Source: Hufsiella arboris
GTDB taxonomy: Bacteria; Bacteroidota; Bacteroidia; Sphingobacteriales; Sphingobacteriaceae
NCBI RefSeq assembly: GCF_009834875.1
Contig: NZ_WVHT01000002.1
Location: 558,001 to 622,000, forward strand
Length of the DNA: 64,000 nucleotides
Direction: 5' to 3'
The first letter of the stretch is position 1, and each line of letters opens with the position of its first letter. A program made the position numbers and the translations under genes. Shown in pieces: positions 1 through 64,000 of the stretch. Below the pieces are notes generated by a model. The model had not been told where the DNA came from. It ran no database searches and was given only the letters and a program-made list of their open reading frames with translations.

Positions 1-335
1 AGAGACGTAACATCATATTCCTGGTATTGCAAACGTTTGTTATAGTCTGTCCAGCCCGGCGTTAAATACGCTTTTCCGATACGGTTTCCATTAAGATGAC
101 CTTCGTATAGTCCATGACAGGTTACATACAAGCGTGCTGATTTTAACTTGCTATCTGCTTTAAACTCTTTGCGAAAATATTGCGCCGGTTTAGTAAGGCT
201 GTCTTCCTTCAGGCCTGTTTTTATCCATTGCGCCTGCCATTTAACAGGATTTTGGGCGTACGAGTGCAGTGAAATCATAGTCCCCAGAAAAAAGAAAAGT
301 TTAAGTAAGCGATTAACTAAGTTATTCATATTCAT
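1..335 (-). CDS. Alpha-L-rhamnosidase (GH78-like), N-terminal fragment, runs off the window
   Basis: Only the first ~111 codons are present; the gene continues beyond base 1. Reading the minus strand from 335 (a second in-frame ATG lies at 329) gives a hydrophobic signal peptide ending near HSYAQ. This is followed by NPVKWQAQWI, PAQYFRKEF, a beta-sandwich segment with GLYEGHLNGNRIG, and LTPGWTDYNKRLQYQEYDV. That order is typical of the N-terminal sugar-binding domain of Bacteroidota GH78 rhamnosidases, which release terminal alpha-L-rhamnose in the periplasm. The catalytic (alpha/alpha)6 domain lies outside the window, so the activity is inferred from the N-terminal domain only. Confidence 0.75.
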   Translation of the reverse strand, partial: MNMNNLVNRLLKLFFFLGTMISLHSYAQNPVKWQAQWIKTGLKEDSLTKPAQYFRKEFKADSKLKSARLYVTCHGLYEGHLNGNRIGKAYLTPGWTDYNKRLQYQEYDVTS

Positions 336-584
336 TAAGTTGATTGGAACGACTTGCTGTAAATTGACGCTAAAAGAAATTTTTATCAGCTGCTGCCGGG
401 GTATGCAGCATTCGAATTTTATTGCTTATCGTTCGGTTTATAAATTTTTAGGTTAACTCAAATATAAAAGAATTTCATAACGACGTATTGATTGTCAGCG
501 CTAAATCACGAATCTGACAATATTCAGTTTCTTTGAAATGTTTTACCTCGCCAAGCGTCTGACAATAATAAAAGACATAAACAT

Positions 585-1271
585 ATGACAAACGAATACT
601 TAGCATTGAGCAATTGTTCCGCTGATATCACAAAAGGTGATGAAGAGCGTGAACTGGCCATTTTGTTTCTCGACATAAGGAACTTTACAGGATTGATGGA
701 GTCTCAGCCGCAGCAAGCAGTTATACAGGTGATCCGAAGATTATTCATGACGTTTAACGATATCATAAGAAACCTACATGGCAAAGCGGTAGAAACTGCA
801 GGTGATACTTTATACGCGGTCTTTGGCTTTCAAACTAATTTAAAAGAAGCTGCTAATAATGCGTATCAGGCGGCAAAATCGATGTTTCAAACACTTGGCC
901 TGTTTAATGATGCATACGGACAGCCTTATTTTGGCGGGCCTTTGGAAATCGGTGTTGGCCTGCATACCGGAAAGGTATTTGTTGGAGAATTCAGACTGAA
1001 TGCACCGGCTTTAACCGTTATGGGATTGCCCGTCAATATTGCCGCCCGGCTGCAGGCTAAAACAAAGGAATTAAATAATAATCTGCTTATTTCCGAAGAT
1101 GCTTATCGCTTTTTAGAAGCAGAAGAGATGGGGTTTGCCAGTAAGACCATCCATCTCCAGGGAATTTCAATAGATCAGCCGGTTCGCTTGGCAGGAAAGC
1201 CCTATACGAATATTGGCTACCTGAATGGATTACGCCAGGAGTTAGATTATTTGCTCGCTATTTCTGGTTAA
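585..1271 (+). CDS. Class III adenylate/guanylate cyclase, catalytic domain only
   Basis: A 228-residue protein that is essentially one class III nucleotidyl cyclase domain making a cyclic nucleotide from NTP. The two metal-binding aspartates are D30 (in LFLDIRNFTG) and D74 (in GDTLYAVFG). The transition-state pair N151 and R155 sits in VNIAARLQ, and GLHTGKV precedes it. No membrane segment or sensor domain is fused. The base-selecting position that is lysine in adenylate cyclases is E70, and the second one is T144. Glutamate at the first site is usual in guanylate cyclases, so the product could be cGMP (inference). The ATG at 585 follows an A-rich leader. GNAT gene 1293 lies 21 bases downstream and may be cotranscribed. 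Confidence 0.9.
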   Translation: MTNEYLALSNCSADITKGDEERELAILFLDIRNFTGLMESQPQQAVIQVIRRLFMTFNDIIRNLHGKAVETAGDTLYAVFGFQTNLKEAANNAYQAAKSMFQTLGLFNDAYGQPYFGGPLEIGVGLHTGKVFVGEFRLNAPALTVMGLPVNIAARLQAKTKELNNNLLISEDAYRFLEAEEMGFASKTIHLQGISIDQPVRLAGKPYTNIGYLNGLRQELDYLLAISG

Positions 1272-1292
1272 AGTTTTTACATCTTCGTAGGG

Positions 1293-1799
1293 ATGAATTA
1301 CGTTTTAGAAACAAGCCGCCTGGTACTTAGGCAGTTCACCCTAGACGACACAAGATTTATTATTGAACTTTTAAATAGTCCTGGCTGGCTGAAGTTTATT
1401 GGCGATAGAAGTATAAAAAGCGAAGAACAAGCCCGTCGATATCTGCAGGATGTTCCATTGAAAAGCTATGAAATTAATGGCTATGGGTTATGCATGGTGC
1501 AAACGAAAGATGAAGGAATACCTGTCGGGATGTGCGGACTGATCCGGAGGGATAGTTTAGATCACCCGGACATTGGTTTTGCTTTTTTACCGGAATTTCA
1601 AGGTAAGGGTTATGCATTTGAAATAGCCGCGGCAGTACTCGGGTATGCAAAGAATACACTGGAGTTATCAGTTGTGCTTGCAATCGTCATTCCGGAGAAT
1701 GAACGTTCGATCAGGCTGTTAAAAAAACTAGGAATGGCGTTTAGCAGGATGATAGACTTCTCCGATACCGGGGAAGAACTGATGTTGTTTTCCAGTTAA
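1293..1799 (+). CDS. GNAT family N-acetyltransferase (RimJ/RimL type)
   Basis: A 168-residue single-domain protein. The N-terminus LETSRLVLRQFTLDD is the characteristic start of the RimJ/RimL-like GNAT branch. The acetyl-CoA pyrophosphate loop is seen as FQGKGYAFEIAAAVL around residues 106-120, and the NERSIRLLKKLGM segment near residues 137-149 is the conserved beta5-alpha4 region. The family moves acetyl from acetyl-CoA to an amine, often a protein N-terminus or an antibiotic; the substrate cannot be read from sequence. It starts 21 bases after the cyclase gene with a GTAGGG ribosome-binding stretch close to the ATG and converges on the SNF2 helicase gene. Confidence 0.88.
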   Translation: MNYVLETSRLVLRQFTLDDTRFIIELLNSPGWLKFIGDRSIKSEEQARRYLQDVPLKSYEINGYGLCMVQTKDEGIPVGMCGLIRRDSLDHPDIGFAFLPEFQGKGYAFEIAAAVLGYAKNTLELSVVLAIVIPENERSIRLLKKLGMAFSRMIDFSDTGEELMLFSS

Positions 1800-1819
1800 C
1801 TTTAGCTGCGGCGATGCGA

Positions 1820-4800
1820 TCAGCTCAATAAGCCAAGTAATTCTTCCCGCGATAAACTTTTGAAAAAATTGTCACCCGTTTCGATAAGCTGATCGGCGAG
1901 ATGCTTTTTTGATTCCTGAAGCTTCATCATCTTCTCTTCAACCGAGTCAGTACAAATAAGCCTGGCAGCGATTACCCTGTTATCCTGGCCGATACGATGT
2001 GCTCTGTCTATCGCCTGGTTTTCTACTGCCGGATTCCACCATGGATCCACCAAGTAAACATAATCAGCCGCTGTAAGGTTAAGCCCCGTACCGCCGGCTT
2101 TCAAACTGATCAGAAATACGCGTATCTCCGGATCGTTCTGAAACTCACTAACAACCGATTCCCGGTTTTTTGTACTGCCTGTTAGCATGGTGTAAGCGAT
2201 ATCTTTTTTATCGAGTTCCGGAGCAATCAGCTTAAGCATCGAAACAAACTGTGAAAAAACCAGGATCTTATGCTGCTTTTGTTTGCCTACGATCTGTTCC
2301 ATCAGCGTCTCGATTTTTCCGGAAGCGGCAGTAGTCACTTTATCTCTCGCAGGAAGCTGCGCCGAATTGCAGATCTGCCTGAGCAGTGTAAGTCCTTTAA
2401 GTACGTTCATTGAGCTTTTTCTGAGTTCATCGCCGGTAGTTGCGGAGACAAAATCTCTGAATTCCTTTTCATACCCATTGTAGATCTTTCGTTGTTCCTC
2501 CTTCATTTTACAATAGAGCACAATCTCGGTCTTTTCAGGAAGCTGACTGTCAACTTCCTCCTTAGTACGGCGTAAAATAAAAGGACGTATTCTTGCCTGC
2601 AGTTCGGCAGCCCGCAGTTTATCATCAAATTGATCGATGGGAAGAAAAAAAACGTTTTTGAAATAGTATTTGCTTCCTAAAAGACCAGGACACGCAAATG
2701 ATAGCTGGCCGTAGATATCGAATGTGTTGTTTTCAAAAGGAGTGCCTGTAATTACGATCCTGTTGCGCGCCCGAAGCAAACGTGCCGCTTTATAACGCTG
2801 AGACTCGGGGTTTTTGATGTGCTGGGATTCGTCAAGAAAGATGTAATTGAAAGTAATCCTTTTCAGCAAACTGATGTCGGAAAGCAAAGTTCCGTAAGAC
2901 GTTAGTATAATCTCGGCCTCCGCAAAATCTTCAGAAGCTTTTACACGACGATCGCCGTAAAAAGTAAGCAGCCGGATAGAGGGCGCAAACTTTTCTATTT
3001 CGTGCTGCCAGTTAAAAATTAAGGAGGTTGGCACTACCAGCAGGTTGTTGTTTTGCGATACTTTCGATCGCTGCGAAAGGATGAATGCCAGTATCTGTAT
3101 AGATTTGCCAAGCCCCATGTCGTCGGCCAAACAACCGCCCAAATTAAAATCGTCTAGAAAATTCAGCCAGTTAAGCCCTTGCTGCTGGTAGGGGCGTAGC
3201 TCGCCCTGCAGTCCATCAGGCTGACCGATGTTTTTGATCGAACGGAAATCCATTAACTTATTTCTGAATAATGCTAGTTCAGCGCGTAACGGCTCATCGA
3301 GCATTTCCCTGTCGAAAATTTCCTCGATCAGCATGAAATTTGTTTTAGGAATTTGCAGGTTATCGTCGTCCGCGACTTCAGCCAGAGTAAAATAGGATTC
3401 AAACTTTTCCATCCATTCGGTGGGAAGAATGCCAAGCGTACCATCGTCAAGCTGGACGTAACGACTCCGGTTTTTTACAGCCCGCTTAATATTTTTCAGT
3501 GACGCCTTACGCTTTCCGTAACTCACATCGATTAACGCATTAAACCAATTCTCGCCGCTTAGAACTTTAACGGATATTTTCGCCCTGTTTGCGTTGAGCT
3601 TGTTTCCTTCCAGCTCGTTGAATCCGTAAACCGTAATGTCATGTTCGCTCCATTTTTCAAAAGCCTGCAGGAACCATTCTTCCTCAAGAAATCTCTTTTT
3701 ATGCAGGTAAAAATGCTGAAAGCTGTCCTCAAGTTGCTCACGAAAGAACTCATGTTGTTTTAGAATGAGCGTGATGAAGGCTGTTTCGGCTTCTTTATCC
3801 CGTTCAACAAGCGTCTCTTTCCCAAACGGATCAGTAATATAAATCTGCTTATGCGAACGGACAGAAACTTCCATTTCTCCGTACCGCATAACAGGCAGTA
3901 TTTGCACAAATTCGGCGGAATCTGATAAATAAATAATTTTTTGAGGTTCCTCCCAAAGCCCTTGTTCTTTCAATTTCGCCGATGAGCTTTTTGGTATGAA
4001 GCGATAAGTTATTGAAGTAGTTTCTTCAATTTTATTTAGCAGCTGCGCTTTGAAATTTTTGTATTTCGATTGGTGTATAAGCAAAGTTCCCTGTTTCGAT
4101 GCGAACAGCTCGATAACACGGCATGTTTGCAGGCTGTCGGGCAAATAAAGATCGTCGTCATACCTAACAAAGAAACCAAGTTGGAAGCTTGCATTGGAAA
4201 GAGGAAGATGCTCGTCGCCTATTTCTGCTATCGCTTTAATTTCATAAAAAGAGTCTTTTGTATCTACAGCTATTTTTAAACTATCAGAAAATGAATGCAG
4301 GCGAATTTTCTGTAAGGCACCAGTTGTTACGTTTTCAGAAATATTGGGTTGATGTAAATAAAAGCCATATCCATATGGATTTTTAACAATTGCTTTCAAC
4401 GAGGCGATGTCCTGTTGCGACTTTTTCCTGTCGACAGCTGACTGAAACCGGGCTATGGCAGCCAGAAAAGTCAGCATGCCGGGATTTGTTGCAGCAAAGG
4501 CCTGCTCTAATGGATCAACTTTCGTTAACGGGTTTTTGATGATTCCGTCCTTTGACAAAGGCCCGCTATAAAGTTCTATAATCAAATGCCGGTAGAATTT
4601 ATGCTGACGAAGTACGACGATGGTCTGTTGCGCAGTTTCAATATCGCGGTTGGATATCGGAAACTCCTCAAAAATTACCTGTTTTTTTAGTTGTTGTAAC
4701 GAATCATTGGTGACGCGGATAAGGTGCGGACTGGAAGGCTGGATGTTTAACAAACCATCTTTCAATGAAATGCTGAAATAGCTTTCCAAATCTGTTTCAT

Positions 4801-5200
4801 TTTCCATTCCGTAATCCGCCGCAAATTTGGCCAGTGTTTGCCTGCGCAACTGGTGATCGAAAAATATCCGCAGTTCAGTACGTTTCAGAATGGCATTGGT
4901 AACTATAGCCATGTTCGCGCAAAGCTTTCGCTCATCAGAAGACCCGCCGCAATTGCAGGAAAGAGAAAGCTGCTGGGCGTGTATTTGTACCGTTACTGTT
5001 ACCGGGTCAGCCGCGTTTATACTACTTTCAAAAACACCACTATTAATGTCAAGATGCTGTGGTTGTATAAGCGCAATGGCGTCAAGATTCAATAATGTTG
5101 CTTTCGCCGTATTAGAAGTGATATGACTATCAGTAATTTCTCCGGGCAGGAATCCTTTAAAAGCAAAATGGTGATAATTTTTTGAGCTAGTTCCAGTCAT
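1820..5200 (-). CDS. SNF2-family DNA-dependent ATPase/helicase with degenerate SWIM zinc finger
   Basis: About 1126 residues from the ATG at 5200. An in-frame start further out at 5290 would add 30 residues, but a -7-like box (TAGGTTTG) lies between them, so I prefer 5200. The N-terminal half has a SWIM-like cysteine cluster (C82, C84, C94), but the final ligand is N96 instead of His. A bacterial SNF2 N-terminal region follows. The ATPase core has LADDMGLGKS (Walker A), LDESQHIKNP (DExx box), VITGTPFENN, and a C-terminal RecA lobe with ILVFSQFVSML and DRAHRIGQ. The family remodels nucleic acid-protein complexes. Convergent with the GNAT gene; divergent from the AraC gene. Confidence 0.93.
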   Translation of the reverse strand: MTGTSSKNYHHFAFKGFLPGEITDSHITSNTAKATLLNLDAIALIQPQHLDINSGVFESSINAADPVTVTVQIHAQQLSLSCNCGGSSDERKLCANMAIVTNAILKRTELRIFFDHQLRRQTLAKFAADYGMENETDLESYFSISLKDGLLNIQPSSPHLIRVTNDSLQQLKKQVIFEEFPISNRDIETAQQTIVVLRQHKFYRHLIIELYSGPLSKDGIIKNPLTKVDPLEQAFAATNPGMLTFLAAIARFQSAVDRKKSQQDIASLKAIVKNPYGYGFYLHQPNISENVTTGALQKIRLHSFSDSLKIAVDTKDSFYEIKAIAEIGDEHLPLSNASFQLGFFVRYDDDLYLPDSLQTCRVIELFASKQGTLLIHQSKYKNFKAQLLNKIEETTSITYRFIPKSSSAKLKEQGLWEEPQKIIYLSDSAEFVQILPVMRYGEMEVSVRSHKQIYITDPFGKETLVERDKEAETAFITLILKQHEFFREQLEDSFQHFYLHKKRFLEEEWFLQAFEKWSEHDITVYGFNELEGNKLNANRAKISVKVLSGENWFNALIDVSYGKRKASLKNIKRAVKNRSRYVQLDDGTLGILPTEWMEKFESYFTLAEVADDDNLQIPKTNFMLIEEIFDREMLDEPLRAELALFRNKLMDFRSIKNIGQPDGLQGELRPYQQQGLNWLNFLDDFNLGGCLADDMGLGKSIQILAFILSQRSKVSQNNNLLVVPTSLIFNWQHEIEKFAPSIRLLTFYGDRRVKASEDFAEAEIILTSYGTLLSDISLLKRITFNYIFLDESQHIKNPESQRYKAARLLRARNRIVITGTPFENNTFDIYGQLSFACPGLLGSKYYFKNVFFLPIDQFDDKLRAAELQARIRPFILRRTKEEVDSQLPEKTEIVLYCKMKEEQRKIYNGYEKEFRDFVSATTGDELRKSSMNVLKGLTLLRQICNSAQLPARDKVTTAASGKIETLMEQIVGKQKQHKILVFSQFVSMLKLIAPELDKKDIAYTMLTGSTKNRESVVSEFQNDPEIRVFLISLKAGGTGLNLTAADYVYLVDPWWNPAVENQAIDRAHRIGQDNRVIAARLICTDSVEEKMMKLQESKKHLADQLIETGDNFFKSLSREELLGLLS

Positions 5201-5212
5201 GCAGCAATACTG

Positions 5213-5220
5213 CAAACCTA
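5213..5220 (-). promoter_or_regulatory. Bacteroidota -7 box (TAGGTTTG) before SNF2 gene
   Basis: On the minus strand TAGGTTTG matches TAnnTTTG and ends 12 bases before the ATG at 5200, so transcription would begin only a few bases from the start codon. No TTTG -33 element is found at the usual 19-21 base spacing, so this is a tentative call. Confidence 0.35.
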
Positions 5221-5395
5221 ATAAAACGGCCCTGAGTTTTAGATTATTTAAGCACAAAGAACGAAACGTTGCAAGCATTGTGCACCACATTGAAACGATA
5301 GTGGAATCGAATGACAGATTGAAAATTTACCATTGTAATAAAACCAGGCTATGAATTTCTTTCTTGATTCTGGCATTTAAAAGTTTTGTAGTTCA

Positions 5396-6265
5396 ATGAT
5401 TCAGGCTATTTTCAGAGAGGTAACACCCCTTACTAAGCACGATTGTTTTACGGTTTTTTCGCGAAGCAAGGAAAGCTTTAACTTTCCCATACACTATCAC
5501 GATGCATTGGAGCTAAACCTGATTTTAAATGCCGGCGGTTCCAAAAGGGTAGTAGGAGAACATGAGCAGGTGATTACCGACAATGAACTGGTACTGGTTG
5601 GACCTAATGTTATTCATGGATGGATGAATTGCCAGCCGGGTTTTATGAATATAAGTGAAACAACTATTCAGTTTCATCCAGACCTGCTTGGAGATAGTTT
5701 CCTAAGAAAAAATCAAATGAGGGCTATTAAACAAATGCTGGAAGATTCACAGGGCGGGATTGCCTTTCCAGAACAAACGATTAGCCGACTGGCTTCCCGA
5801 ATTATCTCGCTGAAAGAGAAAGATAATTTCGATTCCATTATCGAACTGATCTCGATACTGCACGATTTGGCAGTTGGCCATTATAAAAAACTGTCGGTGA
5901 AAACTGAGGCAGCGAAACGAAATACAAACAGTGAACTGATCGAGCAGATATTTGATTTTATGCACAATCATTTTAGGAAAAAGATCACTGTAAATGATGT
6001 AGCAGCTGCAGTTAATGTTACACCCGACTACCTGAGCAGGTTTCTGAAAATGAGCACCGGTTTTACTTTTCCGGATAACCTCAATGAAGTGCGGATCGGA
6101 CACGTTAGTCACATGCTCATCGAAACCACTCATTCAATAGCTGAAATTGCGTATGCCTGTGGATTTAATAACCTGGCCAACTTTAACAAAATTTTTCGAG
6201 TTAAAAAAAACTGCACGCCCGGGGAGTTTCGACAGCGCCATAACGGTAATCGGGTTCTTTTCTGA
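5396..6265 (+). CDS. AraC family transcriptional regulator with N-terminal cupin
   Basis: A 289-residue protein. Residues ~20-110 form a cupin-like sensor domain (FPIHYHDALELNLILNAGG, then VLVGPNVIHGW). Residues ~185-285 form a double helix-turn-helix AraC domain (ITVNDVAAAVNVTPDYLSRF, then SIAEIAYACGFNNLANFNKIF). Such proteins usually activate sugar-catabolic genes on binding a small ligand in the cupin. It lies 72 bases upstream of, and in the same direction as, the hybrid two-component regulator and the polysaccharide locus, so a role in that locus is plausible. The ligand is unknown. Confidence 0.93.
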   Translation: MIQAIFREVTPLTKHDCFTVFSRSKESFNFPIHYHDALELNLILNAGGSKRVVGEHEQVITDNELVLVGPNVIHGWMNCQPGFMNISETTIQFHPDLLGDSFLRKNQMRAIKQMLEDSQGGIAFPEQTISRLASRIISLKEKDNFDSIIELISILHDLAVGHYKKLSVKTEAAKRNTNSELIEQIFDFMHNHFRKKITVNDVAAAVNVTPDYLSRFLKMSTGFTFPDNLNEVRIGHVSHMLIETTHSIAEIAYACGFNNLANFNKIFRVKKNCTPGEFRQRHNGNRVLF

Positions 6266-6337
6266 TTTTAACGTCATTCTGTTATCTTTATAATCTCTGA
6301 CAACCAATTATCAGCCTGTATAACTTAAGGGTCAATT

Positions 6338-9300
6338 ATGCGAATCTGGCTTTCCTGTCTTGTTTTATTTATTCTGTTCTCAAAAAACCGGGCAACTGCA
6401 CAATATTCGTTTCAGCAGATCGATAACAGCGGCGGCTTATCTAACAGCTGCGTAAATAGTATCTGGAAAGATTCAGATAACCTGATATGGTTCGGTACCT
6501 GGGATGGCCTCAATTATTACGATGGTTCCAATGTTCATGTATTTAATTATGCTAAGACAGATGCCGGGAAAAATTCAATTGCCAGCAATGTCATTTACGA
6601 AATAAAAGAAGACCGGCAGCGTAATATCTGGATAGCTACGGTTGAAGGCGTTTCCCGTTTCAATAAAAATACCGGCGAGTTCAGTAATTATTTTTACAAT
6701 CCAAAGGCCGCTATATCAAATGGTTATACGATCGCCATCAACCTTCAGGGCGAAGTTTTTGCGGTTCGCCGGAACAGTAACCAGTTATTATTATTGAACC
6801 GGCAAAACAACCGCTTTGAAAAGTTTAGTATTAAAGGCCTGGAAAGATCCCTTATTTACAAAATGGTTTTTGATGATCGCGGTAATTTTTGGGTTCTGAA
6901 GGATAACGGCTTACTGGAATGCTACAACCGGATTTCAACCGGTTTTAAAAGGAACATGGCTTTCGGTGAAGTGACTGGTATCGATAACCTGATAATTTGT
7001 AACCGCAGGATTTTTTATGCAACAAAATCTGAGTTATTCCAGGTTGATGAAAATCATAGCACCAAAAGCGTTTTGAAATTACCGCATGAAGTTCGTGCGA
7101 TGGCTTACTACCAAAACAATTATATTTTAGCCTGGGCCTCAAAAGGGATCGGAGAGTATAGCAGCGATTTCAAAAAAAGCAGTTTTCTTCCAAAAGAGTA
7201 TTCGGTTCTGCAGAACGTTCGTATTGCATCGCTGATGAATGATGATGCTATGCTTTGGTTGGGCAGCGATGGCAATGGCGCAATGAAAGTAGCCAGGCGG
7301 GAAAATTATTTCGGTCTGATGAATAAGCAATCGAACGGGCAGTCGTTTCATGTTCCGGTTCGGGCATTTTGCAATGTAAACAACGATTTGTGGGTTGGAA
7401 CAAAGGGAAATGGAATTGTTACGATCAAGAATCTCGGCACACAGCACGCAACATTTTCAACGATTAAATCCTTTAAAACGGATGTCGACCTGCTTGATAA
7501 CTGCGTTTACTCGATAAAAAAAGGAAATGATGGCCTGGTTTACATCGGATCCGATGCACCTGGAGTAACACTTTACGATACGATCAAAAATCGTTTCATT
7601 AAATGGCAGGACATTCCTGAAAGTAAAAATTACGATGCGTTTGGGTCCGTGCACTGTGTTTTAACAGACGCCGATGGATCAGTGTGGATGGGGCTAAACG
7701 ACGGCGGCCTTGTTCATCTGGCTCTTAAAATTGATGGAAATCGGAAGGTTCATATTAAAAGTCTCGAGCAGTTTAAATACACCGGCGATAGCAGGGGACC
7801 GGGGAGCAATGTTATTTACAGCCTGGCGGCTGGAAGCGACGGTATTATTTGGGTAGGCTGCCGCTACGGCGGATTGAGTCGCTTTGATAAAAGCAGTAAA
7901 AGGTTTACAACCATCAAGGCTTTTTCGTATGATCAAAGCCTTTCAAACAACGACGTATTATCTTTATATCTTGATCAAAGCAACAGGCTTTGGGTTGGCA
8001 CAAGTTTCGGCTTGAACTGGGTTAATGAGGCTGACGCGTCCAAATTGGCAAGACCTGTTTTCAAGCAACTTAATACGTATAACGGACTTCCAAATAACAC
8101 CATACATGCGATCGAAGAAGACCGGGCTAAAAATATCTGGATCAGTACCAATAAAGGGCTGGCACGCGTAAATCCTTCAAACCGTAAGATCGTTCAATTC
8201 AAATTATCTGATGGTTTGCAAAGCGACGAATTCAGCGATAATGCTTCCTGGGTCGATATTTCCGGCAGGATCTTTTTCGGAGGAATTTATGGCTTTAATT
8301 ATTTTCTGCCCCAGGATGTTCATATCAGTACGGAAAAACCAAGGCTCCTGATCACTGATCTTCAGTTTGCAGGGAAATCTGCCAGCGAAAAAGGCCTCCA
8401 GGTCTTATCGGAAAACGGGCCGGTTATCAGCCAGCACTACGACCTTAATCCACAGAACAATTACTTCGAGTTAAATATAAGGCCGATAACTTACATTCAC
8501 TCACAGAAATGCCAGTACGCTTATTACCTCGAAGGAAATGATAAGGATTGGCACTTTATCGGCAATGATGAAAAGATCATCTATAACAATCTTTCGCCCG
8601 GAAATTATACTCTTAGAATAAAATGGTCGAATGGCGAAGGAGCCTGGACGAAAGATGTTCAGATATTCACTATTACTGTAAAGCAATTTTTCTGGCTTAC
8701 GCCCTTTGCATTCGCGATTTACATACTGTTTTTAGGAGCCGCAGGTTATTTATATTACCGTTACCGCCGGAATAAATTCCTTATCACGCACGAACTGAAA
8801 ATGGAACACCTGCTCCGTGAAAAGGAAGAAAATCTCCACCAGGAGCAGCTTAATTTTTTTACTAATATCGCGCACGAACTTCAAACCCCGTTAACGCTTA
8901 TTTTGGGTTCATTGGAACGATATTTATACAAGAACAAGACTTCCGTTCAGGCTAAAACCGATTACTTTTTGACTACCGTTAAACAGGAAGCTTCGCGATT
9001 ACATTACCTTGTTTTGCAGCTTCTCGAATTTCGAAAAGCAGAATCAGGTTTTCTGAAAAATCATTATTCACACCTGGATATTTCCGCGCTTACTGCCAAT
9101 ATATCAGGCCTTTTCAAACCGCTGGCACAACCGAAACAATTAAATTTTTCTACACAAATCGATTTGAGTATCAATTTGTGGATTGATAAAGACAAAATTG
9201 AAAAAGTACTTTACAACCTGCTTTCAAACGCTTTTAAGCATTCTCCGGCCGGCGAATCTGTAGTTGTCTCGGTGAAACAATTGTTGGTTGAAGACCGGAT

Positions 9301-10456
9301 TGAAATAATCGTTGCAAATTCAGGAATTCAGCTAGATGAATCTGACTTGCGAAGGCTCTTCGACCGTTTTTATGTGGTTGAAACCACTCCTGATACTAAC
9401 AAAGCGAGTTCTGGGATCGGGTTGGCGTTTACCCGGCAACTGGTGCAGTTGATGGATGGAATCATATCAGTAAGCTGTGAAAATAATTGGATTTCGTTCA
9501 GGGTATTGCTGCCGCTTACTGTATTTCCGGCAAACCACCAGCTCGTTACTGATATCGGCGATAAAACTGAAAAACCATCTTTCCTTCTTCAGTCGATAAC
9601 CAATGAGGAAGCAGCAAATAATTCAGTTCCAATAGCTGAGAATAATAAACGGGCCCTAGTTAAAAGCTTCGAACTGGAAGACAGAAAGATGATACTGGTG
9701 GTTGAAGATGAGGAAAAAATCCGTTACCTGTTGAAAGATATCCTGAGTGAACAATATATCGTTTATGAAGCTTCTACAGGGAAGGAAGCGCTTGAAATCA
9801 TCCACAGGATTGTGCCTGATATGATAATCAGCGATGTAATGATGCCCGATCTTGATGGCCTTCAGCTATGCGATATTGTAAAATCAACTCCAGCTACCTG
9901 CTACATCCCTTTTGTGATCTTGTCTGCGCGCGGAACCATTGAACAGAAAACGGAAGGTTACGAAAGCGGCGCTGACGCTTATATTCCAAAACCGTTTCAA
10001 ACAGAACACCTGCTGGTACGCGTTCAAAAATTATTGGAGTATCGCGAAAAACTTCATGCTGTATTCGCCGAAAATAGTATTTCTTCGCACCAGCTTGCCG
10101 AAGAAGATATTAATGAAAGCGATAAACATTTCATCGATAAAGTAGTAGCGCTTATCGAAGAGAATATCAACGAAGAACTTGATGGCGCGTTTCTTGAAAA
10201 TGCAATGAACCTAAGCAGAATGCAGCTTTACAGGAAGATAAAAACCTTATCTAATATGACTCCGACCGAGCTGATCCGGCATGTAAGGTTGCAAAAGAGT
10301 GCTATGTTACTCAAAACTTCCGATCTCACCGTTTCTGAAATATTCTATCGCACAGGATTTAATAACAAAACATACTTTTTCCGGGAATTCAAAAAGGTTT
10401 ACAACTGTTCACCGAATGCATACCGGGCGGCGCACCGTTTGCCGGCTCTCAATTAA
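6338..10456 (+). CDS. Hybrid two-component system sensor/regulator (HTCS)
   Basis: A 1372-residue single-chain signalling protein. Order: signal peptide (1-21); two seven-bladed Reg_prop beta-propellers with repeated IWxGT and LWVGT blades (~25-670); Y_Y_Y domain (~700-770); a transmembrane helix (~785-807, FFWLTPFAFAIYILFLGAAG). The cytoplasmic part has HisKA with H846 in IAHELQTPLTLI, HATPase with NLLSNAFKHSP and SGIGLAFTRQL, a receiver with acceptor D1166 in IISDVMMPD, and a C-terminal AraC helix-turn-helix domain. HTCS proteins sense oligosaccharides in the periplasm and switch on the adjacent polysaccharide locus. A TTAAGG ribosome-binding site precedes ATG 6338. Likely regulator of genes 10607-22285. 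Confidence 0.96.
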   Translation: MRIWLSCLVLFILFSKNRATAQYSFQQIDNSGGLSNSCVNSIWKDSDNLIWFGTWDGLNYYDGSNVHVFNYAKTDAGKNSIASNVIYEIKEDRQRNIWIATVEGVSRFNKNTGEFSNYFYNPKAAISNGYTIAINLQGEVFAVRRNSNQLLLLNRQNNRFEKFSIKGLERSLIYKMVFDDRGNFWVLKDNGLLECYNRISTGFKRNMAFGEVTGIDNLIICNRRIFYATKSELFQVDENHSTKSVLKLPHEVRAMAYYQNNYILAWASKGIGEYSSDFKKSSFLPKEYSVLQNVRIASLMNDDAMLWLGSDGNGAMKVARRENYFGLMNKQSNGQSFHVPVRAFCNVNNDLWVGTKGNGIVTIKNLGTQHATFSTIKSFKTDVDLLDNCVYSIKKGNDGLVYIGSDAPGVTLYDTIKNRFIKWQDIPESKNYDAFGSVHCVLTDADGSVWMGLNDGGLVHLALKIDGNRKVHIKSLEQFKYTGDSRGPGSNVIYSLAAGSDGIIWVGCRYGGLSRFDKSSKRFTTIKAFSYDQSLSNNDVLSLYLDQSNRLWVGTSFGLNWVNEADASKLARPVFKQLNTYNGLPNNTIHAIEEDRAKNIWISTNKGLARVNPSNRKIVQFKLSDGLQSDEFSDNASWVDISGRIFFGGIYGFNYFLPQDVHISTEKPRLLITDLQFAGKSASEKGLQVLSENGPVISQHYDLNPQNNYFELNIRPITYIHSQKCQYAYYLEGNDKDWHFIGNDEKIIYNNLSPGNYTLRIKWSNGEGAWTKDVQIFTITVKQFFWLTPFAFAIYILFLGAAGYLYYRYRRNKFLITHELKMEHLLREKEENLHQEQLNFFTNIAHELQTPLTLILGSLERYLYKNKTSVQAKTDYFLTTVKQEASRLHYLVLQLLEFRKAESGFLKNHYSHLDISALTANISGLFKPLAQPKQLNFSTQIDLSINLWIDKDKIEKVLYNLLSNAFKHSPAGESVVVSVKQLLVEDRIEIIVANSGIQLDESDLRRLFDRFYVVETTPDTNKASSGIGLAFTRQLVQLMDGIISVSCENNWISFRVLLPLTVFPANHQLVTDIGDKTEKPSFLLQSITNEEAANNSVPIAENNKRALVKSFELEDRKMILVVEDEEKIRYLLKDILSEQYIVYEASTGKEALEIIHRIVPDMIISDVMMPDLDGLQLCDIVKSTPATCYIPFVILSARGTIEQKTEGYESGADAYIPKPFQTEHLLVRVQKLLEYREKLHAVFAENSISSHQLAEEDINESDKHFIDKVVALIEENINEELDGAFLENAMNLSRMQLYRKIKTLSNMTPTELIRHVRLQKSAMLLKTSDLTVSEIFYRTGFNNKTYFFREFKKVYNCSPNAYRAAHRLPALN

Positions 10457-10606
10457 AGTCGCACTTTGACTTTAGCATAGTGAATGGTTAAGATAGTATA
10501 CGTTTTCGAGTAAACTGGCTGATATTATTGTCGGAAATAATTCCGTTGAAAAACGGGACAGATTTTAGTTGATATAGTCCTCTGCTGTTGCCTGATTAAC
10601 ATTGCT

Positions 10607-12097
10607 ATGAGAAAATTAAAACTTCTTTACCTGTTTTTATTGCTTGGCCCGATTCAATTTGTTTGTGCACAAACTCAGATCGCATCACTTAAAAAGCTTG
10701 CCGAAGCAAAAAAACTGAATGTAATTTTCATCCTTACGGACGATCACCGTTATGATTTCATTGGTTTTACCAATAAAATTTCCTGGTTAAAAACACCCAA
10801 CCTGGATCGCATGGCCAAAGAAGGTGCTTATATAAAAAACGCATTTGTTACAACTTCACTTTGTTCTCCAAGCCGCGCTTCGATTTTAACGGGCGAGTAT
10901 TCCCACGTTCATACGATCGTTGATAATATTTCACCCGAACCGGCCAACCTGGTGTTCTTTCCCCAATATCTTCAGAAAGCCGGTTATCAAACCAGTTTCT
11001 TCGGAAAATGGCATATGGGTGAAGACGATGACCGCCCGAGAAAGGGATTCGACCATTGGGAAAGTTTCCTGGGGCAGGGAGTTTACTGGAATCCGCAATT
11101 GAATATCGACGGCAAACGCATTCAATACAAGGATTCAACGTATATCACGGATTTGTTAACCGATCATGCTGTAAGCTGGCTGGAAAAAAGGGACAAGAAG
11201 AAACCTTTCTTTTTATACCTGTCGCATAAAGCCGTTCATGCGCCTGTAGAACCTGCAAAACGATTTGCAGGGATGTACAAGAACAAGCCGTATCTATTAC
11301 CGTCTACTTATTATCAAACGCTTACCGACGAATATAAATCACTCGGATGGCCTGAATGGGTGAAACAGCAACGTTATAGCTGGCATGGCGTTGATTATGC
11401 CTATCATTCCCATAAGCCGATCGAGCAATACGTTCAAAATTACTGCGAAACGCTGATGGCCGTCGACGAGAGTGTTGGAAGGGTTTTGGATTACCTGAAA
11501 CAGAATAATCTTGATCAAAACACCATGGTTATTTACATGGGGGATAACGGTTTCAGCTGGGGCGAACATGGATTAATTGATAAACGTCATTTCTACGAAG
11601 AATCAGTAAAGGTCCCTTTCCTGGTGTATTGTCCGGCCTTGTTTAAGGGTGGAGAAACGGTCACTAAAATGATTCAGAACGTCGACGTTGCCCCAACAAT
11701 TCTGGAATGCGCGGGCCTTCAAAAACCTGGTTACATGCCTGGCCAGTCGTTTATTCCGTTGTTGCAGAATAAGGAAGTTAAATGGCGCGATAAAATTTTC
11801 TACGAATATTACTGGGAATACGATTTCCCGATGACACCAACGATTTACGGCGTGCGGACGGATAAGTACAAATACATCCGCAGCTGGGGAACCTGGGATA
11901 CGCATGAACTGTACGACCTGGAAAAGGATCCCGAAGAAATGCATAACCTGATCGCAGACCCAAAATATGCCGAATTGGAAAAACAGTTAACAGGCGATCT
12001 TTTTGATTGGCTGGAGAAAACTAAAGGAATGCAGATTCCGCTCAAACGAACCATCAAACAGCCATCGGGCGATTACAGGCATCCCAACCAATACTAA
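10607..12097 (+). CDS. Secreted sulfatase (type I, formylglycine-dependent)
   Basis: A 496-residue exported arylsulfatase-fold enzyme. The signal peptide ends at VCAQ (about residue 22). The metal site begins with ILTDDHRYD (D45, D46). The signature C86-S-P-S-R90 followed by ASILTG is the site where Cys is converted to formylglycine. GKWHMG, the MGDNGFSWGEHG segment with catalytic residues, and a C-terminal YELYDLEKDPEE-like subdomain (HELYDLEKDPEEMHNL) are all present. It hydrolyses sulfate esters on carbohydrates; the position cut is unknown. An anaerobic-type sulfatase maturase would be needed in trans and is not in the window. The next gene starts two bases after the stop, so the two are cotranscribed. 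Confidence 0.94.
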   Translation: MRKLKLLYLFLLLGPIQFVCAQTQIASLKKLAEAKKLNVIFILTDDHRYDFIGFTNKISWLKTPNLDRMAKEGAYIKNAFVTTSLCSPSRASILTGEYSHVHTIVDNISPEPANLVFFPQYLQKAGYQTSFFGKWHMGEDDDRPRKGFDHWESFLGQGVYWNPQLNIDGKRIQYKDSTYITDLLTDHAVSWLEKRDKKKPFFLYLSHKAVHAPVEPAKRFAGMYKNKPYLLPSTYYQTLTDEYKSLGWPEWVKQQRYSWHGVDYAYHSHKPIEQYVQNYCETLMAVDESVGRVLDYLKQNNLDQNTMVIYMGDNGFSWGEHGLIDKRHFYEESVKVPFLVYCPALFKGGETVTKMIQNVDVAPTILECAGLQKPGYMPGQSFIPLLQNKEVKWRDKIFYEYYWEYDFPMTPTIYGVRTDKYKYIRSWGTWDTHELYDLEKDPEEMHNLIADPKYAELEKQLTGDLFDWLEKTKGMQIPLKRTIKQPSGDYRHPNQY

Positions 12098-12099
12098 TT

Positions 12100-13770
12100 A
12101 TGAGTAACCGAAGAGATTTTCTAAAGAAGGCTGGCTTTGTTGCCGCCGTTTCCGGATTACAGCAAGCGTTGCCTTTTAACACGCTGGCAGCCGAAGCGAA
12201 AACTGCCGGAGAGCCGGAAGTAAAAGCGTCATCAGATTATGCTGTTGTTGAAACCACTGACGGCAAAATTCGCGGCTATTCAAAAAATGGTGTATTTACT
12301 TTTAAAGGAATTCCATACGGAGAATCGACGGCTGGCAAAAACAGGTTCATGCCGCCGGTGAAAAAGCAAAGCTGGGATGGCGTAAAAGATGCGCTGGTGT
12401 ACGGCCCTATCTGCCCGCAAAAAGCAAATGATGGCTGGTTAGCACAGGAATACGGATTTCTTTATCAATGGATCGACGGGTATCAAAACGAAGATTGCCT
12501 TCGGTTAAATGTCTGGTCGCCAAAAATTAATGATGGTAAGAAAAGGCCTGTCATGTTCTGGATACATGGCGGTGGATTTTTCGCCGGATCAAGCCAGGAA
12601 CATCCATCGTACGAAGGTGAAAATTTGAGCCGGAAAGGCGATGTCGTCGTTGTTTCGGTGAATCACAGGCTTAATATTTTTGGATTCTTTGATTTGTCGC
12701 AATACGGTTCTCAATATAAATATTCAGGTAATGTTGGTATGCTCGACCTCGTTGCCGCGTTAGAATGGGTGCGAGACAACATTGGTCGCTTTGGCGGAGA
12801 TAAAAACAACGTCACCATTTTCGGGCAGTCCGGCGGCGGCGCAAAAGTTATTACACTGATGGCGATGCCCTCCGCAAAAGGCCTGTTTCATAAAGCGATC
12901 TCGCAAAGCAATTCCATCGTGCAGGTTTCGGTTCCCGAATATTCGCAAAGGATAACTAAACAGGTTTTGCTGGAGCTGGGACTGAACGAGAATAATATTG
13001 CTGCTCTTCACGACCTTGAAACTTCACGTTTACTTTCAGCTATCGCAGCCGCTGACAAAAAATTGGGAAGCAAAGTTCCGAAAGGGGTTGGCCGGGCGGG
13101 TTTGCAGCCAGTTGTTGATGGTGAAGTTTTGCCCGCCCATCCCTTTGATCCGGTCGCGCCGCCATTGTCGTCGGATATGCCATTTATGGTAGGAACAACT
13201 CGAAATGAAGCTTCCGCAAGTATTAATAATCCTGCTGCAGAAAACCTGGATGAAGGTGGATTGAAAAAACAGGTCAACGACCGGTTTGGCAAATCGGGCG
13301 ACGAGATTTATAAGGTTTTGCGAAAGGTTCATCGGCAGGCAAAGCCGGTTGAAATTCTATCATTCATTAGCGCTCAGAATTCAATGGCTTATTTGCAGGC
13401 AGAACGCAAATCCGCGCAACAAGCGCCGGTTTATTTATATCGTTTCGATTGGAAGACACCGGTCTTAGACGGCCGCCCGAGGTCATTCCATTGTAGTGAA
13501 ATTCCATTTGCCTTTGCAAACACCAGCAAGGCCGAAAACTATACCGGGAACAGCGACGACGCTCAGAAATTGGCAGCAAAAGTTTCGCAGGCATGGATCA
13601 ATTTTGCCCGTTCCGGAGATCCGAATCATACAGGCTTACCTGATTGGCCAGACTTTAAAGATCAGAAAGGAGCGATGATGGTCTTCGATGACCAATGCAA
13701 GGTGTCGATCGATCCTGATCACGAAGCGCGATTAATTCTTCAACGCGTTTTCTACAACAAAGACATTTGA
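12100..13770 (+). CDS. Carboxylesterase type B, Tat-type secretion signal
   Basis: A 556-residue protein. The N-terminus SNRRDFLKKAGFVAAVSG is a twin-arginine signal. The type-B carboxylesterase fold follows: GKIRGYSKNGVFTFKGIPYGE, EDCLRLNVWSP, WIHGGGFFAGSS (oxyanion hole), nucleophile S244 in FGQSGGGAKV, and a C-terminal FHCSEIPFAFAN with the catalytic His. The nucleophile elbow is GQSGG rather than the common GESAG. The family cleaves carboxylic esters. In this locus it could remove acetyl or other ester groups from the polysaccharide (inference). It lies 2 bases after the sulfatase gene and 31 bases before the next glycosidase gene. Confidence 0.9.
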   Translation: MSNRRDFLKKAGFVAAVSGLQQALPFNTLAAEAKTAGEPEVKASSDYAVVETTDGKIRGYSKNGVFTFKGIPYGESTAGKNRFMPPVKKQSWDGVKDALVYGPICPQKANDGWLAQEYGFLYQWIDGYQNEDCLRLNVWSPKINDGKKRPVMFWIHGGGFFAGSSQEHPSYEGENLSRKGDVVVVSVNHRLNIFGFFDLSQYGSQYKYSGNVGMLDLVAALEWVRDNIGRFGGDKNNVTIFGQSGGGAKVITLMAMPSAKGLFHKAISQSNSIVQVSVPEYSQRITKQVLLELGLNENNIAALHDLETSRLLSAIAAADKKLGSKVPKGVGRAGLQPVVDGEVLPAHPFDPVAPPLSSDMPFMVGTTRNEASASINNPAAENLDEGGLKKQVNDRFGKSGDEIYKVLRKVHRQAKPVEILSFISAQNSMAYLQAERKSAQQAPVYLYRFDWKTPVLDGRPRSFHCSEIPFAFANTSKAENYTGNSDDAQKLAAKVSQAWINFARSGDPNHTGLPDWPDFKDQKGAMMVFDDQCKVSIDPDHEARLILQRVFYNKDI

Positions 13771-13801
13771 TCCACACACTTAGAACTTTAATAGCTACTA
13801 G

Positions 13802-15454
13802 ATGAAAAAAAGCATCATTATCACTTCGTTATTGCTTTGTTTACAGGTAAATCTTTTCGCGCAAATCCAAAAAGTAACCTTACTCAATCTCAAACCTTCT
13901 ACATTTAAAAAGGCTGAGTTTGATATTAAATTAATCGCCGAATGGGTTAATCCATACCTGCAGGAAGATGTATCACTCGATATGCTTATAACTTCTCCAT
14001 CCGGCAAAAAACTCTTGCTGCCCTGCTATTATGAGAACGGGAAGAGCGGTAAGATGTCATTGTGGAAGGCACGTTTTGCGCCGCAGGAATCAGGCACATA
14101 TCGATACACCATTAAGCTTTTCAAGTCGGGAAAGAATGTTTCTACTACTAAGCCGGCTGCGTTCACAGCATTCCAAAATAATGGAAAAGGATTTCTGCAT
14201 GTAAAGAACAACTGGATCATGCAGTTTGATAACGGAGCACCGTTCAGGGGGATCGGTGAAAATATTTGCTGGGAATCACGGGCGAATGATGACTCAAGGT
14301 TTTACAAGGAGCTGCACGAAAATCCCAAATACAATTATGAATACATGCTTCGCTCGCTGGCAGATCATGGCGGCAATTTTTACCGCACATGGATCTGTTC
14401 ATGGAACCTGCCGCTGGATTGGAAAAGTGGGATCAACAATAATCGCTATACAAACTCAGACGAATATTTCAATCCAAGCGCCATACAACGGCTGGAGCGT
14501 GTCATGAAACTTTCGGATTCGCTGGGTGTGTACACCATGCTCACGTTAGGTCCAGGCGCTTATCTCGAAAAGGACGGCGGAAATGTAAAATCTGCGGCTG
14601 ATTTTTTTGTAAAGCCAGAGGCAAAAGCCCGTTATAAAAACCGGCTTCGCTATATCATTGCACGCTGGGGTTATAATACCTGCATCGCTAACTGGGAGCT
14701 TTTTAACGAAATCGATAACGTTCAGTTTGGTGATAAGGATAATCCGATCGACGCTTCGGTGATTGTAAAATGGCATGATGAAATGAGCACTTATATAAAG
14801 TCGATCGATCCATACAAACATCCTGTTACAACCAGTATTTCACATCGCGATTTAGCCGGTCTGAATTCACTTTCAAATATCGACATCAATCAGAAACATA
14901 TTTACAAAAACACTGATATCATCCCGGAAACGATAGTTAAATACGAAACGGAATTTAAAAAGCCGTACGTAATCGGCGAGTACGGATTTGAATGGGACTG
15001 GTCGAAGAATTTCGATGATTTTGCCAGCGACATGGACCGTGACTTCAAAAAGGGATTATGGTACGGTCTGTTTTCTCCGACGCCGGTTCTCCCGATGACA
15101 TGGTGGTGGGAATATTTTGACAACCGTAAAACAGATGTTTACATTAAAAAAGTCAGGACTATTTATGACCAGATGATCAGCGCAGGTGAAGGAAATTTCA
15201 AAACTGTAAAAGTACAAACCTCTAATCCAGGTGTACGCGTAATGGCAGTAGAATGTGGTAAGAAAATTTTTATTTACGTATTAAACAATTCATCAGAAAA
15301 ACAGGATGTAATCATTTTCATTCCGCGGCCAACGACGTCTCCCAAAGTTTTTGATTGTGAAAAAGGCACTTATCAAACTGTTCAGTCAACTGATAAAAAC
15401 ATCGCTTTGAAAGCGATTGGTCAGAACGCTGAAATCATAATTGTTGCAGATTAA
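13802..15454 (+). CDS. DUF5060-containing GH5-like glycoside hydrolase
   Basis: A 550-residue secreted protein (signal peptide to ~residue 20, VNLFAQ). Residues ~22-125 form a beta-sandwich DUF5060 domain (FKKAEFDIKL, SGTYRYTIKL). Residues ~140-470 form a clan GH-A (beta/alpha)8 barrel with probable acid/base E303 in NWELFNEID and probable nucleophile E393 in YVIGEYGFEW. A small C-terminal beta domain closes the protein. Proteins with DUF5060 plus a GH5-like barrel occur in mannan- and xylan-type loci; the exact GH family cannot be fixed by eye. Together with GH26 in the same locus, endo-mannanase or mannosidase activity is the best guess. Confidence 0.85.
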   Translation: MKKSIIITSLLLCLQVNLFAQIQKVTLLNLKPSTFKKAEFDIKLIAEWVNPYLQEDVSLDMLITSPSGKKLLLPCYYENGKSGKMSLWKARFAPQESGTYRYTIKLFKSGKNVSTTKPAAFTAFQNNGKGFLHVKNNWIMQFDNGAPFRGIGENICWESRANDDSRFYKELHENPKYNYEYMLRSLADHGGNFYRTWICSWNLPLDWKSGINNNRYTNSDEYFNPSAIQRLERVMKLSDSLGVYTMLTLGPGAYLEKDGGNVKSAADFFVKPEAKARYKNRLRYIIARWGYNTCIANWELFNEIDNVQFGDKDNPIDASVIVKWHDEMSTYIKSIDPYKHPVTTSISHRDLAGLNSLSNIDINQKHIYKNTDIIPETIVKYETEFKKPYVIGEYGFEWDWSKNFDDFASDMDRDFKKGLWYGLFSPTPVLPMTWWWEYFDNRKTDVYIKKVRTIYDQMISAGEGNFKTVKVQTSNPGVRVMAVECGKKIFIYVLNNSSEKQDVIIFIPRPTTSPKVFDCEKGTYQTVQSTDKNIALKAIGQNAEIIIVAD

Positions 15455-15595
15455 AACTTCTTTAAATTTTGAAACCGGGAAAACATCAGGGTTGGATAAA
15501 AAAGTGCCATACCTGCTTTTAAACGCGGTTTTACTTCCCGTTTTTAACATACTAAACGGTTAAAATACTATTAATATCGGGGCTCATAGCCGGGG

Positions 15596-15603
15596 TATCT
15601 TTG
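15596..15603 (+). promoter_or_regulatory. -7 box (TATCTTTG) of the susC operon
   Basis: TATCTTTG fits the TAnnTTTG consensus and lies 40 bases before the SusC ATG, inside the 189-base gap that separates the upstream enzyme genes from SusC. The -33 region is poor. A separate promoter for SusC/SusD would allow higher expression of the uptake genes. Confidence 0.5.
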
Positions 15604-15643
15604 GTTAAATCAATTATAGAATTTAATAACCAAACTATCTTTT

Positions 15644-18600
15644 ATGGGCAGAATTATTTACACGTTAGCAATGTGTATTTCGCTGGTTTGCTGCAGCTAT
15701 TTAAGCTTGCAGGCGCAGGACCGGCGAATCACCGGGGTAGTTACCGATCAGCAGGGTGTGACCTTGCCGGGTGTATCGGTAACAGTGAAAGGAACACAAA
15801 CCAAGACATCAACAGATGGAAAAGGTGTTTTTAATATCAGTGTTTCCGGAGAAAAACCGACGCTGGTATTTTCTTACGTCGGCATGCAAACCCGCGAGCT
15901 TGAAGTAGGCTCAAAACCCTCCATCCAGGTATCCATGCAAACTACTTCAAAGGACCTTAATGAGGTTGTTGTTGTAGGTTACGGAACAGTTAAAAAGGGC
16001 GATCTTACGGGTTCTGTCGCTTCTATTAAGGGAAGCGAACTGAATCGTACGCCGGCTGCATCTGTCGATCAACTTTTACAGGGCAAGATCGCCGGTGTGC
16101 AGGTGACAACTTCAGGCGGTCAACCCGGTTCGGGAGCTACCATTCGTATCCGTGGTGCGAGTTCTTTAAACGGATCGAAAGATCCTTTGGTAGTTGTTGA
16201 TGGCTATCCATGGGGTGACGCCGGAAATCTAAAGCAAATCAATCCCGAAGATATCGAATCTGTAGAAGTGCTGAAAGATGCTTCTTCTGCGGCTATCTAT
16301 GGTTCACGTGGCGCCAATGGCGTGATTGTTATAACTACGAGAAAAGGTCGCGTCGGGCAAAACCGGATTTCTGTAAGCACGCTGGATGGCGTTTCCTATC
16401 AATCAGTAAAACCTGATGTTTGGCGCGACCCGGTTGAAGAAGCGACCTATGCCAATGAAGCTGCAAAAACAGGCGGAGCAATTCCTACAGACATTCCTTA
16501 TATCGGAATCTCACGCCCGGTTGGAACAGGATACGTTTATTATCCTTCGATTGCCGAATTGCGCGGACTCGATCCAAACAAACCGCAATGGCCCACCAAT
16601 ACAAACTGGGTCGACCTGGTTTACCGCAATCCCTTAACCCAAAGCTATACCGTTACTGCAGATGGCGGTAACGATAAAACCAAATACGCCATCTCCGGGA
16701 ATTACTATAATGAACAGGGTATGGTGATCAAGAACTATTACGACAAGTACACGAGCCGTTTAAACCTCGATCAGAAACTGTCAGAATCGGTAACTGTCGG
16801 AACGAACGCGATCCTGGCGGTAACTAAAAATAACGGAAGCGGACTGGGTGTGGGCCGCTCGGTGATATTCCCGGTTTACGATGAAAACGGAAATTATTTC
16901 CGTACATCCAGTACCGATTATGGTAACCCGATCGCCCTGTCAAATCAGTTACTTAACACAACGAAAACGCTGGACATGCTGGGCAACATTTATATCGGCG
17001 CGAAGTTTACCAGCTGGCTTTCATTCCGTTCAAACCTGAATTATAAGTTTGGTAATTCAGTGCAGGATCAGTACGACCCGATTGCCAGTACACAGCGGGC
17101 GATGGATAACAAAGGAAGTTATGGCTCGATCAATAACGGGAATTATAACGACCTGTTGAGTGAAACATATCTGACTGCAAACAAAAACTTCGGTAAAAAC
17201 CATTCGCTGAATGCCGTAGCCGGGTTTTCCTACCAGGCGACGAACAATCGTTTCAGCTCATTAACCGGGCAAAACTTCGTGAACGATGTACTGACGAATG
17301 AAAACCTGGCGACAGCTGGTACGATGCTGATCGGCAACAGCCTGCAGCGTTTCGACCTGATGTCTTATTACGGACGCGTGAACTACGCATACAAAAACCG
17401 CTACCTGTTGACCTTAACCGGCCGTGCCGATGGCTCGACCAAGTTTGGTGCGAATAACAAATGGGCCTATTTCCCTTCCGGCGCCATTGCCTGGAAAGTG
17501 AATGAAGAAGAATTTATGAAGAATGTAAGCTTCATTTCCGAGTTAAAAGTACGTGCCAATTACGGTATTTCCGGAAACCAGGGTATCAGTCCGTACCAAA
17601 CCCTGGATCGCTTCGGTTCTAATAAATACTTTACCGGCGCAGGTTTTCAGACTGGTTTCGGTCCTGGACTGGCGGGTGCGAATGATGAACAGGGCCGCAC
17701 AATTGTGGAAGGTTTAGGAAACAACAGCCTGCAATGGGAAACGACCGAGCAGTTTGGTGTTGGGTTAGATTTGGGTCTGATCGATCAGCGGTTTACGCTT
17801 ACAGCTGATTACTACAATAAAAATACATCCGACCTGCTTCGCCTGAAAACGATATCTCCTTCGGCAGGCTATGATCGCCAGTGGATTAACGACGGCGAGA
17901 TCAATAATAAAGGATTTGAATTAGGCCTGAATGCGAATATCATCAGCAACGCAAAGTTAAGCTGGAACGTTGGCGGAATATTTACGATGAACCGCAATAA
18001 AGTGGTTTCGATGGGTGAGAGTAACCAGGTTCTGATCGGTACGATCTACGAGTCAGTTCGCCAGCAAATATCAACTTATACAGTTGGCCAGCCGATGTTT
18101 GCGTTTTATGGATATAAATCAGCCGGAATTATCCAAACCCTGGAAGAAGGCGTAGCCGCCGGCCTTACCGGGGCAGATGCACAACCCGGGGAAATAAAAT
18201 ACATGGACATTTCCGGACCTGACGGTAAACCCGACGGTGTGATCGATTCATATGACAGAACGATCATTGGTAATCCTAACCCGGATTTTATTTACAGCTT
18301 TAATACTAACCTCAAATTTAAAGGATTCGACCTGTCGGCACAGCTGTATGGCGTTGAAGGTAACGATGTGTGGGATTTTCAGAAAATGACGCCAAGTCGC
18401 CAGCTGCTGAGATGGACGCCGGATAATCCAAGCCAGGAGATTCCTCGCGCGAACGGTTCACGCGGTTACCGCGCATCAGATTTCTTTATCACCGACGGAT
18501 CGTTTTTAAGAATCCAGAATGTAACGCTTGGCTACAATTTCAAAACCGGGATTATTAAGGGAGTGAAGAGCCTTCGACTTTACTTATCGGGAAATAACCT

Positions 18601-18718
18601 GTACACGTTCACAAAGTTCAATCCCGGCTACGATCCGGAACTTGGTGAAATGGGAATCAATGGCGGCGCTTATCCCCGCCCGCGAAATATTTCAATCGGT
18701 TTGAACCTGGGACTATAA
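15644..18718 (+). CDS. SusC/RagA family TonB-dependent outer-membrane transporter
   Basis: A 1024-residue outer-membrane protein: signal peptide (to SLQAQ, ~residue 27), carboxypeptidase-regulatory-like domain (RRITGVVTDQQGVTLPGVSV), a TonB-box-like DLNEVVVVGYGT segment, plug domain with GASSLNGSKDPLVVVDG and SSAAIYGSRGANGVIVITT, and a 22-strand barrel ending in ISIGLNLGL. It imports oligosaccharides through the outer membrane using energy from TonB/ExbBD. SusD follows after 13 bases. It carries every landmark of the family and is of normal length. Confidence 0.97.
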   Translation: MGRIIYTLAMCISLVCCSYLSLQAQDRRITGVVTDQQGVTLPGVSVTVKGTQTKTSTDGKGVFNISVSGEKPTLVFSYVGMQTRELEVGSKPSIQVSMQTTSKDLNEVVVVGYGTVKKGDLTGSVASIKGSELNRTPAASVDQLLQGKIAGVQVTTSGGQPGSGATIRIRGASSLNGSKDPLVVVDGYPWGDAGNLKQINPEDIESVEVLKDASSAAIYGSRGANGVIVITTRKGRVGQNRISVSTLDGVSYQSVKPDVWRDPVEEATYANEAAKTGGAIPTDIPYIGISRPVGTGYVYYPSIAELRGLDPNKPQWPTNTNWVDLVYRNPLTQSYTVTADGGNDKTKYAISGNYYNEQGMVIKNYYDKYTSRLNLDQKLSESVTVGTNAILAVTKNNGSGLGVGRSVIFPVYDENGNYFRTSSTDYGNPIALSNQLLNTTKTLDMLGNIYIGAKFTSWLSFRSNLNYKFGNSVQDQYDPIASTQRAMDNKGSYGSINNGNYNDLLSETYLTANKNFGKNHSLNAVAGFSYQATNNRFSSLTGQNFVNDVLTNENLATAGTMLIGNSLQRFDLMSYYGRVNYAYKNRYLLTLTGRADGSTKFGANNKWAYFPSGAIAWKVNEEEFMKNVSFISELKVRANYGISGNQGISPYQTLDRFGSNKYFTGAGFQTGFGPGLAGANDEQGRTIVEGLGNNSLQWETTEQFGVGLDLGLIDQRFTLTADYYNKNTSDLLRLKTISPSAGYDRQWINDGEINNKGFELGLNANIISNAKLSWNVGGIFTMNRNKVVSMGESNQVLIGTIYESVRQQISTYTVGQPMFAFYGYKSAGIIQTLEEGVAAGLTGADAQPGEIKYMDISGPDGKPDGVIDSYDRTIIGNPNPDFIYSFNTNLKFKGFDLSAQLYGVEGNDVWDFQKMTPSRQLLRWTPDNPSQEIPRANGSRGYRASDFFITDGSFLRIQNVTLGYNFKTGIIKGVKSLRLYLSGNNLYTFTKFNPGYDPELGEMGINGGAYPRPRNISIGLNLGL

Positions 18719-18731
18719 TCAATTGTACATC

Positions 18732-20246
18732 ATGAATCACAAGATATTAATTAGCGGCACCTTATTAGCTTCAATTTTACTGGGGAGCTGCGCCAAACTA
18801 GAAGAAAAGCCGTACGGCTTGATCAACACAGTTACTTTTTATAAAACCGCGCAGGATGCAGAATCAGCGATCATCTACGCCTATTCCGATCTTCCGGAAG
18901 TAGGGTATTATTCCCGTGGATATTACATCGTTACAGAACTGCCAACCGAGGACCTGACCCAAAAAGGCGATGCCGGTGTAGGAAACTTCGAACTGGATGA
19001 ATTGCGGACGACTTCGACAAATTCCGACCTTGACAACATCTGGACTTACATGTATCGCGGTATTACAAGGGCGAACGCCGTCATAGTGAATGTTCCGCAA
19101 ATTTCGATGCCTGAAGCAAACAGGAATCAGATAACCGGCGAAGGATATTTCCTTCGGGCACTGCATTATTTTAACCTCGTCAGGATGTTTGGAGAAGTTC
19201 CAATACGTCAGGATGTTATCGCCGATGCAACACAGATACCTGTAGCAAAATCGTCCATCAAGGATGTTTATGATCTTATTATCAGCGATTTAAAAAATGC
19301 TGAAAATTTAATTACTGTTCCGCGAATCAGCGAAGGCCGTGCTAACAAGGTCGCAGCTCAGGCTTTACTCGCTAAAGTTTATCTTCATCTGGCATCATCG
19401 AAAGTTTCAGGATCGCCGGGCTATGAATTTGTAAGTAATGCCGACGAAATGTATGCACAGGCAAAAGCTTATGCATCAAAAGTTATCGATGGACAGAGTA
19501 CATTTACGTTCACCCAAAGTCTGCCAGATATCTGGAATACAGAAATTTATAAAAAGGCAGCCACCTCTGAGCATATTTTCGACGCGGCGGTTGATCGTAA
19601 CGGCGATCGTGAAGGAAGCTTTTCCAAATTGCCAAACATGTTTTTACCTGCTGATCGCCCGATGACGATCCTGTACGACCAGGCAAATCCCGGTAGCAAT
19701 AAAATCGATATTGGACAAGGGTGGGCGCATTTTCGCACCGAATCGGCTATTTATAACGCCTACGCTTCAACCGACAAGCGCAAAACACAATTGATCGTGT
19801 CCGAATACACAAACGGCACGAGCAAATATGTCCTGGATATAACGAGCAGCGCGCGTCCCTTTACGAGGAAATTCATCGATCCGCTGCGAATTGGTGATGC
19901 GAGCAGCTGTAACTCGCCAATCCTGAGATACTCTGATATTCTTCTTGTTTTCGCTGAAGCGGAAGGACCGACGCCTGCTGGTTATGCAGCCATTCAAAAA
20001 GTAAGAGATAGAGCTGGTTTAGGTGCACTCAATCCGTCATTAAGCGTGCAGGCTTTCCGCGATGCCGTTGTTGAAGAGCGATCATTTGAACTCGCGTTCG
20101 AAGGAAACCGGCTGTTCGATCTTCGACGCACGAAAACTATGGAGAAAGTGCTTCACGACAAGTATGGGAAAACCATTACCAGCGGCGCTTATTTCTTCCC
20201 GATACCGCAACGTGAAATTGATACAAACCCATTAATGAAACCTTAA
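18732..20246 (+). CDS. RagB/SusD family glycan-binding surface lipoprotein
   Basis: A 504-residue lipoprotein. The ATG at 18732 places a lipobox LLGSC at residues 17-21; a TTG three codons upstream is less likely. The N-terminal SusD-like region (YKTAQDAESAIIYAYSDL) contains TPR-like helices such as GEGYFLRALHYFNLVRMFGEVPI. The C-terminal RagB signature is seen in RYSDILLVFAEAE and VVEERSFELAFEGNRLFDLRR. It caps the SusC barrel and binds the polysaccharide at the cell surface. The gene directly follows SusC and precedes a smaller surface lipoprotein gene by 12 bases. Confidence 0.97.
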   Translation: MNHKILISGTLLASILLGSCAKLEEKPYGLINTVTFYKTAQDAESAIIYAYSDLPEVGYYSRGYYIVTELPTEDLTQKGDAGVGNFELDELRTTSTNSDLDNIWTYMYRGITRANAVIVNVPQISMPEANRNQITGEGYFLRALHYFNLVRMFGEVPIRQDVIADATQIPVAKSSIKDVYDLIISDLKNAENLITVPRISEGRANKVAAQALLAKVYLHLASSKVSGSPGYEFVSNADEMYAQAKAYASKVIDGQSTFTFTQSLPDIWNTEIYKKAATSEHIFDAAVDRNGDREGSFSKLPNMFLPADRPMTILYDQANPGSNKIDIGQGWAHFRTESAIYNAYASTDKRKTQLIVSEYTNGTSKYVLDITSSARPFTRKFIDPLRIGDASSCNSPILRYSDILLVFAEAEGPTPAGYAAIQKVRDRAGLGALNPSLSVQAFRDAVVEERSFELAFEGNRLFDLRRTKTMEKVLHDKYGKTITSGAYFFPIPQREIDTNPLMKP

Positions 20247-20258
20247 GATTAACCAGAA

Positions 20259-21188
20259 ATGAAATCTATAATTAACTATATCCCTGTTTTATTTCTCGCT
20301 TTGTTTTTGATGGCGGGTTGTAAAAAAGATCCATACGATGGTGTAACCAGCAACGAAAAATCCATCGAAGCATATACTCTCGGAGGCGGACTCGTGCAGG
20401 TTGGACCGGCGGTGATCGACAGAACTGCGGGAACGGTACAAGTGCGGGTGTTAATGCAGGCAAATACCGATCTGTCAAAAGTTGCAGGTAATGTGATCAG
20501 CTCTTATAAATCAACCGTTGAACCCGTTTCTGGCTCGACCGTGAATTTCAAGGCTGGAAATAACAAATCAACCTATACCGTTACGGCAGAGTCGGGAGAA
20601 AGCCGGCAATGGACGGTTGAACTGATTCCTTTCACCGAAACCCTGATCGGTTCTTACAGCATTCAAAATCTTACCGTTTTTGGTGGTACCGGACCGGAGT
20701 ACGGAGGTGGCTCAGTATTTAAGCTAAGCGATAAGGGTGGTTGGCCAGTTAGCGCGGAGCCATCAACTGAACTGGACAATAAGCTAACCTTCACTTTTAC
20801 AGGTGTAACGGCCGATGGAAGTACGTATGGCGATATAGTGAATGACGCCGGCGCCGACGGTAAATATGCCAATTTCCTATACAGCGCTAAAAATTCAATA
20901 TTCGACGTAAATAAATTTTATCGCGCGATTCCAACAGGAACCGGAAAGTGGGAGCGAAATTATACCGCCAATACCATCACCTTCACTTTTGCCGATGGCA
21001 AGAAAGTGGTTGGCACCTTTTTGGGCGCCGGAACCGAAAGCCTCGGCAATGGTAACAACAAAACTATCACCGATAATTCCTTTGCATTTACTTTGAGTTC
21101 AGCAGATGATTGGGGTAATATTTATTCGGATTACGATAAGATCGTCAGTCGTCCGCGTAAATTTTGGATTGATGTTAAGAAACAATAG
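20259..21188 (+). CDS. SusE-position surface lipoprotein (DUF5018-like)
   Basis: A 309-residue lipoprotein with lipobox FLMAGC (Cys at residue 21). Residues ~30-130 contain a beta-sandwich segment seen in DUF5018-type surface proteins (NEKSIEAYTLGGG, TVQVRVLMQANTDLSKV, STYTVTAESGESRQWTVELI). The rest is a beta-rich region of unknown fold. Lying right after SusD and before the GH26 gene, it occupies the place of SusE/SusF-type glycan-binding proteins. A carbohydrate-binding role is therefore inferred from position; no catalytic motif is visible. Confidence 0.8.
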   Translation: MKSIINYIPVLFLALFLMAGCKKDPYDGVTSNEKSIEAYTLGGGLVQVGPAVIDRTAGTVQVRVLMQANTDLSKVAGNVISSYKSTVEPVSGSTVNFKAGNNKSTYTVTAESGESRQWTVELIPFTETLIGSYSIQNLTVFGGTGPEYGGGSVFKLSDKGGWPVSAEPSTELDNKLTFTFTGVTADGSTYGDIVNDAGADGKYANFLYSAKNSIFDVNKFYRAIPTGTGKWERNYTANTITFTFADGKKVVGTFLGAGTESLGNGNNKTITDNSFAFTLSSADDWGNIYSDYDKIVSRPRKFWIDVKKQ

Positions 21189-21253
21189 TCCCGTTGCAAT
21201 TAGCGCTTTGGTTTGTTAACCGGGGCGCTTTTGCTTTCTTAATTAGTACATTT

Positions 21254-22285
21254 ATGATCAAGTCTATGTTAATACCTTCATTACTTGTCGTGCTGCTTTT
21301 TTCGGATTGCAGTAAGAGCAGTAAAACCAGCGGAGACGATAAACCCGTTACGCCGCCTAAAGAAACACCAAATACGCCTTTTAAAACCTTAAATTATCTG
21401 TATAGCATTTCTGGCGAGAAGACATTGTCAGGCATTCATAACCGCGAACCAAATGCCACGCCCGCCCGGTGGACTGACGAGATATATAACACTACCGGTA
21501 AATATCCGGCACTTTGGAGCGGAGACTTTTTATTCCAGGCCGAAAATATCAACAATCGGCAAATCATGGTTAATGAAGCGGTTACTCAATGGAAGAAAGG
21601 TGCGGTCATTAATATTATGTGGCATGCCTGCAACCCTGCTTTATCTCAGCCCTGTGGCTGGGACGATGGAAAAGGCGTTCTAAGCTCATTAACTGACCAG
21701 CAATTTACCGAATTGACCACCGACGGAACCGCCATTAACGCCAAATGGAAGGGTATGATGGATGAAGTTTGCCTGTATTTGCAGCAGTTAAAAGACAAGG
21801 GAGTAGAAGTATTGTGGCGCCCGATGCACGAAATGAACCAGGGAAAATTCTGGTGGGCCGGCCGCCCGGGCGCAAGCGGAACGGTTAAGCTTTGGAAACT
21901 GACGCACGATTATATGGTGAAAACCAAAGGATTGACGAACCTGATCTGGGTTTGGGATGTGCAGGATTTCAGTACTTTAAGCAATGATGTTAAAAGTTAC
22001 TATCCTGGTGATGATTACTACGATGTGGCTGCGCTGGATGTTTACGATGGCAGCGGATTCACACAGGCTAAATATATGGCAATGGTTAATATTGCCGGAA
22101 AAAAGCCGATCGCGATTGGCGAGTGCGACAAACTTCCTACCGAGGAAGAACTTACTTATCAGCCAAAGTGGACGTTCTTCATGAGCTGGTCGGAGTTGGT
22201 GTTTGAAAAGAATACTAAAGAACAGCTTATCAAGCTTTACGGGTCTCCGAAGGTACAATCGCTGGATAAAATGCCTGGCTGGTGA
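21254..22285 (+). CDS. GH26 family glycoside hydrolase (beta-mannanase type), lipoprotein-like
   Basis: A 343-residue protein from ATG 21254 (a TTG 20 codons upstream is unlikely). The signal sequence ends with SDC; the lipobox is weak because Asp sits at -1. The GH26 barrel is clear: KTLSGIHNRE, ALWSGDF, INIMWHACNP, acid/base E193 in LWRPMHEMN, W-rich substrate cleft FWWAGRPG, and nucleophile E290 in IAIGECD. The family cleaves internal beta-1,4-mannosidic bonds; a few members act on other beta-glucans. It is the last gene of the SusC operon and the strongest hint that the substrate is a mannan. Confidence 0.92.
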   Translation: MIKSMLIPSLLVVLLFSDCSKSSKTSGDDKPVTPPKETPNTPFKTLNYLYSISGEKTLSGIHNREPNATPARWTDEIYNTTGKYPALWSGDFLFQAENINNRQIMVNEAVTQWKKGAVINIMWHACNPALSQPCGWDDGKGVLSSLTDQQFTELTTDGTAINAKWKGMMDEVCLYLQQLKDKGVEVLWRPMHEMNQGKFWWAGRPGASGTVKLWKLTHDYMVKTKGLTNLIWVWDVQDFSTLSNDVKSYYPGDDYYDVAALDVYDGSGFTQAKYMAMVNIAGKKPIAIGECDKLPTEEELTYQPKWTFFMSWSELVFEKNTKEQLIKLYGSPKVQSLDKMPGW

Positions 22286-22396
22286 TGAGCTCTAACGAGC
22301 ACAAACATTCTGCCGGTCAAAACTTTTTTATCAGTTCAATATAACTAATAAGCCGGAGGTAGGATTGCAACGGAATAGATCATTTATTTCGGAAAG

Positions 22397-22576
22397 CTAA
22401 GCCTCCGGTTTTTTCTTCTTTTTTAAAGCCTGACTATCAGAATCGTCGAATAATATTTCGTCTTCACAAACCGGGCAGGTGAATACTAGCTGCTTAAGCG
22501 GACTGTTAACAGCATTAACAAAAACGTCATCTGGAATTTCGATAATGCCATCGTGTTCAGGGCAAACAATTTTCAT
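22397..22576 (-). CDS. Small zinc-ribbon-like protein (59 aa)
   Basis: A short minus-strand reading frame with ATG at 22576 and TAG at 22397. It has two paired metal-ligand motifs, C5-P-E-H8 and C34-P-V-C37, an acidic segment (EDEILFDDSDS) and a lysine-rich tail. The spacing of the two knuckles (~26 residues) fits a zinc ribbon or rubredoxin-like miniprotein. No family name is recognised. The paired motifs and good codon use argue that it is real. Its 3' end contains half of a GC-rich inverted repeat with 22354-22361 (GCCGGAGG). Confidence 0.6.
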   Translation of the reverse strand: MKIVCPEHDGIIEIPDDVFVNAVNSPLKQLVFTCPVCEDEILFDDSDSQALKKKKKPEA

Positions 22577-22762
22577 AGAATTAATAATTGGTTTTTATAT
22601 AATGAAGTGTGGCATCGATTTGTTTGGGAAACATTCGTTTTTGTACTGGCTACCAGTTGCTTCTGTCGAGTTATGTTTAGGGCTTCACTAGAAAATCCCG
22701 ACCGATTAAGCAATCAAATTTTTCGGTTTTAAAAAAACTATCTCTGTGTTTATAAGTAACTG

Positions 22763-24601
22763 CTATTTAATAGGTTGATGAGGTTCAGCTACCTTCAATT
22801 CTGATTTTAGCAGATCCTGCGTAATCGAACGGGTGTAAGTTCTGATCTCTTCCTGGAACTCATTTACAGAAGCTCCAGACCGTATTTCTTCCAGCCTTTT
22901 TTCCCAGCTGCCGGTCAGTTCGGCCTGTGCAATGCGTTGGTCTTTTACGATGTTATAAACGGCCAGGCCTGTATCAGTTGGCAGCAGACTTTTCTTCTCA
23001 CGCTTTATATAATCGCGTTTGATCAATGTTTCAATGATTGCTGCGCGGGTTGCTGGCGTACCCAGGCCACTGTCTTTCATGGCGTAACGAAGCTCATCAT
23101 CTTCAATTTCTTTGCCGGCGGTTTCTAAAGCTTTTAACAGTGTAGCTTCGTTATACAAAGCTTTGGGTTTAGTTTGTTTTTCAAGCAAAACTTTGTCGAC
23201 TACCGGTAGATTTTCATCTCGCTTTACTTTGGGTAATGAGGCGTTTTCTTCATCTTTCTTTTCTTCATCTGCTTCGTTAAAAACAGATCGCCATCCGGCC
23301 GAACTGATCACTGTACCGCTTGCGGTAAATGTTGATCCGGATTCAATGGTAATTTTTGTGATCTCTTTTATACACTCCTGGTGAAAAGACTCGAGCATTC
23401 GCCCAACGACGAGATTAAACATTGCCTGCCTGTCGCCGGACAGCTGATAAGCCGGTTCTCCGGTTGGTAGGATTGCATGGTGATCGGTCACTTTAGCAGC
23501 GTTAACACTTCGTTTGCCAAGCTTGTGACCAGTTAGAAAGGTTGCCTGTTTACCAAATTCCGGATGATCTTTATATTTTGAGATCAACTCCGGAATTCCT
23601 GCAAAAACATCGTCGCCGATATAACGGCTGCCAGTCCGCGGATAGGTGATCAGTTTGCCTTCATACAGGTTTTGTAAAATACCTAAAGTTTGCTCTGCTG
23701 TGAAGCCCATTTTTTTGTTGGCTTCCTGCTGTAAGCTGCTCAGGTCGTGCAAAAGCGGTGGCGGCTCTTTACGTGGCTTGGCTTCTACGGAAGTAATGTG
23801 TCCTCCATTTGGAAAACCGGAAGCTATATCTTCAACTTTTTCCAGGATAGTTTCAGCGTCTTCCTTCGTTTTATAGCTCTTAGCTGAAATCGCTTTGAAT
23901 ACCTGGCCATCCTTGTCAAGCTGTATGCTAACCTGGTAGTATTGCTGCGGAACGAAATTCTTGTTTTCAAGATATCTGGCACAGATCATCGCAAGGGTAG
24001 GCGTTTGCACTCGTCCCAACGACAAAACGCTGCGATTTCCACAGGATATGCTTAAAGCTTGTGTGGCGTTCATTCCAACCAGCCAGTCGGACTGCGACCT
24101 ACAGTGTGCAGAGTTAAACAGCGTGTCATATTCAGTACCTGGTTTCAGGTTACGAAAACCATTTTTTATGGCTTCATCTGTTTGGGAAGATATCCATAGC
24201 CGTTTAAAAGGCTTCTTGCATTTGAGATAGTAATAAATATAACGGAAGATCAGTTCTCCCTCGCGACCCGCATCCGTTGCTACGATGATTTCCGTTGCTT
24301 CGTCAAACAAGCGTTGAATAATATCGAGTTGTTTTCGTACTGCCGGATCCTCAACTATGCCGTCTTTCGTTTTTACTTTCCGCACCGATAACTTGAATTT
24401 TTGCGGAAGCATCGGGAGGTTTCGGATATTCCAGCCGTAAAAACCGTATTCCTGCGGAGGAGCGAGCTGCAGTAAATGCCCGAAAGCCCATGTGAAAGTA
24501 TAGCCCTTGCCTTCCAGGTAACCGTCTTTTTTTGTGTTTGCGCCAAATACACGGGCAATTTCTCTCGCTACGGATGGTTTCTCAGCAATTATAACCTTCA
24601 T
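22763..24601 (-). CDS. topB: DNA topoisomerase III
   Basis: A 612-residue type IA topoisomerase that breaks and rejoins one DNA strand to decatenate intermediates. The TOPRIM domain has AEKPSVAREIA (E7) and ATDAGREGELIFR (D110, E114). The gate domains follow, with catalytic Tyr320 in LITYPRTGSRYI. KVTDHHAILPTG and SGLGTPATRAAIIE complete the core. It is shorter than E. coli TopB (653 residues) and has no C-terminal zinc ribbons, which is common in Bacteroidota copies. It could be a second TopB of plasmid or ICE origin, but no mobility genes are nearby. Confidence 0.95.
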   Translation of the reverse strand: MKVIIAEKPSVAREIARVFGANTKKDGYLEGKGYTFTWAFGHLLQLAPPQEYGFYGWNIRNLPMLPQKFKLSVRKVKTKDGIVEDPAVRKQLDIIQRLFDEATEIIVATDAGREGELIFRYIYYYLKCKKPFKRLWISSQTDEAIKNGFRNLKPGTEYDTLFNSAHCRSQSDWLVGMNATQALSISCGNRSVLSLGRVQTPTLAMICARYLENKNFVPQQYYQVSIQLDKDGQVFKAISAKSYKTKEDAETILEKVEDIASGFPNGGHITSVEAKPRKEPPPLLHDLSSLQQEANKKMGFTAEQTLGILQNLYEGKLITYPRTGSRYIGDDVFAGIPELISKYKDHPEFGKQATFLTGHKLGKRSVNAAKVTDHHAILPTGEPAYQLSGDRQAMFNLVVGRMLESFHQECIKEITKITIESGSTFTASGTVISSAGWRSVFNEADEEKKDEENASLPKVKRDENLPVVDKVLLEKQTKPKALYNEATLLKALETAGKEIEDDELRYAMKDSGLGTPATRAAIIETLIKRDYIKREKKSLLPTDTGLAVYNIVKDQRIAQAELTGSWEKRLEEIRSGASVNEFQEEIRTYTRSITQDLLKSELKVAEPHQPIK

Positions 24602-24762
24602 TAACTTTTCACTATCTATGGCTTATGAACCAGCCGGAAAAGTACATAAAGTAAGCTGACGCCGCAACGAATGTTGAAAAGGCGTTGCGAGTTTCCCGTA
24701 GCCCGGGGTAAAAATAAACGAATGGGTGGTGAAAAATACCCGGGTTTACTAACCGGAATTAG

Positions 24763-25038
24763 TTATGGATTATAACCAAATTGCTTGAGCACACTTTCAC
24801 ATTGCCGCCTGATTGAAATCGGAACTTCTCTGTCGATGTAAAGCCGAAATGTAGGATATGTCTTCACAAGTTTGCAAAAATCCAGGATAGCCGAAGTTTT
24901 GAAAGGACTATTGCTGGCTTTCTGATTGAACCAGGATTCGTTTTGAGTTTGAACCGACTTGAGTGCTTGCTTGATTTGGTCAAACGTGTCCATATAATCA
25001 CTGCCGTAAAGTTTGACGCAAGAATTTCTATCTTTCAT
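24763..25038 (-). CDS. Small helical protein of unknown function
   Basis: A 91-residue protein from ATG 25038 (a frame extension to 25068 exists). It is mainly helical by composition: TFDQIKQALKSVQTQNESWF, then SAILDFCKLVKTYPTFRLYI and a basic C-terminus. No signal peptide, membrane segment or catalytic motif is seen and I do not recognise the family. It is a stand-alone gene between topB and a metalloprotease gene; the next 240 bases upstream hold only the terminator of the neighbour. Confidence 0.55.
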   Translation of the reverse strand: MKDRNSCVKLYGSDYMDTFDQIKQALKSVQTQNESWFNQKASNSPFKTSAILDFCKLVKTYPTFRLYIDREVPISIRRQCESVLKQFGYNP

Positions 25039-25230
25039 ATTCGCAATTATTTCTGTTATATAAACCACGAAATATAGAACAAGTTTGTGTTTTAATTGAA
25101 AAGTTTAAAGGCCTTGTATAGCAGATCGTGTAAATTGCACAACGTTTGGTGTCGTTTTTTGAGGAAATGTTAATGTGAATGGGCGTGTTGCTCGAAAATC
25201 AGTTCATTGATTTTAGATGCTTTCACAATT

Positions 25231-25260
25231 AAAAAAAGCCCGTGCGAAAAATCGCCGGGC
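25231..25260 (-). terminator. Rho-independent terminator of the BSP-like gene
   Basis: On the minus strand a GC-rich stem (GCCCG/CGGGC continuing into GCGA/TCGC with one bulged A and a TTTT loop) is followed by seven T. It sits ~22 bases after the stop at 25283. Confidence 0.8.
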
Positions 25261-25282
25261 CTGGCACTGTAAAATAAGTTTA

Positions 25283-25948
25283 TTACGCGATCGACGGATT
25301 CTTAACATATTCCGCCCAAAGTTCGTCGAGCGTTTTGCCGGTTTGTTGTTTCCAGACGTTATCAGTATAGGTGTGGTCGCGGAGCTTTGAATCAACGGTT
25401 TTAACGATTCCCGGTTTCACTTTTTGTTCCATCCAGGTGAAAAACCTTGCGGTTATCCGGTAGCTGTTTTCATATGATTGCCCCTGTTTGAGATCTGGTA
25501 ACTTCCAACCGGCACCAGCGTTATCAACGCCAAATTTACTTCGCGCAAAGTCGGCAATACCTTCGGTGAGCCAACCCGGACCAACGCTTTCACCATAATT
25601 TTGTACAATATGCATTACCTCGTGCGTAACAACATCAATGTCGCCCGGATGCTTCTTTAACCATTCTGAACTGAACACAACTTGTCCATCATCGGTAGCG
25701 GCTACACCTTTATATGCCGTGTCGACAAAGAATACGACCTTTTTCAGCGTCTTTGGGTTATATTCTTTGGCTAATTTCGGATATACAGTAAAAAAGGTTT
25801 CGGTTAATCTTTTTTTCAGTTGAGGATCGAGTTCCGTGTAATTGCTTTTAAACGTAAGCGTATAGCCCGTGCGCGTTATTGATTCCTGAGCTTTCAGACT
25901 GAATGAGAGCAGAAGAAGACAGGAGAAGCTTAATGGTAAGAATTTCAT
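25283..25948 (-). CDS. Secreted basic-secretory-protein-like zincin metalloprotease
   Basis: A 221-residue protein from ATG 25948 with a clean signal peptide (LLLSFSLKAQ, ~21 residues). An upstream start at 25993 would put 15 residues before the signal and is less likely. It belongs to the plant basic secretory protein/BSP family: AYKGVAATDDGQVVFSSEWL, zinc motif H109-E-V-M-H113, GPGWLTEGIADFAR with the third ligand region, and SYRITARFFTWME. The family is a putative secreted peptidase of unknown substrate. Followed by a strong terminator, so monocistronic. Confidence 0.85.
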   Translation of the reverse strand: MKFLPLSFSCLLLLSFSLKAQESITRTGYTLTFKSNYTELDPQLKKRLTETFFTVYPKLAKEYNPKTLKKVVFFVDTAYKGVAATDDGQVVFSSEWLKKHPGDIDVVTHEVMHIVQNYGESVGPGWLTEGIADFARSKFGVDNAGAGWKLPDLKQGQSYENSYRITARFFTWMEQKVKPGIVKTVDSKLRDHTYTDNVWKQQTGKTLDELWAEYVKNPSIA

Positions 25949-26155
25949 TTTATAAGTTTTGTTTGAAAAAATCGATGGAAGTTGATCCTCCACAGCTTTA
26001 CAAACTTAATTATATCCCGGGTTCTGAGCCAGGCTAGGATCTAAATTTCACTATTATTCTCAAATTGGATTCCTTACAGTCGCTAACGTTTTTAATCAAA
26101 AAAAAATTTAATTTACAACCTCGCTTTGTTCGAACCAACTAACCAATATTTTATA

Positions 26156-27826
26156 ATGCTAAGAAGACACTTTCTCAAACTTTCAGGTACCGCTGCCGCT
26201 GCGGTTTTGCTGAGTGACCTGGTTTATGCTGTTTCACCTCGAAAAACGGTAATTAATGAACCCGACGAAGTTTGGGCACAATCAGGCGGGGAGTGGTTCA
26301 GGTTAAATAAAGACGGCGTATCCGGGTTTAAATATGGAGACATAGAAGTCACCTTAAAAACGAATGGCGATGCCGTGGGCGTGTATGTTGTTTCTCCAAC
26401 CAAACAGCTTAACACGGTCCGTTTAAAATGGGGGCACAAAATGGCTGCGAGGTCCATATTTTTGGGGGATCACTGGGAACGTTCTTATGGCGATCTGCGG
26501 TGGAAAAAAAAGTTCGCCGGCGTAAAAAATCCATGGTATGTTATTATCCATGATAAAAAAACAACGGCGTGTTTCGGCGTAAGGACAGGAGCGAACAGCA
26601 TCTGCTGGTGGGAGTTAACTAATGGAGGCCTGCAGCTAACGCTGGATACACAGTCGGGCGGAAATGGCGTGTTGTTAGGAAGCCGCCAGTTACATGCGGC
26701 GGATATCGTTACGTCTGCAGGATTAGCAGATGAAAACCTGTTTCAAACCGATCACCGTTTTTGTAAGCTAATGTGCGAAAAGCCCCGCTTGCCAAAACAG
26801 CCTGTTTATGGTATAAACGATTGGTATTTCGCCTACGGTAAGAACAGTTCAGATCTGATACTGAAAACCACCGCCATGATGAGCGAGTTGGTGACCGACA
26901 ATACCAATAAACCATTTTCAGTAGTCGACGCCGGCTGGGCGGTTTATTCGCCTCTTGCTCCGGGCGATGGTGCATGGAACGATGATTTTTCGACACCAAA
27001 TGACAAATTTAAAGATATGCATTTGCTTGCCGACGAGATTAAGAAGTTAGGAATGCGTCCTGGATTGTGGATGCGCCCGCTTTGTGCCCGGCATGATGAA
27101 AATCCGGCTTTGCTTGCACCTTCAATCCCCGGAAGAGATAATCCGAAAATGCCAGTTCTTGATCCGACAATCCCCGAGAATATAGAACGCATTAAACATT
27201 ATTTCGATGTTTATAAGGCCTGGGGATATGAAATGGTAAAACACGACTTCACCACGTTTGATCTCACCGGCCGCTGGGGCTTTCAAATGTCGGAAGGAAT
27301 CACGTCGCCACAATGGAACTTTCATGACAGAAGCAAAACAAATGCAGAAATTACCTTAATGCTTTACCGTTCAATTCGGGAGGCTGCCGGCGATAGCATG
27401 TATATCATTGGTTGCAATACCATGAGTCATCTTAGTGCAGGTTTATTTGAGCTATGCCGGATCGGGGATGATACCAGCGGCAAGGAGTGGGGCCGTACCC
27501 GAAAAATGGGCGTGAATACGCTTGCTTTCCGGCTGCCTCAGCATAATGCCTTTTATGCTGCAGACGGCGATTGCGTTGGGCTCACTACTGAGATTTCCTG
27601 GGACAGGAATAAACAATGGCTGCAATTACTTTCCGAAAGCAGCGCGCCGCTGTTCGTATCTGCCCAACCCGAGGCAATCGGAGAGGAACAAAAACAAGCT
27701 TTGAAAACAGCATTTGCTCAGGCTGCGAAAGTGCAGACTTTAGCGGAACCGCTTGACTGGCTCGAAAACACCGAACCCCGGAAATGGAATTTAAATAACC
27801 GTATAGTTGATTTCGACTGGGCGTAA
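26156..27826 (+). CDS. Alpha-galactosidase-like glycoside hydrolase (GH27/GH36 type)
   Basis: A 556-residue protein from ATG 26156 (the TTG at 26126 is unlikely). The N-terminus LRRHFLKLSGTAAAAVLL is a Tat-like signal. An N-terminal beta domain precedes a clan GH-D barrel: YGINDWYFAYGKNS, VVDAGWAVYSP, LGMRPGLWMRPL, probable nucleophile D364 in MVKHDFTTFD, and probable acid region CRIGDDTSGKEWGR. Clan GH-D enzymes are retaining alpha-galactosidases. It lies 3.9 kb after the GH26 gene and could debranch galactomannan, though topB and other genes separate them. The exact family is uncertain. Confidence 0.82.
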   Translation: MLRRHFLKLSGTAAAAVLLSDLVYAVSPRKTVINEPDEVWAQSGGEWFRLNKDGVSGFKYGDIEVTLKTNGDAVGVYVVSPTKQLNTVRLKWGHKMAARSIFLGDHWERSYGDLRWKKKFAGVKNPWYVIIHDKKTTACFGVRTGANSICWWELTNGGLQLTLDTQSGGNGVLLGSRQLHAADIVTSAGLADENLFQTDHRFCKLMCEKPRLPKQPVYGINDWYFAYGKNSSDLILKTTAMMSELVTDNTNKPFSVVDAGWAVYSPLAPGDGAWNDDFSTPNDKFKDMHLLADEIKKLGMRPGLWMRPLCARHDENPALLAPSIPGRDNPKMPVLDPTIPENIERIKHYFDVYKAWGYEMVKHDFTTFDLTGRWGFQMSEGITSPQWNFHDRSKTNAEITLMLYRSIREAAGDSMYIIGCNTMSHLSAGLFELCRIGDDTSGKEWGRTRKMGVNTLAFRLPQHNAFYAADGDCVGLTTEISWDRNKQWLQLLSESSAPLFVSAQPEAIGEEQKQALKTAFAQAAKVQTLAEPLDWLENTEPRKWNLNNRIVDFDWA

Positions 27827-27850
27827 AAAGTAGTGCACTTAGAAAAAAAA

Positions 27851-27869
27851 GCGCCGGAAGTACCGGCGC
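27851..27869. terminator. Bidirectional terminator between convergent genes
   Basis: A perfect 7-bp stem GCGCCGG / CCGGCGC with loop AAGTA. On the minus strand it is followed by eight T, a strong stop for the DUF2911 gene; on the plus strand by CTTGTTTA, weaker, for the alpha-galactosidase-like gene. Confidence 0.8.
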
Positions 27870-27918
27870 CTTGTTTATGGTTTGTAATAAGTTGATAGCG
27901 TGTCTAGTACAGCTTCAG

Positions 27919-28452
27919 TTATTTAAGAGCTACCGGAACTTCCAGGTTTTCCCATAGCAATGCGAAGCCATTAGCGGTAATCTTAAACTTCATACGTTCA
28001 TTGAACTCTTTTGACTTTACCGGTTTAGCCGTTAACGTCAATACATCTTTGGAAGGATCATCATTTGCCGTTCCATCCATTTTGATTCCCCACATTCCAG
28101 TTTGAGAATTTAAAATGAATTTCCACTCATTTTCACCCGGTACCGAAAATAGACTGTATTTTCCTGCAGGTAACGTTTTAGAGCCAATTTTTAATGCTTT
28201 ACTCGTAGCGAATGTTGTTGATTCATTCGCTCCGGTCCTCCATTCTTTGCCGTATGGCACCAGCTCACCCCATATTTTCCGGCCCTTCACGGCAGGACTT
28301 CCATAGGCTATTTTAACTTGAGATCCCGCAACTGTTCCGCTTACACTATCCCGCGGACTTGCAACAGGCTTGTTTTGTGCTAAGGAACTAAAGGAGAAAA
28401 AAATTGACGCAATTGCGAGTAAAGCAACTGCTGAAAAATGATTTCTTTTCAT
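27919..28452 (-). CDS. DUF2911 domain secreted protein
   Basis: A 177-residue protein with a signal peptide (ASIFFSFSSLAQ). The DUF2911 core is easy to recognise: QVKIAYGSPAVKGRKIWGEL, VPYGKEWRTGANESTTF, LPAGKYSLFSVPGENEWKF. DUF2911 proteins are common secreted proteins of Bacteroidota with no proven function. It ends in the strong bidirectional terminator at 27851. Confidence 0.93.
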   Translation of the reverse strand: MKRNHFSAVALLAIASIFFSFSSLAQNKPVASPRDSVSGTVAGSQVKIAYGSPAVKGRKIWGELVPYGKEWRTGANESTTFATSKALKIGSKTLPAGKYSLFSVPGENEWKFILNSQTGMWGIKMDGTANDDPSKDVLTLTAKPVKSKEFNERMKFKITANGFALLWENLEVPVALK

Positions 28453-28529
28453 AATCGGTTTTGTTTTAAATAAATATAGCTAAAGTTAGTATTAAGAGAT
28501 TTAGGTTTTTTATATTAACGCTATCGCTG

Positions 28530-29612
28530 CTATTTGGGTATCTTGATATAAAACGTACTTCCTTCATTTTCCTTACTGTCAAACCAAATATCTCCTCCAT
28601 GAAGCTCGACAATTGTTTTGATTATCGACATACCAAGTCCGACGCTTTCTTCACCTTGTAAGCCGGGACGGCGGGCACGGGTGAACTTGTCAAACAGGTA
28701 TGGATGCAGTTCCTCTGGAATGCCGATCCCGTTGTCACTAATAGTTATCTGAACAGATGACCGCTGATCCTGAACGTCGACTTCAATCATCCCATTGGCC
28801 GCTGTAAACTTCATCGCGTTCGATATCAGGTTGTTAAATACCTGAATTAATTTCAGGGTGTCTATCTTTACAAAGATTTTTTTGGCAGAGCTGTTAAGTT
28901 TAAATTGCTTGGAAATAATGTCAGCCGACTTTTTATAGTTATCAATCACATCGTTTATCGCCCATACCAGGTCAACTCTTTCCTTACGAAGTTCAACTTC
29001 GCGAGACTCTAAAAATTCCTGACTTATAAGTTCCCGGATCAGCTGAATATTACGGTTACAAAGATCCTGGATAACTTTAACAGCGTCAAGGATGTTTTTA
29101 TTTCCGCTTATCTCTGCCTCGCGTTGGATAGAAGACGCCATCATATTCACTACTCCAATCGGCCCTTTCAAGTCATGAGCCAGGATTTCCAATGTGGAGT
29201 TTTTACGGGCGTTGATTTTTTCTGCGTAAAAAATATTGTTCTTGAGTACCGTTATGTCCTCAGCAATGCCGGCGATTAGACAAGTTTTATCGTTTTCTGG
29301 CAAAGGAAACAAGGTTAGCCGAACGTATTTAAGCGTTCCATCTGCTACAATGATTCTGAATTCAAATTTGCTTTCAATATGAGATTTACATGCGGCATGA
29401 TACTGTTCATGTACATACGATTTATCTTCAGCGTGGATTAAACCGGCCAGTAACCCAGGACTACCGATAACCGTTTCGGGATTGAAGCCCGTAAGTTTTA
29501 CTAGCGAAGGATTTAAATATTCAAACCGATTTTTGGAAATATCAAATACAAAATATACATCGTAGGATAAATCGCCGATTTGTTTGAATGTGTTAGAGGT
29601 ATATTGTTCCAT
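28530..29612 (-). CDS. PAS-domain sensor histidine kinase (soluble)
   Basis: A 360-residue kinase without membrane segments. A PAS domain covers residues ~10-125 (YDVYFVFDISKNRFEYLNPS). HisKA has the phosphoacceptor in LEILAHDLKGPIG. HATPase motifs include NLISNAMKFTAANG (N box), ISDNGIGIPEEL (G1), LFDKFTRARRPG (F box) and GLGMSIIKTIVELHGG (G2). It would autophosphorylate on a cytoplasmic cue bound by PAS. No response regulator is adjacent; the nearest response regulator without a kinase is at 48843. Partnership between them is only a possibility. Confidence 0.92.
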   Translation of the reverse strand: MEQYTSNTFKQIGDLSYDVYFVFDISKNRFEYLNPSLVKLTGFNPETVIGSPGLLAGLIHAEDKSYVHEQYHAACKSHIESKFEFRIIVADGTLKYVRLTLFPLPENDKTCLIAGIAEDITVLKNNIFYAEKINARKNSTLEILAHDLKGPIGVVNMMASSIQREAEISGNKNILDAVKVIQDLCNRNIQLIRELISQEFLESREVELRKERVDLVWAINDVIDNYKKSADIISKQFKLNSSAKKIFVKIDTLKLIQVFNNLISNAMKFTAANGMIEVDVQDQRSSVQITISDNGIGIPEELHPYLFDKFTRARRPGLQGEESVGLGMSIIKTIVELHGGDIWFDSKENEGSTFYIKIPK

Positions 29613-29742
29613 AGTGCCTTAGCAGTGTTCGACAGAATGTTAAAACGCTTTGTTTTCCGGAATGTTTATTATCAGGGTACACATGGAACCTTCGACAAGA
29701 CATTTGTTGATAAGGATAGAAAAGAAATACTTCTGATATTCA

Positions 29743-30957
29743 TTATCCTATTGAGTTAATAATTTCAATATCTTCATAGCTTATAAGGGAATCGTCGGCT
29801 TTTAATAACTTTTCGCATCTATTCAGGCATCGGGCGTACGGCTCGTAAATATCCCGGCTGTTTGCATCCATTCCATCGTGATCCCATAAACCAGCGTGAT
29901 GCCAGAGTGTTATGTCGTTCCAGTCGGGGCGGTCAATAATAGGATAGAGGCAGGCACCAAGCAGGGGAATTTTTTGACTAAGCGTTTCGATGCATTGTTC
30001 TGTAATGAAATTAAGCCATTCCGGCCGATGAACACCAGGATGGCTTGTTTCCGAAATAATCATCGGTTTTTCGTATCTGGAATATGCTTCCTCCAACAAC
30101 GACGAAAGCGGGCGCCAACGCATATCTTCGGCCGTATTTACCCAAGGCAAAAATTCTTTAAAACCGGAAATCCATTGATTGTTGTAATAATAATTGAAGC
30201 CGAGTATGTCGGGATACCCAGGTTTGCCGCCTAACTCAGGGCATATCCGGCCGCAAAGCATATCGAGCGATTGATATTGTAATTCATGCTGCTCAGCGGC
30301 ATAATTGATCTGAAAATCATCTGCATTTAATGGCGGAACAATATTTACAATGGGCTCTGTCGTCAATATTTTTACATCGGGATCAATTTTCTTCAATACT
30401 TCGATTCCGGCGATATAAGCTTTCATCAACTGGTATTTAACATTCCATCCTTCGCCTTTAAGGTAAGGTTCTGTTTCTGCGGCCTCGCCGCCCAGCCAAG
30501 ACAGGAAGCTTACCTCATTTATCGGAGTTACAATAAACGGAAACGTATCGTCCGATTTGTTCAAATTAAAAAAAGTGGCGAATGCATCGCATAAAGCAAC
30601 AAATCGATCCTTAAAATGTGGATTCATGGGATTTAAATCGTCGGGAAAACCAAAGTGGCAAATGTCCCAGATTTGTTGAATACCGGTTTCTTCAGCAGCC
30701 TCAATAAATCGTTCTAGCCGGCTAAAATCAAACTTATAAGGACTTATTTCAACTTCGCTCCAGCAAATTCCCTCACGTACAGCGTTGATGCCGAATGCTT
30801 TTAGCCGTTCATAATCGTGTTTCACCAACAGGTCATGCGCTGTTTCTTTTAATAAACTCACGCGCTGACGGCTGCTGTTAAGATGGTCTGCGCATTCAAA
30901 GCCAGCCATCCAGAATGATGTGAACGGACTTGCCATGTCATAATCAGATACTGGCAT
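29743..30957 (-). CDS. GH1-like glycoside hydrolase, cytoplasmic, in a glf operon
   Basis: A ~404-residue protein without a signal peptide (ATG at 30957; another at 30963). Clan GH-A barrel: SFWMAGFECADH, AVREGICWSEVE, WDICHFGFPDD, probable acid/base Glu in VTPINEVSF, DILGFNYYYNNQWI, probable nucleophile Glu in PMIISETSHPG. It resembles family 1 beta-glycosidases but is shorter and diverged. Its start overlaps the end of glf by ~14 bases, so it is translationally coupled. A cytoplasmic hydrolase coupled to Galf supply suggests trimming or transglycosylation during glycan assembly (inference). Confidence 0.75.
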   Translation of the reverse strand: MPVSDYDMASPFTSFWMAGFECADHLNSSRQRVSLLKETAHDLLVKHDYERLKAFGINAVREGICWSEVEISPYKFDFSRLERFIEAAEETGIQQIWDICHFGFPDDLNPMNPHFKDRFVALCDAFATFFNLNKSDDTFPFIVTPINEVSFLSWLGGEAAETEPYLKGEGWNVKYQLMKAYIAGIEVLKKIDPDVKILTTEPIVNIVPPLNADDFQINYAAEQHELQYQSLDMLCGRICPELGGKPGYPDILGFNYYYNNQWISGFKEFLPWVNTAEDMRWRPLSSLLEEAYSRYEKPMIISETSHPGVHRPEWLNFITEQCIETLSQKIPLLGACLYPIIDRPDWNDITLWHHAGLWDHDGMDANSRDIYEPYARCLNRCEKLLKADDSLISYEDIEIINSIG

Positions 30958-32077
30958 AACCATTAACAGTATTATCGGCGGTATTATTTAAAGTTAAAAT
31001 CCGTTTGAACGCAGCAAGAGACTGTGCGACAATCTGATCCATGTTATAATATTTGTAAGTCGCCAGCCGACCCGTAAAGAGAGTATTCTTTTCTTCCTTG
31101 CAAAGTGCCTGGTAACGTAGGTAAAGCTCCATATTTTCAGGCTTAGGAACAGGATAATAAGGGTCGCCATAATCTTTCGGATATTCATAAACAACCGATG
31201 TTTTATGGTGTTTCTGACCCGTTAAATATTTAAATTCGGTAATGCGGGTAAAGTCATAATCGTTCGGATAGTTTATGGTTCCTGTTTCCTGGAATCGTTC
31301 CATATCATAAGTTTCAAACTTAAATTCCAACGAACGGTAGGGCAGCTTTCCGTATTGATAATCAAAGTATTCATCTACCGGCCCGGTAAAAATCATAAAC
31401 TTATATTGAATCTCATTTATGACCTCCTTATAATCGGTGTTAAGTAAAACGCTGATATTTGGATGATTAAGCATGTTTTCGAACATGTTTGTATATCCAT
31501 GGAGTGGCATCGCCTGATAAGTGTCGGTGAAATACCGGTCGTCTTTATTGAGCCTCGTTGGAATCCTCGCGGCAACCGAACTGTTCAGCTCGCTCGGATC
31601 CATACCCCATTGTTTTTTTGTATATCCCCTGAAAAACTTTTCGTATAATTCTCGCCCCACCTGGCTAACCACTACGTCTTCTGAAGTACGCACATTTTTA
31701 AGAGGTTCGGCTTTTGATGCAAAGAAAACCTCCAGATCCTGGCTGTTAAGCTGAAGGCCATACATGGAGTTGACGGTGTTCAAATTAATAGGAATCTGGA
31801 AAAGCTGGCCATCTGTACTGGCAAGCACACGATGCTGATAATTTCTCCACGAAGTAAACTGAGAGAGATAATTGAAAACGTCAGCGCTGTTCGTATGAAA
31901 AATATGCGGCCCGTACTTGTGTACCAACAGTCCCGCTTCATCATAACGATCGTAGGCGTTACCGGCGATATGCGGCCGTTTATCCACTATGAGAACTCTT
32001 TTATTAGCAATAGATGCAAGCCTTTCAGCCAGCACGCTTCCAGCGAAGCCCGCTCCAACAATTAAGTAATCAAACAT
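30944..32077 (-). CDS. glf: UDP-galactopyranose mutase
   Basis: A 377-residue flavoenzyme that interconverts UDP-galactopyranose and UDP-galactofuranose. The N-terminal FAD fold is FDYLIVGAGFAGSVLAERLA. The mutase signatures are HIAGNAYDRYDEAGLLVHKYGPHIFHT, EKFFRGYTKKQWGMDPSEL, RIPTRLNKDDRYFTD and GRLATYKYYNMDQIVAQSL. The length is normal. It is preceded by the glycosyltransferase gene (one base between stop and start) and overlaps the following GH1-like gene, so the three form one operon making a galactofuranose-containing glycan. Confidence 0.96.
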   Translation of the reverse strand: MFDYLIVGAGFAGSVLAERLASIANKRVLIVDKRPHIAGNAYDRYDEAGLLVHKYGPHIFHTNSADVFNYLSQFTSWRNYQHRVLASTDGQLFQIPINLNTVNSMYGLQLNSQDLEVFFASKAEPLKNVRTSEDVVVSQVGRELYEKFFRGYTKKQWGMDPSELNSSVAARIPTRLNKDDRYFTDTYQAMPLHGYTNMFENMLNHPNISVLLNTDYKEVINEIQYKFMIFTGPVDEYFDYQYGKLPYRSLEFKFETYDMERFQETGTINYPNDYDFTRITEFKYLTGQKHHKTSVVYEYPKDYGDPYYPVPKPENMELYLRYQALCKEEKNTLFTGRLATYKYYNMDQIVAQSLAAFKRILTLNNTADNTVNGYASI

Positions 32078-32078
32078 A

Positions 32079-33215
32079 TTAACCTGCTTTAAAGATAATA
32101 TGCCTCTTTTTAATTGTTTCGTCCATCAGCCCGAGCATTTCGCTTACCGTTTTCTGCCAGGAATTTCCTTCCAGGTGCCGGTCTACCTTATAACGCCAGG
32201 CAGTTCGGTCAAGCCGTCTTACTTCAAATTCGGCCGCGTTGATAAAATCTTCTGCGTCTACTCCTATATGAACTAAATTTTCTCGTCCGTAAGGATTCAC
32301 CACATCACGGATAGCGGTAGAAATAACCGGTACACCGGCAGCCAGGTATTCGGGAGTTTTTGTGGGACTAATAAATTGTGTAGATCTGTTAAGAAGGAAA
32401 GGGATCAGCGCGACGTTCCAACCCGACAAGTATGCAGGCAATTCTGAATAGGATTTTGCTCCAAGGTAGTGTATATTTTTACGCTTAGGTAATGTGACAG
32501 GATCAATTTTTAATACCGGGCCAATAAGTATAATTTGCCATTCTGGCTTCTGTCTTGATATCTGGTCGATTAGTTTGATGTCGAAACGCTCGTCGATCAC
32601 ACCATAAAAGCCCAGCTTGAATCCTTTTATCAAGCCCTGATCAGCTGGCTCAATATTTCGTTCCCTCGCTTTACCAAAATGACTTTTATCAATGCTGCTT
32701 GGAAACGGATAAATATTGGGATGCAGCGTCTTCTTTGCCTGGTAAAGTGAATATCCACCTGTAAAAACCAGGTCCGAGTGTTGGAGCAGCTTATCTTCGA
32801 GGATGGGTAGTTCTGGCGGAGCGAATTTAAACGCAGACAATTCATCCATGCAATCGTAAACTGTCAGGCCAGGATTGAGATGTGACGTAAACTCATAAGC
32901 CATTGGTGTATAGTACCAAAAAGTGAAGTCATCTAAATCTTTTGTCTTCAAAAACTCATCTAATAAAACCTTGGTTATTGCGGTGTTTTGTTTATGTGAT
33001 TGTTTAAGCGGAAGATGCGGCACCAAGACGGTCACGTTGCCATTGGATGGTAAGATTGACAAATAAGCTTCCCCAAACGCATCAAAAACAGGTTCTTCAA
33101 AATAGAATATGTTCGCTGTTTTAGCCAGGCAAGACATCAGATGCTGGGGGCGCTGGTAAACAAAATTCCATCGAAGATGAGAAAAGCAAATCAGCTGTGG
33201 CGGTATATTTTTCAT
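32079..33215 (-). CDS. GT-B fold glycosyltransferase, probably galactofuranosyl-linked pathway
   Basis: A 378-residue protein. The N-terminus FSHLRWNFVYQRPQHLMSC is a hallmark of a glycosyltransferase group often found beside glf. The middle has TVYDCMDELSAF. The C-terminal Rossmann lobe carries LGFYGVIDERFDIKLI, IHYLGAKSYSELPAYLSGW and the nucleotide-sugar loop SPTKTPEYLAAGVPVIST. Donor specificity cannot be read directly. Because the next gene makes UDP-Galf, UDP-Galf or a related sugar is likely (inference). First gene of the operon, followed at once by glf. Confidence 0.88.
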   Translation of the reverse strand: MKNIPPQLICFSHLRWNFVYQRPQHLMSCLAKTANIFYFEEPVFDAFGEAYLSILPSNGNVTVLVPHLPLKQSHKQNTAITKVLLDEFLKTKDLDDFTFWYYTPMAYEFTSHLNPGLTVYDCMDELSAFKFAPPELPILEDKLLQHSDLVFTGGYSLYQAKKTLHPNIYPFPSSIDKSHFGKARERNIEPADQGLIKGFKLGFYGVIDERFDIKLIDQISRQKPEWQIILIGPVLKIDPVTLPKRKNIHYLGAKSYSELPAYLSGWNVALIPFLLNRSTQFISPTKTPEYLAAGVPVISTAIRDVVNPYGRENLVHIGVDAEDFINAAEFEVRRLDRTAWRYKVDRHLEGNSWQKTVSEMLGLMDETIKKRHIIFKAG

Positions 33216-33301
33216 AGGGTCAATTTATTCCAGGCGTTTCAATACAGTAGCAGAAATGCCCTTGTTTAGATGTAGATGTTGTGATAATGGTGGCAGGGTA
33301 A

Positions 33302-33335
33302 AACATCTGAGGACCGCGTTCCGGTCCTAGATGTT
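33302..33335 (-). terminator. Strong hairpin, terminator-like
   Basis: A 14-bp stem (AACATCT + AGGACCG paired with CGGTCCT + AGATGTT) with one bulged G at 33309 and a CGTTC loop. On the minus strand it is followed by TTTAC, a weak U-tract, so it may end transcripts of the small frames at 33370-33747. A structural RNA role is not excluded. Confidence 0.5.
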
Positions 33336-33369
33336 ATATAAGATTTATTAGGACTCGACTGCGTTGTAA

Positions 33370-33462
33370 TCAGCTGCCAACAACTGCTATGAACTCTTTA
33401 CGGGCGCTATCCTCTTGTTGCTTAACTGCTGATTTTGCAGCACCGTTAGTTTTCGTAGGCAT
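33370..33462 (-). CDS. Possible 30-residue peptide
   Basis: ATG at 33462, TGA at 33370. The product is lysine- and alanine-rich (begins MPTKTNGAAKSAVKQQ, ends FIAVVGS). It lies between the broken gene at 33493-33747 and the hairpin at 33302-33335, and reads in the same direction. No family is recognised. It could be an intact micro-gene or a chance frame. Confidence 0.3.
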   Translation of the reverse strand: MPTKTNGAAKSAVKQQEDSARKEFIAVVGS

Positions 33463-33492
33463 ATAGATAGTTTATAAGTGTATGTAATTTAT

Positions 33493-33747
33493 TTAGTTTA
33501 TTTTTCCTTTGTTATCCCAGTGATCCCTGATCTTTTGTCGGAATGATCTTTTACAATTCGTTTGGCAAAACGCTCGCCCTTAATTTTTCCATCGGTGGCT
33601 TTATGGCCAAAAAAGTAAAACAGGCTTATCTGATTCGTCTGTTTTAAACGCTATATCGTATCGCTTAAACTTCAGTTCGACCATCGTTGATGGCTCATAG
33701 GTTTTGTTTAGCACCTTTAATATTTCATCGCCAAGCGCAGTATTCAT
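33493..33747 (-). pseudogene. Small conserved-type gene with two compensating frameshifts
   Basis: From ATG 33747 the minus strand reads MNTALGDEILKVLNKTYEPS and VELKFKRYDIAFKTDESDKP, then hits a stop at 33601. Shifting frame by one base in the T6 tract near 33607-33612 restores GHKATDGKIKGERFAKRIVKD. A second shift near 33534-33540 restores IRDHWDNKGKIN and a stop at 33493. The total span, 255 bases, is a multiple of three, so the two shifts cancel. The rebuilt ~84-residue protein is basic and coherent from end to end. It is either a recently broken gene or a pair of base-call errors in homopolymers. Confidence 0.65.
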
Positions 33748-33872
33748 TATTGAATTGGAAACTTATGTTACTACAAGCCACATGTGCCACAGGTTTATAG
33801 GTGACAAGAAAACGCGTATATATCTACAATTTCACGTACAAATACTGAGGTAAGCACTGTTTTTTTGGGAAT

Positions 33873-33906
33873 AAACAGGTAGTTGTAAACTCACAAACAG
33901 GTAGTT
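33873..33906. repeat. Direct repeat pair AAACAGGTAGTT, 22-base period
   Basis: Two identical 12-mers at 33873-33884 and 33895-33906 start 22 bases apart, two turns of the helix, about 85 bases before the SPW-protein ATG. This is the arrangement of a dimeric activator site, for example for a response regulator. Confidence 0.5.
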
Positions 33907-33988
33907 ACTTCTGAATCAATAATCTCAGCCCAAAGTTGTATTAGAATGGATTCATCATGATTCCTCAACTGTTAATTAACTTTTAACC

Positions 33989-34348
33989 ATGAAATTCATA
34001 AACACAAAAATGCATGCGGTGCTGGATTATTTATCAGCCATGTTGCTTATGGCGTCACCCTGGATTTTTAATTTTCATAATACGCCAGGTCTAAAATGGG
34101 CCGCCATATTACTCGGCCTTATTATCCTCGTGATGTCAATATGTACCGAGTACGAAGCAGGTATCTTCAAAATAGTTCCGATGCCGGTTCATTTGTGGGG
34201 CGATATGTTGCTAGGGATTTTCATGATCGCCCTTCCCTGGATATTAAATATTGCAGGAGCACCACGTGTACTGTTTGTTACTCTCGGTATCATCGCCATA
34301 CTCGCATCACTGTTTACATATGGGCATAAAAATAGAACTGTTACATAG
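33989..34348 (+). CDS. SPW-repeat membrane protein
   Basis: A 119-residue integral membrane protein with four hydrophobic helices in two repeats. Each repeat contains the SPW-type motif: MASPWIFNF at ~residues 22-30 and ALPWILNI at ~80-87. SPW-repeat proteins are small membrane proteins of unknown function, often in stress-related gene sets. The N-terminus KFINTKMHAVLDYLSA is typical. It is preceded by a direct-repeat pair that may be a control site and followed by the relic reductase sequence. Confidence 0.88.
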   Translation: MKFINTKMHAVLDYLSAMLLMASPWIFNFHNTPGLKWAAILLGLIILVMSICTEYEAGIFKIVPMPVHLWGDMLLGIFMIALPWILNIAGAPRVLFVTLGIIAILASLFTYGHKNRTVT

Positions 34349-34396
34349 TAATATCGGCAAAGCAAGTTTTACAAATTACAGCTACGCGGGCGAAGA

Positions 34397-34612
<216 letters not shown>

Positions 34613-34864
34613 GGCGGCGCTACAGGTAACAAAGAAATTCCCGGTTCTTATAATAAATGATTAATGTTTAGTATAGTCTCAGATGTTATTTAACCAAAGT
34701 AGCAGTGCCTAAACGAGGCAATCGTGATAAGGTTTTACATAGAACTTCATTGGGACAATTGTGCATCGTTTGAACGGTATAAATACTTTACAGCCGCGAT
34801 AAATACTCATTTAATTAATAATGTAAACTTTGAAAGGATGCCGGCGTTGCTATTTTATCTATCT

Positions 34865-35128
34865 ATGAATACATTTTTTAACGATTTAGATGCTCAAGGA
34901 GCAGAAGGTCAAAACACTAATTTCCAAAGTAACCGGGCTATAGATCCATCTGAAGGCGATTCTGTCGAAAACGACAATGCTGATTCAGAAATTGAAACTG
35001 AAGAAGAATCAGATATTTCTGAGGATGACGATTTAGACTCCAATTCGGGCGATGCTGATGAGGATGAATCTTATTCGGCTGATAAAGATCTCGACGATGA
35101 TATTGATGAATCAGCTATTCCTGAATAA
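34865..35128 (+). CDS. Small, extremely acidic protein
   Basis: An 87-residue protein from ATG 34865. About 33 of 87 residues are Asp or Glu and only two are basic; there are no cysteines. It begins MNTFFNDLDAQGAEGQ and then becomes a low-complexity acidic tail. A GTG-started frame from 34724 would add 47 hydrophobic/aromatic residues, but this extension looks unlike the rest. The composition resembles disordered acidic proteins that bind basic partners or cations. No family recognised. Confidence 0.6.
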   Translation: MNTFFNDLDAQGAEGQNTNFQSNRAIDPSEGDSVENDNADSEIETEEESDISEDDDLDSNSGDADEDESYSADKDLDDDIDESAIPE

Positions 35129-35218
35129 AATTAATGTCATCATGTTAGCGCGCTTTACCAGAATTGCTCTGCAGCGTTAAAGCAATTCTATACAATTAGT
35201 AATTAGTACAACATCATT

Positions 35219-35455
35219 ATGGAAAACGAAAATCCACAACACCAGGAAGGAAAGGTTGCGAAGGCAATAGAGGATCAAACTGCAAAAGTACCGTCGGACG
35301 TTTTTTTATGGGCGGCTTTAGGTTCAATGGGTGTATCCTTTACATTGAAACTTTTAGGCAAAAAGCACGACGCTTTATTTATAGGGCAGTGGGCAGCGCC
35401 GTTTTTGCTGCTCGGCATTTATAATAAGATCGTCAAGACGCAAGGCCACGATTAA
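35219..35455 (+). CDS. Small membrane protein, two predicted helices
   Basis: A 78-residue protein. A polar N-terminus (MENENPQHQEGKVAKAIEDQ) precedes two hydrophobic segments, VFLWAALGSMGVSFTLKLLG and ALFIGQWAAPFLLLGIYNKI, with a short GKKHD turn. It resembles small uncharacterised membrane proteins frequent in Sphingobacteriaceae stress clusters (from memory, not checked). Function unknown. Followed by a perfect 12-bp hairpin at 35471-35510. Confidence 0.75.
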   Translation: MENENPQHQEGKVAKAIEDQTAKVPSDVFLWAALGSMGVSFTLKLLGKKHDALFIGQWAAPFLLLGIYNKIVKTQGHD

Positions 35456-35470
35456 TGCCTCAAAGAGCAT

Positions 35471-35510
35471 ATTTCATTGAGCTCAGCATCGGTGTTGCGC
35501 TCAATGAAAT
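35471..35510. terminator. Perfect 12-bp hairpin between convergent genes
   Basis: ATTTCATTGAGC (35471-35482) pairs with GCTCAATGAAAT (35499-35510) around a 16-base loop, just between the stops of the small membrane gene (+) and the oxidoreductase gene (-). No clear T-tract follows on either strand, so termination is likely but unproven. Confidence 0.5.
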
Positions 35511-36466
35511 TACGGTACCATTATTATCTTACCCATATTTTTCCGGCTTTCCAAAAAGTCGTGTGCCACCCGCCCTTCACTAAGCTGAAATTTCGTGATA
35601 ACAGGCGGCTTTATTTCCCCGGATTTTATCCATTCGAACAATTGAGCAGCGCGGTTTGTCCGCTCTTTATGAGACGTTAAAAAACTCCAAAGATCACCCC
35701 CGGTAAGAGTTTTCGACGTATCCATTAACATTCTTGGATCTACTGGTTCGGGATCGCCACCAGACATGCCGTAAAACACAACCCGTCCACGTTCCTTCGT
35801 TGCTCTGAAACTGTCATTTAATGTGCTTCCAACACTGTCATAGACGACATCAGCACCACCAGACGTATAGTTAAGTACTTTCTCTACCCAGTCATCTTCG
35901 TAAAGATAAACCTGGCAGACGGCCAGGCTTTCGACAAAATTTTTCTTTTCGACACTTGAAACCAGGCCGATAGGTTGAGCACCCAGAGCTTTGACCATTT
36001 GTAGTAGCAGCTGCCCAACGCCACCGGCAGCGGCGTGAACCACCGCGAATTCATTGGTTTTGATGGAATGGCTTTCGGTGGCAAGATAATGAGCGGTGAG
36101 GCCTTGTAGTAAAACTGAAGCGGCAAGGTCAAAGCTAATCTCTTCTGCCAGTGGTATAATATGATCGGCCGGCACTGCAACCAGCTCTGCGTTAGCGAAG
36201 GGAACGTCGGCAAAACCAATACTTAACCCTTCGATAAAATCTGTATCGTTTGAATCAATTATAGTCCCGGCACCTTCGTAACCTGCGATATAAGGAGGAA
36301 TTCCTTTTAAATGATAATTCCCTTTCCTTCGGTATATGTCGGCGAAGTTCAGGCCGATCGCTTCCATCTTAACCAATACCTCTCCGGGTTTTAAAACCGG
36401 ATTGCTTACGTCGCGGTAGTTTAAAACGTCGCTTTCGCCAAATTCAGAAAAGGTGAGTGCTTTCAT
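35510..36466 (-). CDS. Zinc-free MDR oxidoreductase, quinone oxidoreductase type
   Basis: A 318-residue medium-chain dehydrogenase/reductase. GroES-like domain: KALTFSEFGESDVLNYRDV, GLNFADIYRRKGNY, PYIAGYEGAGTI. Rossmann domain: VVHAAAGGVGQLLLQMVKALG, where the AAAGGVG loop is typical of NADPH-dependent quinone oxidoreductases. No catalytic zinc Cys/His set is present. Such enzymes reduce quinones or enones with NADPH in the cytoplasm. A single gene; a divergent intergenic region separates it from the GH97 gene. Confidence 0.92.
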   Translation of the reverse strand: MKALTFSEFGESDVLNYRDVSNPVLKPGEVLVKMEAIGLNFADIYRRKGNYHLKGIPPYIAGYEGAGTIIDSNDTDFIEGLSIGFADVPFANAELVAVPADHIIPLAEEISFDLAASVLLQGLTAHYLATESHSIKTNEFAVVHAAAGGVGQLLLQMVKALGAQPIGLVSSVEKKNFVESLAVCQVYLYEDDWVEKVLNYTSGGADVVYDSVGSTLNDSFRATKERGRVVFYGMSGGDPEPVDPRMLMDTSKTLTGGDLWSFLTSHKERTNRAAQLFEWIKSGEIKPPVITKFQLSEGRVAHDFLESRKNMGKIIMVP

Positions 36467-36636
36467 GGTTGATTAGTTAAGGGTTGATCAAAATTACATT
36501 CTTTCCCAATTGTTATTAATACACTGCTTACAAACCGCGTCGGTACTTTTTTAACATTTCATAGCCTCTTTTAATCAATCAAAAACTCGAGTAATTGATA
36601 ATTATACCTTTATGTCACCTGTTTGTACAACTCAAA

Positions 36637-36644
36637 TATGTTTG
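36637..36644 (+). promoter_or_regulatory. -7-like box (TATGTTTG) upstream of GH97
   Basis: TATGTTTG fits TAnnTTTG and ends 31 bases before the GH97 ATG. No TTTG element is seen at the 19-21 base spacing, so confidence is limited. Confidence 0.35.
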
Positions 36645-36675
36645 AACCGGTAAATTCGCCCAAACTTAGAAACAC

Positions 36676-38658
36676 ATGAGGAGAATCTTTATAACTATTG
36701 CTTTTATTTCGTCAATTGCGCTTAATAGCTTTTCTCAGTCCCAAAAACCATTGCAGCTTAGTTCCCCGGATAAGAAAATCCGGGTTTCGATTTCTGCTTC
36801 AGATACTTTGAAATGGTCGGTTAAAATCGGCAGTCAGCAAATTATATCTTTTTCGCCGGTTATGCTTACGCTGCAAAATGGCGAGACATGGGGAAGAAAT
36901 CCCAAAGTTGTTCGTTCCTCACTAAGCTCGGTTAATAATAACCTGCAAACGCCGTTCTACAAAAAAAGCGTTGTTAAAGACCAGTATTCGCAATTAGTTA
37001 TTGACTTTAAAAGCGATTACGGTCTTCAGATACGAGTTTATAACGATGGAGCTGCGTATCGTTTTTTCAGCAAGCGTCAAAGCGAAATTATTGTAAAATC
37101 AGAGCAAGCTGAATTTCGTTTCGACAAGGATTATAAAGTGTTCATTCCCTATGTTCGTGATTTACGGGTGCCGGGCGATCAGTTCATTTCGTCGTACGAA
37201 GCACTTTATGATCATCAGAATTTATCGCAGGTATTCACGGATTCTCTTGCCTTTCTTCCGCTATTGGTGGAGCAGGAGAACGGAATAAAGGTTGGCATAC
37301 TGGATGCGGATCTGGAAAATTATCCGGGTATGATGATCACCAAAGCTGCAGGCAATTCGCTCAAAGGCACGTTTGCAGGTTATCCGCTCAGCGAAACGCC
37401 GGGCGGACATAATAAATTTAATTCTGTCGTTACAAAACGGGCCGACTATATTGCTAAAATGAAGGGATCGGACAACTTCCCATGGAGAGCACTTGTTATC
37501 GCGACAAATGATGCGCAATTAGCGAATAATGATCTGGTTCAAAAATTAGCTGCACCGGTCCGTGTTAAGGACGTATCCTGGATAAAGCCGGGCAAGGTTG
37601 CATGGGACTGGTGGAACGACTGGAACATTTCACATGTCGATTTTAAGGCCGGAGTAAACACTCAAACTTATAAACACTATGTCGATTTTGCATCGGCAAA
37701 TAAACTTGAATATATAATTCTTGATGAAGGCTGGAGCGATCCGGTGGATCTCATGAAACTTAATCAGGAAGTGTCTGTACCTGAATTGGTGGAGTATGGA
37801 AAGCAAAAAAATGTAGGCGTAATTTTATGGGCGTCGTGGCGCGCGATGATAGAAAACGCCGATGCAATAATGAAGACATACTCTCAACTCGGCGTTAAGG
37901 GATTTAAAATTGATTTTTTTGATCGGGATGACCAGCTTTCAACGTCATCTACTTACCTCATCGCAAAAAAAGCGGCCGAAAACAAACTGCTTATCGACCT
38001 CCACGGTATTTATAAACCGGATGGCCTGCAGCATACTTATCCAAACGTTGTGAATTTTGAGGGAGTAAAAGGGTTGGAGAATTCAAAATGGACACCGCAT
38101 GATGATGTTCCGCGGTACGACGCCACCATTCCCTTTATAAGAATGCTTGCCGGCCCGATGGATTATACGCCGGGCGCTATGCGCAACGCGACGAAGCCAA
38201 ACTTTTATCCTTCCAACTCGATGCCGATGAGCCAGGGAACACGCTGCCACCAAATAGCTATGTATGTCGTTTTTGAAGCGCCTTTGCAAATGCTTGCAGA
38301 TAACCCGACGAGCTATGTGAAGGAGCAGGAGAGTACGACATTTATCAGTAAAATTCCGACGGTGTTTGATGAGACGATCGCGCTTGACGGCAAAGTTTCT
38401 GAGTTTGTGTCGATTGCCCGACGTAAAGGTGATACCTGGTATATCGGTGCGCTGGGTAACTGGGATCAGCGGGATATTGAGCTCGACCTTTCATTTTTAG
38501 GTTCAGGAAATTACAAAGCGGAAGTATTCAGCGACGGGCTGAATGCTGATAAAGATGCAACAGACTATAAACGGACTGTCGTAAACGTTTCAGGAGGCGA
38601 TAAAATTAAGTTACATCTTGCCAATGGAGGCGGCTGGGCTGCAATTATCACAAAATAA
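36676..38658 (+). CDS. GH97 family glycoside hydrolase, probably retaining alpha-galactosidase type
   Basis: A 660-residue secreted enzyme (signal peptide to ~LNSFSQ, residue 20). N-terminal beta-sandwich (QLSSPDKKIRVSIS, GLQIRVYNDGAAYRFF), a GH97 (beta/alpha)8 barrel (KVAWDWWNDWNIS, YIILDEGWSDP, VILWASWRAM), and a C-terminal beta domain. D413 in GFKIDFFDRDDQ sits where retaining GH97 alpha-galactosidases carry their aspartate nucleophile. Inverting SusB-type alpha-glucosidases use glutamates elsewhere. Alpha-galactosidase is therefore more likely than alpha-glucosidase (inference). Stand-alone gene with no regulator beside it. Confidence 0.92.
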   Translation: MRRIFITIAFISSIALNSFSQSQKPLQLSSPDKKIRVSISASDTLKWSVKIGSQQIISFSPVMLTLQNGETWGRNPKVVRSSLSSVNNNLQTPFYKKSVVKDQYSQLVIDFKSDYGLQIRVYNDGAAYRFFSKRQSEIIVKSEQAEFRFDKDYKVFIPYVRDLRVPGDQFISSYEALYDHQNLSQVFTDSLAFLPLLVEQENGIKVGILDADLENYPGMMITKAAGNSLKGTFAGYPLSETPGGHNKFNSVVTKRADYIAKMKGSDNFPWRALVIATNDAQLANNDLVQKLAAPVRVKDVSWIKPGKVAWDWWNDWNISHVDFKAGVNTQTYKHYVDFASANKLEYIILDEGWSDPVDLMKLNQEVSVPELVEYGKQKNVGVILWASWRAMIENADAIMKTYSQLGVKGFKIDFFDRDDQLSTSSTYLIAKKAAENKLLIDLHGIYKPDGLQHTYPNVVNFEGVKGLENSKWTPHDDVPRYDATIPFIRMLAGPMDYTPGAMRNATKPNFYPSNSMPMSQGTRCHQIAMYVVFEAPLQMLADNPTSYVKEQESTTFISKIPTVFDETIALDGKVSEFVSIARRKGDTWYIGALGNWDQRDIELDLSFLGSGNYKAEVFSDGLNADKDATDYKRTVVNVSGGDKIKLHLANGGGWAAIITK

Positions 38659-38718
38659 GTTACTGAGCAACTACGGTCAGAAGGCCCCCAAAAAGACGGA
38701 GCGTTGATTAATTGCGTT

Positions 38719-38746
38719 TCACGCTCGCTTCAGTGCCTCAGCGTGA
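38719..38746. repeat. REP-like palindrome in GC-rich intergenic patch
   Basis: TCACGCT (38719-38725) pairs with AGCGTGA (38740-38746) around a 14-base loop, within a patch (38690-38780) richer in G+C than the surrounding AT-rich spacer. It resembles a decayed copy of an interspersed palindromic repeat. The rest of the 458-base gap 38659-39117 holds no convincing gene, only short broken frames near 38961-39115. Confidence 0.35.
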
Positions 38747-39117
38747 CGGAGAGGATGGCGGTCGCTCGCAGAACCGTAATTTGCATAAATATCCATAAGC
38801 TTTATGACACTGGACAATGGCTGCCAATGATACAAAATCATCTAATCATAATACTGATTTGACATTCTTCATTCCGGAAAAATTGTTTTTGTAACTTCAT
38901 TTTAACCATATGAAACCCGGCTTTTTTGCCGAAATGAGTTTATAAAATCAAACCTCCAATTATGAAAAATCTAAGTAACGCACTCGGTGCTGTGAGCCTT
39001 TCTCTGAACGTCCGGAAATTACTGATTCAATTTTTTACGATTACACCAAAATCTCCGTCGTTGCAACCGGTGCGCGTCAAATCTGTTCAACGATATTAAG
39101 TAAGTTCTGCTGATCAT

Positions 39118-39507
39118 TTACATGGTTTCTATCTCATTCGGATGTTTTGGCTGCCAGATCAGGTAGTAGTAGGCTAGGCAAAATACACCGATAAAGAAAG
39201 GAATAAGCGCCAAATGTTTATAAGTAAGCCAACTGTAAACAGGCAAGGTGTCGATGGCCATGAATTCACTTATCATCCAGTATGAATTTGCGGTGATCCA
39301 GAAAGTAATCGCAAGGTTATGGCATAGCTCAGAAACCATATGCCTGGTGCGGAACGCGATAACAATTGATATGATGAGCGTTGGAAAGATCATCACAATT
39401 CCAAGAGGCTTGTAAATAAGACACCAGCCGATGTCTTTAAACAACCAAAATACTATGTGAAGATTTTCCATTTTCCGGTACTTAAGTGGAATTCGATATT
39501 CTGCCAT
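39118..39507 (-). CDS. Small integral membrane protein of unknown function
   Basis: About 129 residues from ATG 39507; ATG 39471 (117 residues, MENLHIVFWLFKD) is also possible. The frame can be extended to 39561, but that extension reads through the hairpin at 39549-39595 and starts with TTG, so it is rejected. It has four hydrophobic helices including LGIVMIFPTLIISIVIAF, HNLAITFWITANSYWM and LIPFFIGVFCLAYYYLIW, with conserved-looking Trp and His. No functional family is recognised. It lies directly downstream of the OmpA gene terminator. Confidence 0.7.
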   Translation of the reverse strand: MAEYRIPLKYRKMENLHIVFWLFKDIGWCLIYKPLGIVMIFPTLIISIVIAFRTRHMVSELCHNLAITFWITANSYWMISEFMAIDTLPVYSWLTYKHLALIPFFIGVFCLAYYYLIWQPKHPNEIETM

Positions 39508-39548
39508 CCAGCTAAAATAAAAAGAATCGGAAAATCGCTGAATAAAAT

Positions 39549-39595
39549 AGCCACGATTCAATTTGTGTTTTTAAAACGTTGATTGAATCGTGGCT
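39549..39595 (-). terminator. Inverted repeat after OmpA gene
   Basis: A perfect 14-bp stem, AGCCACGATTCAAT (39549-39562) with ATTGAATCGTGGCT (39582-39595), loop of 19 bases. On the minus strand it is followed by ATTTTATT. It lies 28 bases beyond the OmpA stop and upstream of the small membrane gene, so it ends the OmpA transcript or limits read-through. Confidence 0.65.
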
Positions 39596-39622
39596 GTAAA
39601 CGAATAATGCCTTACTCCAGAA

Positions 39623-40480
39623 TTATTCCTGTTTCGGAGCTTTTCCGATCAGATCCATAAATTGATCGAGCTTAGGAGTAATGATAATCTGGGTACGCCG
39701 GTTTTGTGCTTTTCCCGACGGCGAGTCATTGGAAGCGATCGGATTAAATTCTCCGCGCCCACCTGCTGTCAGGCGTTTCGGATCAACGCCGTAATTATTC
39801 TGTAATGATTGTACAACAGATGAGGCCCTGAGTGCGCTCAAATCCCAGTTGTTACGAATATTTTTCTGGGCGATAGGAACATTATCCGTGTTACCTTCAA
39901 TTAATACATCATAATCCTGGTAGTCCTTGATGATCTTTGCAATCTTGCCTAACGTTTCGCCTGACTTATCGGAAATTTCATAACTTCCTGATTTATAAAG
40001 CATATTGTCGGCCAGAGAAATATATACTACACCTTTCAGAACCTGAACGTCAACATCCTTCATCTCGTCACGGCTTAACGACCTGGTGAGATTGTTGGTT
40101 AACACCATATTAAGCGAATCGCTTTTGTTTTTAGCGTCAATAAGATGTTTAATGTACTTGTTAGACGCATTGATCTCATCAACAAGTTTAGAGATGTTAA
40201 CATTTCCCTGGCTGCTTGAGGATAAACATTTGTTTAAAGCATCCTGCAAAGCAGTAACATTTTGTCTTTCAGAAGCGATCTGGTCTTCGAGGCTTTTTAC
40301 TTTACTTGTTGTATAATTAAGTTGCTGCTGGCTCGTCAGAAATTTCTGATTCAAGTCACTTGTCTTGTCCTGTAATTGCTGATAGTTTGTCTGTAGTTCA
40401 GCATATTTTTTGTTACTGACGCAGCCAATGCTACAAATCGACAGGATAGCAAGTGCAGATAATAAGGTCGATAATTTCAT
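39623..40480 (-). CDS. OmpA family lipoprotein (peptidoglycan-binding)
   Basis: A 285-residue lipoprotein from ATG 40480, with lipobox SIGC (Cys at ~residue 20). Residues ~28-90 form a coiled coil rich in Gln and Leu (YQQLQDKTSDLNQKFLTSQQ). The C-terminal OmpA domain (~150-275) has VLIEGNTDNVPI, NWDLSALRASSVVQSL and GRGEFNPIASNDSPSGKAQN before RRTQIII. The domain binds peptidoglycan diaminopimelate and tethers the outer membrane. An earlier in-frame start at 40501 is less likely because it would precede the signal by seven residues. Confidence 0.93.
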   Translation of the reverse strand: MKLSTLLSALAILSICSIGCVSNKKYAELQTNYQQLQDKTSDLNQKFLTSQQQLNYTTSKVKSLEDQIASERQNVTALQDALNKCLSSSSQGNVNISKLVDEINASNKYIKHLIDAKNKSDSLNMVLTNNLTRSLSRDEMKDVDVQVLKGVVYISLADNMLYKSGSYEISDKSGETLGKIAKIIKDYQDYDVLIEGNTDNVPIAQKNIRNNWDLSALRASSVVQSLQNNYGVDPKRLTAGGRGEFNPIASNDSPSGKAQNRRTQIIITPKLDQFMDLIGKAPKQE

Positions 40481-40580
40481 TGCATTAATAATTTTAATCA
40501 ATAACTAACGATCCGTTATAAATTTTTGTTTTCCGAAATATTGAAAGCTTGCTTTAAAGTACTTGCAATGCCGAAAATAA

Positions 40581-40994
40581 TTAGTGAGGCAATTTATCTC
40601 TGACAAGCCCGTAGAGGTAAGTTCCGGCTAAAGCGCCTAAAACTACCAGTATCATGGGCAAGTATCCGTAACCAATGTTGACGAACATCGGCCCAGGGCA
40701 GGCACCGGTTAATGCCCATCCAAGGCCAAATATCGATCCGCCGATAAGATATTTTTTCCAGCTTTTTTCTTTGTCCTTAAACGTAATGGGTAATCCCTGT
40801 ACGTCTTTCAGTCTGAATTTTTTTATCAGGTAAACAGATGTGGCTCCGACAATTACTGCGGTGCCGATAATTCCGTACATATGAAATGACTGGAAGCGGA
40901 ACATTTCCTGGATTCTATACCAGGAAACGGCTTCTGACTTGACCATGATAATTCCGAAAAATATTCCGGCGAGTATAAACTTCAATCCTTTCAT
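40581..40994 (-). CDS. YeeE/YedE family half-transporter (C-terminal half, DUF6691-like)
   Basis: A 137-residue membrane protein with four helices. The signature GWALTGACPGPMFVNIGYG (Cys near residue 99) matches the second half of YeeE/YedE proteins, which move thiosulfate or other sulfur compounds inward. The first half is encoded by the preceding gene, ending one base upstream, so the two subunits probably form one transporter. No sulfurtransferase or rhodanese gene is adjacent. Confidence 0.88.
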   Translation of the reverse strand: MKGLKFILAGIFFGIIMVKSEAVSWYRIQEMFRFQSFHMYGIIGTAVIVGATSVYLIKKFRLKDVQGLPITFKDKEKSWKKYLIGGSIFGLGWALTGACPGPMFVNIGYGYLPMILVVLGALAGTYLYGLVRDKLPH

Positions 40995-40995
40995 A

Positions 40996-41553
40996 CTAAA
41001 AAATTAAGGGGAACAACAAGTGTGTCATTATTAAGCCGCCGGCAAAGAAGCCGATAACAGCGACAAGAGAAGGTATCTGCAGATTCGACAGGCCGCTAAT
41101 GGCGTGACCGGAAGTACAGCCACCAGCATACCTGGTTCCAAATCCAACTAATACTCCGCCCACAATTAATATTAATAAGTTTTTAAGCGAGTAGAATTCC
41201 GCCAAACCGAAAATTTGAGAAGGGTTCAGATCACCGTCGAATGTTATTCCCAGATTTTGTAAATCCAGTATTGTAGCTTCCGAAAGCTTTAACGGTTCGT
41301 CGTTTTTAAGTAAGGTGGCCGAAATTACTCCGCCCAAAACAGAGCCGATTAAAAACAGGAGATTCCATTTTTGAGTCCTCCAGTCGAAGTCGAAAAATTT
41401 AACTCTTTTGCCAGCTCCTGCTATCGTACAAATTGTTCTCAGGTTTGATGAGAAGCCGAATGACTTGCCGTAAAATAAAAGCAGAACCATTATAAACGCA
41501 ATCGCCAACCCGGAGATATACCAGTGCCATGGCTGTCGGAGAATATCGAGCAT
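40996..41553 (-). CDS. YeeE/YedE family half-transporter (N-terminal half)
   Basis: A 185-residue membrane protein from ATG 41553 (the frame extends to 41610, but that stretch is not family-like). The N-terminus LDILRQPWHWYISGLAIA is typical. The conserved GFGTRYAGGCTSGHAISGL carries the cysteine used to relay thiosulfate in the family. It pairs with the gene 40581-40994, one base downstream, as the split form of the transporter. A TATCTTTA box lies ~30 bases before the start on the minus strand. Confidence 0.88.
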   Translation of the reverse strand: MLDILRQPWHWYISGLAIAFIMVLLLFYGKSFGFSSNLRTICTIAGAGKRVKFFDFDWRTQKWNLLFLIGSVLGGVISATLLKNDEPLKLSEATILDLQNLGITFDGDLNPSQIFGLAEFYSLKNLLILIVGGVLVGFGTRYAGGCTSGHAISGLSNLQIPSLVAVIGFFAGGLIMTHLLFPLIF

Positions 41554-41741
41554 GTTAGTTGGTTTGTTATTGATGTAAAGATACATTCTAAAAGCTGGTA
41601 AGATAAACACGATAGGAGGATACGGCGCACTCGGTAACTAGTTGGATACCGATTCTTTATTTGGCATTTCTATACCTATCTTACGAAACAAACGTTATAA
41701 TAACAGGTCATATGATCTGTGAGTACCTGAACCGATATACA

Positions 41742-42815
41742 ATGTCTAAAATAAGCTTTAACAACTCCGGCAGTCCTTTTTTTAAATCTTTAAAGCAGAA
41801 AGTAAATGGCTATTTTTCAGAAAACCAACTTTCAAAAACAGGCGGCACTAAACTATTTCTTAAGGGATTGTTAATAGCAATGTCTGCCGTAACGCTTTAC
41901 GTGGTGCTTGTCTTTTTTACACCTCATCCTTATTTGTCAATCGCTTTGTGTGTTGTATTGGGTATAAACTTGTCGGCTATCGGTTTTAATATCATGCATG
42001 AAGGTGGCCATGACAGCTTTTCTAAACATAAATGGGTAAATGTTCTGTCGGCCTACTCATTAAACTTACTGGGCGGTACCATCTATTTCTGGAAACAAAA
42101 ACACAACATAGATCACCATACCTACACTAACATCGATGGGATGGATCATGATATTGACGTAAAATTTATGCGCATGCATAGAGAACAGCCAAGGTTGTGG
42201 TATCATAGATTTCAGCACATTTACTGGGTACTGCTTTACGGAATTTCCTATATGGCCTGGATATTATACCAGGACTTTGAAAAATATTTCACTGGAAAGA
42301 TGGGTAAAAATGGTGTGTCTCGGCCGTTTAATTTTAAGGAACATTTTATTTTCTGGTTAACGAAGGCGGTTTATGCTACCGTATACCTTGTTATACCGGT
42401 TCTGATGATCGGATGGTTAGAAACCTTAATAGGGTTCCTGATCTTGAGTGTGGCATGCGGCCTTTCGCTGAGCATTGTTTTTCAGCTGGCACATGTTGTT
42501 GAAGAAACCGAATTTCCGGTTCCTGAAAACGAAAAAATTGAAAAGGAGTGGGCTGTGCACCAGATAAACAGTACCGCAAATTTCGCGACAAAAAGCAAAA
42601 TTGTTTCCTGGCTGTTAGGAGGGTTGAACTTCCAGGTGGAGCATCATTTGTTTCCTGGCATCAGCCATATTCACTATCCGGAAATTAATAAGCTTGTTAA
42701 GCAAACTTGTGAGGAGTTTAATGTTGCTTACTTTGAGCATCGCACTATGGCTAATGCATTGTCATCGCATTTAACACATATCAGAAGACTCGGAAAGTAT
42801 TCTGATATGCAATAA
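41742..42815 (+). CDS. Fatty acid desaturase (front-end/acyl-lipid type)
   Basis: A 357-residue membrane di-iron enzyme from ATG 41742. The three histidine boxes are clear: H86-E-G-G-H90, H121-N-I-D-H125-H126, and QVEHHLFP near residue 310. The final Gln-x-x-His-His form is typical of front-end (delta-5/delta-6-like) desaturases. Four hydrophobic stretches surround the boxes. It inserts a double bond in membrane lipid acyl chains, often in response to cold; a cold-shock gene lies 300 bases downstream on the other strand. No fused cytochrome b5 domain, so an external electron donor is needed. Confidence 0.93.
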   Translation: MSKISFNNSGSPFFKSLKQKVNGYFSENQLSKTGGTKLFLKGLLIAMSAVTLYVVLVFFTPHPYLSIALCVVLGINLSAIGFNIMHEGGHDSFSKHKWVNVLSAYSLNLLGGTIYFWKQKHNIDHHTYTNIDGMDHDIDVKFMRMHREQPRLWYHRFQHIYWVLLYGISYMAWILYQDFEKYFTGKMGKNGVSRPFNFKEHFIFWLTKAVYATVYLVIPVLMIGWLETLIGFLILSVACGLSLSIVFQLAHVVEETEFPVPENEKIEKEWAVHQINSTANFATKSKIVSWLLGGLNFQVEHHLFPGISHIHYPEINKLVKQTCEEFNVAYFEHRTMANALSSHLTHIRRLGKYSDMQ

Positions 42816-42823
42816 ATGCACGT

Positions 42824-43030
42824 TTAAGTGTTAGATGTTTTACCTACAGAGGGTGATGGGGGGGTCGATGTAATTTCCCCATGTTCATTTACATAAGCCA
42901 TCATGTTCTGAAGGTCTCCTCCTGAAGAATTTTCCCGCCGTTCCTGCTTACGCTGAGCCTTATCCTCTTTCTTCTTTTGACGGTTCTTCTCTAATTGCTT
43001 TTTCATAAAGGTTGCCTGCGATTTTGCCAT
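42824..43030 (-). CDS. Small basic protein, partner of the cold-shock gene
   Basis: A 68-residue protein from ATG 43030 (MAKSQATFMKKQLEKN). The first half is highly basic and helical (KKKEDKAQRKQERREN); the second is more neutral (NMMAYVNEHGEITSTPPSPS). A basic protein of this kind following a cold-shock gene is a recurrent pair in Bacteroidota (from memory). It may bind RNA or ribosomes. A terminator-like hairpin at 43063-43090 lies in its leader. Confidence 0.8.
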   Translation of the reverse strand: MAKSQATFMKKQLEKNRQKKKEDKAQRKQERRENSSGGDLQNMMAYVNEHGEITSTPPSPSVGKTSNT

Positions 43031-43062
43031 AACTATAATTTTTAAAATGTAACCTTTAGAAC

Positions 43063-43090
43063 AAAAAAGCACCTGCTTTGGGCAGGTGCT
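43063..43090 (-). terminator. Hairpin between cold-shock gene and its small partner
   Basis: A 9-bp stem AGCACCTGC / GCAGGTGCT with a 5-base loop, followed by T6 on the minus strand. It lies 25 bases after the cold-shock stop and before ATG 43030. It is either a terminator or an attenuator controlling read-through into the small basic gene. Confidence 0.75.
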
Positions 43091-43114
43091 AACGATGAAA
43101 TTTATAGTGATTTT

Positions 43115-43309
43115 TTAAATTACTTTTACATTTACCGCGCTTGGCCCTTTTTTACCTTCTTCTAAATCAAACGATACTTTGTCGTTTTCACGAATTTGGT
43201 CGATTAGGCCAGTAGAATGAACAAAAACATCGTTTTTGCTATCACTCTGTGAAATGAATCCAAAACCTTTCTGGTTGTTGAAAAACTTTACTGTTCCTTC
43301 TTTTTGCAT
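43115..43309 (-). CDS. Cold-shock domain protein (CspA family)
   Basis: A 64-residue single cold-shock domain. RNP1 is KGFGFIS and RNP2 is DVFVHSTGL; the N-terminus EGTVKFFNNQ and C-terminus KGPSAVNVKVI are canonical. It binds single-stranded RNA/DNA and melts RNA structures. The 5' leader to the nearest upstream gene is ~160 bases, long enough for the temperature-responsive leader usual in this family, though no specific structure was identified. Confidence 0.95.
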   Translation of the reverse strand: MQKEGTVKFFNNQKGFGFISQSDSKNDVFVHSTGLIDQIRENDKVSFDLEEGKKGPSAVNVKVI

Positions 43310-43519
43310 TATATTGTTACTAAGCCTGCAAGTTAAGTAAATATAATGGTAAAGTGAAATAGTGACTTGGAACTGCTTACGTTAACTTGTATCGCTGTGT
43401 TCTTAAATTGGACGCAAGCTACCAGCGTTTTTGGAAATCCGGCTGACCATATTGCTTAACATTACATAGCGTTGTATCAACACCGATTTTGTATGTTTGG
43501 CCGATTTATTTATTGGCAA

Positions 43520-43903
43520 ATGCTAAAAGGAATTCATCACATTGCAATTATTTGTACGGACTATGAAAAGTCGAAAAGGTTCTATGTTGAGATATTGAAG
43601 TTAAAAATAGAGCGCGAGGTGTACAGGGAATCACGTGATTCGTATAAACTTGATCTATCGCTAAACGGATTATATGTGATCGAACTGTTTTCTTTTCCAT
43701 CTCCGCCGGAGCGTCCTTCTAGGCCGGAAGCTGCGGGTTTACGCCATCTCGCATTCGAAGTTGACAATATAGAAGACATTGTTAAATATTTAAAGCAAAA
43801 ACAGGTCATTGCCGAACCGGTTCGGATTGATGAATTTACGGGGAAGAAATTTACGTTTATCGCAGATCCTGACAATTTGCCAATTGAATTTTACGAAAGT
43901 TAA
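43520..43903 (+). CDS. VOC superfamily (glyoxalase-like) metalloprotein
   Basis: A 127-residue protein from ATG 43520 (the frame extends 16 codons upstream but homologous sequence starts at MLKGIHHIAI). Two paired beta-alpha-beta-beta-beta units: IHHIAIICTDYEKSKRFYVE and LRHLAFEVDNIEDIVKYL. Metal ligands are visible as His in IHHIA, His in LRHLAF and Glu in LPIEFYES. It resembles the YaeR/SMU1112c group of small glyoxalase-like proteins of unknown substrate. It converges on the gene 43911-45395 with a 7-base gap. Confidence 0.88.
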   Translation: MLKGIHHIAIICTDYEKSKRFYVEILKLKIEREVYRESRDSYKLDLSLNGLYVIELFSFPSPPERPSRPEAAGLRHLAFEVDNIEDIVKYLKQKQVIAEPVRIDEFTGKKFTFIADPDNLPIEFYES

Positions 43904-43910
43904 TGACTGA

Positions 43911-45395
43911 TTAAAGTGGTACAACGTTTTCAATCAGGTATAGATTATCCTGGTAATCATAGTTAGTACCGGGTATTCCAAGATAATCGAGCGCAAGCAG
44001 GTAAGTGCTTCTGATTATTTTTTGATTTTCGTCTTTTGCACGATAAACCCTTAAGCCAATTTTGCCGTTACTGTTTTTTTTTCGTTCGGAATAATACGAC
44101 CCTATTTTTAGCGCAAAAGGTTTCTTTGGGTTAAAACCGCCCTTGCCTGGCAGCATGTTTGTTGTAGGCGGCAAAACCATTTGGCCGCCAATTTTTTCAG
44201 TATAAAAAATACCTTTATAATTAGTTTGGCCGGGGGTATAAAACATCAGCGTGTCAGAGCTTTCAGTTTTACAACACCCATGGTATGCTGCAAGTTGGAC
44301 AATTTTAACCGGTAAATTTTTGTTATATGTTTTAAAACAACTTGCAGCAATTTCGTCGCTGAAAGGAACTACATTTTCGCCCTGTAATCCATTGTCAAAA
44401 TTTCTGAATCCTACCACCGTGCGGTAATTGAGTGCACGTATTATACGTTGAAGATCAGGTTCCCAGTCTCCTTCCGTATTATATTGCCAAAGAGAATGTA
44501 AGCCAACCGTTTTAACCGGCGATAAGCTATCATCCGTTTGTAGTTTTAGCTGCCCTTCGACATTGACGCAGGTTGTTCCTATCAGAAGTTGATAATTTAA
44601 TGTTCTTGCTGCCCTGAGCATCGCAATCTGAAATCTGAAAAGCGCCCGCCAAATAAAAGTTCGCGCCCGCAGGCTAATTTTTTGTGCTGTAAATGCGATC
44701 GTAATTGTGGTTGCTTTACCTGGTTGAATAACAATTGGAAATTCGGTCTCCGAGAACTGCTTTCCGTTAACCTTCTTGATCTTCCAAAAGCCATTTTGTG
44801 AAAATGCGGCGCTGTAAACCTTCAGATCTTTCGTGCCGGAATTATTCAGACTGATAGTAGCTTCACTATGGCTTAACGTATTTGGCTTGGAAAATTTTTC
44901 AAGAAATGAAAAACTCAACTGATCGTTAAGCGGACCATTTAGGTTATTAATATTAAGATAGGCCTGACCGGTGTTGTGTGAGCTACTTTCTTTTGTAAAA
45001 ACATTATTCGCTTCAGAAAATGTTTTCAGGTCGGTATCGTTTGAAAAATTCCGATAGTAAAAATCCAGTGAAACTCCCGCTAGCAGATTGATTAAAATTA
45101 AAGTGATCACTACTTTCCTGCGGCGTTTAGTGTGGATGGTTAAAAGGGAAACTGCGCAGTAAAATAACAGTGTAGCTATGCCAATAAAAATTGGCAGATA
45201 TAAATTTAAAAGCGCTGTTAACTCATCCGTTTTAAGATCGACTGAAGTAGCAAACAGTTCGGATATGACAATGCTTAGAAGCAAAAATAAAAAGGCGTAG
45301 CCGTTAGAAAATTTCTTCGTTCCTGTGTTCACAAAGATTGGCGCCTGGCTGTTTTGATAGGCTATTTTCAATTTGTTTAGGATTTTAAAACTCAT
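43911..45395 (-). CDS. Large membrane-anchored protein of unknown function
   Basis: A 494-residue protein. Three hydrophobic segments lie in the first 130 residues (GYAFLFLLLSIVISELFA, LYLPIFIGIATLLFYCAVSL, VVITLILINLLAGVSL). Residues ~180-260 look like an Ig-like/ASH domain (EATISLNNSGTKDLKVYSA, FPIVIQPGKATTITIAFTA). Residues ~300-490 form an unrecognised beta-rich domain with a CC pair in YHGCCKTESSD and several aromatic repeats. No catalytic motif or known family is apparent. It probably projects an extracytoplasmic domain from the inner membrane. Confidence 0.75.
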   Translation of the reverse strand: MSFKILNKLKIAYQNSQAPIFVNTGTKKFSNGYAFLFLLLSIVISELFATSVDLKTDELTALLNLYLPIFIGIATLLFYCAVSLLTIHTKRRRKVVITLILINLLAGVSLDFYYRNFSNDTDLKTFSEANNVFTKESSSHNTGQAYLNINNLNGPLNDQLSFSFLEKFSKPNTLSHSEATISLNNSGTKDLKVYSAAFSQNGFWKIKKVNGKQFSETEFPIVIQPGKATTITIAFTAQKISLRARTFIWRALFRFQIAMLRAARTLNYQLLIGTTCVNVEGQLKLQTDDSLSPVKTVGLHSLWQYNTEGDWEPDLQRIIRALNYRTVVGFRNFDNGLQGENVVPFSDEIAASCFKTYNKNLPVKIVQLAAYHGCCKTESSDTLMFYTPGQTNYKGIFYTEKIGGQMVLPPTTNMLPGKGGFNPKKPFALKIGSYYSERKKNSNGKIGLRVYRAKDENQKIIRSTYLLALDYLGIPGTNYDYQDNLYLIENVVPL

Positions 45396-45772
45396 CAGGA
45401 TGTTACTATAGGAGGGAGAGAGCTGGTCGTAAACCTATAGATAACAATGAGTTAAATCTAGCCAATCTTAATTGAAAATCAAATTTGTTATATCACGAAG
45501 ATTTTCTCATGTTGAGATTTTCGAATGACGAAATTGCTCACTAAATCTACTTTCTGCTTAACCCGTCAAGAATGGTTCGGCGTCTTCCAGTTGATTTAGC
45601 CGACGGGATTTAAGTAAAGCATAAGAAGCGCACTTGATAATAGTGGTTAGGAAACTTTGCGCAAACTAATATCTTTACGGCAACTAAATTCTGTTGAACT
45701 AACAAACCATGCATGAAGTAAGTTTGCAGGACATTCGAAGAATGTAGTAACCTAACCTATACCAATTTATAA

Positions 45773-46927
45773 ATGAGTACTACTTCATTACCTTCAAAAC
45801 CTCATTATCCCATCCTTGACGGGCTACGGGGTGTTGCCGCTCTTACCGTAGTGGCATTTCATCTTTTTGAAGCGCATGCTACGAGCCACCTTGATCAATT
45901 CATAAACCACGGATATCTTGCCGTAGATTTTTTCTTTTTACTTTCCGGGTTTGTGGTTGGCTATGCATACGACGACCGTTGGGGGAAAATGTCGGCAGGT
46001 GGCTTTTTTAAACGTCGTTTGGTGAGGCTTCAGCCGATGGTAGTTATGGGGATGATTATTGGCGCCTTGTGTTTCTACTTCCAGGATTCGGTATTGTGGC
46101 CAACGATACATGAGGTTCCGGTCTGGAAACTACTGGTTGTAATGCTGGTAGGCTTTACGCTTATTCCTGTGCCAGTGTCAATGGATATACGCGGCTGGCA
46201 GGAGATGCATCCGCTGGATGGCCCGGGCTGGTCGTTATTCTTTGAGTATATCGCCAATATTCTTTACGGGCTTTTTGTACGGAGATTTTCAAAAATGCTG
46301 CTCGCCGTATTGGTGTTTCTATCAGCTTGTGCGTTGATACACCTCGCGGTAACAAGTCCCGGCGGAGATGTTATTGGCGGCTGGTCGGTTACACCAGAGC
46401 AATTGCACGTCGGTTTCGCTCGGGTGATGTACCCGTTTTTTGCGGGGTTACTGCTTTTTCGACTTGGAAAACTCACTCATATCAAAAATGCGTTCCTGCT
46501 GTGCAGCCTGTTAGTTTTCGCAAGCCTGGCAATGCCGCGGATTGGTGGAAGTGAGCACTTGTGGATGAACGGCCTTTATGATTCACTCACTATCATCCTG
46601 ATCTTTCCGCTAATTGTTTTTCTGGCAGCAAGTGGCGAAATAAAAGGCAGATTTTCTTCGCGCCTTTGCAAGTTCTTTGGTGATATTTCTTACCCTATCT
46701 ACATCACTCACTATCCCTTTATTTATATCTACACAGCCTGGGTGGCAAACCATAAAATGCCATTCAGGGAAGCATGGCCGGTTGCTTTGCTCGTGTTCAT
46801 AATATGTATTATCCTGGCTTATGCCTGCCTTAAGTTGTATGATGAACCGATCCGGGCATGGTTGAAAAGGGTAGTATTGGATAAAAACAAAAAGCAGGCT
46901 GCTCCACCGGCAAATGTAAGCTTGTAA
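45773..46927 (+). CDS. Acyltransferase 3 family (OafA/YrhL) membrane protein
   Basis: A 384-residue membrane protein with about ten helices. The start YPILDGLRGVAALTVVAFHLFE, with its catalytic-type His, and DFFFLLSGFVVGYAYDDRW are diagnostic of acyltransferase 3 proteins, which acylate surface or secreted sugars using acyl-CoA. The conserved GPGWSLFFEYIANI and YITHYPFIYI segments follow. The 377-base gap upstream (45396-45772) holds no gene that I can support. Confidence 0.92.
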   Translation: MSTTSLPSKPHYPILDGLRGVAALTVVAFHLFEAHATSHLDQFINHGYLAVDFFFLLSGFVVGYAYDDRWGKMSAGGFFKRRLVRLQPMVVMGMIIGALCFYFQDSVLWPTIHEVPVWKLLVVMLVGFTLIPVPVSMDIRGWQEMHPLDGPGWSLFFEYIANILYGLFVRRFSKMLLAVLVFLSACALIHLAVTSPGGDVIGGWSVTPEQLHVGFARVMYPFFAGLLLFRLGKLTHIKNAFLLCSLLVFASLAMPRIGGSEHLWMNGLYDSLTIILIFPLIVFLAASGEIKGRFSSRLCKFFGDISYPIYITHYPFIYIYTAWVANHKMPFREAWPVALLVFIICIILAYACLKLYDEPIRAWLKRVVLDKNKKQAAPPANVSL

Positions 46928-47005
46928 AAACGCTTTCAAAATTACTTAGCCGGGATACTGTCGCGTCCTGAGATAGCTACAATTAAACTAATGCAGCTAT
47001 TTTTT

Positions 47006-47013
47006 TATCTTTG
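47006..47013 (+). promoter_or_regulatory. -7 box (TATCTTTG) before a lipoprotein gene
   Basis: TATCTTTG fits TAnnTTTG and ends 18 bases before the ATG at 47032. It also shows that the earlier TTG start (47011), which lies inside the box, cannot be used from this promoter. Confidence 0.5.
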
Positions 47014-47031
47014 CAAACCTTATCACAAGTT

Positions 47032-47571
47032 ATGCGCTCTCTTGCTTTTGCCTTTTTGTTTGGGTTGCTATTTTTAAATTCATGCAAAAAAGCCTCTAAT
47101 CCTGAACCGAAATACAACTATTTTCTTAAAATACAATCCAGCGAAGGCAACTTTTCTTATTACCGCGGTGCGAACGAATGGGAGAGTGCCAGGGATTCGA
47201 TTAGTTTTTCAGGGAATTATGCGATGCCTGGTGCTTACATTTTTTTTACGGTGCGTGATAAATATCCTAAGCTTGAGTTTTGCTTATCGTCAGCAAAACT
47301 AAGCGGCGTTGGTAGCTACACGCTAGATCACAGCGGAGATTTTATGTACTTCACTACGGACGACATAAGCGACCATACTGCAACACAAACAGATGATTCC
47401 GGAGATACCAATTTAAATCTGAAAATCACCAATATCAGCATTGAAGCAATGGAAGGCTCCTTTGAAGGACGAATATTGCTTAGAAACGGTTTAGATAAGA
47501 AATTGATAAATGTCTCCGGTTCATTCAGATCTCATATCCAGTCTCCGCCATTGCCTGTTGACCCGGTATGA
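47032..47571 (+). CDS. Lipoprotein of unknown function
   Basis: A 179-residue lipoprotein from ATG 47032 with lipobox FLNSC (Cys at ~residue 18) followed by KKASNPEPK. The body is beta-rich (YNYFLKIQSSEGNFSYYRGA, SYTLDHSGDFMYFTTDD, NITNISIEA-like NLKITNISIEAMEGSFEGRI) and resembles small uncharacterised Bacteroidota outer-membrane lipoproteins. No catalytic motif. Monocistronic; convergent with the alpha/beta hydrolase gene. Confidence 0.75.
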   Translation: MRSLAFAFLFGLLFLNSCKKASNPEPKYNYFLKIQSSEGNFSYYRGANEWESARDSISFSGNYAMPGAYIFFTVRDKYPKLEFCLSSAKLSGVGSYTLDHSGDFMYFTTDDISDHTATQTDDSGDTNLNLKITNISIEAMEGSFEGRILLRNGLDKKLINVSGSFRSHIQSPPLPVDPV

Positions 47572-47631
47572 CAATAGGATAACCAAACCCGGACTGTTAA
47601 CATCGTGCTGGAAAAATCACTCGGCTGCAAT

Positions 47632-48417
47632 TTACTTTTCACTTAACCAGTTAAGAATGTAATCCGCATCCTCTTTCCAGGTTGGCTGGCCAAGCACATA
47701 ATGATTTCGGCCCGGAAATTCCTTGTACTCGAGAATCGAACCATTTTTATGATAGGCATTGTAATTTCTTCGATTTAAATGAGCAGGTATAATATTATCG
47801 AGACTTCCTGCTGTGATAAGCAAAGGGGCATGGGGCTTATCAAAATCAACTTTTGCCGCGCTTGTCAAACCGCCCCTGGCAACGGTTTTCGATTCGGGGA
47901 TAACGCTATTTGCGTATGCTATTTTTTGATCTTCCAGGTCCATTTCATTTACAAAAGCATACTGCCAGTCTTTAAACGACATCAGGTAGGTTTTTTTAAG
48001 CGACGTGAATAAACCCAATACCTTCCAGCCCGCCTTAAGAAAAGAAAATTCATAAGGAAAAACTCCAAGTGGCGGCACAGGATGGATTACTACGCCAGCT
48101 GCTGCAAGATCACGGTTTACGATAATCTGAGTTATCAGTCCGCCTAGCGAATGGCCGATTACAATAGGTTTTTCGGGGAATTTCCTGATAATATCCGCAT
48201 AATGATCAACTAGTTCCGACAACGTTAATGTAGCCAGATCAATGTCATTTGGTTGCTTGGCTCTCAACTCAGACACTGTTCCCTCTTTGTAAGGCCATGG
48301 CGGTGCAATAGCAGAGTAACCTTTGCTTTCGAAATAAGGAATCCACTCGTCCCAGCAATTATTGCTTACAAATGCACCTGTGACGAATACGATGTTCTTG
48401 GTTTGGATCGATTTCAT
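47632..48417 (-). CDS. Alpha/beta hydrolase
   Basis: A 261-residue cytoplasmic hydrolase without a signal peptide. Nucleophile elbow G88-H-S90-L-G; the N-terminal strand IVFVTGAFVSNNCWDEW carries the oxyanion region; Asp in ITAGSLDNIIPAHLN and His in FPGRNHYVLGQPTW complete a plausible triad. The substrate is unknown; it resembles lipase/lactonase-like family members. A single gene. The 425 bases upstream (48418-48842) hold no supported gene. Confidence 0.88.
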   Translation of the reverse strand: MKSIQTKNIVFVTGAFVSNNCWDEWIPYFESKGYSAIAPPWPYKEGTVSELRAKQPNDIDLATLTLSELVDHYADIIRKFPEKPIVIGHSLGGLITQIIVNRDLAAAGVVIHPVPPLGVFPYEFSFLKAGWKVLGLFTSLKKTYLMSFKDWQYAFVNEMDLEDQKIAYANSVIPESKTVARGGLTSAAKVDFDKPHAPLLITAGSLDNIIPAHLNRRNYNAYHKNGSILEYKEFPGRNHYVLGQPTWKEDADYILNWLSEK

Positions 48418-48842
48418 AATGATTGTAATTAATTATTTATGTAACGTAAATGGATTTGTCAATCAATACTCTTAACGCCTTAGAAATAATAGTATTTGTG
48501 TAAGCTAATAAAGTGCCACTGCATAAAGCGCCCTGATAAGCCGGCTGGAAGCTTTGTCGGAAAAAAACATGATGATATTTCGGCAATTGATGAAATGTAA
48601 AGACGGAATTATTGATCAGGATAGGCGCAAAGCTCTCTTTGAAGCGATAAACGTTTTATTCAAATCAATTATCAGCTGAATCACAATAAATAAGCGCTTT
48701 CTTTTATTTGGTTTTGCCGAACTGGTTGGAAATTTGACAATAAAAACCTTAGATTTATGAGAGTTTTATCATCGATCTGAAAGCTGGATCTGGCAGGTTT
48801 TCTATAACAGGCATTTTTTCAACAGAATAATTCAAATAACCT

Positions 48843-50234
48843 ATGAATAAAAAGATACTCATCGTTGAAGATGAATTCATTGAGGCAAATAATTTAAAGA
48901 TGATTCTGGAAAAGGCAGGATATAGCGTCTGCACAATTGCCCGATCCGTTGAAATTGCCGTCGAAATAGTTGACCGTGAAAAACCAGATCTCGTTTTACT
49001 GGATATTTTTTTAAAAGGCCGCCTTACAGGTATCGATCTTGCGAAAGTTCTTCGCGAAAAAAATATAGCGTTTGTATTCCTGTCAGCTAATTCCAATAAA
49101 AAAACCTTAACCGATGCGAAGGCAACGCAGCCATACGGATTTCTTGTAAAGCCATTCCGGGAACGCGACGTTTTGATCATGCTCGACATTGCTCATCAGC
49201 TGCACGAACAAAGGATGCAATTACGCAAACAGGAAGTTGCTTTGGTAAAAGAAGAGACTTCTTCTAAAAACGACTGCACCAGGAGCATAATTGGGAATAG
49301 CAGCAGTTTAAAAGCAGCATTGGATTATGTGAAGATTGTTTCGCCGACAGAAACTACCGTTCTGATTTTAGGAGAAAGCGGAACGGGTAAGGAACGTATA
49401 GCGGATTGCATACACGCCAGCTCTGATCGTAAGGACAGAGCATTTATAAAAGTGAATTGTGCGGCTTTGCCTGCATCGTTGATTGAATCAGAATTGTTCG
49501 GTCACGAAAAAGGAGCATTTACCGGAGCTGTCGACCGCCGGATCGGTAAGTTTGAACAGGCCCAAGGTGGAACGATTTTTTTAGATGAAATAGGAGAACT
49601 CCCAGCCGAGTTGCAGGCAAAACTTTTAAGGGTACTTCAGGAAAAAGAGATTGAACGCCTGGGTGGAAGAGGAACAATAAAGATTAACGTAAGAATCATT
49701 ACTGCAACGAACCGAAGCCTGGAAAAAGAGGTTACCGAAGGCCGTTTCAGGATGGACCTGTATTACAGGCTAAATGTATTTCCGATTATAATTCCGCCAT
49801 TACGCGACCGCAAAGAAGATATTCCGCAGTTAGTTAACTACTATGTAGATCGTTTTTCCGGTAAGTTCGGAAAGAAGATCAACGGGCTTTCGGCTAAGGC
49901 GATGAACGCATTGGTAACATATCATTGGCCGGGAAATGTAAGGGAGCTTGAAAATTTAATTGAGCGGACCGTATTGCTTACACTCGGCACAACCATTGAA
50001 AACGTGGAAATTCCGACCATGAAAGATGAGCGGACGGTACAGAGCCTGAAAGAGCCTATGCGGATTAAAACCATTGAAGAAAACGAGATCGACCATATCA
50101 AGGAGGTTCTCAAAATTTGTAAAGGGAAAATTTCTGGACCGGGCGGAGCCGCTGAAATACTTAATCTGCCTTATTCAACGCTTACATCAAGAATTAAAAA
50201 GCTTGGCATAAGAAAGGAAATGCTTTTTAAATAG
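48843..50234 (+). CDS. Sigma-54-dependent response regulator (NtrC family)
   Basis: A 463-residue regulator: receiver domain with D54 ([10 protein letters not shown]) in residues 1-120; AAA+ domain with Walker A G177-ESGTGKE and the sigma-54 contact loop GAFTGA at 224-229, Walker [14 protein letters not shown]; and a C-terminal Fis-type helix-turn-helix ([20 protein letters not shown]). Phosphorylation would drive open-complex formation at -24/-12 promoters. No cognate kinase is adjacent. The DNA-binding helix ends in IRKEMLFK. The metal ATPase gene follows after 263 bases. Confidence 0.95.
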
Positions 50235-50379
50235 CGTTTAATAATATTGCCGTTGGCAAACGGACCGCCATCTTCCGGCGACTATGAATCATTTCGCATG
50301 GTTTTTAATTACTAAAACTGTTCATTTGTTTTTCGTGTTTATTAGCGAGGACTTGAAAATCGTATAAATTCTTTTCTAC

Positions 50380-50399
50380 CGATATTTAGAAAAATATCG
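50380..50399. promoter_or_regulatory. Perfect palindrome upstream of the metal P-type ATPase
   Basis: CGATATTT (50380-50387) and AAATATCG (50392-50399) are an exact inverted repeat around AGAA, ~100 bases before the ATPase ATG. AT-rich dyads of this size are typical operators of ArsR/SmtB- or Fur-like metal sensors. No such sensor gene is nearby, so the link is inference. Confidence 0.45.
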
Positions 50400-50497
50400 A
50401 AAGCCTGAGATGTGCCAGATCAAAGGAATGATGGAAAGAAGGTGTTTTGAATGATAACAGCTCATTTCAGCGATAGGTACTCGTTTTACAAAGATTA

Positions 50498-52948
50498 ATG
50501 GAAAAAACACAAATCGACTTAGCGATACTTTTACCAGAAATACCTGATGACCGTGATGCTTGCGTTGTCAGGCTTATCGGGTTAATGAAAACGAATAAAG
50601 GAATTAAAGATGTTCATCTTAAAGCAGGTGAAAAAGACAAACACTCAAGCCTTTGTTTTCACTATGACTCTGATCAGACGACGATAGAGCAGGTAAAAAA
50701 AGAAGCGGAAAAGGCGGGAGTAACTATTTCAAAAAGGTATAAGCACTTTTTAACAGAGACAGAGGGCGTAACGGATCTGAATCAGGCAATAGCAGTTGAG
50801 AATGTATTAAAAAAAACTGCCGGCATTATGGAGGTTTCAGTAAGCGGAACCGGAATAATCAGGGCAGAGTTTGACAATGAGCAAGTCGGCAGGCAAGCGA
50901 TAATCCGTATCATAGAAGATAACGGATTAAAAGTATTGGCTTCGTTTCAACCCCTGGTAAAGACATCGAATAGTGATAACGAATGTTGTGCTCATGATCA
51001 CGTATCAGACAATAAAATTGACGATCACGATCACGATCACGACCATGCCCACGATCATGATCATACACATGGTGAAGCTGCGGCAGGTTTTCAACAATAC
51101 TCGGCGCCTGCGCTAAGTTTTTGTATGTTACTCGCCGGGATCATTGCCGATCATTTTATTCATCCCTCTTTCTTTTCCGGTTGGCTAAGACTGTTGTGGT
51201 ATTCGCTGGCCTATATTCCGGTAGGCTATCCCGTCGTAAAAAGGGGACTCATCTATGCATTAAAAGGCGATGTTTTCACCGAATTCATCCTGATGGGTAT
51301 TGCTACCTTAGGCGCGTTTGCTATCGGCGAATACCCGGAAGGTGTGGCTGTAATGTTATTCTATACGATAGGTGAATTATTCCAGGATGCAGCGGTCAAT
51401 AAAGCAAAACGAAGTATTAAATCCTTGCTCGATGTCAGGCCAAAAACGGCCGCGGTTTTGCGAAATGGCAATTACATACAAATTAGCCCTGATGAAGTTG
51501 CAATTGAAGAAACCATACAAGTTAAGGCCGGGGAGCGGGTTCCGCTCGATGGACAGCTGTTAAACGAAAGATCGTCGTTTAATACCGCGGCGTTAACAGG
51601 CGAAAGCAAGCCATCTACTATCGAAAAGGGCGAAACGGTTTTAGCCGGGATGATAAACCAGGAAAAAGTTGTAGAAGTAAAGGTTACCAAATTATTTAAT
51701 GACAGTTCGCTGGCCCGGATCTTAACATTGGTACAGGAAGCTACAACACGTAAAGCAAAAACCGAATTGTTTATCCGTAAGTTCTCAAGGGTTTATACAC
51801 CGATTGTCGTGTTTCTTGCCACCGCAATTGTTCTTCTGCCGGCATTGATTGTTCAGGATTATATCTTTAGAGACTGGCTTTACCGGGCATTGGTTTTCCT
51901 GGTGGTATCATGCCCTTGCGCACTGGTGATTTCAATTCCATTAGGATATTTCGGCGGTATTGGCGCTGCTTCCCGCGCAGGCATTTTATTTAAGGGGTCA
52001 AATTTTCTTGACCTGATAGGGAAAGTTAATTATGTGGTGATGGACAAAACCGGTACGTTAACCAAAGGTGTTTTCCAGGTGCAGAACGTTATAAACTTTA
52101 CAGGTGATAAAACGGACTGGCTGAAGGCGGCGGCGGCGCTCGAATCAAAGTCTACGCATCCTGTTGCAAAGGCGATTGTGGACTATGCTGGTAATGATGT
52201 AAACCTTGAAATAAGTAACCCGGAGGAAATTGCTGGCGGCGGCATGAAGGGTCTGTTGAACGGGAAAGAAATTTTTGCAGGCAATAGCAAGTTGATGAAA
52301 ATGGCAGGGATATCAATACCTGATGATGTAACAGCTCTGACTGATACGGTTGTGATGGTAGCGATCGACGGCGTATTGCTGGGTTATCTTGTGATTGCTG
52401 ATGAGATTAAAGGCGATAGTAAAGCCGCTGTCGAAGCACTGCACAGAAGAAACATTCAGACTATCATGCTTTCCGGCGATAAACAAACTGTGGTTAACCG
52501 GATTGCAAACGAACTTAAAATCGATAGTGCATTCGGTGATCTTCTCCCGGAAGGTAAAGTTGAAAAGGTTAGTGCGTTAAAAGGTGATCCGAAAAATATT
52601 GTGGCGTTTGTAGGAGATGGGCTTAACGATGCCCCGGTACTGGCGTTAAGTGATATCGGTATCGCGATGGGAGGATTAGGAAGTGACGCCGCTATTGAAA
52701 CAGCTGATGTGATTATTCAAACTGACCAGCCATCGAAAATTGCGCAGGCAATCGAAATCGGCAAAGAAACCAATCGTATCGTTTGGCAAAACATCACGAT
52801 GGCTTTTATCGTTAAAGCAATTGTTTTAATCCTGGGAGCAGGCGGACTGGCAACAATGTGGGAGGCTGTGTTTGCCGATGTCGGCGTAGCCATGTTGGCA
52901 ATATTAAACGCAATCCGGATACAGAAAAAGAATTTTTCAGATTACTGA
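50498..52948 (+). CDS. Zn2+/Cd2+/Pb2+-type P1B ATPase with His-rich linker
   Basis: An 816-residue heavy-metal exporter. Residues 1-150 form two ferredoxin-like folds, but neither has the usual CxxC metal site. Residues 162-192 are ECCAHDH followed by a run of Asp-His pairs. The P-type core has the SCPCALVIS membrane motif, phosphorylation site DKTGT, GDGLNDAP in the hinge, and a last-helix Asp (FADVGVAMLAILNAIR) with an upstream Lys in VKAIVLIL, as in ZntA-type zinc/cadmium/lead exporters. Its 3' end overlaps the convergent reductase gene by 7 bases. Confidence 0.95.
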   Translation: MEKTQIDLAILLPEIPDDRDACVVRLIGLMKTNKGIKDVHLKAGEKDKHSSLCFHYDSDQTTIEQVKKEAEKAGVTISKRYKHFLTETEGVTDLNQAIAVENVLKKTAGIMEVSVSGTGIIRAEFDNEQVGRQAIIRIIEDNGLKVLASFQPLVKTSNSDNECCAHDHVSDNKIDDHDHDHDHAHDHDHTHGEAAAGFQQYSAPALSFCMLLAGIIADHFIHPSFFSGWLRLLWYSLAYIPVGYPVVKRGLIYALKGDVFTEFILMGIATLGAFAIGEYPEGVAVMLFYTIGELFQDAAVNKAKRSIKSLLDVRPKTAAVLRNGNYIQISPDEVAIEETIQVKAGERVPLDGQLLNERSSFNTAALTGESKPSTIEKGETVLAGMINQEKVVEVKVTKLFNDSSLARILTLVQEATTRKAKTELFIRKFSRVYTPIVVFLATAIVLLPALIVQDYIFRDWLYRALVFLVVSCPCALVISIPLGYFGGIGAASRAGILFKGSNFLDLIGKVNYVVMDKTGTLTKGVFQVQNVINFTGDKTDWLKAAAALESKSTHPVAKAIVDYAGNDVNLEISNPEEIAGGGMKGLLNGKEIFAGNSKLMKMAGISIPDDVTALTDTVVMVAIDGVLLGYLVIADEIKGDSKAAVEALHRRNIQTIMLSGDKQTVVNRIANELKIDSAFGDLLPEGKVEKVSALKGDPKNIVAFVGDGLNDAPVLALSDIGIAMGGLGSDAAIETADVIIQTDQPSKIAQAIEIGKETNRIVWQNITMAFIVKAIVLILGAGGLATMWEAVFADVGVAMLAILNAIRIQKKNFSDY

Positions 52949-53988
52949 TCAGTCGTATCAAAATCAATTAAGACATCATCCGTCATCGGATGCCCAGTGC
53001 AGGTAAGGACAAGTCCTTTTTGAAGATCCTTTGGTGTGAGAACCTCATTGATAGTCATATCAACCTTACCTGATATACATTTTGCCATACATGTTGCGCA
53101 AATGCCACCCTCGCAACTGTAAGGAAGTTCCAGGTTTTGAAGTCTCGCAGCACGAAGTATGGATTGGTTTTTTGTTACACTGACCCGGTAACGCCGGTTT
53201 TTGTAAATGATTGAAACTGTGCGGTCAGAATATACTGGTGTTTGGTGAGTTCCGCTGTATAGAATTTCAGGGATGAAATGTTCGGTCTTTATCTGATCTG
53301 CATGGAAACCCATAAATATTGCTGTAATTTTTGCCATTCTCATAAAGGTGAAAGGACCGCAAAGCATAAAAACTGCATTTTCATGCCGATACTTCAAACT
53401 CTTACCGATCATTTTTTCAAGCAAGCCATTATTCAGTCGTTTCCTTTGTTCGAAATGTAAATTCGGATCGCTGAAAAGGAATTCTACAAACAAATTTTCA
53501 TATTCATCGTCAAGCCGCTTGATTTCAGCTAAAAAGATTGTTGAGTGTTCATTATGATTGCTGTAGATAAGGTGCAAGGCAGATTGCCGTTCATTGATCA
53601 GCAAATTTCTGATATGTGGAATGGCTGGTGTAATTCCACTTCCGGCTATAATAAAATAAATATCACGCTGTATTGAACTTTGCGTTTGTAAGGTGAATCT
53701 TCCGGATGGCGGCAAAGCTGTCAATGCTGAACCTTTATGCCAGTTGTCGAAAATATATCGGGAGACAACACCGTTCTCAACCCGTTTCACGATAATCTTT
53801 AGTTGCTCACCCGGCAAGGTGACGATGGAATATGATCTCCTGTATTCTTTGTTATTTACAGAAACCAGGAATGTGAGAAACTGGCCGGGAAGAAAGTCAG
53901 GTTGATCGTCCGTTTTAAGCAAATAGCTTTTCGCATCGGCTGTTTCATTGATAACTTCGTTAATTGTAAACCGGATAGTTTCTTCCAT
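52942..53988 (-). CDS. Ferredoxin-NAD(P)H reductase-like with C-terminal [2Fe-2S] domain (PaaE/Hmp-reductase type)
   Basis: A 348-residue electron-transfer protein from ATG 53988 (a TTG at 53994 is less likely). FAD domain with RRSYSIVTLPG; NAD(P) domain with IIAGSGITPAIPHIRNLL and FMLCGPFTFM; C-terminal plant-type ferredoxin with C-x4-C-x2-C (CEGGICATC) and a distal Cys in LVLTCTG. It passes electrons from NAD(P)H via FAD to the iron-sulfur cluster and then to an oxygenase or desaturase partner. Which partner is not evident; the desaturase at 41742 is a candidate (speculative). Confidence 0.92.
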   Translation of the reverse strand: MEETIRFTINEVINETADAKSYLLKTDDQPDFLPGQFLTFLVSVNNKEYRRSYSIVTLPGEQLKIIVKRVENGVVSRYIFDNWHKGSALTALPPSGRFTLQTQSSIQRDIYFIIAGSGITPAIPHIRNLLINERQSALHLIYSNHNEHSTIFLAEIKRLDDEYENLFVEFLFSDPNLHFEQRKRLNNGLLEKMIGKSLKYRHENAVFMLCGPFTFMRMAKITAIFMGFHADQIKTEHFIPEILYSGTHQTPVYSDRTVSIIYKNRRYRVSVTKNQSILRAARLQNLELPYSCEGGICATCMAKCISGKVDMTINEVLTPKDLQKGLVLTCTGHPMTDDVLIDFDTTDQ

Positions 53989-53992
53989 AAAC

Positions 53993-54015
53993 AAAAAGAG
54001 GCTGATTTCTCAGCC
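53993..54015 (-). terminator. Terminator of asnS
   Basis: Stem GGCTGA / TCAGCC with a GAAA tetraloop (minus-strand sense), followed by a TCTTTTTG tract. It lies between the asnS stop (54024) and the reductase start (53988), so the reductase needs its own promoter or relies on read-through. Confidence 0.75.
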
Positions 54016-54023
54016 CCATATGA

Positions 54024-55472
54024 TTAAAATTCTGCGTTTTTTGGCGTTCTTGGGAATGGAATTACATCCCGGATATTAGTCATTCCGGTTACGAACAAAA
54101 CAAGGCGTTCAAAACCTAATCCAAAGCCGGCATGGGGCGCGCTGCCGAATCGCCGGGTATCAAGGTACCAGCTCAGTTCCTCCGCAGGAACATGCATTTC
54201 GTGCATACGTTGTTCTAATTTTTCAAGGCGTTCCTCACGCTGCGAACCACCTACGATCTCTCCAATGCCCGGAAATAAAATATCCATTGCACGAACTGTT
54301 TTACGGCCATGTTCGTCAGGTTCGTTTTGGCGCATATAAAATGCTTTTATCTCAGCCGGATAATTAGTCAGAATTACAGGCTTCTTAAAATGTTTTTCTA
54401 CCAGGTAACGCTCATGTTCCGATTGAAGATCCGCTCCCCAATCGTCAATAAGATATTTAAACTGTTTCTTCTGGTTGGGTTTTGAGCTTTTCAAAATATC
54501 GATCGCCTCTGTATACGTTAAGCGCTCGAAATCATTTTCAAGGCAAAACTTCAGTTTGTCTATCAGGTTCAGTTCCGACCGCTCGTTTTGCGGTTTCTGT
54601 TTTTCTTCTTCCACTAAACGCGATGAAAGGAATTCAATCTCGTCACTGCAATTATCAAGTGCATATTTGATAACATATTTCAGAAGCTTTTCAGCCAGAT
54701 CCATATTATCGTCCAGGTCGTAAAACGCCATTTCAGGCTCGATCATCCAGAATTCGGCAAGGTGACGGGTTGTATTTGAATTTTCTGCTCGGAAAGTAGG
54801 GCCGAAGGTGTAAATATCCCCAAACGCCATCGCAGCAAGTTCTCCTTCCAACTGTCCGGAAACCGTCAGGTTGGTTGGTTTACCGAAGAAATCTTCTTTA
54901 TAATTTACCGTTCCGTCATCATTGCGGGGAATGTTATCAAAATCGATTGTAGACACACGAAACATCTCACCGGCACCTTCCGCATCAGACCCGGTGATTA
55001 CCGGGGTGTGCATATAAACAAATCCCTGATCGTTAAAAAACTTATGAACGGCAAAAGCCAATGCATGACGCACTTTGAAAACCGCGTTAAAAGTATTGGT
55101 ACGAAAACGCAGGTGCGCAATTTCTCTTAAAAACTCGAGACTATGTTTTTTTGGCTGCAAAGGGAATTTCTCCGGATCGCTGTCGCCAAGAATTTCCAGA
55201 TCCTGAACTTTTATTTCAACACGTTGCCCTTTACCAAGCGACTCAACAAGCTCGCCAGTAACCGAAACAGCAGCTCCCGTAGTTATGCGTTTAAGCAAGG
55301 ATTCATCGGTATTGTTAAAATCGACAACTGCCTGGATATTATTAATACCCGAGCCGTCATTAATCGCAATAAACTGATTATTGCGAAATGTTTTCACCCA
55401 GCCCATCACAGTTACCTGCTGGCCAAACTCTGTGGCGTTTAATAAATCCTTGATCTTTGTGCGTTTCGGCAT
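54024..55472 (-). CDS. asnS: Asparagine--tRNA ligase
   Basis: A 482-residue class IIb aminoacyl-tRNA synthetase. N-terminal OB-fold anticodon domain ([23 protein letters not shown]); catalytic core with [19 protein letters not shown] (motif 2 region), [26 protein letters not shown] and C-terminal motif 3 [16 protein letters not shown]. It joins Asn to tRNA-Asn. Length and motifs are canonical and complete. A good -7 box lies 26 bases upstream and a terminator follows, so it is monocistronic. Confidence 0.97.
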
Positions 55473-55497
55473 GACAGTTATTATTTAGTATTGCCAG

Positions 55498-55505
55498 CAA
55501 AAATA
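55498..55505 (-). promoter_or_regulatory. -7 box (TATTTTTG) of asnS
   Basis: On the minus strand TATTTTTG fits TAnnTTTG and ends 25 bases before the asnS ATG. A TTTG -33 element at standard spacing is not obvious. Confidence 0.45.
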
Positions 55506-55682
55506 CAAATCGTTGTGAAATAAGCTTGGTCGAAGTGTAATTGAGATTTGAATATTCAATAATGACAAAAGACGCCTCGCAGGACTAGAGATGCCTATTG
55601 GAGAAATTAAGCTGGTAGCAGAGATTTGAAGTTAAGTTTCGGGCCGGTAACTAAAGATCCGCAGACGGGAAATATATCCGTA

Positions 55683-55859
55683 TTAATGAACTCGGTTCGG
55701 GTTGCGATACTGAAGACGCATGTAATTCTGAAACAATTGTTCCTGTTTTTTTCTTCGGTCGGCTTTTTTTGAACGTTTAATGTAAAGTAAGCTACACGCA
55801 GAAATAACCATAAAGGAAATTATAAATAGGGGGAGAGTTTCCTGTAGATATTGGTTCAT
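55683..55859 (-). CDS. Small single-span membrane protein (58 aa)
   Basis: ATG at 55859, TAA at 55683. A short N-terminus (MNQYLQETLP) precedes one hydrophobic helix LFIISFMVISACSLLYI, then a strongly basic tail (KRSKKADRRKKQEQ) and a polar end. This positive-inside layout is coherent for a type Ib membrane miniprotein. It lies in a ~900-base gap between asnS and the GMC operon. No family recognised. Confidence 0.5.
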   Translation of the reverse strand: MNQYLQETLPLFIISFMVISACSLLYIKRSKKADRRKKQEQLFQNYMRLQYRNPNRVH

Positions 55860-56070
55860 AGGTTTATATTTTATCTGACATCAATATAACTAGATTTAGT
55901 CAATGAGGTTTTCACATTGCTACACAAAATCTATCACATCTTTTTAAAGAGATTTTACAGTGACTTGCAAGTATTGTTCGCTGAGCAGTTTTTACCTTTT
56001 CAAATGAGAATAAATTGCACAATTGAAATCGCATCTTACTTAGTGTGAAAAATTTCTTTTCAATGGGATT

Positions 56071-56078
56071 TATATTTG
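56071..56078 (+). promoter_or_regulatory. -7 box (TATATTTG) of candidate small RNA
   Basis: TATATTTG is an exact TAnnTTTG match in a region without genes, and is followed 42 bases later by a terminator. No clear -33 TTTG. Confidence 0.45.
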
Positions 56079-56083
56079 TAGCT

Positions 56084-56146
56084 CATCGTTAAACTATTTA
56101 CAAATTTCAACCCATCCTTACCCAATGCGTCCGCGTTGGGTTTTTT
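56084..56146 (+). ncRNA. Candidate small RNA (~63 nt)
   Basis: A TATATTTG box at 56071 is followed by ~40 unstructured bases and then a strong intrinsic terminator. The stem is CCCAATGC (56121-56128) with GCGTTGGG (56133-56140), with one G-U pair and loop GTCC, then T6. No start codon and good frame lie between. The layout promoter - short leader - terminator suggests a stand-alone transcript. Start point is estimated. Confidence 0.4.
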
Positions 56147-56381
56147 GTTTAATTGTAGCACGAAACGAATGCTTAAGAGTCCGGTTAAAGAATATGCTGT
56201 TTGCCAGAAATGTAAAATATTATCCTGTTTGCAGAGGTGATGAATTCTTATCTCACATTAATCTTTATTCTTAGCGATAAAGCTTTTTTTCGCTTTTTTA
56301 TTACCTTCAACGCCGAACAAAATAAGTCCGGTTAACAAGTAGTTCTACATAACACCGGATTTGGATTTACAAAATAATTTA

Positions 56382-56987
56382 ATGACCGAAAATAGAACAA
56401 TAGACAGGCGAACTCTTTTAAAGAACCTCGGTCTGGTGATCGGTGGTACTATTTTGCTTCCGTCCTGTCTGCGAAGTGATGATACGGCAAGCATTCGACT
56501 TAAACACCTCACAATAAGCGGATCGCAGGAGAAGTTATTGGCGGAAGTCGCGGAAACGATAATTCCGAAAACCAATACACCAGGGGCAAAAGATCTTAGT
56601 CTCCATTTATTTGTAATGAAGATGGTTGATGATTGTTATGGGACAGCCGATCAAAAATCCTTCGAAAACGGTATAAGCCTGCTGGATGCCGAAGCTGAGA
56701 AAACACATGATAAACCGTTTGTTCAATGTTCTAAATCCCAGCGTGAAGCTTTATTGAACAGTATTGATACAAAGCTGCAATTATCTAAGCAAAATAAAAC
56801 AGAAACAGCCGGCGCTGATACGCGGAATGATTTATTCGCGTTCTTCGAAATTATGAAAGGAAATACAGTGCTGGGCTATACAAATTCAAAGTATTTTATG
56901 ACGAAGCAAGTAGTTTACGAGCTGATACCAGGACGATACAATGCTCATTTTTCAGTTACTAACAAATCAGTAGTTAAAAATGGCTAA
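56382..56987 (+). CDS. Gluconate 2-dehydrogenase subunit 3-like protein (Tat-exported)
   Basis: A 201-residue protein from ATG 56382 (a TTG at 56361 is less likely). The N-terminus TIDRRTLLKNLGLVIGG is a Tat signal ending near LPSC. The body has LAEVAETIIPKTNTPGAKDL and LFMK-like FVMKMVDDCYG, typical of the small subunit that escorts and pairs with GMC dehydrogenases. Its stop overlaps the start of the GMC gene by 8 bases, so the two subunits are translationally coupled and probably exported together. Confidence 0.9.
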   Translation: MTENRTIDRRTLLKNLGLVIGGTILLPSCLRSDDTASIRLKHLTISGSQEKLLAEVAETIIPKTNTPGAKDLSLHLFVMKMVDDCYGTADQKSFENGISLLDAEAEKTHDKPFVQCSKSQREALLNSIDTKLQLSKQNKTETAGADTRNDLFAFFEIMKGNTVLGYTNSKYFMTKQVVYELIPGRYNAHFSVTNKSVVKNG

Positions 56988-58695
56988 TCTTAATACCAGG
57001 AGCGTTTCACAGCGCAGCTTTGATGCCATTGTTGTTGGGTCCGGGATAAGTGGTGGCTGGGCTGCAAAAGAGCTAACCGAAAAAGGATTGAATACCCTGA
57101 TGCTTGAGCGGGGAAGAGATGTAAGGCATTTGGTTGATTATCCAACTACCAATAAATATCCCTGGGAATTTGAGCACCGCGGCCAGGTTCCATATGATGT
57201 TCAGCAGGCTAACCCTGTGGTGAGCCGCTGTTATGCTTTCCGCGAAGATGCCATGCATTTTTTTGTAAAAGACCAGGAACACCCTTATATCCAGGAAAAG
57301 CCATTTGATTGGATACGCGGGTACCAGGTGGGCGGCAAATCTTTACTGTGGGCGCGACAAACACAACGCTGGAGTGACTTCGATTTCGAAGGTCCTGCAC
57401 GAGATGGTTTTTCGGTCGACTGGCCAATCCGGTATAAGGATCTCGCTCCATGGTACAGCTATGTAGAGAAATTCGCCGGTATTTCAGGCAACCGTGATGG
57501 CTTGGTCAATCTACCGGATGGCGATTTTCTTCCCGGGTTTCCGTTAAATGATGTGGAAAGTTATTTCAGTAAATTCGTTAATAAAAAATATCCTGGTCGA
57601 AATGTTATCAGCGCAAGATGCGCCCATTTATCCGAACCCAAAGATATCCATTTACAACAAGGAAGAGCTCAATGCCAGCAGCGGGTGCTTTGCCAGCGCG
57701 GTTGTCCGTTCGGCGGTTATTTCAGCTCCAATGCGTCTACTATTCCATGGGCGCTTAAAACCGGTAAACTGACGTTAAGGCCGCATTCGGTAGTTCAGGA
57801 AATAATCTATGACGATAAGCAAAATAAAGCTACAGGTGTTCGGATCGTTGATACCGAGACGAAAGAAGTCATTGAGTATTATGCAAAAATTATTTTCGTT
57901 AATGCCGCAGCCATAAACTCTAACCTTATTTTATTGAATTCTAAATCCGCGCGCTTTCCAAACGGATTAGGCAATGACAGCGGTGTACTCGGTAAATATG
58001 TTGCTTTTCATAATTACCGGGCACGTATTTCAGCCGAATACGATGGTTTCATGGATTGGACTACCGATGGCCGAAACCCGGCAGGAGGTGGTTATATACC
58101 ACGTTTCAGAAACTTATATAAACAGGAAACAGACTTTTTAAGAGGCTATGCAGCCGGTTTTAGTGCGCACAGAGCGTCTGAAGTAGACTATAAGGGTGTC
58201 GGAGAATCGTTAAAAAACAATTTAGCTAATCGTAAAATAGGTAACTGGCGTGTCGGTTCACATATGATGGGCGAAACAATTCCAAAAGAGACCAATAATG
58301 TAAGTCTTGACGCGGGTAAGAAAGACGCCTGGGGTGTGCCGCTTCTCAAAATCAACATTGGCTACGATGAAAATGATGAGAAAATGGTCAAAGATTATAT
58401 CGAACAGATGACAGATATGTTTACCAGCGCGGGTTTCAAAAACATCCAGGCTAACGATAGTAAACAATCGCCGGGTCTCGATATTCATGAAATGGGCGGC
58501 GCAAGGATGGGCAATGACCCTAAAACTTCGATTCTCAATAAATGGAACCAGGTTCACGAATGTAAAAACGTGTTTGTTACAGATGGCGCTTGTATGACAT
58601 CGACGTCTACACAAAATCCTTCACTTACTTACATGGCGTTGACCGCACGGGCAGTCAATTATGCGGTTGAGGAGATGAAAAAATTGAATAGCTGA
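56980..58695 (+). CDS. GMC family FAD oxidoreductase (periplasmic sugar/polyol dehydrogenase type)
   Basis: A 571-residue flavoenzyme. FAD-binding start FDAIVVGSGISGGWAAKELTEKG; RGYQVGGKSLLWARQTQRW; substrate domain with a Cys-rich CQQRVLCQRGCPFGGYFSS; C-terminal active-site HEMGGARMGND and TSTQNPSLTYMALTAR. It has no signal of its own; export by hitch-hiking on the Tat signal of the small subunit is the usual solution. The family oxidises sugars, glucosides or polyols and passes electrons to cytochrome c or quinone. No cytochrome gene is adjacent. Substrate unknown. Confidence 0.92.
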   Translation: MANLNTRSVSQRSFDAIVVGSGISGGWAAKELTEKGLNTLMLERGRDVRHLVDYPTTNKYPWEFEHRGQVPYDVQQANPVVSRCYAFREDAMHFFVKDQEHPYIQEKPFDWIRGYQVGGKSLLWARQTQRWSDFDFEGPARDGFSVDWPIRYKDLAPWYSYVEKFAGISGNRDGLVNLPDGDFLPGFPLNDVESYFSKFVNKKYPGRNVISARCAHLSEPKDIHLQQGRAQCQQRVLCQRGCPFGGYFSSNASTIPWALKTGKLTLRPHSVVQEIIYDDKQNKATGVRIVDTETKEVIEYYAKIIFVNAAAINSNLILLNSKSARFPNGLGNDSGVLGKYVAFHNYRARISAEYDGFMDWTTDGRNPAGGGYIPRFRNLYKQETDFLRGYAAGFSAHRASEVDYKGVGESLKNNLANRKIGNWRVGSHMMGETIPKETNNVSLDAGKKDAWGVPLLKINIGYDENDEKMVKDYIEQMTDMFTSAGFKNIQANDSKQSPGLDIHEMGGARMGNDPKTSILNKWNQVHECKNVFVTDGACMTSTSTQNPSLTYMALTARAVNYAVEEMKKLNS

Positions 58696-58736
58696 TCAGC
58701 CGTTTACCATTCGTAATTCATTTATAACCCAACAAG

Positions 58737-58766
58737 ATGAGATCTGATTATGAGATCTCATTTTTT
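58737..58766 (+). terminator. Terminator of the GMC operon
   Basis: Perfect 9-bp stem ATGAGATCT / AGATCTCAT around GATTATG, followed by TTTTTT. It lies 41 bases after the GMC stop. Confidence 0.8.
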
Positions 58767-58962
58767 ATTTTCCGGCCTTTTAACTTTCAGTTCCCGTTAC
58801 GCTGATTGCTGATATTTAGACAAATCACTCACTCGTAAATAGCTATCGCTTTATGATTTGGTTGTAAGTAACTGATACTCAAGTTATTTTTAAAAGTGGC
58901 ATAACGATTGGAAGTTGTTTCCCTGGCCAATAACTATAAAATCTGGCAAAATTAATCTGTGA

Positions 58963-59493
58963 ATGGAACCTTTCAACAGAACAATTGAACAACTAATGCT
59001 TCGGTTTAAGCCCTTGATGGGAACAGATTATGTAAAATACCGAAATCATATATACCGGGTGTTTTTGAATTGTCTTCTGATGGACAAGCAAGATGAAAAT
59101 ATTGAAAAATATGCCGTTGCAGCGGTATTTCACGATATAGGAATTTGGACAGATAACACGATCGACTACCTGGACCCTTCAATCAAACAAGTAGAAAAAT
59201 ACCTGGACGAATCATGCAGGGGAGACTGGGTTGAAGAGATTTCACGAATGATCAACTGGCATCACAAAGTCAGCAGGTACGAAGGTGACTATTCAAAAAC
59301 GGTTGAAACCTTCAGAAAGGCGGATTGGATGGATGTTTCATTTGGTATTATGGCCTTTGGCGTAAGTAGGAAAAAAATCAGGGAAAGCAGAATTAACTTA
59401 CAGAACGAAGGCTTCCACTTTTTTCTGATCAAAAAAATTGCATTGAACTTTCTGCAGCACCCGTTAAACCCGCTTCCAATGTTTAAAAAATAA
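58963..59493 (+). CDS. HD-domain phosphohydrolase-like protein
   Basis: A 176-residue soluble protein. The HD signature is AAVFHDIGIWTD (His-Asp), preceded by a His in KYRNHIYRVF and followed by MINWHHKVSRYEGDYS with further His ligands. The family hydrolyses phosphate esters, commonly nucleotides. It starts 29 bases before the esterase gene, so the two are likely cotranscribed. The upstream 200 bases hold no other gene. Confidence 0.82.
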   Translation: MEPFNRTIEQLMLRFKPLMGTDYVKYRNHIYRVFLNCLLMDKQDENIEKYAVAAVFHDIGIWTDNTIDYLDPSIKQVEKYLDESCRGDWVEEISRMINWHHKVSRYEGDYSKTVETFRKADWMDVSFGIMAFGVSRKKIRESRINLQNEGFHFFLIKKIALNFLQHPLNPLPMFKK

Positions 59494-59522
59494 ATCTCAT
59501 TTAAATTCTTAAACTGAAAAAA

Positions 59523-60500
59523 ATGAAAACTATTGAAATTAAGCCTTATGCCAGCGATCCGGCAATTGAGTCGCACACCAAATCATTTTTAAAAGCTCTG
59601 AATAGTGGTGGCGGTGATCCGATGGAAACCATGGCGCCAGCAGAGGCCCGAAAAGTTTTGGAAGGTGCGCAGACTTCTGTTGAGGTTGACCTATCGGGCG
59701 TTGAAGTTTCTGAAAAAAGCATCACACAAGATGGCATTTCTGTTAAAATATTTATTACCCGGCCGGGTGGTAAGACAGGCACTTTACCTGCTTTTATGTT
59801 TTTTCATGGTGGTGGCTGGGTGCTTGGCGATTTTCCGACTCACCAGCGGTTTGTTAGAGACCTGGTAGTTTATTCCGGACTCGTTGCGGTATTTGTTGAG
59901 TATAGCCGTTCGCCTGAGGTTAAATACCCTGTTGCATTGAACGAGTGTTATGCCGCTACAAAATGGGTTGCTGAACATGGCGCCGAAATTGGTGTCGACG
60001 GCACAAACATAGCTGTTGCCGGAAATAGCGCCGGAGGAAATCTCGCGGCGGCGGTAGCACTGACAGCGGCTAATGAAAACGGGCCTAAACTTAAATTTCA
60101 ATTATTGTTTTGGCCGGTGACCGACTCCGATTTTAATACCAAATCATATCACAAGTATGCGGAAGACAGATTTCTGACAAGAAACATGATGATCTGGTTC
60201 TGGGACAATTACATCGGTACCGAAGAACGAAACGAGATTTATGCATCACCTTTGAAAGCTGAACTGGGTAATTTAAAAGATCTGCCTCCAACGCTCGTTC
60301 AAACAGCCGAAAACGATGTACTCCGGTCGGAGGGCGAAGCTTATGCCCGCAAAATGGACGAAGCTGGTGTTAATGTTACACTGGTTAGGATTCAGGGAAT
60401 GATTCACGACTACGGTTTACTGAATCCATTGGCAAAAGTTCCAGCGGTACAATCCGCGTTACGTTACGCTGCAGGCGAACTAAGGAAGGCCCTGATTTAG
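59523..60500 (+). CDS. Hormone-sensitive-lipase-type alpha/beta hydrolase (esterase)
   Basis: A 325-residue esterase of the HSL/AADACL group. Oxyanion motif H95-G-G-G in FMFFHGGGWVLGD; nucleophile S169 in AVAGNSAGGNLAA; Asp in QTAENDVLRSEGEAYARK and His in IQGMIHDYGLLNPL complete the triad. YSRSPEVKYPVALNECYAA is typical. It cleaves small acyl esters in the cytoplasm (no signal peptide). Second gene of a two-gene operon with the HD-domain protein; a hairpin at 60520-60552 may end the transcript. Confidence 0.93.
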   Translation: MKTIEIKPYASDPAIESHTKSFLKALNSGGGDPMETMAPAEARKVLEGAQTSVEVDLSGVEVSEKSITQDGISVKIFITRPGGKTGTLPAFMFFHGGGWVLGDFPTHQRFVRDLVVYSGLVAVFVEYSRSPEVKYPVALNECYAATKWVAEHGAEIGVDGTNIAVAGNSAGGNLAAAVALTAANENGPKLKFQLLFWPVTDSDFNTKSYHKYAEDRFLTRNMMIWFWDNYIGTEERNEIYASPLKAELGNLKDLPPTLVQTAENDVLRSEGEAYARKMDEAGVNVTLVRIQGMIHDYGLLNPLAKVPAVQSALRYAAGELRKALI

Positions 60501-60519
60501 CGGCAAAAGTCAAATGGTA

Positions 60520-60552
60520 AGCAGGTATGTTTATCATCGGTACATACCTGCT
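60520..60552 (+). terminator. Hairpin after the esterase gene
   Basis: AGCAGGTATGT (60520-60530) pairs exactly with ACATACCTGCT (60542-60552) around an 11-base loop. No T-tract follows, so termination is probable but weak. The rest of 60553-60986 holds no gene I can support. Confidence 0.45.
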
Positions 60553-60986
60553 ATCCGGGACTTGTTTTAAACTTCAGATAGTATTTAGATTTGAAAATGA
60601 ACGAAGCTACTGTTAGCGGCCGCTAGCCCGGCTTTACATTTATACGCCTGCAGGCATTCCGCCTCGGCAGGTATTCATTCCAATCCGGTTTAACCCGAAC
60701 AGTTATTGTACAAAGTCGCTGTGTTGCTATGAAAGTTTGTCCTGCGTGCGATAAACCCGGGTGACAGCGATAGCTTTTGTTCATCAATACTTTCGTGTTA
60801 TAGTTCCGCTCACGACAAAAGCTAAAACAAAAAACGGGACTACCAGAACCGATGTAAGCCGGAAACTGCTTTCAAAATTTCTTATATCGTTTCTACTTCT
60901 TTATACTTCGCATTCTAACAATATCACTGTTTATATATCGTCAATTTACCAAATACAAAAATTAATTTAACGATATACAGTTGTTA

Positions 60987-61017
60987 ATTGTCTGTTATAT
61001 AGGTATTTATATATTTG
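60987..61017 (+). promoter_or_regulatory. Bacteroidota promoter: ATTG -N19- TATATTTG
   Basis: The -33 element ATTG (60987-60990) is 19 bases from an exact -7 element TATATTTG (61010-61017). The ATG of the isochorismatase-like gene is 42 bases downstream. The best-matched promoter in the window. Confidence 0.6.
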
Positions 61018-61059
61018 GTACTGTTTTGGTAACAGCGGTTAAATTAAAATGAACCTTTA

Positions 61060-61692
61060 ATGAAACCATCCCCAAATCTCTTGTCACCAGACAATCATGC
61101 TTTAATTATGATTGATTTCGAAAGCCAGATGGCGTTTGCAGTTAGTAATATTGATATCGCCCTGCTTCGTATAAACACCGCAATCGTCGCTGGCGCATCT
61201 AAGATTTTCAATGTTCCGGCGCTTGTTACTACAGTTGCTGAAAAAACATTCAGCGGCCCTGTTTTTCCTGAACTCGAAGAATTTTATCCGATTGCTAGCT
61301 CCGGTTATTTAGATCGTACTACAATGAATAGCTGGGAGGATGCCCCGGCATATGAGGCGATAACAGGTTTCGGAAAAAAGAAACTCGTTTTTGCAGGTCT
61401 TTGGACATCCGTATGTATTGTCGGCCCGGCCTTATCGGCGATTTCTGAAGGCTACGATGTGTATGTTGTCACAGATGCTTGTGGCGATGTAAGTACTGAA
61501 GCTCATGAGCGTGCAATACAACGAATGGTTCAGGGCGGTGTACAGCCTGTTACCGCTGTCCAATATCTGCTTGAACTGCAACGCGACTGGGCAAGGCAGG
61601 AAACCTATGCGCCGGTCACTAGTCTGATGAAACGGTTTGGAGGCGCATACGGAATCGGCATTCAGTATGCGCATACAATGCTGCAGCACTAA
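61060..61692 (+). CDS. Isochorismatase-like cysteine hydrolase (YcaC-type)
   Basis: A 210-residue single-domain protein. Catalytic Asp19 in ALIMIDFESQMAFAV, the Lys of VAEKTFSGP and the nucleophilic C119 in FAGLWTSVCI form the family triad. DVYVVTDACGDVSTEAHERAI follows. YcaC-type proteins hydrolyse small amides or related compounds; the substrate is unknown. It is the first gene after the promoter at 60987 and lies 14 bases before the porin gene. Confidence 0.92.
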   Translation: MKPSPNLLSPDNHALIMIDFESQMAFAVSNIDIALLRINTAIVAGASKIFNVPALVTTVAEKTFSGPVFPELEEFYPIASSGYLDRTTMNSWEDAPAYEAITGFGKKKLVFAGLWTSVCIVGPALSAISEGYDVYVVTDACGDVSTEAHERAIQRMVQGGVQPVTAVQYLLELQRDWARQETYAPVTSLMKRFGGAYGIGIQYAHTMLQH

Positions 61693-61706
61693 TACTCCGT
61701 TTACTT

Positions 61707-63095
61707 ATGAACAGCCGGGCCGGCTATCTGACCTTACCACTGTGTTTACTTTTAACAGTTTTTTATCATATGGCACTTAATGCCCAGACATTCAAATTGC
61801 TTCGGTTCGATGAAGACTACAGTTATCTCAGAACGGACTCGTCCCGTACCTTTTATGAGAAGCTGAAGTATACCCCTCTGACCGTCAAAAAAAGCGTTTA
61901 TGTTTCGCTGGGTGGCGAGCTGCGTTACGAATATGCATTTAAAAACAATGAAGACTGGGAGAATAACGGGGGAGGAAGGGATCAATCATTTCTTCAACGA
62001 TATGTATTGCTGGCTGATTTTCACGCGGGAAACAGGTTCAGGCTTTATGCTCAAGTAAATAGCTGCATAGAGAATGGCAGTAAATACGGCGCCGGTCCTG
62101 CTGACGAAGATAAATTGGCTGTCCAGAATTTTTTTGCCGAATACAGAATACGGGGAAAACGAGCCAAAAACCTGGCGCTGCGCCTTGGAAGGCAGGAAAT
62201 TGATTATGGTTCGGGCCGGCTAATTTCGGTGCGTGAAGGAACCAATGTGCGGTTATATTTTACCGGCGGAAAGTTAACTTATTCATCGCCGCGGTTTTCG
62301 GTCGACGGCTTTGTTATGATGGCCGATAATGTTCGGCCCGGTGTGTTTGATAATACGTCATCAAAAGAAGCAAATTTGTGGGGCGCATATTCCTACCTGG
62401 TCGTTCCAAAAGGCGGAAATTTTGATTTTTATTATCTCGGAATAAGGCGAGACAACGCCAGTTTCGAGGAAGGTACCGCTAAAGAAGTTCGCCACACTGT
62501 AGCCAGCCGATATTGGAAATATGGTAATGGATTTACTTATAACCTCGAGGCAGCTTACCAATTCGGGCGATTTGGCAGAGGAAACATCAGTGCCTGGACA
62601 ACAGCGATTGAAGTCGGTTATACTTTCAGCAACAGCCGTTTAAAGCCTTCGGTAAACTTACGCAACGATTATATATCCGGCGATAAAAACGCTGGAGATG
62701 GTGATTTGGAGACGTTTAATCCCTTATTTCCAAAAGGCGGCTACTTTGGTTTTAATCCCCGAATCGGGCCGGCGAACCTGGTCGATTTACATCCTTACGC
62801 TTCCGTGTCGTTTACTGATAAGCTTTCTATGCAGGCAGATGTCGTGTTCAACTGGCGCTATTCTTTAAATGATGGAATTTATCGCCCAAGCGGATCATTC
62901 AATTTACCGGGATCCGCATCAAATGAGCGATACATAGGAACTGCTTATTTGCTTAGCGCCGAATACCGGTTTAATAAATACACAAGTTTCAGTTGTGGCG
63001 CCCAGTATTTCGACACTGGTAATTTTATCCGCGATATAGGCGCAAACCCGCCAAATTCAAACTTTTTTAACGCTCAGTTTACTTTCAAATTTTAG
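61707..63095 (+). CDS. Alginate-export-family outer-membrane beta-barrel
   Basis: A 462-residue outer-membrane protein with a signal peptide (MALNAQTF). The barrel is built of alternating strands such as GGELRYEYAFKNNEDW, RLYAQVNSCIENG, ALRLGRQEIDYGSGRLISVREGTNVR and ends in FFNAQFTFKF with the terminal Phe of outer-membrane barrels. It matches the Alginate_exp family, porins of which only AlgE is well studied. Here it is sandwiched between an amidase-type enzyme and a secreted protein, so it may be a substrate-specific channel. Confidence 0.9.
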   Translation: MNSRAGYLTLPLCLLLTVFYHMALNAQTFKLLRFDEDYSYLRTDSSRTFYEKLKYTPLTVKKSVYVSLGGELRYEYAFKNNEDWENNGGGRDQSFLQRYVLLADFHAGNRFRLYAQVNSCIENGSKYGAGPADEDKLAVQNFFAEYRIRGKRAKNLALRLGRQEIDYGSGRLISVREGTNVRLYFTGGKLTYSSPRFSVDGFVMMADNVRPGVFDNTSSKEANLWGAYSYLVVPKGGNFDFYYLGIRRDNASFEEGTAKEVRHTVASRYWKYGNGFTYNLEAAYQFGRFGRGNISAWTTAIEVGYTFSNSRLKPSVNLRNDYISGDKNAGDGDLETFNPLFPKGGYFGFNPRIGPANLVDLHPYASVSFTDKLSMQADVVFNWRYSLNDGIYRPSGSFNLPGSASNERYIGTAYLLSAEYRFNKYTSFSCGAQYFDTGNFIRDIGANPPNSNFFNAQFTFKF

Positions 63096-63102
63096 AATCA
63101 CG

Positions 63103-63864
63103 ATGATGATTAAATCACTTAATACAAAAAAAAACAGGTCAGGAAGAACAACAAATCTCCGATATCTTTTGTGCCTGTTCTTATTTCTGCAAGCTTTCTC
63201 CTTCGCACAAACGCCGCAAAATAATTCATTACCCTCTGTTGGCACTGCTGCAATATTGGGCAAGCTAGAAGGCGTAGCAATTGAAGGAAAAGTGCAGAGC
63301 CCATCCAACCAACCAACTCCGTTACAGATAATATGCGTGTTTGAGTATGTTGAAGGTGATATTACCAGTCCGCAGTCTTTGCCGGCTGCTGCGAACGGCT
63401 TGCTACACGTTGATCACGCTTTAAACGGATTGATAACTGATTTAAGAAAAAGCGGAAAATTTGCCGGTCATGCATTGGAAACGATACTGATTACTCCATC
63501 GAAAGGAAGTGTGCCCGCCCATAAACTTCTCCTGGTCGGGTTGGGCAATCGTAATGATTTTACGCCGGAATTAATGACGAACGTCGGAAGAGTTGGTATG
63601 CGGGAAGCGTTGCGCCTCGGCGTAAGCAGCTATTCACATGCCAGCGACCTGAAAGACGCGGGAATTGACTCTCCGACAGGATTAGTTGCGACAAATGTCG
63701 TCAAAGGAGCGATTGAAGCCTACGAAACAGAGCTTTACCTCCAAAGCAAAGGATTAACGGCATTCCAGCCTTTGGAAAAGATGACCTTATTATCCGGACA
63801 GGCATTTTTCGAACCATCCGGCGCTGCCATAAAACATTTTATAAAAACTTACCATACCAACTAG
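63103..63864 (+). CDS. Secreted stand-alone M17 leucyl-aminopeptidase N-terminal domain protein
   Basis: A 253-residue protein with a signal peptide (LFLQAFSFAQ, ~36 residues). The body resembles only the N-terminal (non-catalytic) domain of M17 aminopeptidases: IICVFEYVEGDITSPQSLP, LRKSGKFAGHALETILI and LLLVGLGNRNDFTPELMTNVGRVGMREALRLG. The catalytic M17 domain with its dimetal site is absent; the protein ends after KHFIKTYHTN. In whole enzymes this domain helps hexamer assembly or binds DNA. It lies 7 bases after the porin and 2 bases before the amidohydrolase gene. Confidence 0.82.
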   Translation: MMIKSLNTKKNRSGRTTNLRYLLCLFLFLQAFSFAQTPQNNSLPSVGTAAILGKLEGVAIEGKVQSPSNQPTPLQIICVFEYVEGDITSPQSLPAAANGLLHVDHALNGLITDLRKSGKFAGHALETILITPSKGSVPAHKLLLVGLGNRNDFTPELMTNVGRVGMREALRLGVSSYSHASDLKDAGIDSPTGLVATNVVKGAIEAYETELYLQSKGLTAFQPLEKMTLLSGQAFFEPSGAAIKHFIKTYHTN

Positions 63865-63866
63865 TT

Positions 63867-64000
63867 ATGAAGAATGCTGACATGATCTTTCATAATGGTA
63901 AAGTTTATACCGGAGATGCGGCAAATCCCGCCGCATCGGCGATTGCTATCGCTGATGGTAAGTTTTTAGCAGCTGGCGACGATACGTCGATTCTAAAATA
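63867..64000 (+). CDS. Amidohydrolase (YtcJ-like), N-terminal fragment, runs off the window
   Basis: Only 44 codons are present from ATG 63867: KNADMIFHNGKVYTGD, then a segment rich in Ala/Ile (SAIAIADGKFLAAGDD). This is the composite beta-sandwich start of the amidohydrolase superfamily (YtcJ/imidazolonepropionase-like); the metal site would lie downstream. It starts 2 bases after the preceding gene, which puts it in the same operon as the isochorismatase-like hydrolase and the porin. Confidence 0.85.
   Translation, partial: MKNADMIFHNGKVYTGDAANPAASAIAIADGKFLAAGDDTSILK

Follow-up and report, generated by a model that had tools for sequence, protein, structure and literature searches.

A probable β-mannan utilization locus in Hufsiella arboris

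Nine consecutive genes of Hufsiella arboris very probably form the outer module of a β-(1→4)-mannan utilization system, to which a sulfatase gene has been added in this lineage. We regard the block as an ordinary β-mannan locus with a recruited sulfatase, and the gene for this sulfatase, which is of an unstudied type, is its one unusual part. β-Mannan is a sugar chain of plant and algal cell walls. The block occupies positions 5396 to 22285 of a 64,000-nucleotide stretch of contig NZ_WVHT01000002.1, hereafter called the window. An earlier note on this DNA had described a single directional block for use of a decorated mannan, with sulfatase and esterase genes, and its layout is borne out: every gene is in place on the plus strand, and all but the surface lipoprotein have a family assigned by Pfam or by TIGR04056 (Table 1).

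Table 1. Genes of the block, with window positions and the basis for each assignment
Gene product	Position	Strand	Basis
AraC-type regulator	5396..6265	+	Pfam HTH_18 1.1e-20
Hybrid two-component sensor (HTCS)	6338..10456	+	Reg_prop, Y_Y_Y, HisKA, HATPase_c, Response_reg, HTH_18
S1 sulfatase, signal-peptide-like start	10607..12097	+	Pfam Sulfatase 2.4e-58, SGSH_C
Type-B carboxylesterase, twin-arginine-like leader	12100..13770	+	Pfam COesterase 3.1e-104
DUF5060 + clan GH-A barrel, ManDH5-like β-mannanase or mannosidase	13802..15454	+	Pfam DUF5060 3.3e-10
SusC-type TonB-dependent glycan importer	15644..18718	+	TIGR04056 1.1e-253, 844.9 bits
SusD-type glycan-binding lipoprotein, start probably around 18732	18723..20246	+	SusD_RagB 1.1e-25
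Surface lipoprotein, candidate glycan-binding protein	20259..21188	+	No Pfam match
GH26 lipoprotein, β-mannanase family	21194..22285	+	Glyco_hydro_26 1.6e-39

The arrangement is that of a SusC/SusD-type polysaccharide utilization locus (PUL), given its tandem SusC and SusD genes (4 bp apart) and the linkage of regulators (HTCS and AraC) to glycan-active enzymes (GH26, DUF5060, sulfatase and esterase). A grouping of these nine genes is far beyond chance. The successive intergenic gaps measure 72, 150, 2, 31, 189, 4, 12, and 5 bp, and these sizes fit at least two putative transcription units, one comprising the sulfatase, esterase, and DUF5060 genes and the other running from SusC through SusD and the lipoprotein to GH26. 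A search for Bacteroidetes-type promoters returned one TATCTTTG at 15596, upstream of SusC, and none upstream of the AraC, HTCS, or sulfatase genes, a result too weak to build on. The window has no Rfam match at gathering scores.

Both glycanases point to mannan

The GH26 protein carries the motifs RPMHE and IGE. The listed reading frame opens with a TTG at 21194; judging by the signal peptide, translation likely begins at the ATG about 21254. Among solved structures, its best match is Muricauda GH26A (6q75, 199 bits), followed by β-mannanases. According to excerpts of PMC9860051, GH26A showed no activity on commercial mannans, acted on bloom material alone, and has a loop covering subsite +2. 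Because this nearest solved relative is inactive on commercial mannans, the exact substrate of the GH26 enzyme in the block is uncertain. For the same reason, and in view of the +2 loop, we have not adopted the idea that the enzyme is certainly endo-acting.

The DUF5060 enzyme carries the motifs FNE and GEYG, and its residues E303 and E393 are invariant in an alignment of 24 rows. A sequence profile matched 9gmj (E 2e-74), and the structural model superimposes on the β-mannanase ManDH5 (9gpg) with Z 35.9 and 3.2 Å over 495 residues, the next matches (near Z 28) being mostly GH5 mannanases and GH164 β-mannosidases. The protein therefore displays the features of a ManDH5-like GH5 enzyme, namely DUF5060, a GH-A barrel, and two catalytic glutamates. 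ManDH5 of Dictyoglomus thermophilum (9gpg and 9gmj, by their PDB entry titles) likewise joins DUF5060 to a GH5-like barrel, but it comes from a thermophile and is only 24-25% identical to the enzyme of the block. Among 23 aligned homologues from GH26 loci, 19 are 42-47% identical to it and four are 50-60% identical, indicating that the version found here is not the commonest form. No paper turned up when the literature was searched with the PDB code for the DUF5060 structure. The single paper found to name the domain concerns Lactobacillus jensenii.

By family, GH26 and the ManDH5-like model thus provide the mannanase-type enzymes, of GH26 or GH5, that are typical of a β-mannan PUL, with activity predicted in each case. 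The proposal of a mannan backbone is well supported by GH26, by the match of the DUF5060 model to a solved β-mannanase, and by the conserved co-occurrence of GH130 and epimerase genes described below.

The core of the locus recurs without the sulfatase

Across Bacteroidota, a core of SusC, SusD, lipoprotein, and GH26 genes is found repeatedly, in many cases together with DUF5060, and has GH130 and epimerase genes for neighbors. We counted 42 core loci, which were chosen by possession of SusC and SusD of the window's type and hence all contain both. The remaining 25 of 67 GH26 loci, which lack SusC/SusD of this type and some of which are incomplete, stand outside these counts. Within the flanking DNA examined, companions in the core loci include DUF5060 (28 of 42), epimerase (27), GH130 (23), and an MFS transporter (13). 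The lipoprotein cluster is present in 39 core loci, that of the AraC regulator in 21, and that of the HTCS in nine; nine Mucilaginibacter GH26 loci encode an HTCS 59-65% identical to that of the block. The N-terminal domain of the lipoprotein resembles 3hbz (Z 13.3) and levan utilisome chain 8aa2_G (Z 12.2, 1.7 Å over 84 residues), and its C-terminal half gave weak β-barrel matches alone (Z under 8).

An S1 sulfatase is found in none of the 42 core loci, within the flanking DNA examined, and in none of 20 DUF5060 loci, ten of which overlap core loci. The conservation of a sulfatase with the mannan core that would mark a sulfated-mannan PUL is therefore not seen. Locus L038, for example, has SusC, SusD, lipoprotein, GH26, DUF5060, AraC, and HTCS genes with neither sulfatase nor esterase. 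Sulfatases of other types occur in two of the 67 GH26 loci, L061 and L077, both outside the core counts. In L077, a different S1 sulfatase gene overlaps by 4 bp a GH26 gene whose product is 53% identical to that of the window, and a GH2 gene is next.

The carboxylesterase has the serine motif GQSGGG and is a candidate glycan deacylase. Its homologues (64-70% identity, E up to 1e-160) occur in three of 300 other genomes of the family. Esterases belonging to any of three clusters accompany 15 of the 42 core loci. Thus, the suggestion that the substrate is esterified is plausible and describes a common property of such loci.

By Pfam, GH130 and epimerase genes, those frequent companions of β-mannan PULs, are not found between 5396 and 22285; both families are present elsewhere in the genome. 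A second module (G000:C45) includes an AraC paralogue 50% identical to the AraC of the block, another GH26, a sodium:solute symporter, and a GH130 that is 71% identical to the GH130 of core locus L029. An epimerase-family gene lies at C12:159353. We considered the C45 site as a sulfated-mannan locus, given a SusC/D locus with four sulfatases a few kb away. Minus-strand genes, including NUDIX and LemA, intervene, and this interpretation was dropped.

Taken together, we propose that the GH26 and ManDH5-like enzymes would cleave mannan while the esterase would remove acyl, probably acetyl, groups. The resulting oligosaccharides would be bound and imported by SusC/SusD with the surface lipoprotein, and the second module, together with the epimerase-family gene, may convert manno-oligosaccharides into sugar phosphates. 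AraC and HTCS are predicted to turn the locus on, and the two loci may be under joint control. The sulfatase gene is likely to be transcribed with its neighbors, and the substrates of its product are probably sulfated chains accompanying mannan.

The sulfatase and its relatives

The sulfatase belongs to S1, with the C-x-P-S-R signature (CSPSR at residue 86) and the catalytic motifs DDH (residue 45), GKWH (133), SHKAVH, GDNG (312), and DKR (325), and looks catalytically intact. Its nearest solved chains are 7p24, 9s03, 7ebp, 9s8y, and 5g2v, with 7lha/7lj2 also near. Excerpts of PMC13063451 assign 5g2v and 7lha/7lj2 to subfamily S1_11, whose 6-sulfate substrates include mannose-6-sulfate. The alignments to such S1_11-type chains break between query residues 237-261 and 272-274. 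In a tree built without the interrupted G235 sulfatase (L129), the 25 rows of the group that includes the window's sulfatase share the mark W[VL]xxQRxS[WY]HG, and a long branch lies between them and the CGPSR row.

Gene neighborhoods of the homologues are varied. Wide flanks were taken for 20 of 40 homologue rows, and none of the 25 neighborhoods examined contains GH26, DUF5060, or the lipoprotein; the five-member clade that holds the window's sulfatase has five different neighborhoods. A conserved pairing with the esterase elsewhere was considered and rejected: genome G185 encodes both proteins (74% and 64% identity), yet on different contigs, its esterase gene near GH30 and SusC/D and its sulfatase gene at the end of an 8.5 kb contig that cuts off its downstream side. 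Among other genomes of the family, 26 have a DUF5060 match (three weak and partial); in five of these a sulfatase with 52% identity or more is present too, each time on another contig.

Possible substrates of the sulfatase

The earlier note had taken the combination of a sulfatase with mannan-type enzymes to suggest a sulfated and/or esterified mannan. Comparison gives no support to sulfation, since neither the core loci nor the homologue neighborhoods unite such a sulfatase with mannan genes, and 'sulfated mannan' consequently depends on one gene. We consider it unlikely that the locus serves a sulfated (probably C6-sulfated), esterified β-mannan that the GH26 and DUF5060 enzymes could cut after desulfation. 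North Sea β-mannan PULs are predicted in a figure legend of PMC6298971 (seen as excerpts) to target non-sulfated chains. The idea does draw on the position of the sulfatase gene 2 bp upstream of the esterase gene, which makes a mere passenger unlikely, as well as on the full set of S1 motifs sought, the candidate formylglycine-generating enzymes encoded in the genome, the S1_11 members among the nearest solved chains, and the arrangement in L077. Moreover, sulfated 4-linked β-mannans, with sulfate at C2 and less at C6, exist in Codium (excerpts of PMC7550628). The most far-reaching form of this proposal is decidedly unlikely: that this is the first described β-(1→4)-mannan PUL for C6-sulfated, esterified β-mannan, in which an uncharacterized S1 subfamily bearing the W[VL]xxQRxS[WY]HG mark strips mannose 6-sulfate, with L077 as an independent second solution using another sulfatase.

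There is some chance, though less than even, that the sulfatase serves another glycan, such as a sulfated glucan, galactan, or fucose-containing chain, and merely came under the mannan regulator by insertion. Its homologues adjoin lipid-type genes of the cyclopropane-synthase kind (L126), SusC/D and another sulfatase (L127), GH29 and sulfatases (L128), GH78, GH3, and GH39 (L129), GH9 and an esterase (L171), or GH3 and a PF10091 enzyme (L139, L143, L175). However, the gene is packed on the same strand with those for the esterase and DUF5060 enzyme, and its GC3 of 0.471 resembles that of its neighbors (0.42-0.51). A non-mannan β-glycan as the target of the whole locus, with shifted specificity of GH26 and DUF5060 enzymes, is very improbable. 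Endoglucanase H also belongs to GH26, and the specificity of GH26A is described as narrow and partly unresolved (excerpts of PMC9860051), but mannanases are the best matches of both enzymes, and GH130 and epimerase genes go with the core in 23 and 27 of the 42 loci. A glucanase locus was likewise rejected as the main reading, on the scores of GH26A and mannanases and on the GH130 and epimerase genes that accompany the core.

If the sulfatase does desulfate mannan, mannan degraders would be linked to sulfated green-algal mannans, and an activity would be gained for a sulfatase group found repeatedly in Bacteroidota. Otherwise, the locus exemplifies the acquisition of unrelated accessory enzymes by PULs.

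Comparison with known mannan loci

β-Mannan loci are well described, and in the descriptions consulted we found no sulfatase inside such a locus. The Polaribacter PUL for C6-sulfated α-1,3-mannan also combines mannan with sulfatases, and its PbSulf2 belongs to S1_11, as do some of the solved chains closest to the window's sulfatase. Unlike the window's locus, it targets an α-linked backbone with GH92 and GH195, and GH26 is absent from the text of its description (PMC13063451). The MAR_2010_75 PUL likewise targets β-mannan with SusC/D pairs, and no solved structure is closer to the window's GH26 than its GH26A (excerpts of PMC9860051 and PMC6298971). That PUL includes several GH26 enzymes, GH5_26, and GH27 (PMC9860051) together with GH130 (PMC6298971), whereas GH130 is encoded elsewhere in the H. 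arboris genome; the string "sulfat" is absent from the main text of PMC9860051, whereas the window's locus has a sulfatase. Excerpts of PMC13276840 describe a Bacteroides cellulosilyticus mannan locus with GH26, SusC/D, GH130, and an esterase inside, and with the epimerase and a second esterase elsewhere. The H. arboris locus differs in having a sulfatase, which those excerpts do not list, and in having its GH130 outside the locus. The esterases also differ, being CE7 and CE25 in B. cellulosilyticus and a type-B carboxylesterase in the window.

Organization of the locus

Gene calls and domain matches confirm that the nine genes described in an earlier note form a single plus-strand block, flanked by a helicase gene on one side and a topoisomerase gene on the other, both on the minus strand (see table). 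The source genome (Bacteroidota, 4.8 Mb, 56 contigs) is designated G000. Intergenic gaps of 150 bp 5′ of the sulfatase gene and 189 bp 5′ of the SusC gene suggest two units, one comprising the sulfatase, esterase, and DUF5060 genes and the other comprising the SusC, SusD, lipoprotein, and GH26 genes. The lipoprotein has no Pfam match; it is conserved in mannan loci, its N-terminal domain resembles a levan utilisome chain, and its C-terminal half is β-rich and has no clear match among solved structures.

Coordinates of the locus and related features (bare coordinates refer to the window)
Feature	Coordinates	Strand	Content
SNF2-type helicase	1820-5290	minus	upstream of block
Nine-gene block	5396-22285	plus	AraC, HTCS (hybrid two-component sensor), sulfatase, carboxylesterase, DUF5060 protein, SusC, SusD, lipoprotein, GH26
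Lipoprotein	20259-21188	plus	in block
Topoisomerase III	22763-24601	minus	downstream of block
Twin-arginine-like protein	26126-27826		
Mutase and glycosyltransferase	30944-33215	minus	UDP-galactopyranose mutase beside glycosyltransferase
GH97	36676-38658		
Probable inner mannan module, contig C45 of G000	L183:7157-12432		AraC, GH26, sodium:solute symporter, GH130
Sulfatase-rich locus, C45	L182:6345-19898, L183:409-3663		SusC/SusD-like genes (by inspection), four S1 sulfatases, DUF1254/DUF1214 protein
Epimerase-family gene, contig C12 of G000	C12:159353		
Sulfatase-GH26 locus, uncultured Bacteroidia contig	L077:2667-7943		S1 sulfatase, GH26, GH2
Interrupted sulfatase homologue, family genome G235	L129:9306-10793		broken by a stop

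Evidence for a mannan substrate

The GH26 protein best matches Muricauda GH26A (6q75; 199 bits), followed by β-mannanases. For the DUF5060 protein, Pfam names only the N-terminal domain. An alignment of 24 sequences served to build its structural model (mean pLDDT 87), whose five top matches are all ManDH5, a β-mannanase from Dictyoglomus thermophilum (Z 35.6-35.9, rmsd 3.2, 494-495 residues, 24-25% identity). At a Z of about 28, the next-ranked matches are chiefly GH5 mannanases and GH164 β-mannosidases. A profile search also matched GH5 mannanases (1e-6 to 1e-8), and E303 and E393 are invariant in the 24-sequence alignment. Together with gene company of the β-mannan type, these matches lend good support to the mannan backbone proposed in the earlier note.

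A single GH26 scan yielded 67 loci with flanks of up to 10 kb per side, from which we kept the 42 core loci having SusC/SusD of the window's type and left out the other 25, some of them truncated. Proteins were clustered at 35% identity and 60% length (at least 180 aa), with family names taken from one representative each. SusC and SusD (both by selection) and GH26 occur in all 42, the lipoprotein in 39, DUF5060 in 28, a GlcNAc-2-epimerase family in 27, GH130 in 23, AraC in 21, MFS in 13, and HTCS in nine. Esterases, summed over three clusters, occur in 15 of the 42, and within these flanks no core locus has a sulfatase cluster. One locus from Mucilaginibacter sp. SMC90 (L038) carries consecutive SusC, SusD, lipoprotein, GH26, DUF5060, AraC, and HTCS genes with no sulfatase or esterase in between. 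The window locus looks like a reordered set of this type with an added sulfatase-esterase pair.

An esterified mannan, also proposed previously, is plausible. Esterase orthologues (64-70% identity, E ≤1e-160) are present in three of 300 other family genomes, and in G296 the orthologue belongs to one run of genes that also encodes GH30, a further carboxylesterase, and a DUF5060 protein 60% identical to that of the window. Esterases of types CE7 and CE25 are known from β-mannan loci (PMC13276840).

Role of the sulfatase

The window sulfatase has intact motifs, and G000 encodes candidate formylglycine-generating enzymes. Its group is sharply bounded: homologues score from 892 (nearest) down to 555 bits, with the interrupted G235 piece at 541, and share W[VL]xxQRxS[WY]HG and CSPSR, while the first protein outside scores 291 bits and carries CGPSR. 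Members of sulfatase subfamily S1_11 are among the nearest solved chains. They share a DKR motif with the window sulfatase, and in this subfamily the D and R of the motif make contact with the sugar. PMC13063451 assigns 5G2V and 7LJ2 to S1_11 and gives as substrates glucosamine-6-sulfate, 6-sulfated porphyran oligosaccharides, and, newly, mannose-6-sulfate. Given this apparent kinship, O6 specificity is a fair guess, but no more than that.

Searches of 301 family genomes gave 40 homologues with at least 52% identity beyond the window's own, two fragments of one gene being set aside. Wide flanks were compared for 20 of these and for five new homologues from 395 class genomes (E ≤1e-140). A distant esterase match occurs in two of the 25 neighbourhoods (31 and 35% over 121 residues). 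The tree clade of the window sulfatase has five members in five neighbourhoods: the mannan locus, cyclopropane-synthase-type genes with a gluconate-type permease (L126), SusC/D with a sulfatase (L127), GH29 with sulfatases (L128), and GH9 with an esterase (L171). The L129 homologue, outside the tree, adjoins GH78, GH3, and GH39. Cousin sulfatases in L139, L143, and L175 adjoin GH3 and a PF10091 enzyme, with an esterase-like α/β-hydrolase gene nearby (opposite strand in L143), possibly a sulfated-glucan locus type. Such varied surroundings indicate that the gene family shifts from one glycan locus to another and cannot serve as a marker for mannan, and the stop in the close homologue from G235 indicates that the gene is sometimes lost.

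The sulfated mannan put forward in the earlier note is unproven, and we regard it as unlikely. The sulfatase gene is tightly packed in the block, its apparent S1_11 kinship fits such a substrate, and natural sulfated 4-linked β-mannans exist in Codium, with sulfate at C2 and less at C6 (PMC7550628). In addition, L077 is an independent case in which a different S1 sulfatase gene overlaps by 4 bp a gene for a GH26 protein 53% identical to that of the window, with a GH2 gene after it. However, phmmer with eight sulfatases found no match in the 42 core loci or in 20 DUF5060-centred loci (10 overlapping the core loci) within the DNA compared; across the full set of 67 GH26 loci, L061 and L077 have one match each. 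Likewise, none of the 25 sulfatase neighbourhoods contains GH26, DUF5060, or the lipoprotein, although L127 and L140 end early at contig ends. North Sea β-mannan PULs are predicted to act on non-sulfated substrates (PMC6298971, figure legend), and, provisionally, no β-mannan PUL described with a sulfatase was found in the accessible text of literature on sulfatases with β-mannan PULs or with mannose-6-sulfate. The locus is of a known kind and carries an unusual accessory gene.

Other genes in the window and genome

The C45 module, which is not linked to the window, probably forms the inner half of the pathway for mannan. Its GH26 is of another type (28% identity to the window GH26), and its GH130 shares 71% identity with the GH130 of core locus L029. 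The presence of related AraC genes (50% identity) in both modules hints at possible joint control. The sulfatase-rich C45 locus is separate, a few kilobases from the inner module. The window GH97 scores above the cut-off for the NCBIfam "retaining alpha-galactosidase" model and could act on galactomannan side chains. The twin-arginine-like protein has no Pfam or NCBIfam match and a marginal phmmer match to an α-galactosidase (E 0.00098). The glycosyltransferase beside the mutase matches TuaH below the cut-off.
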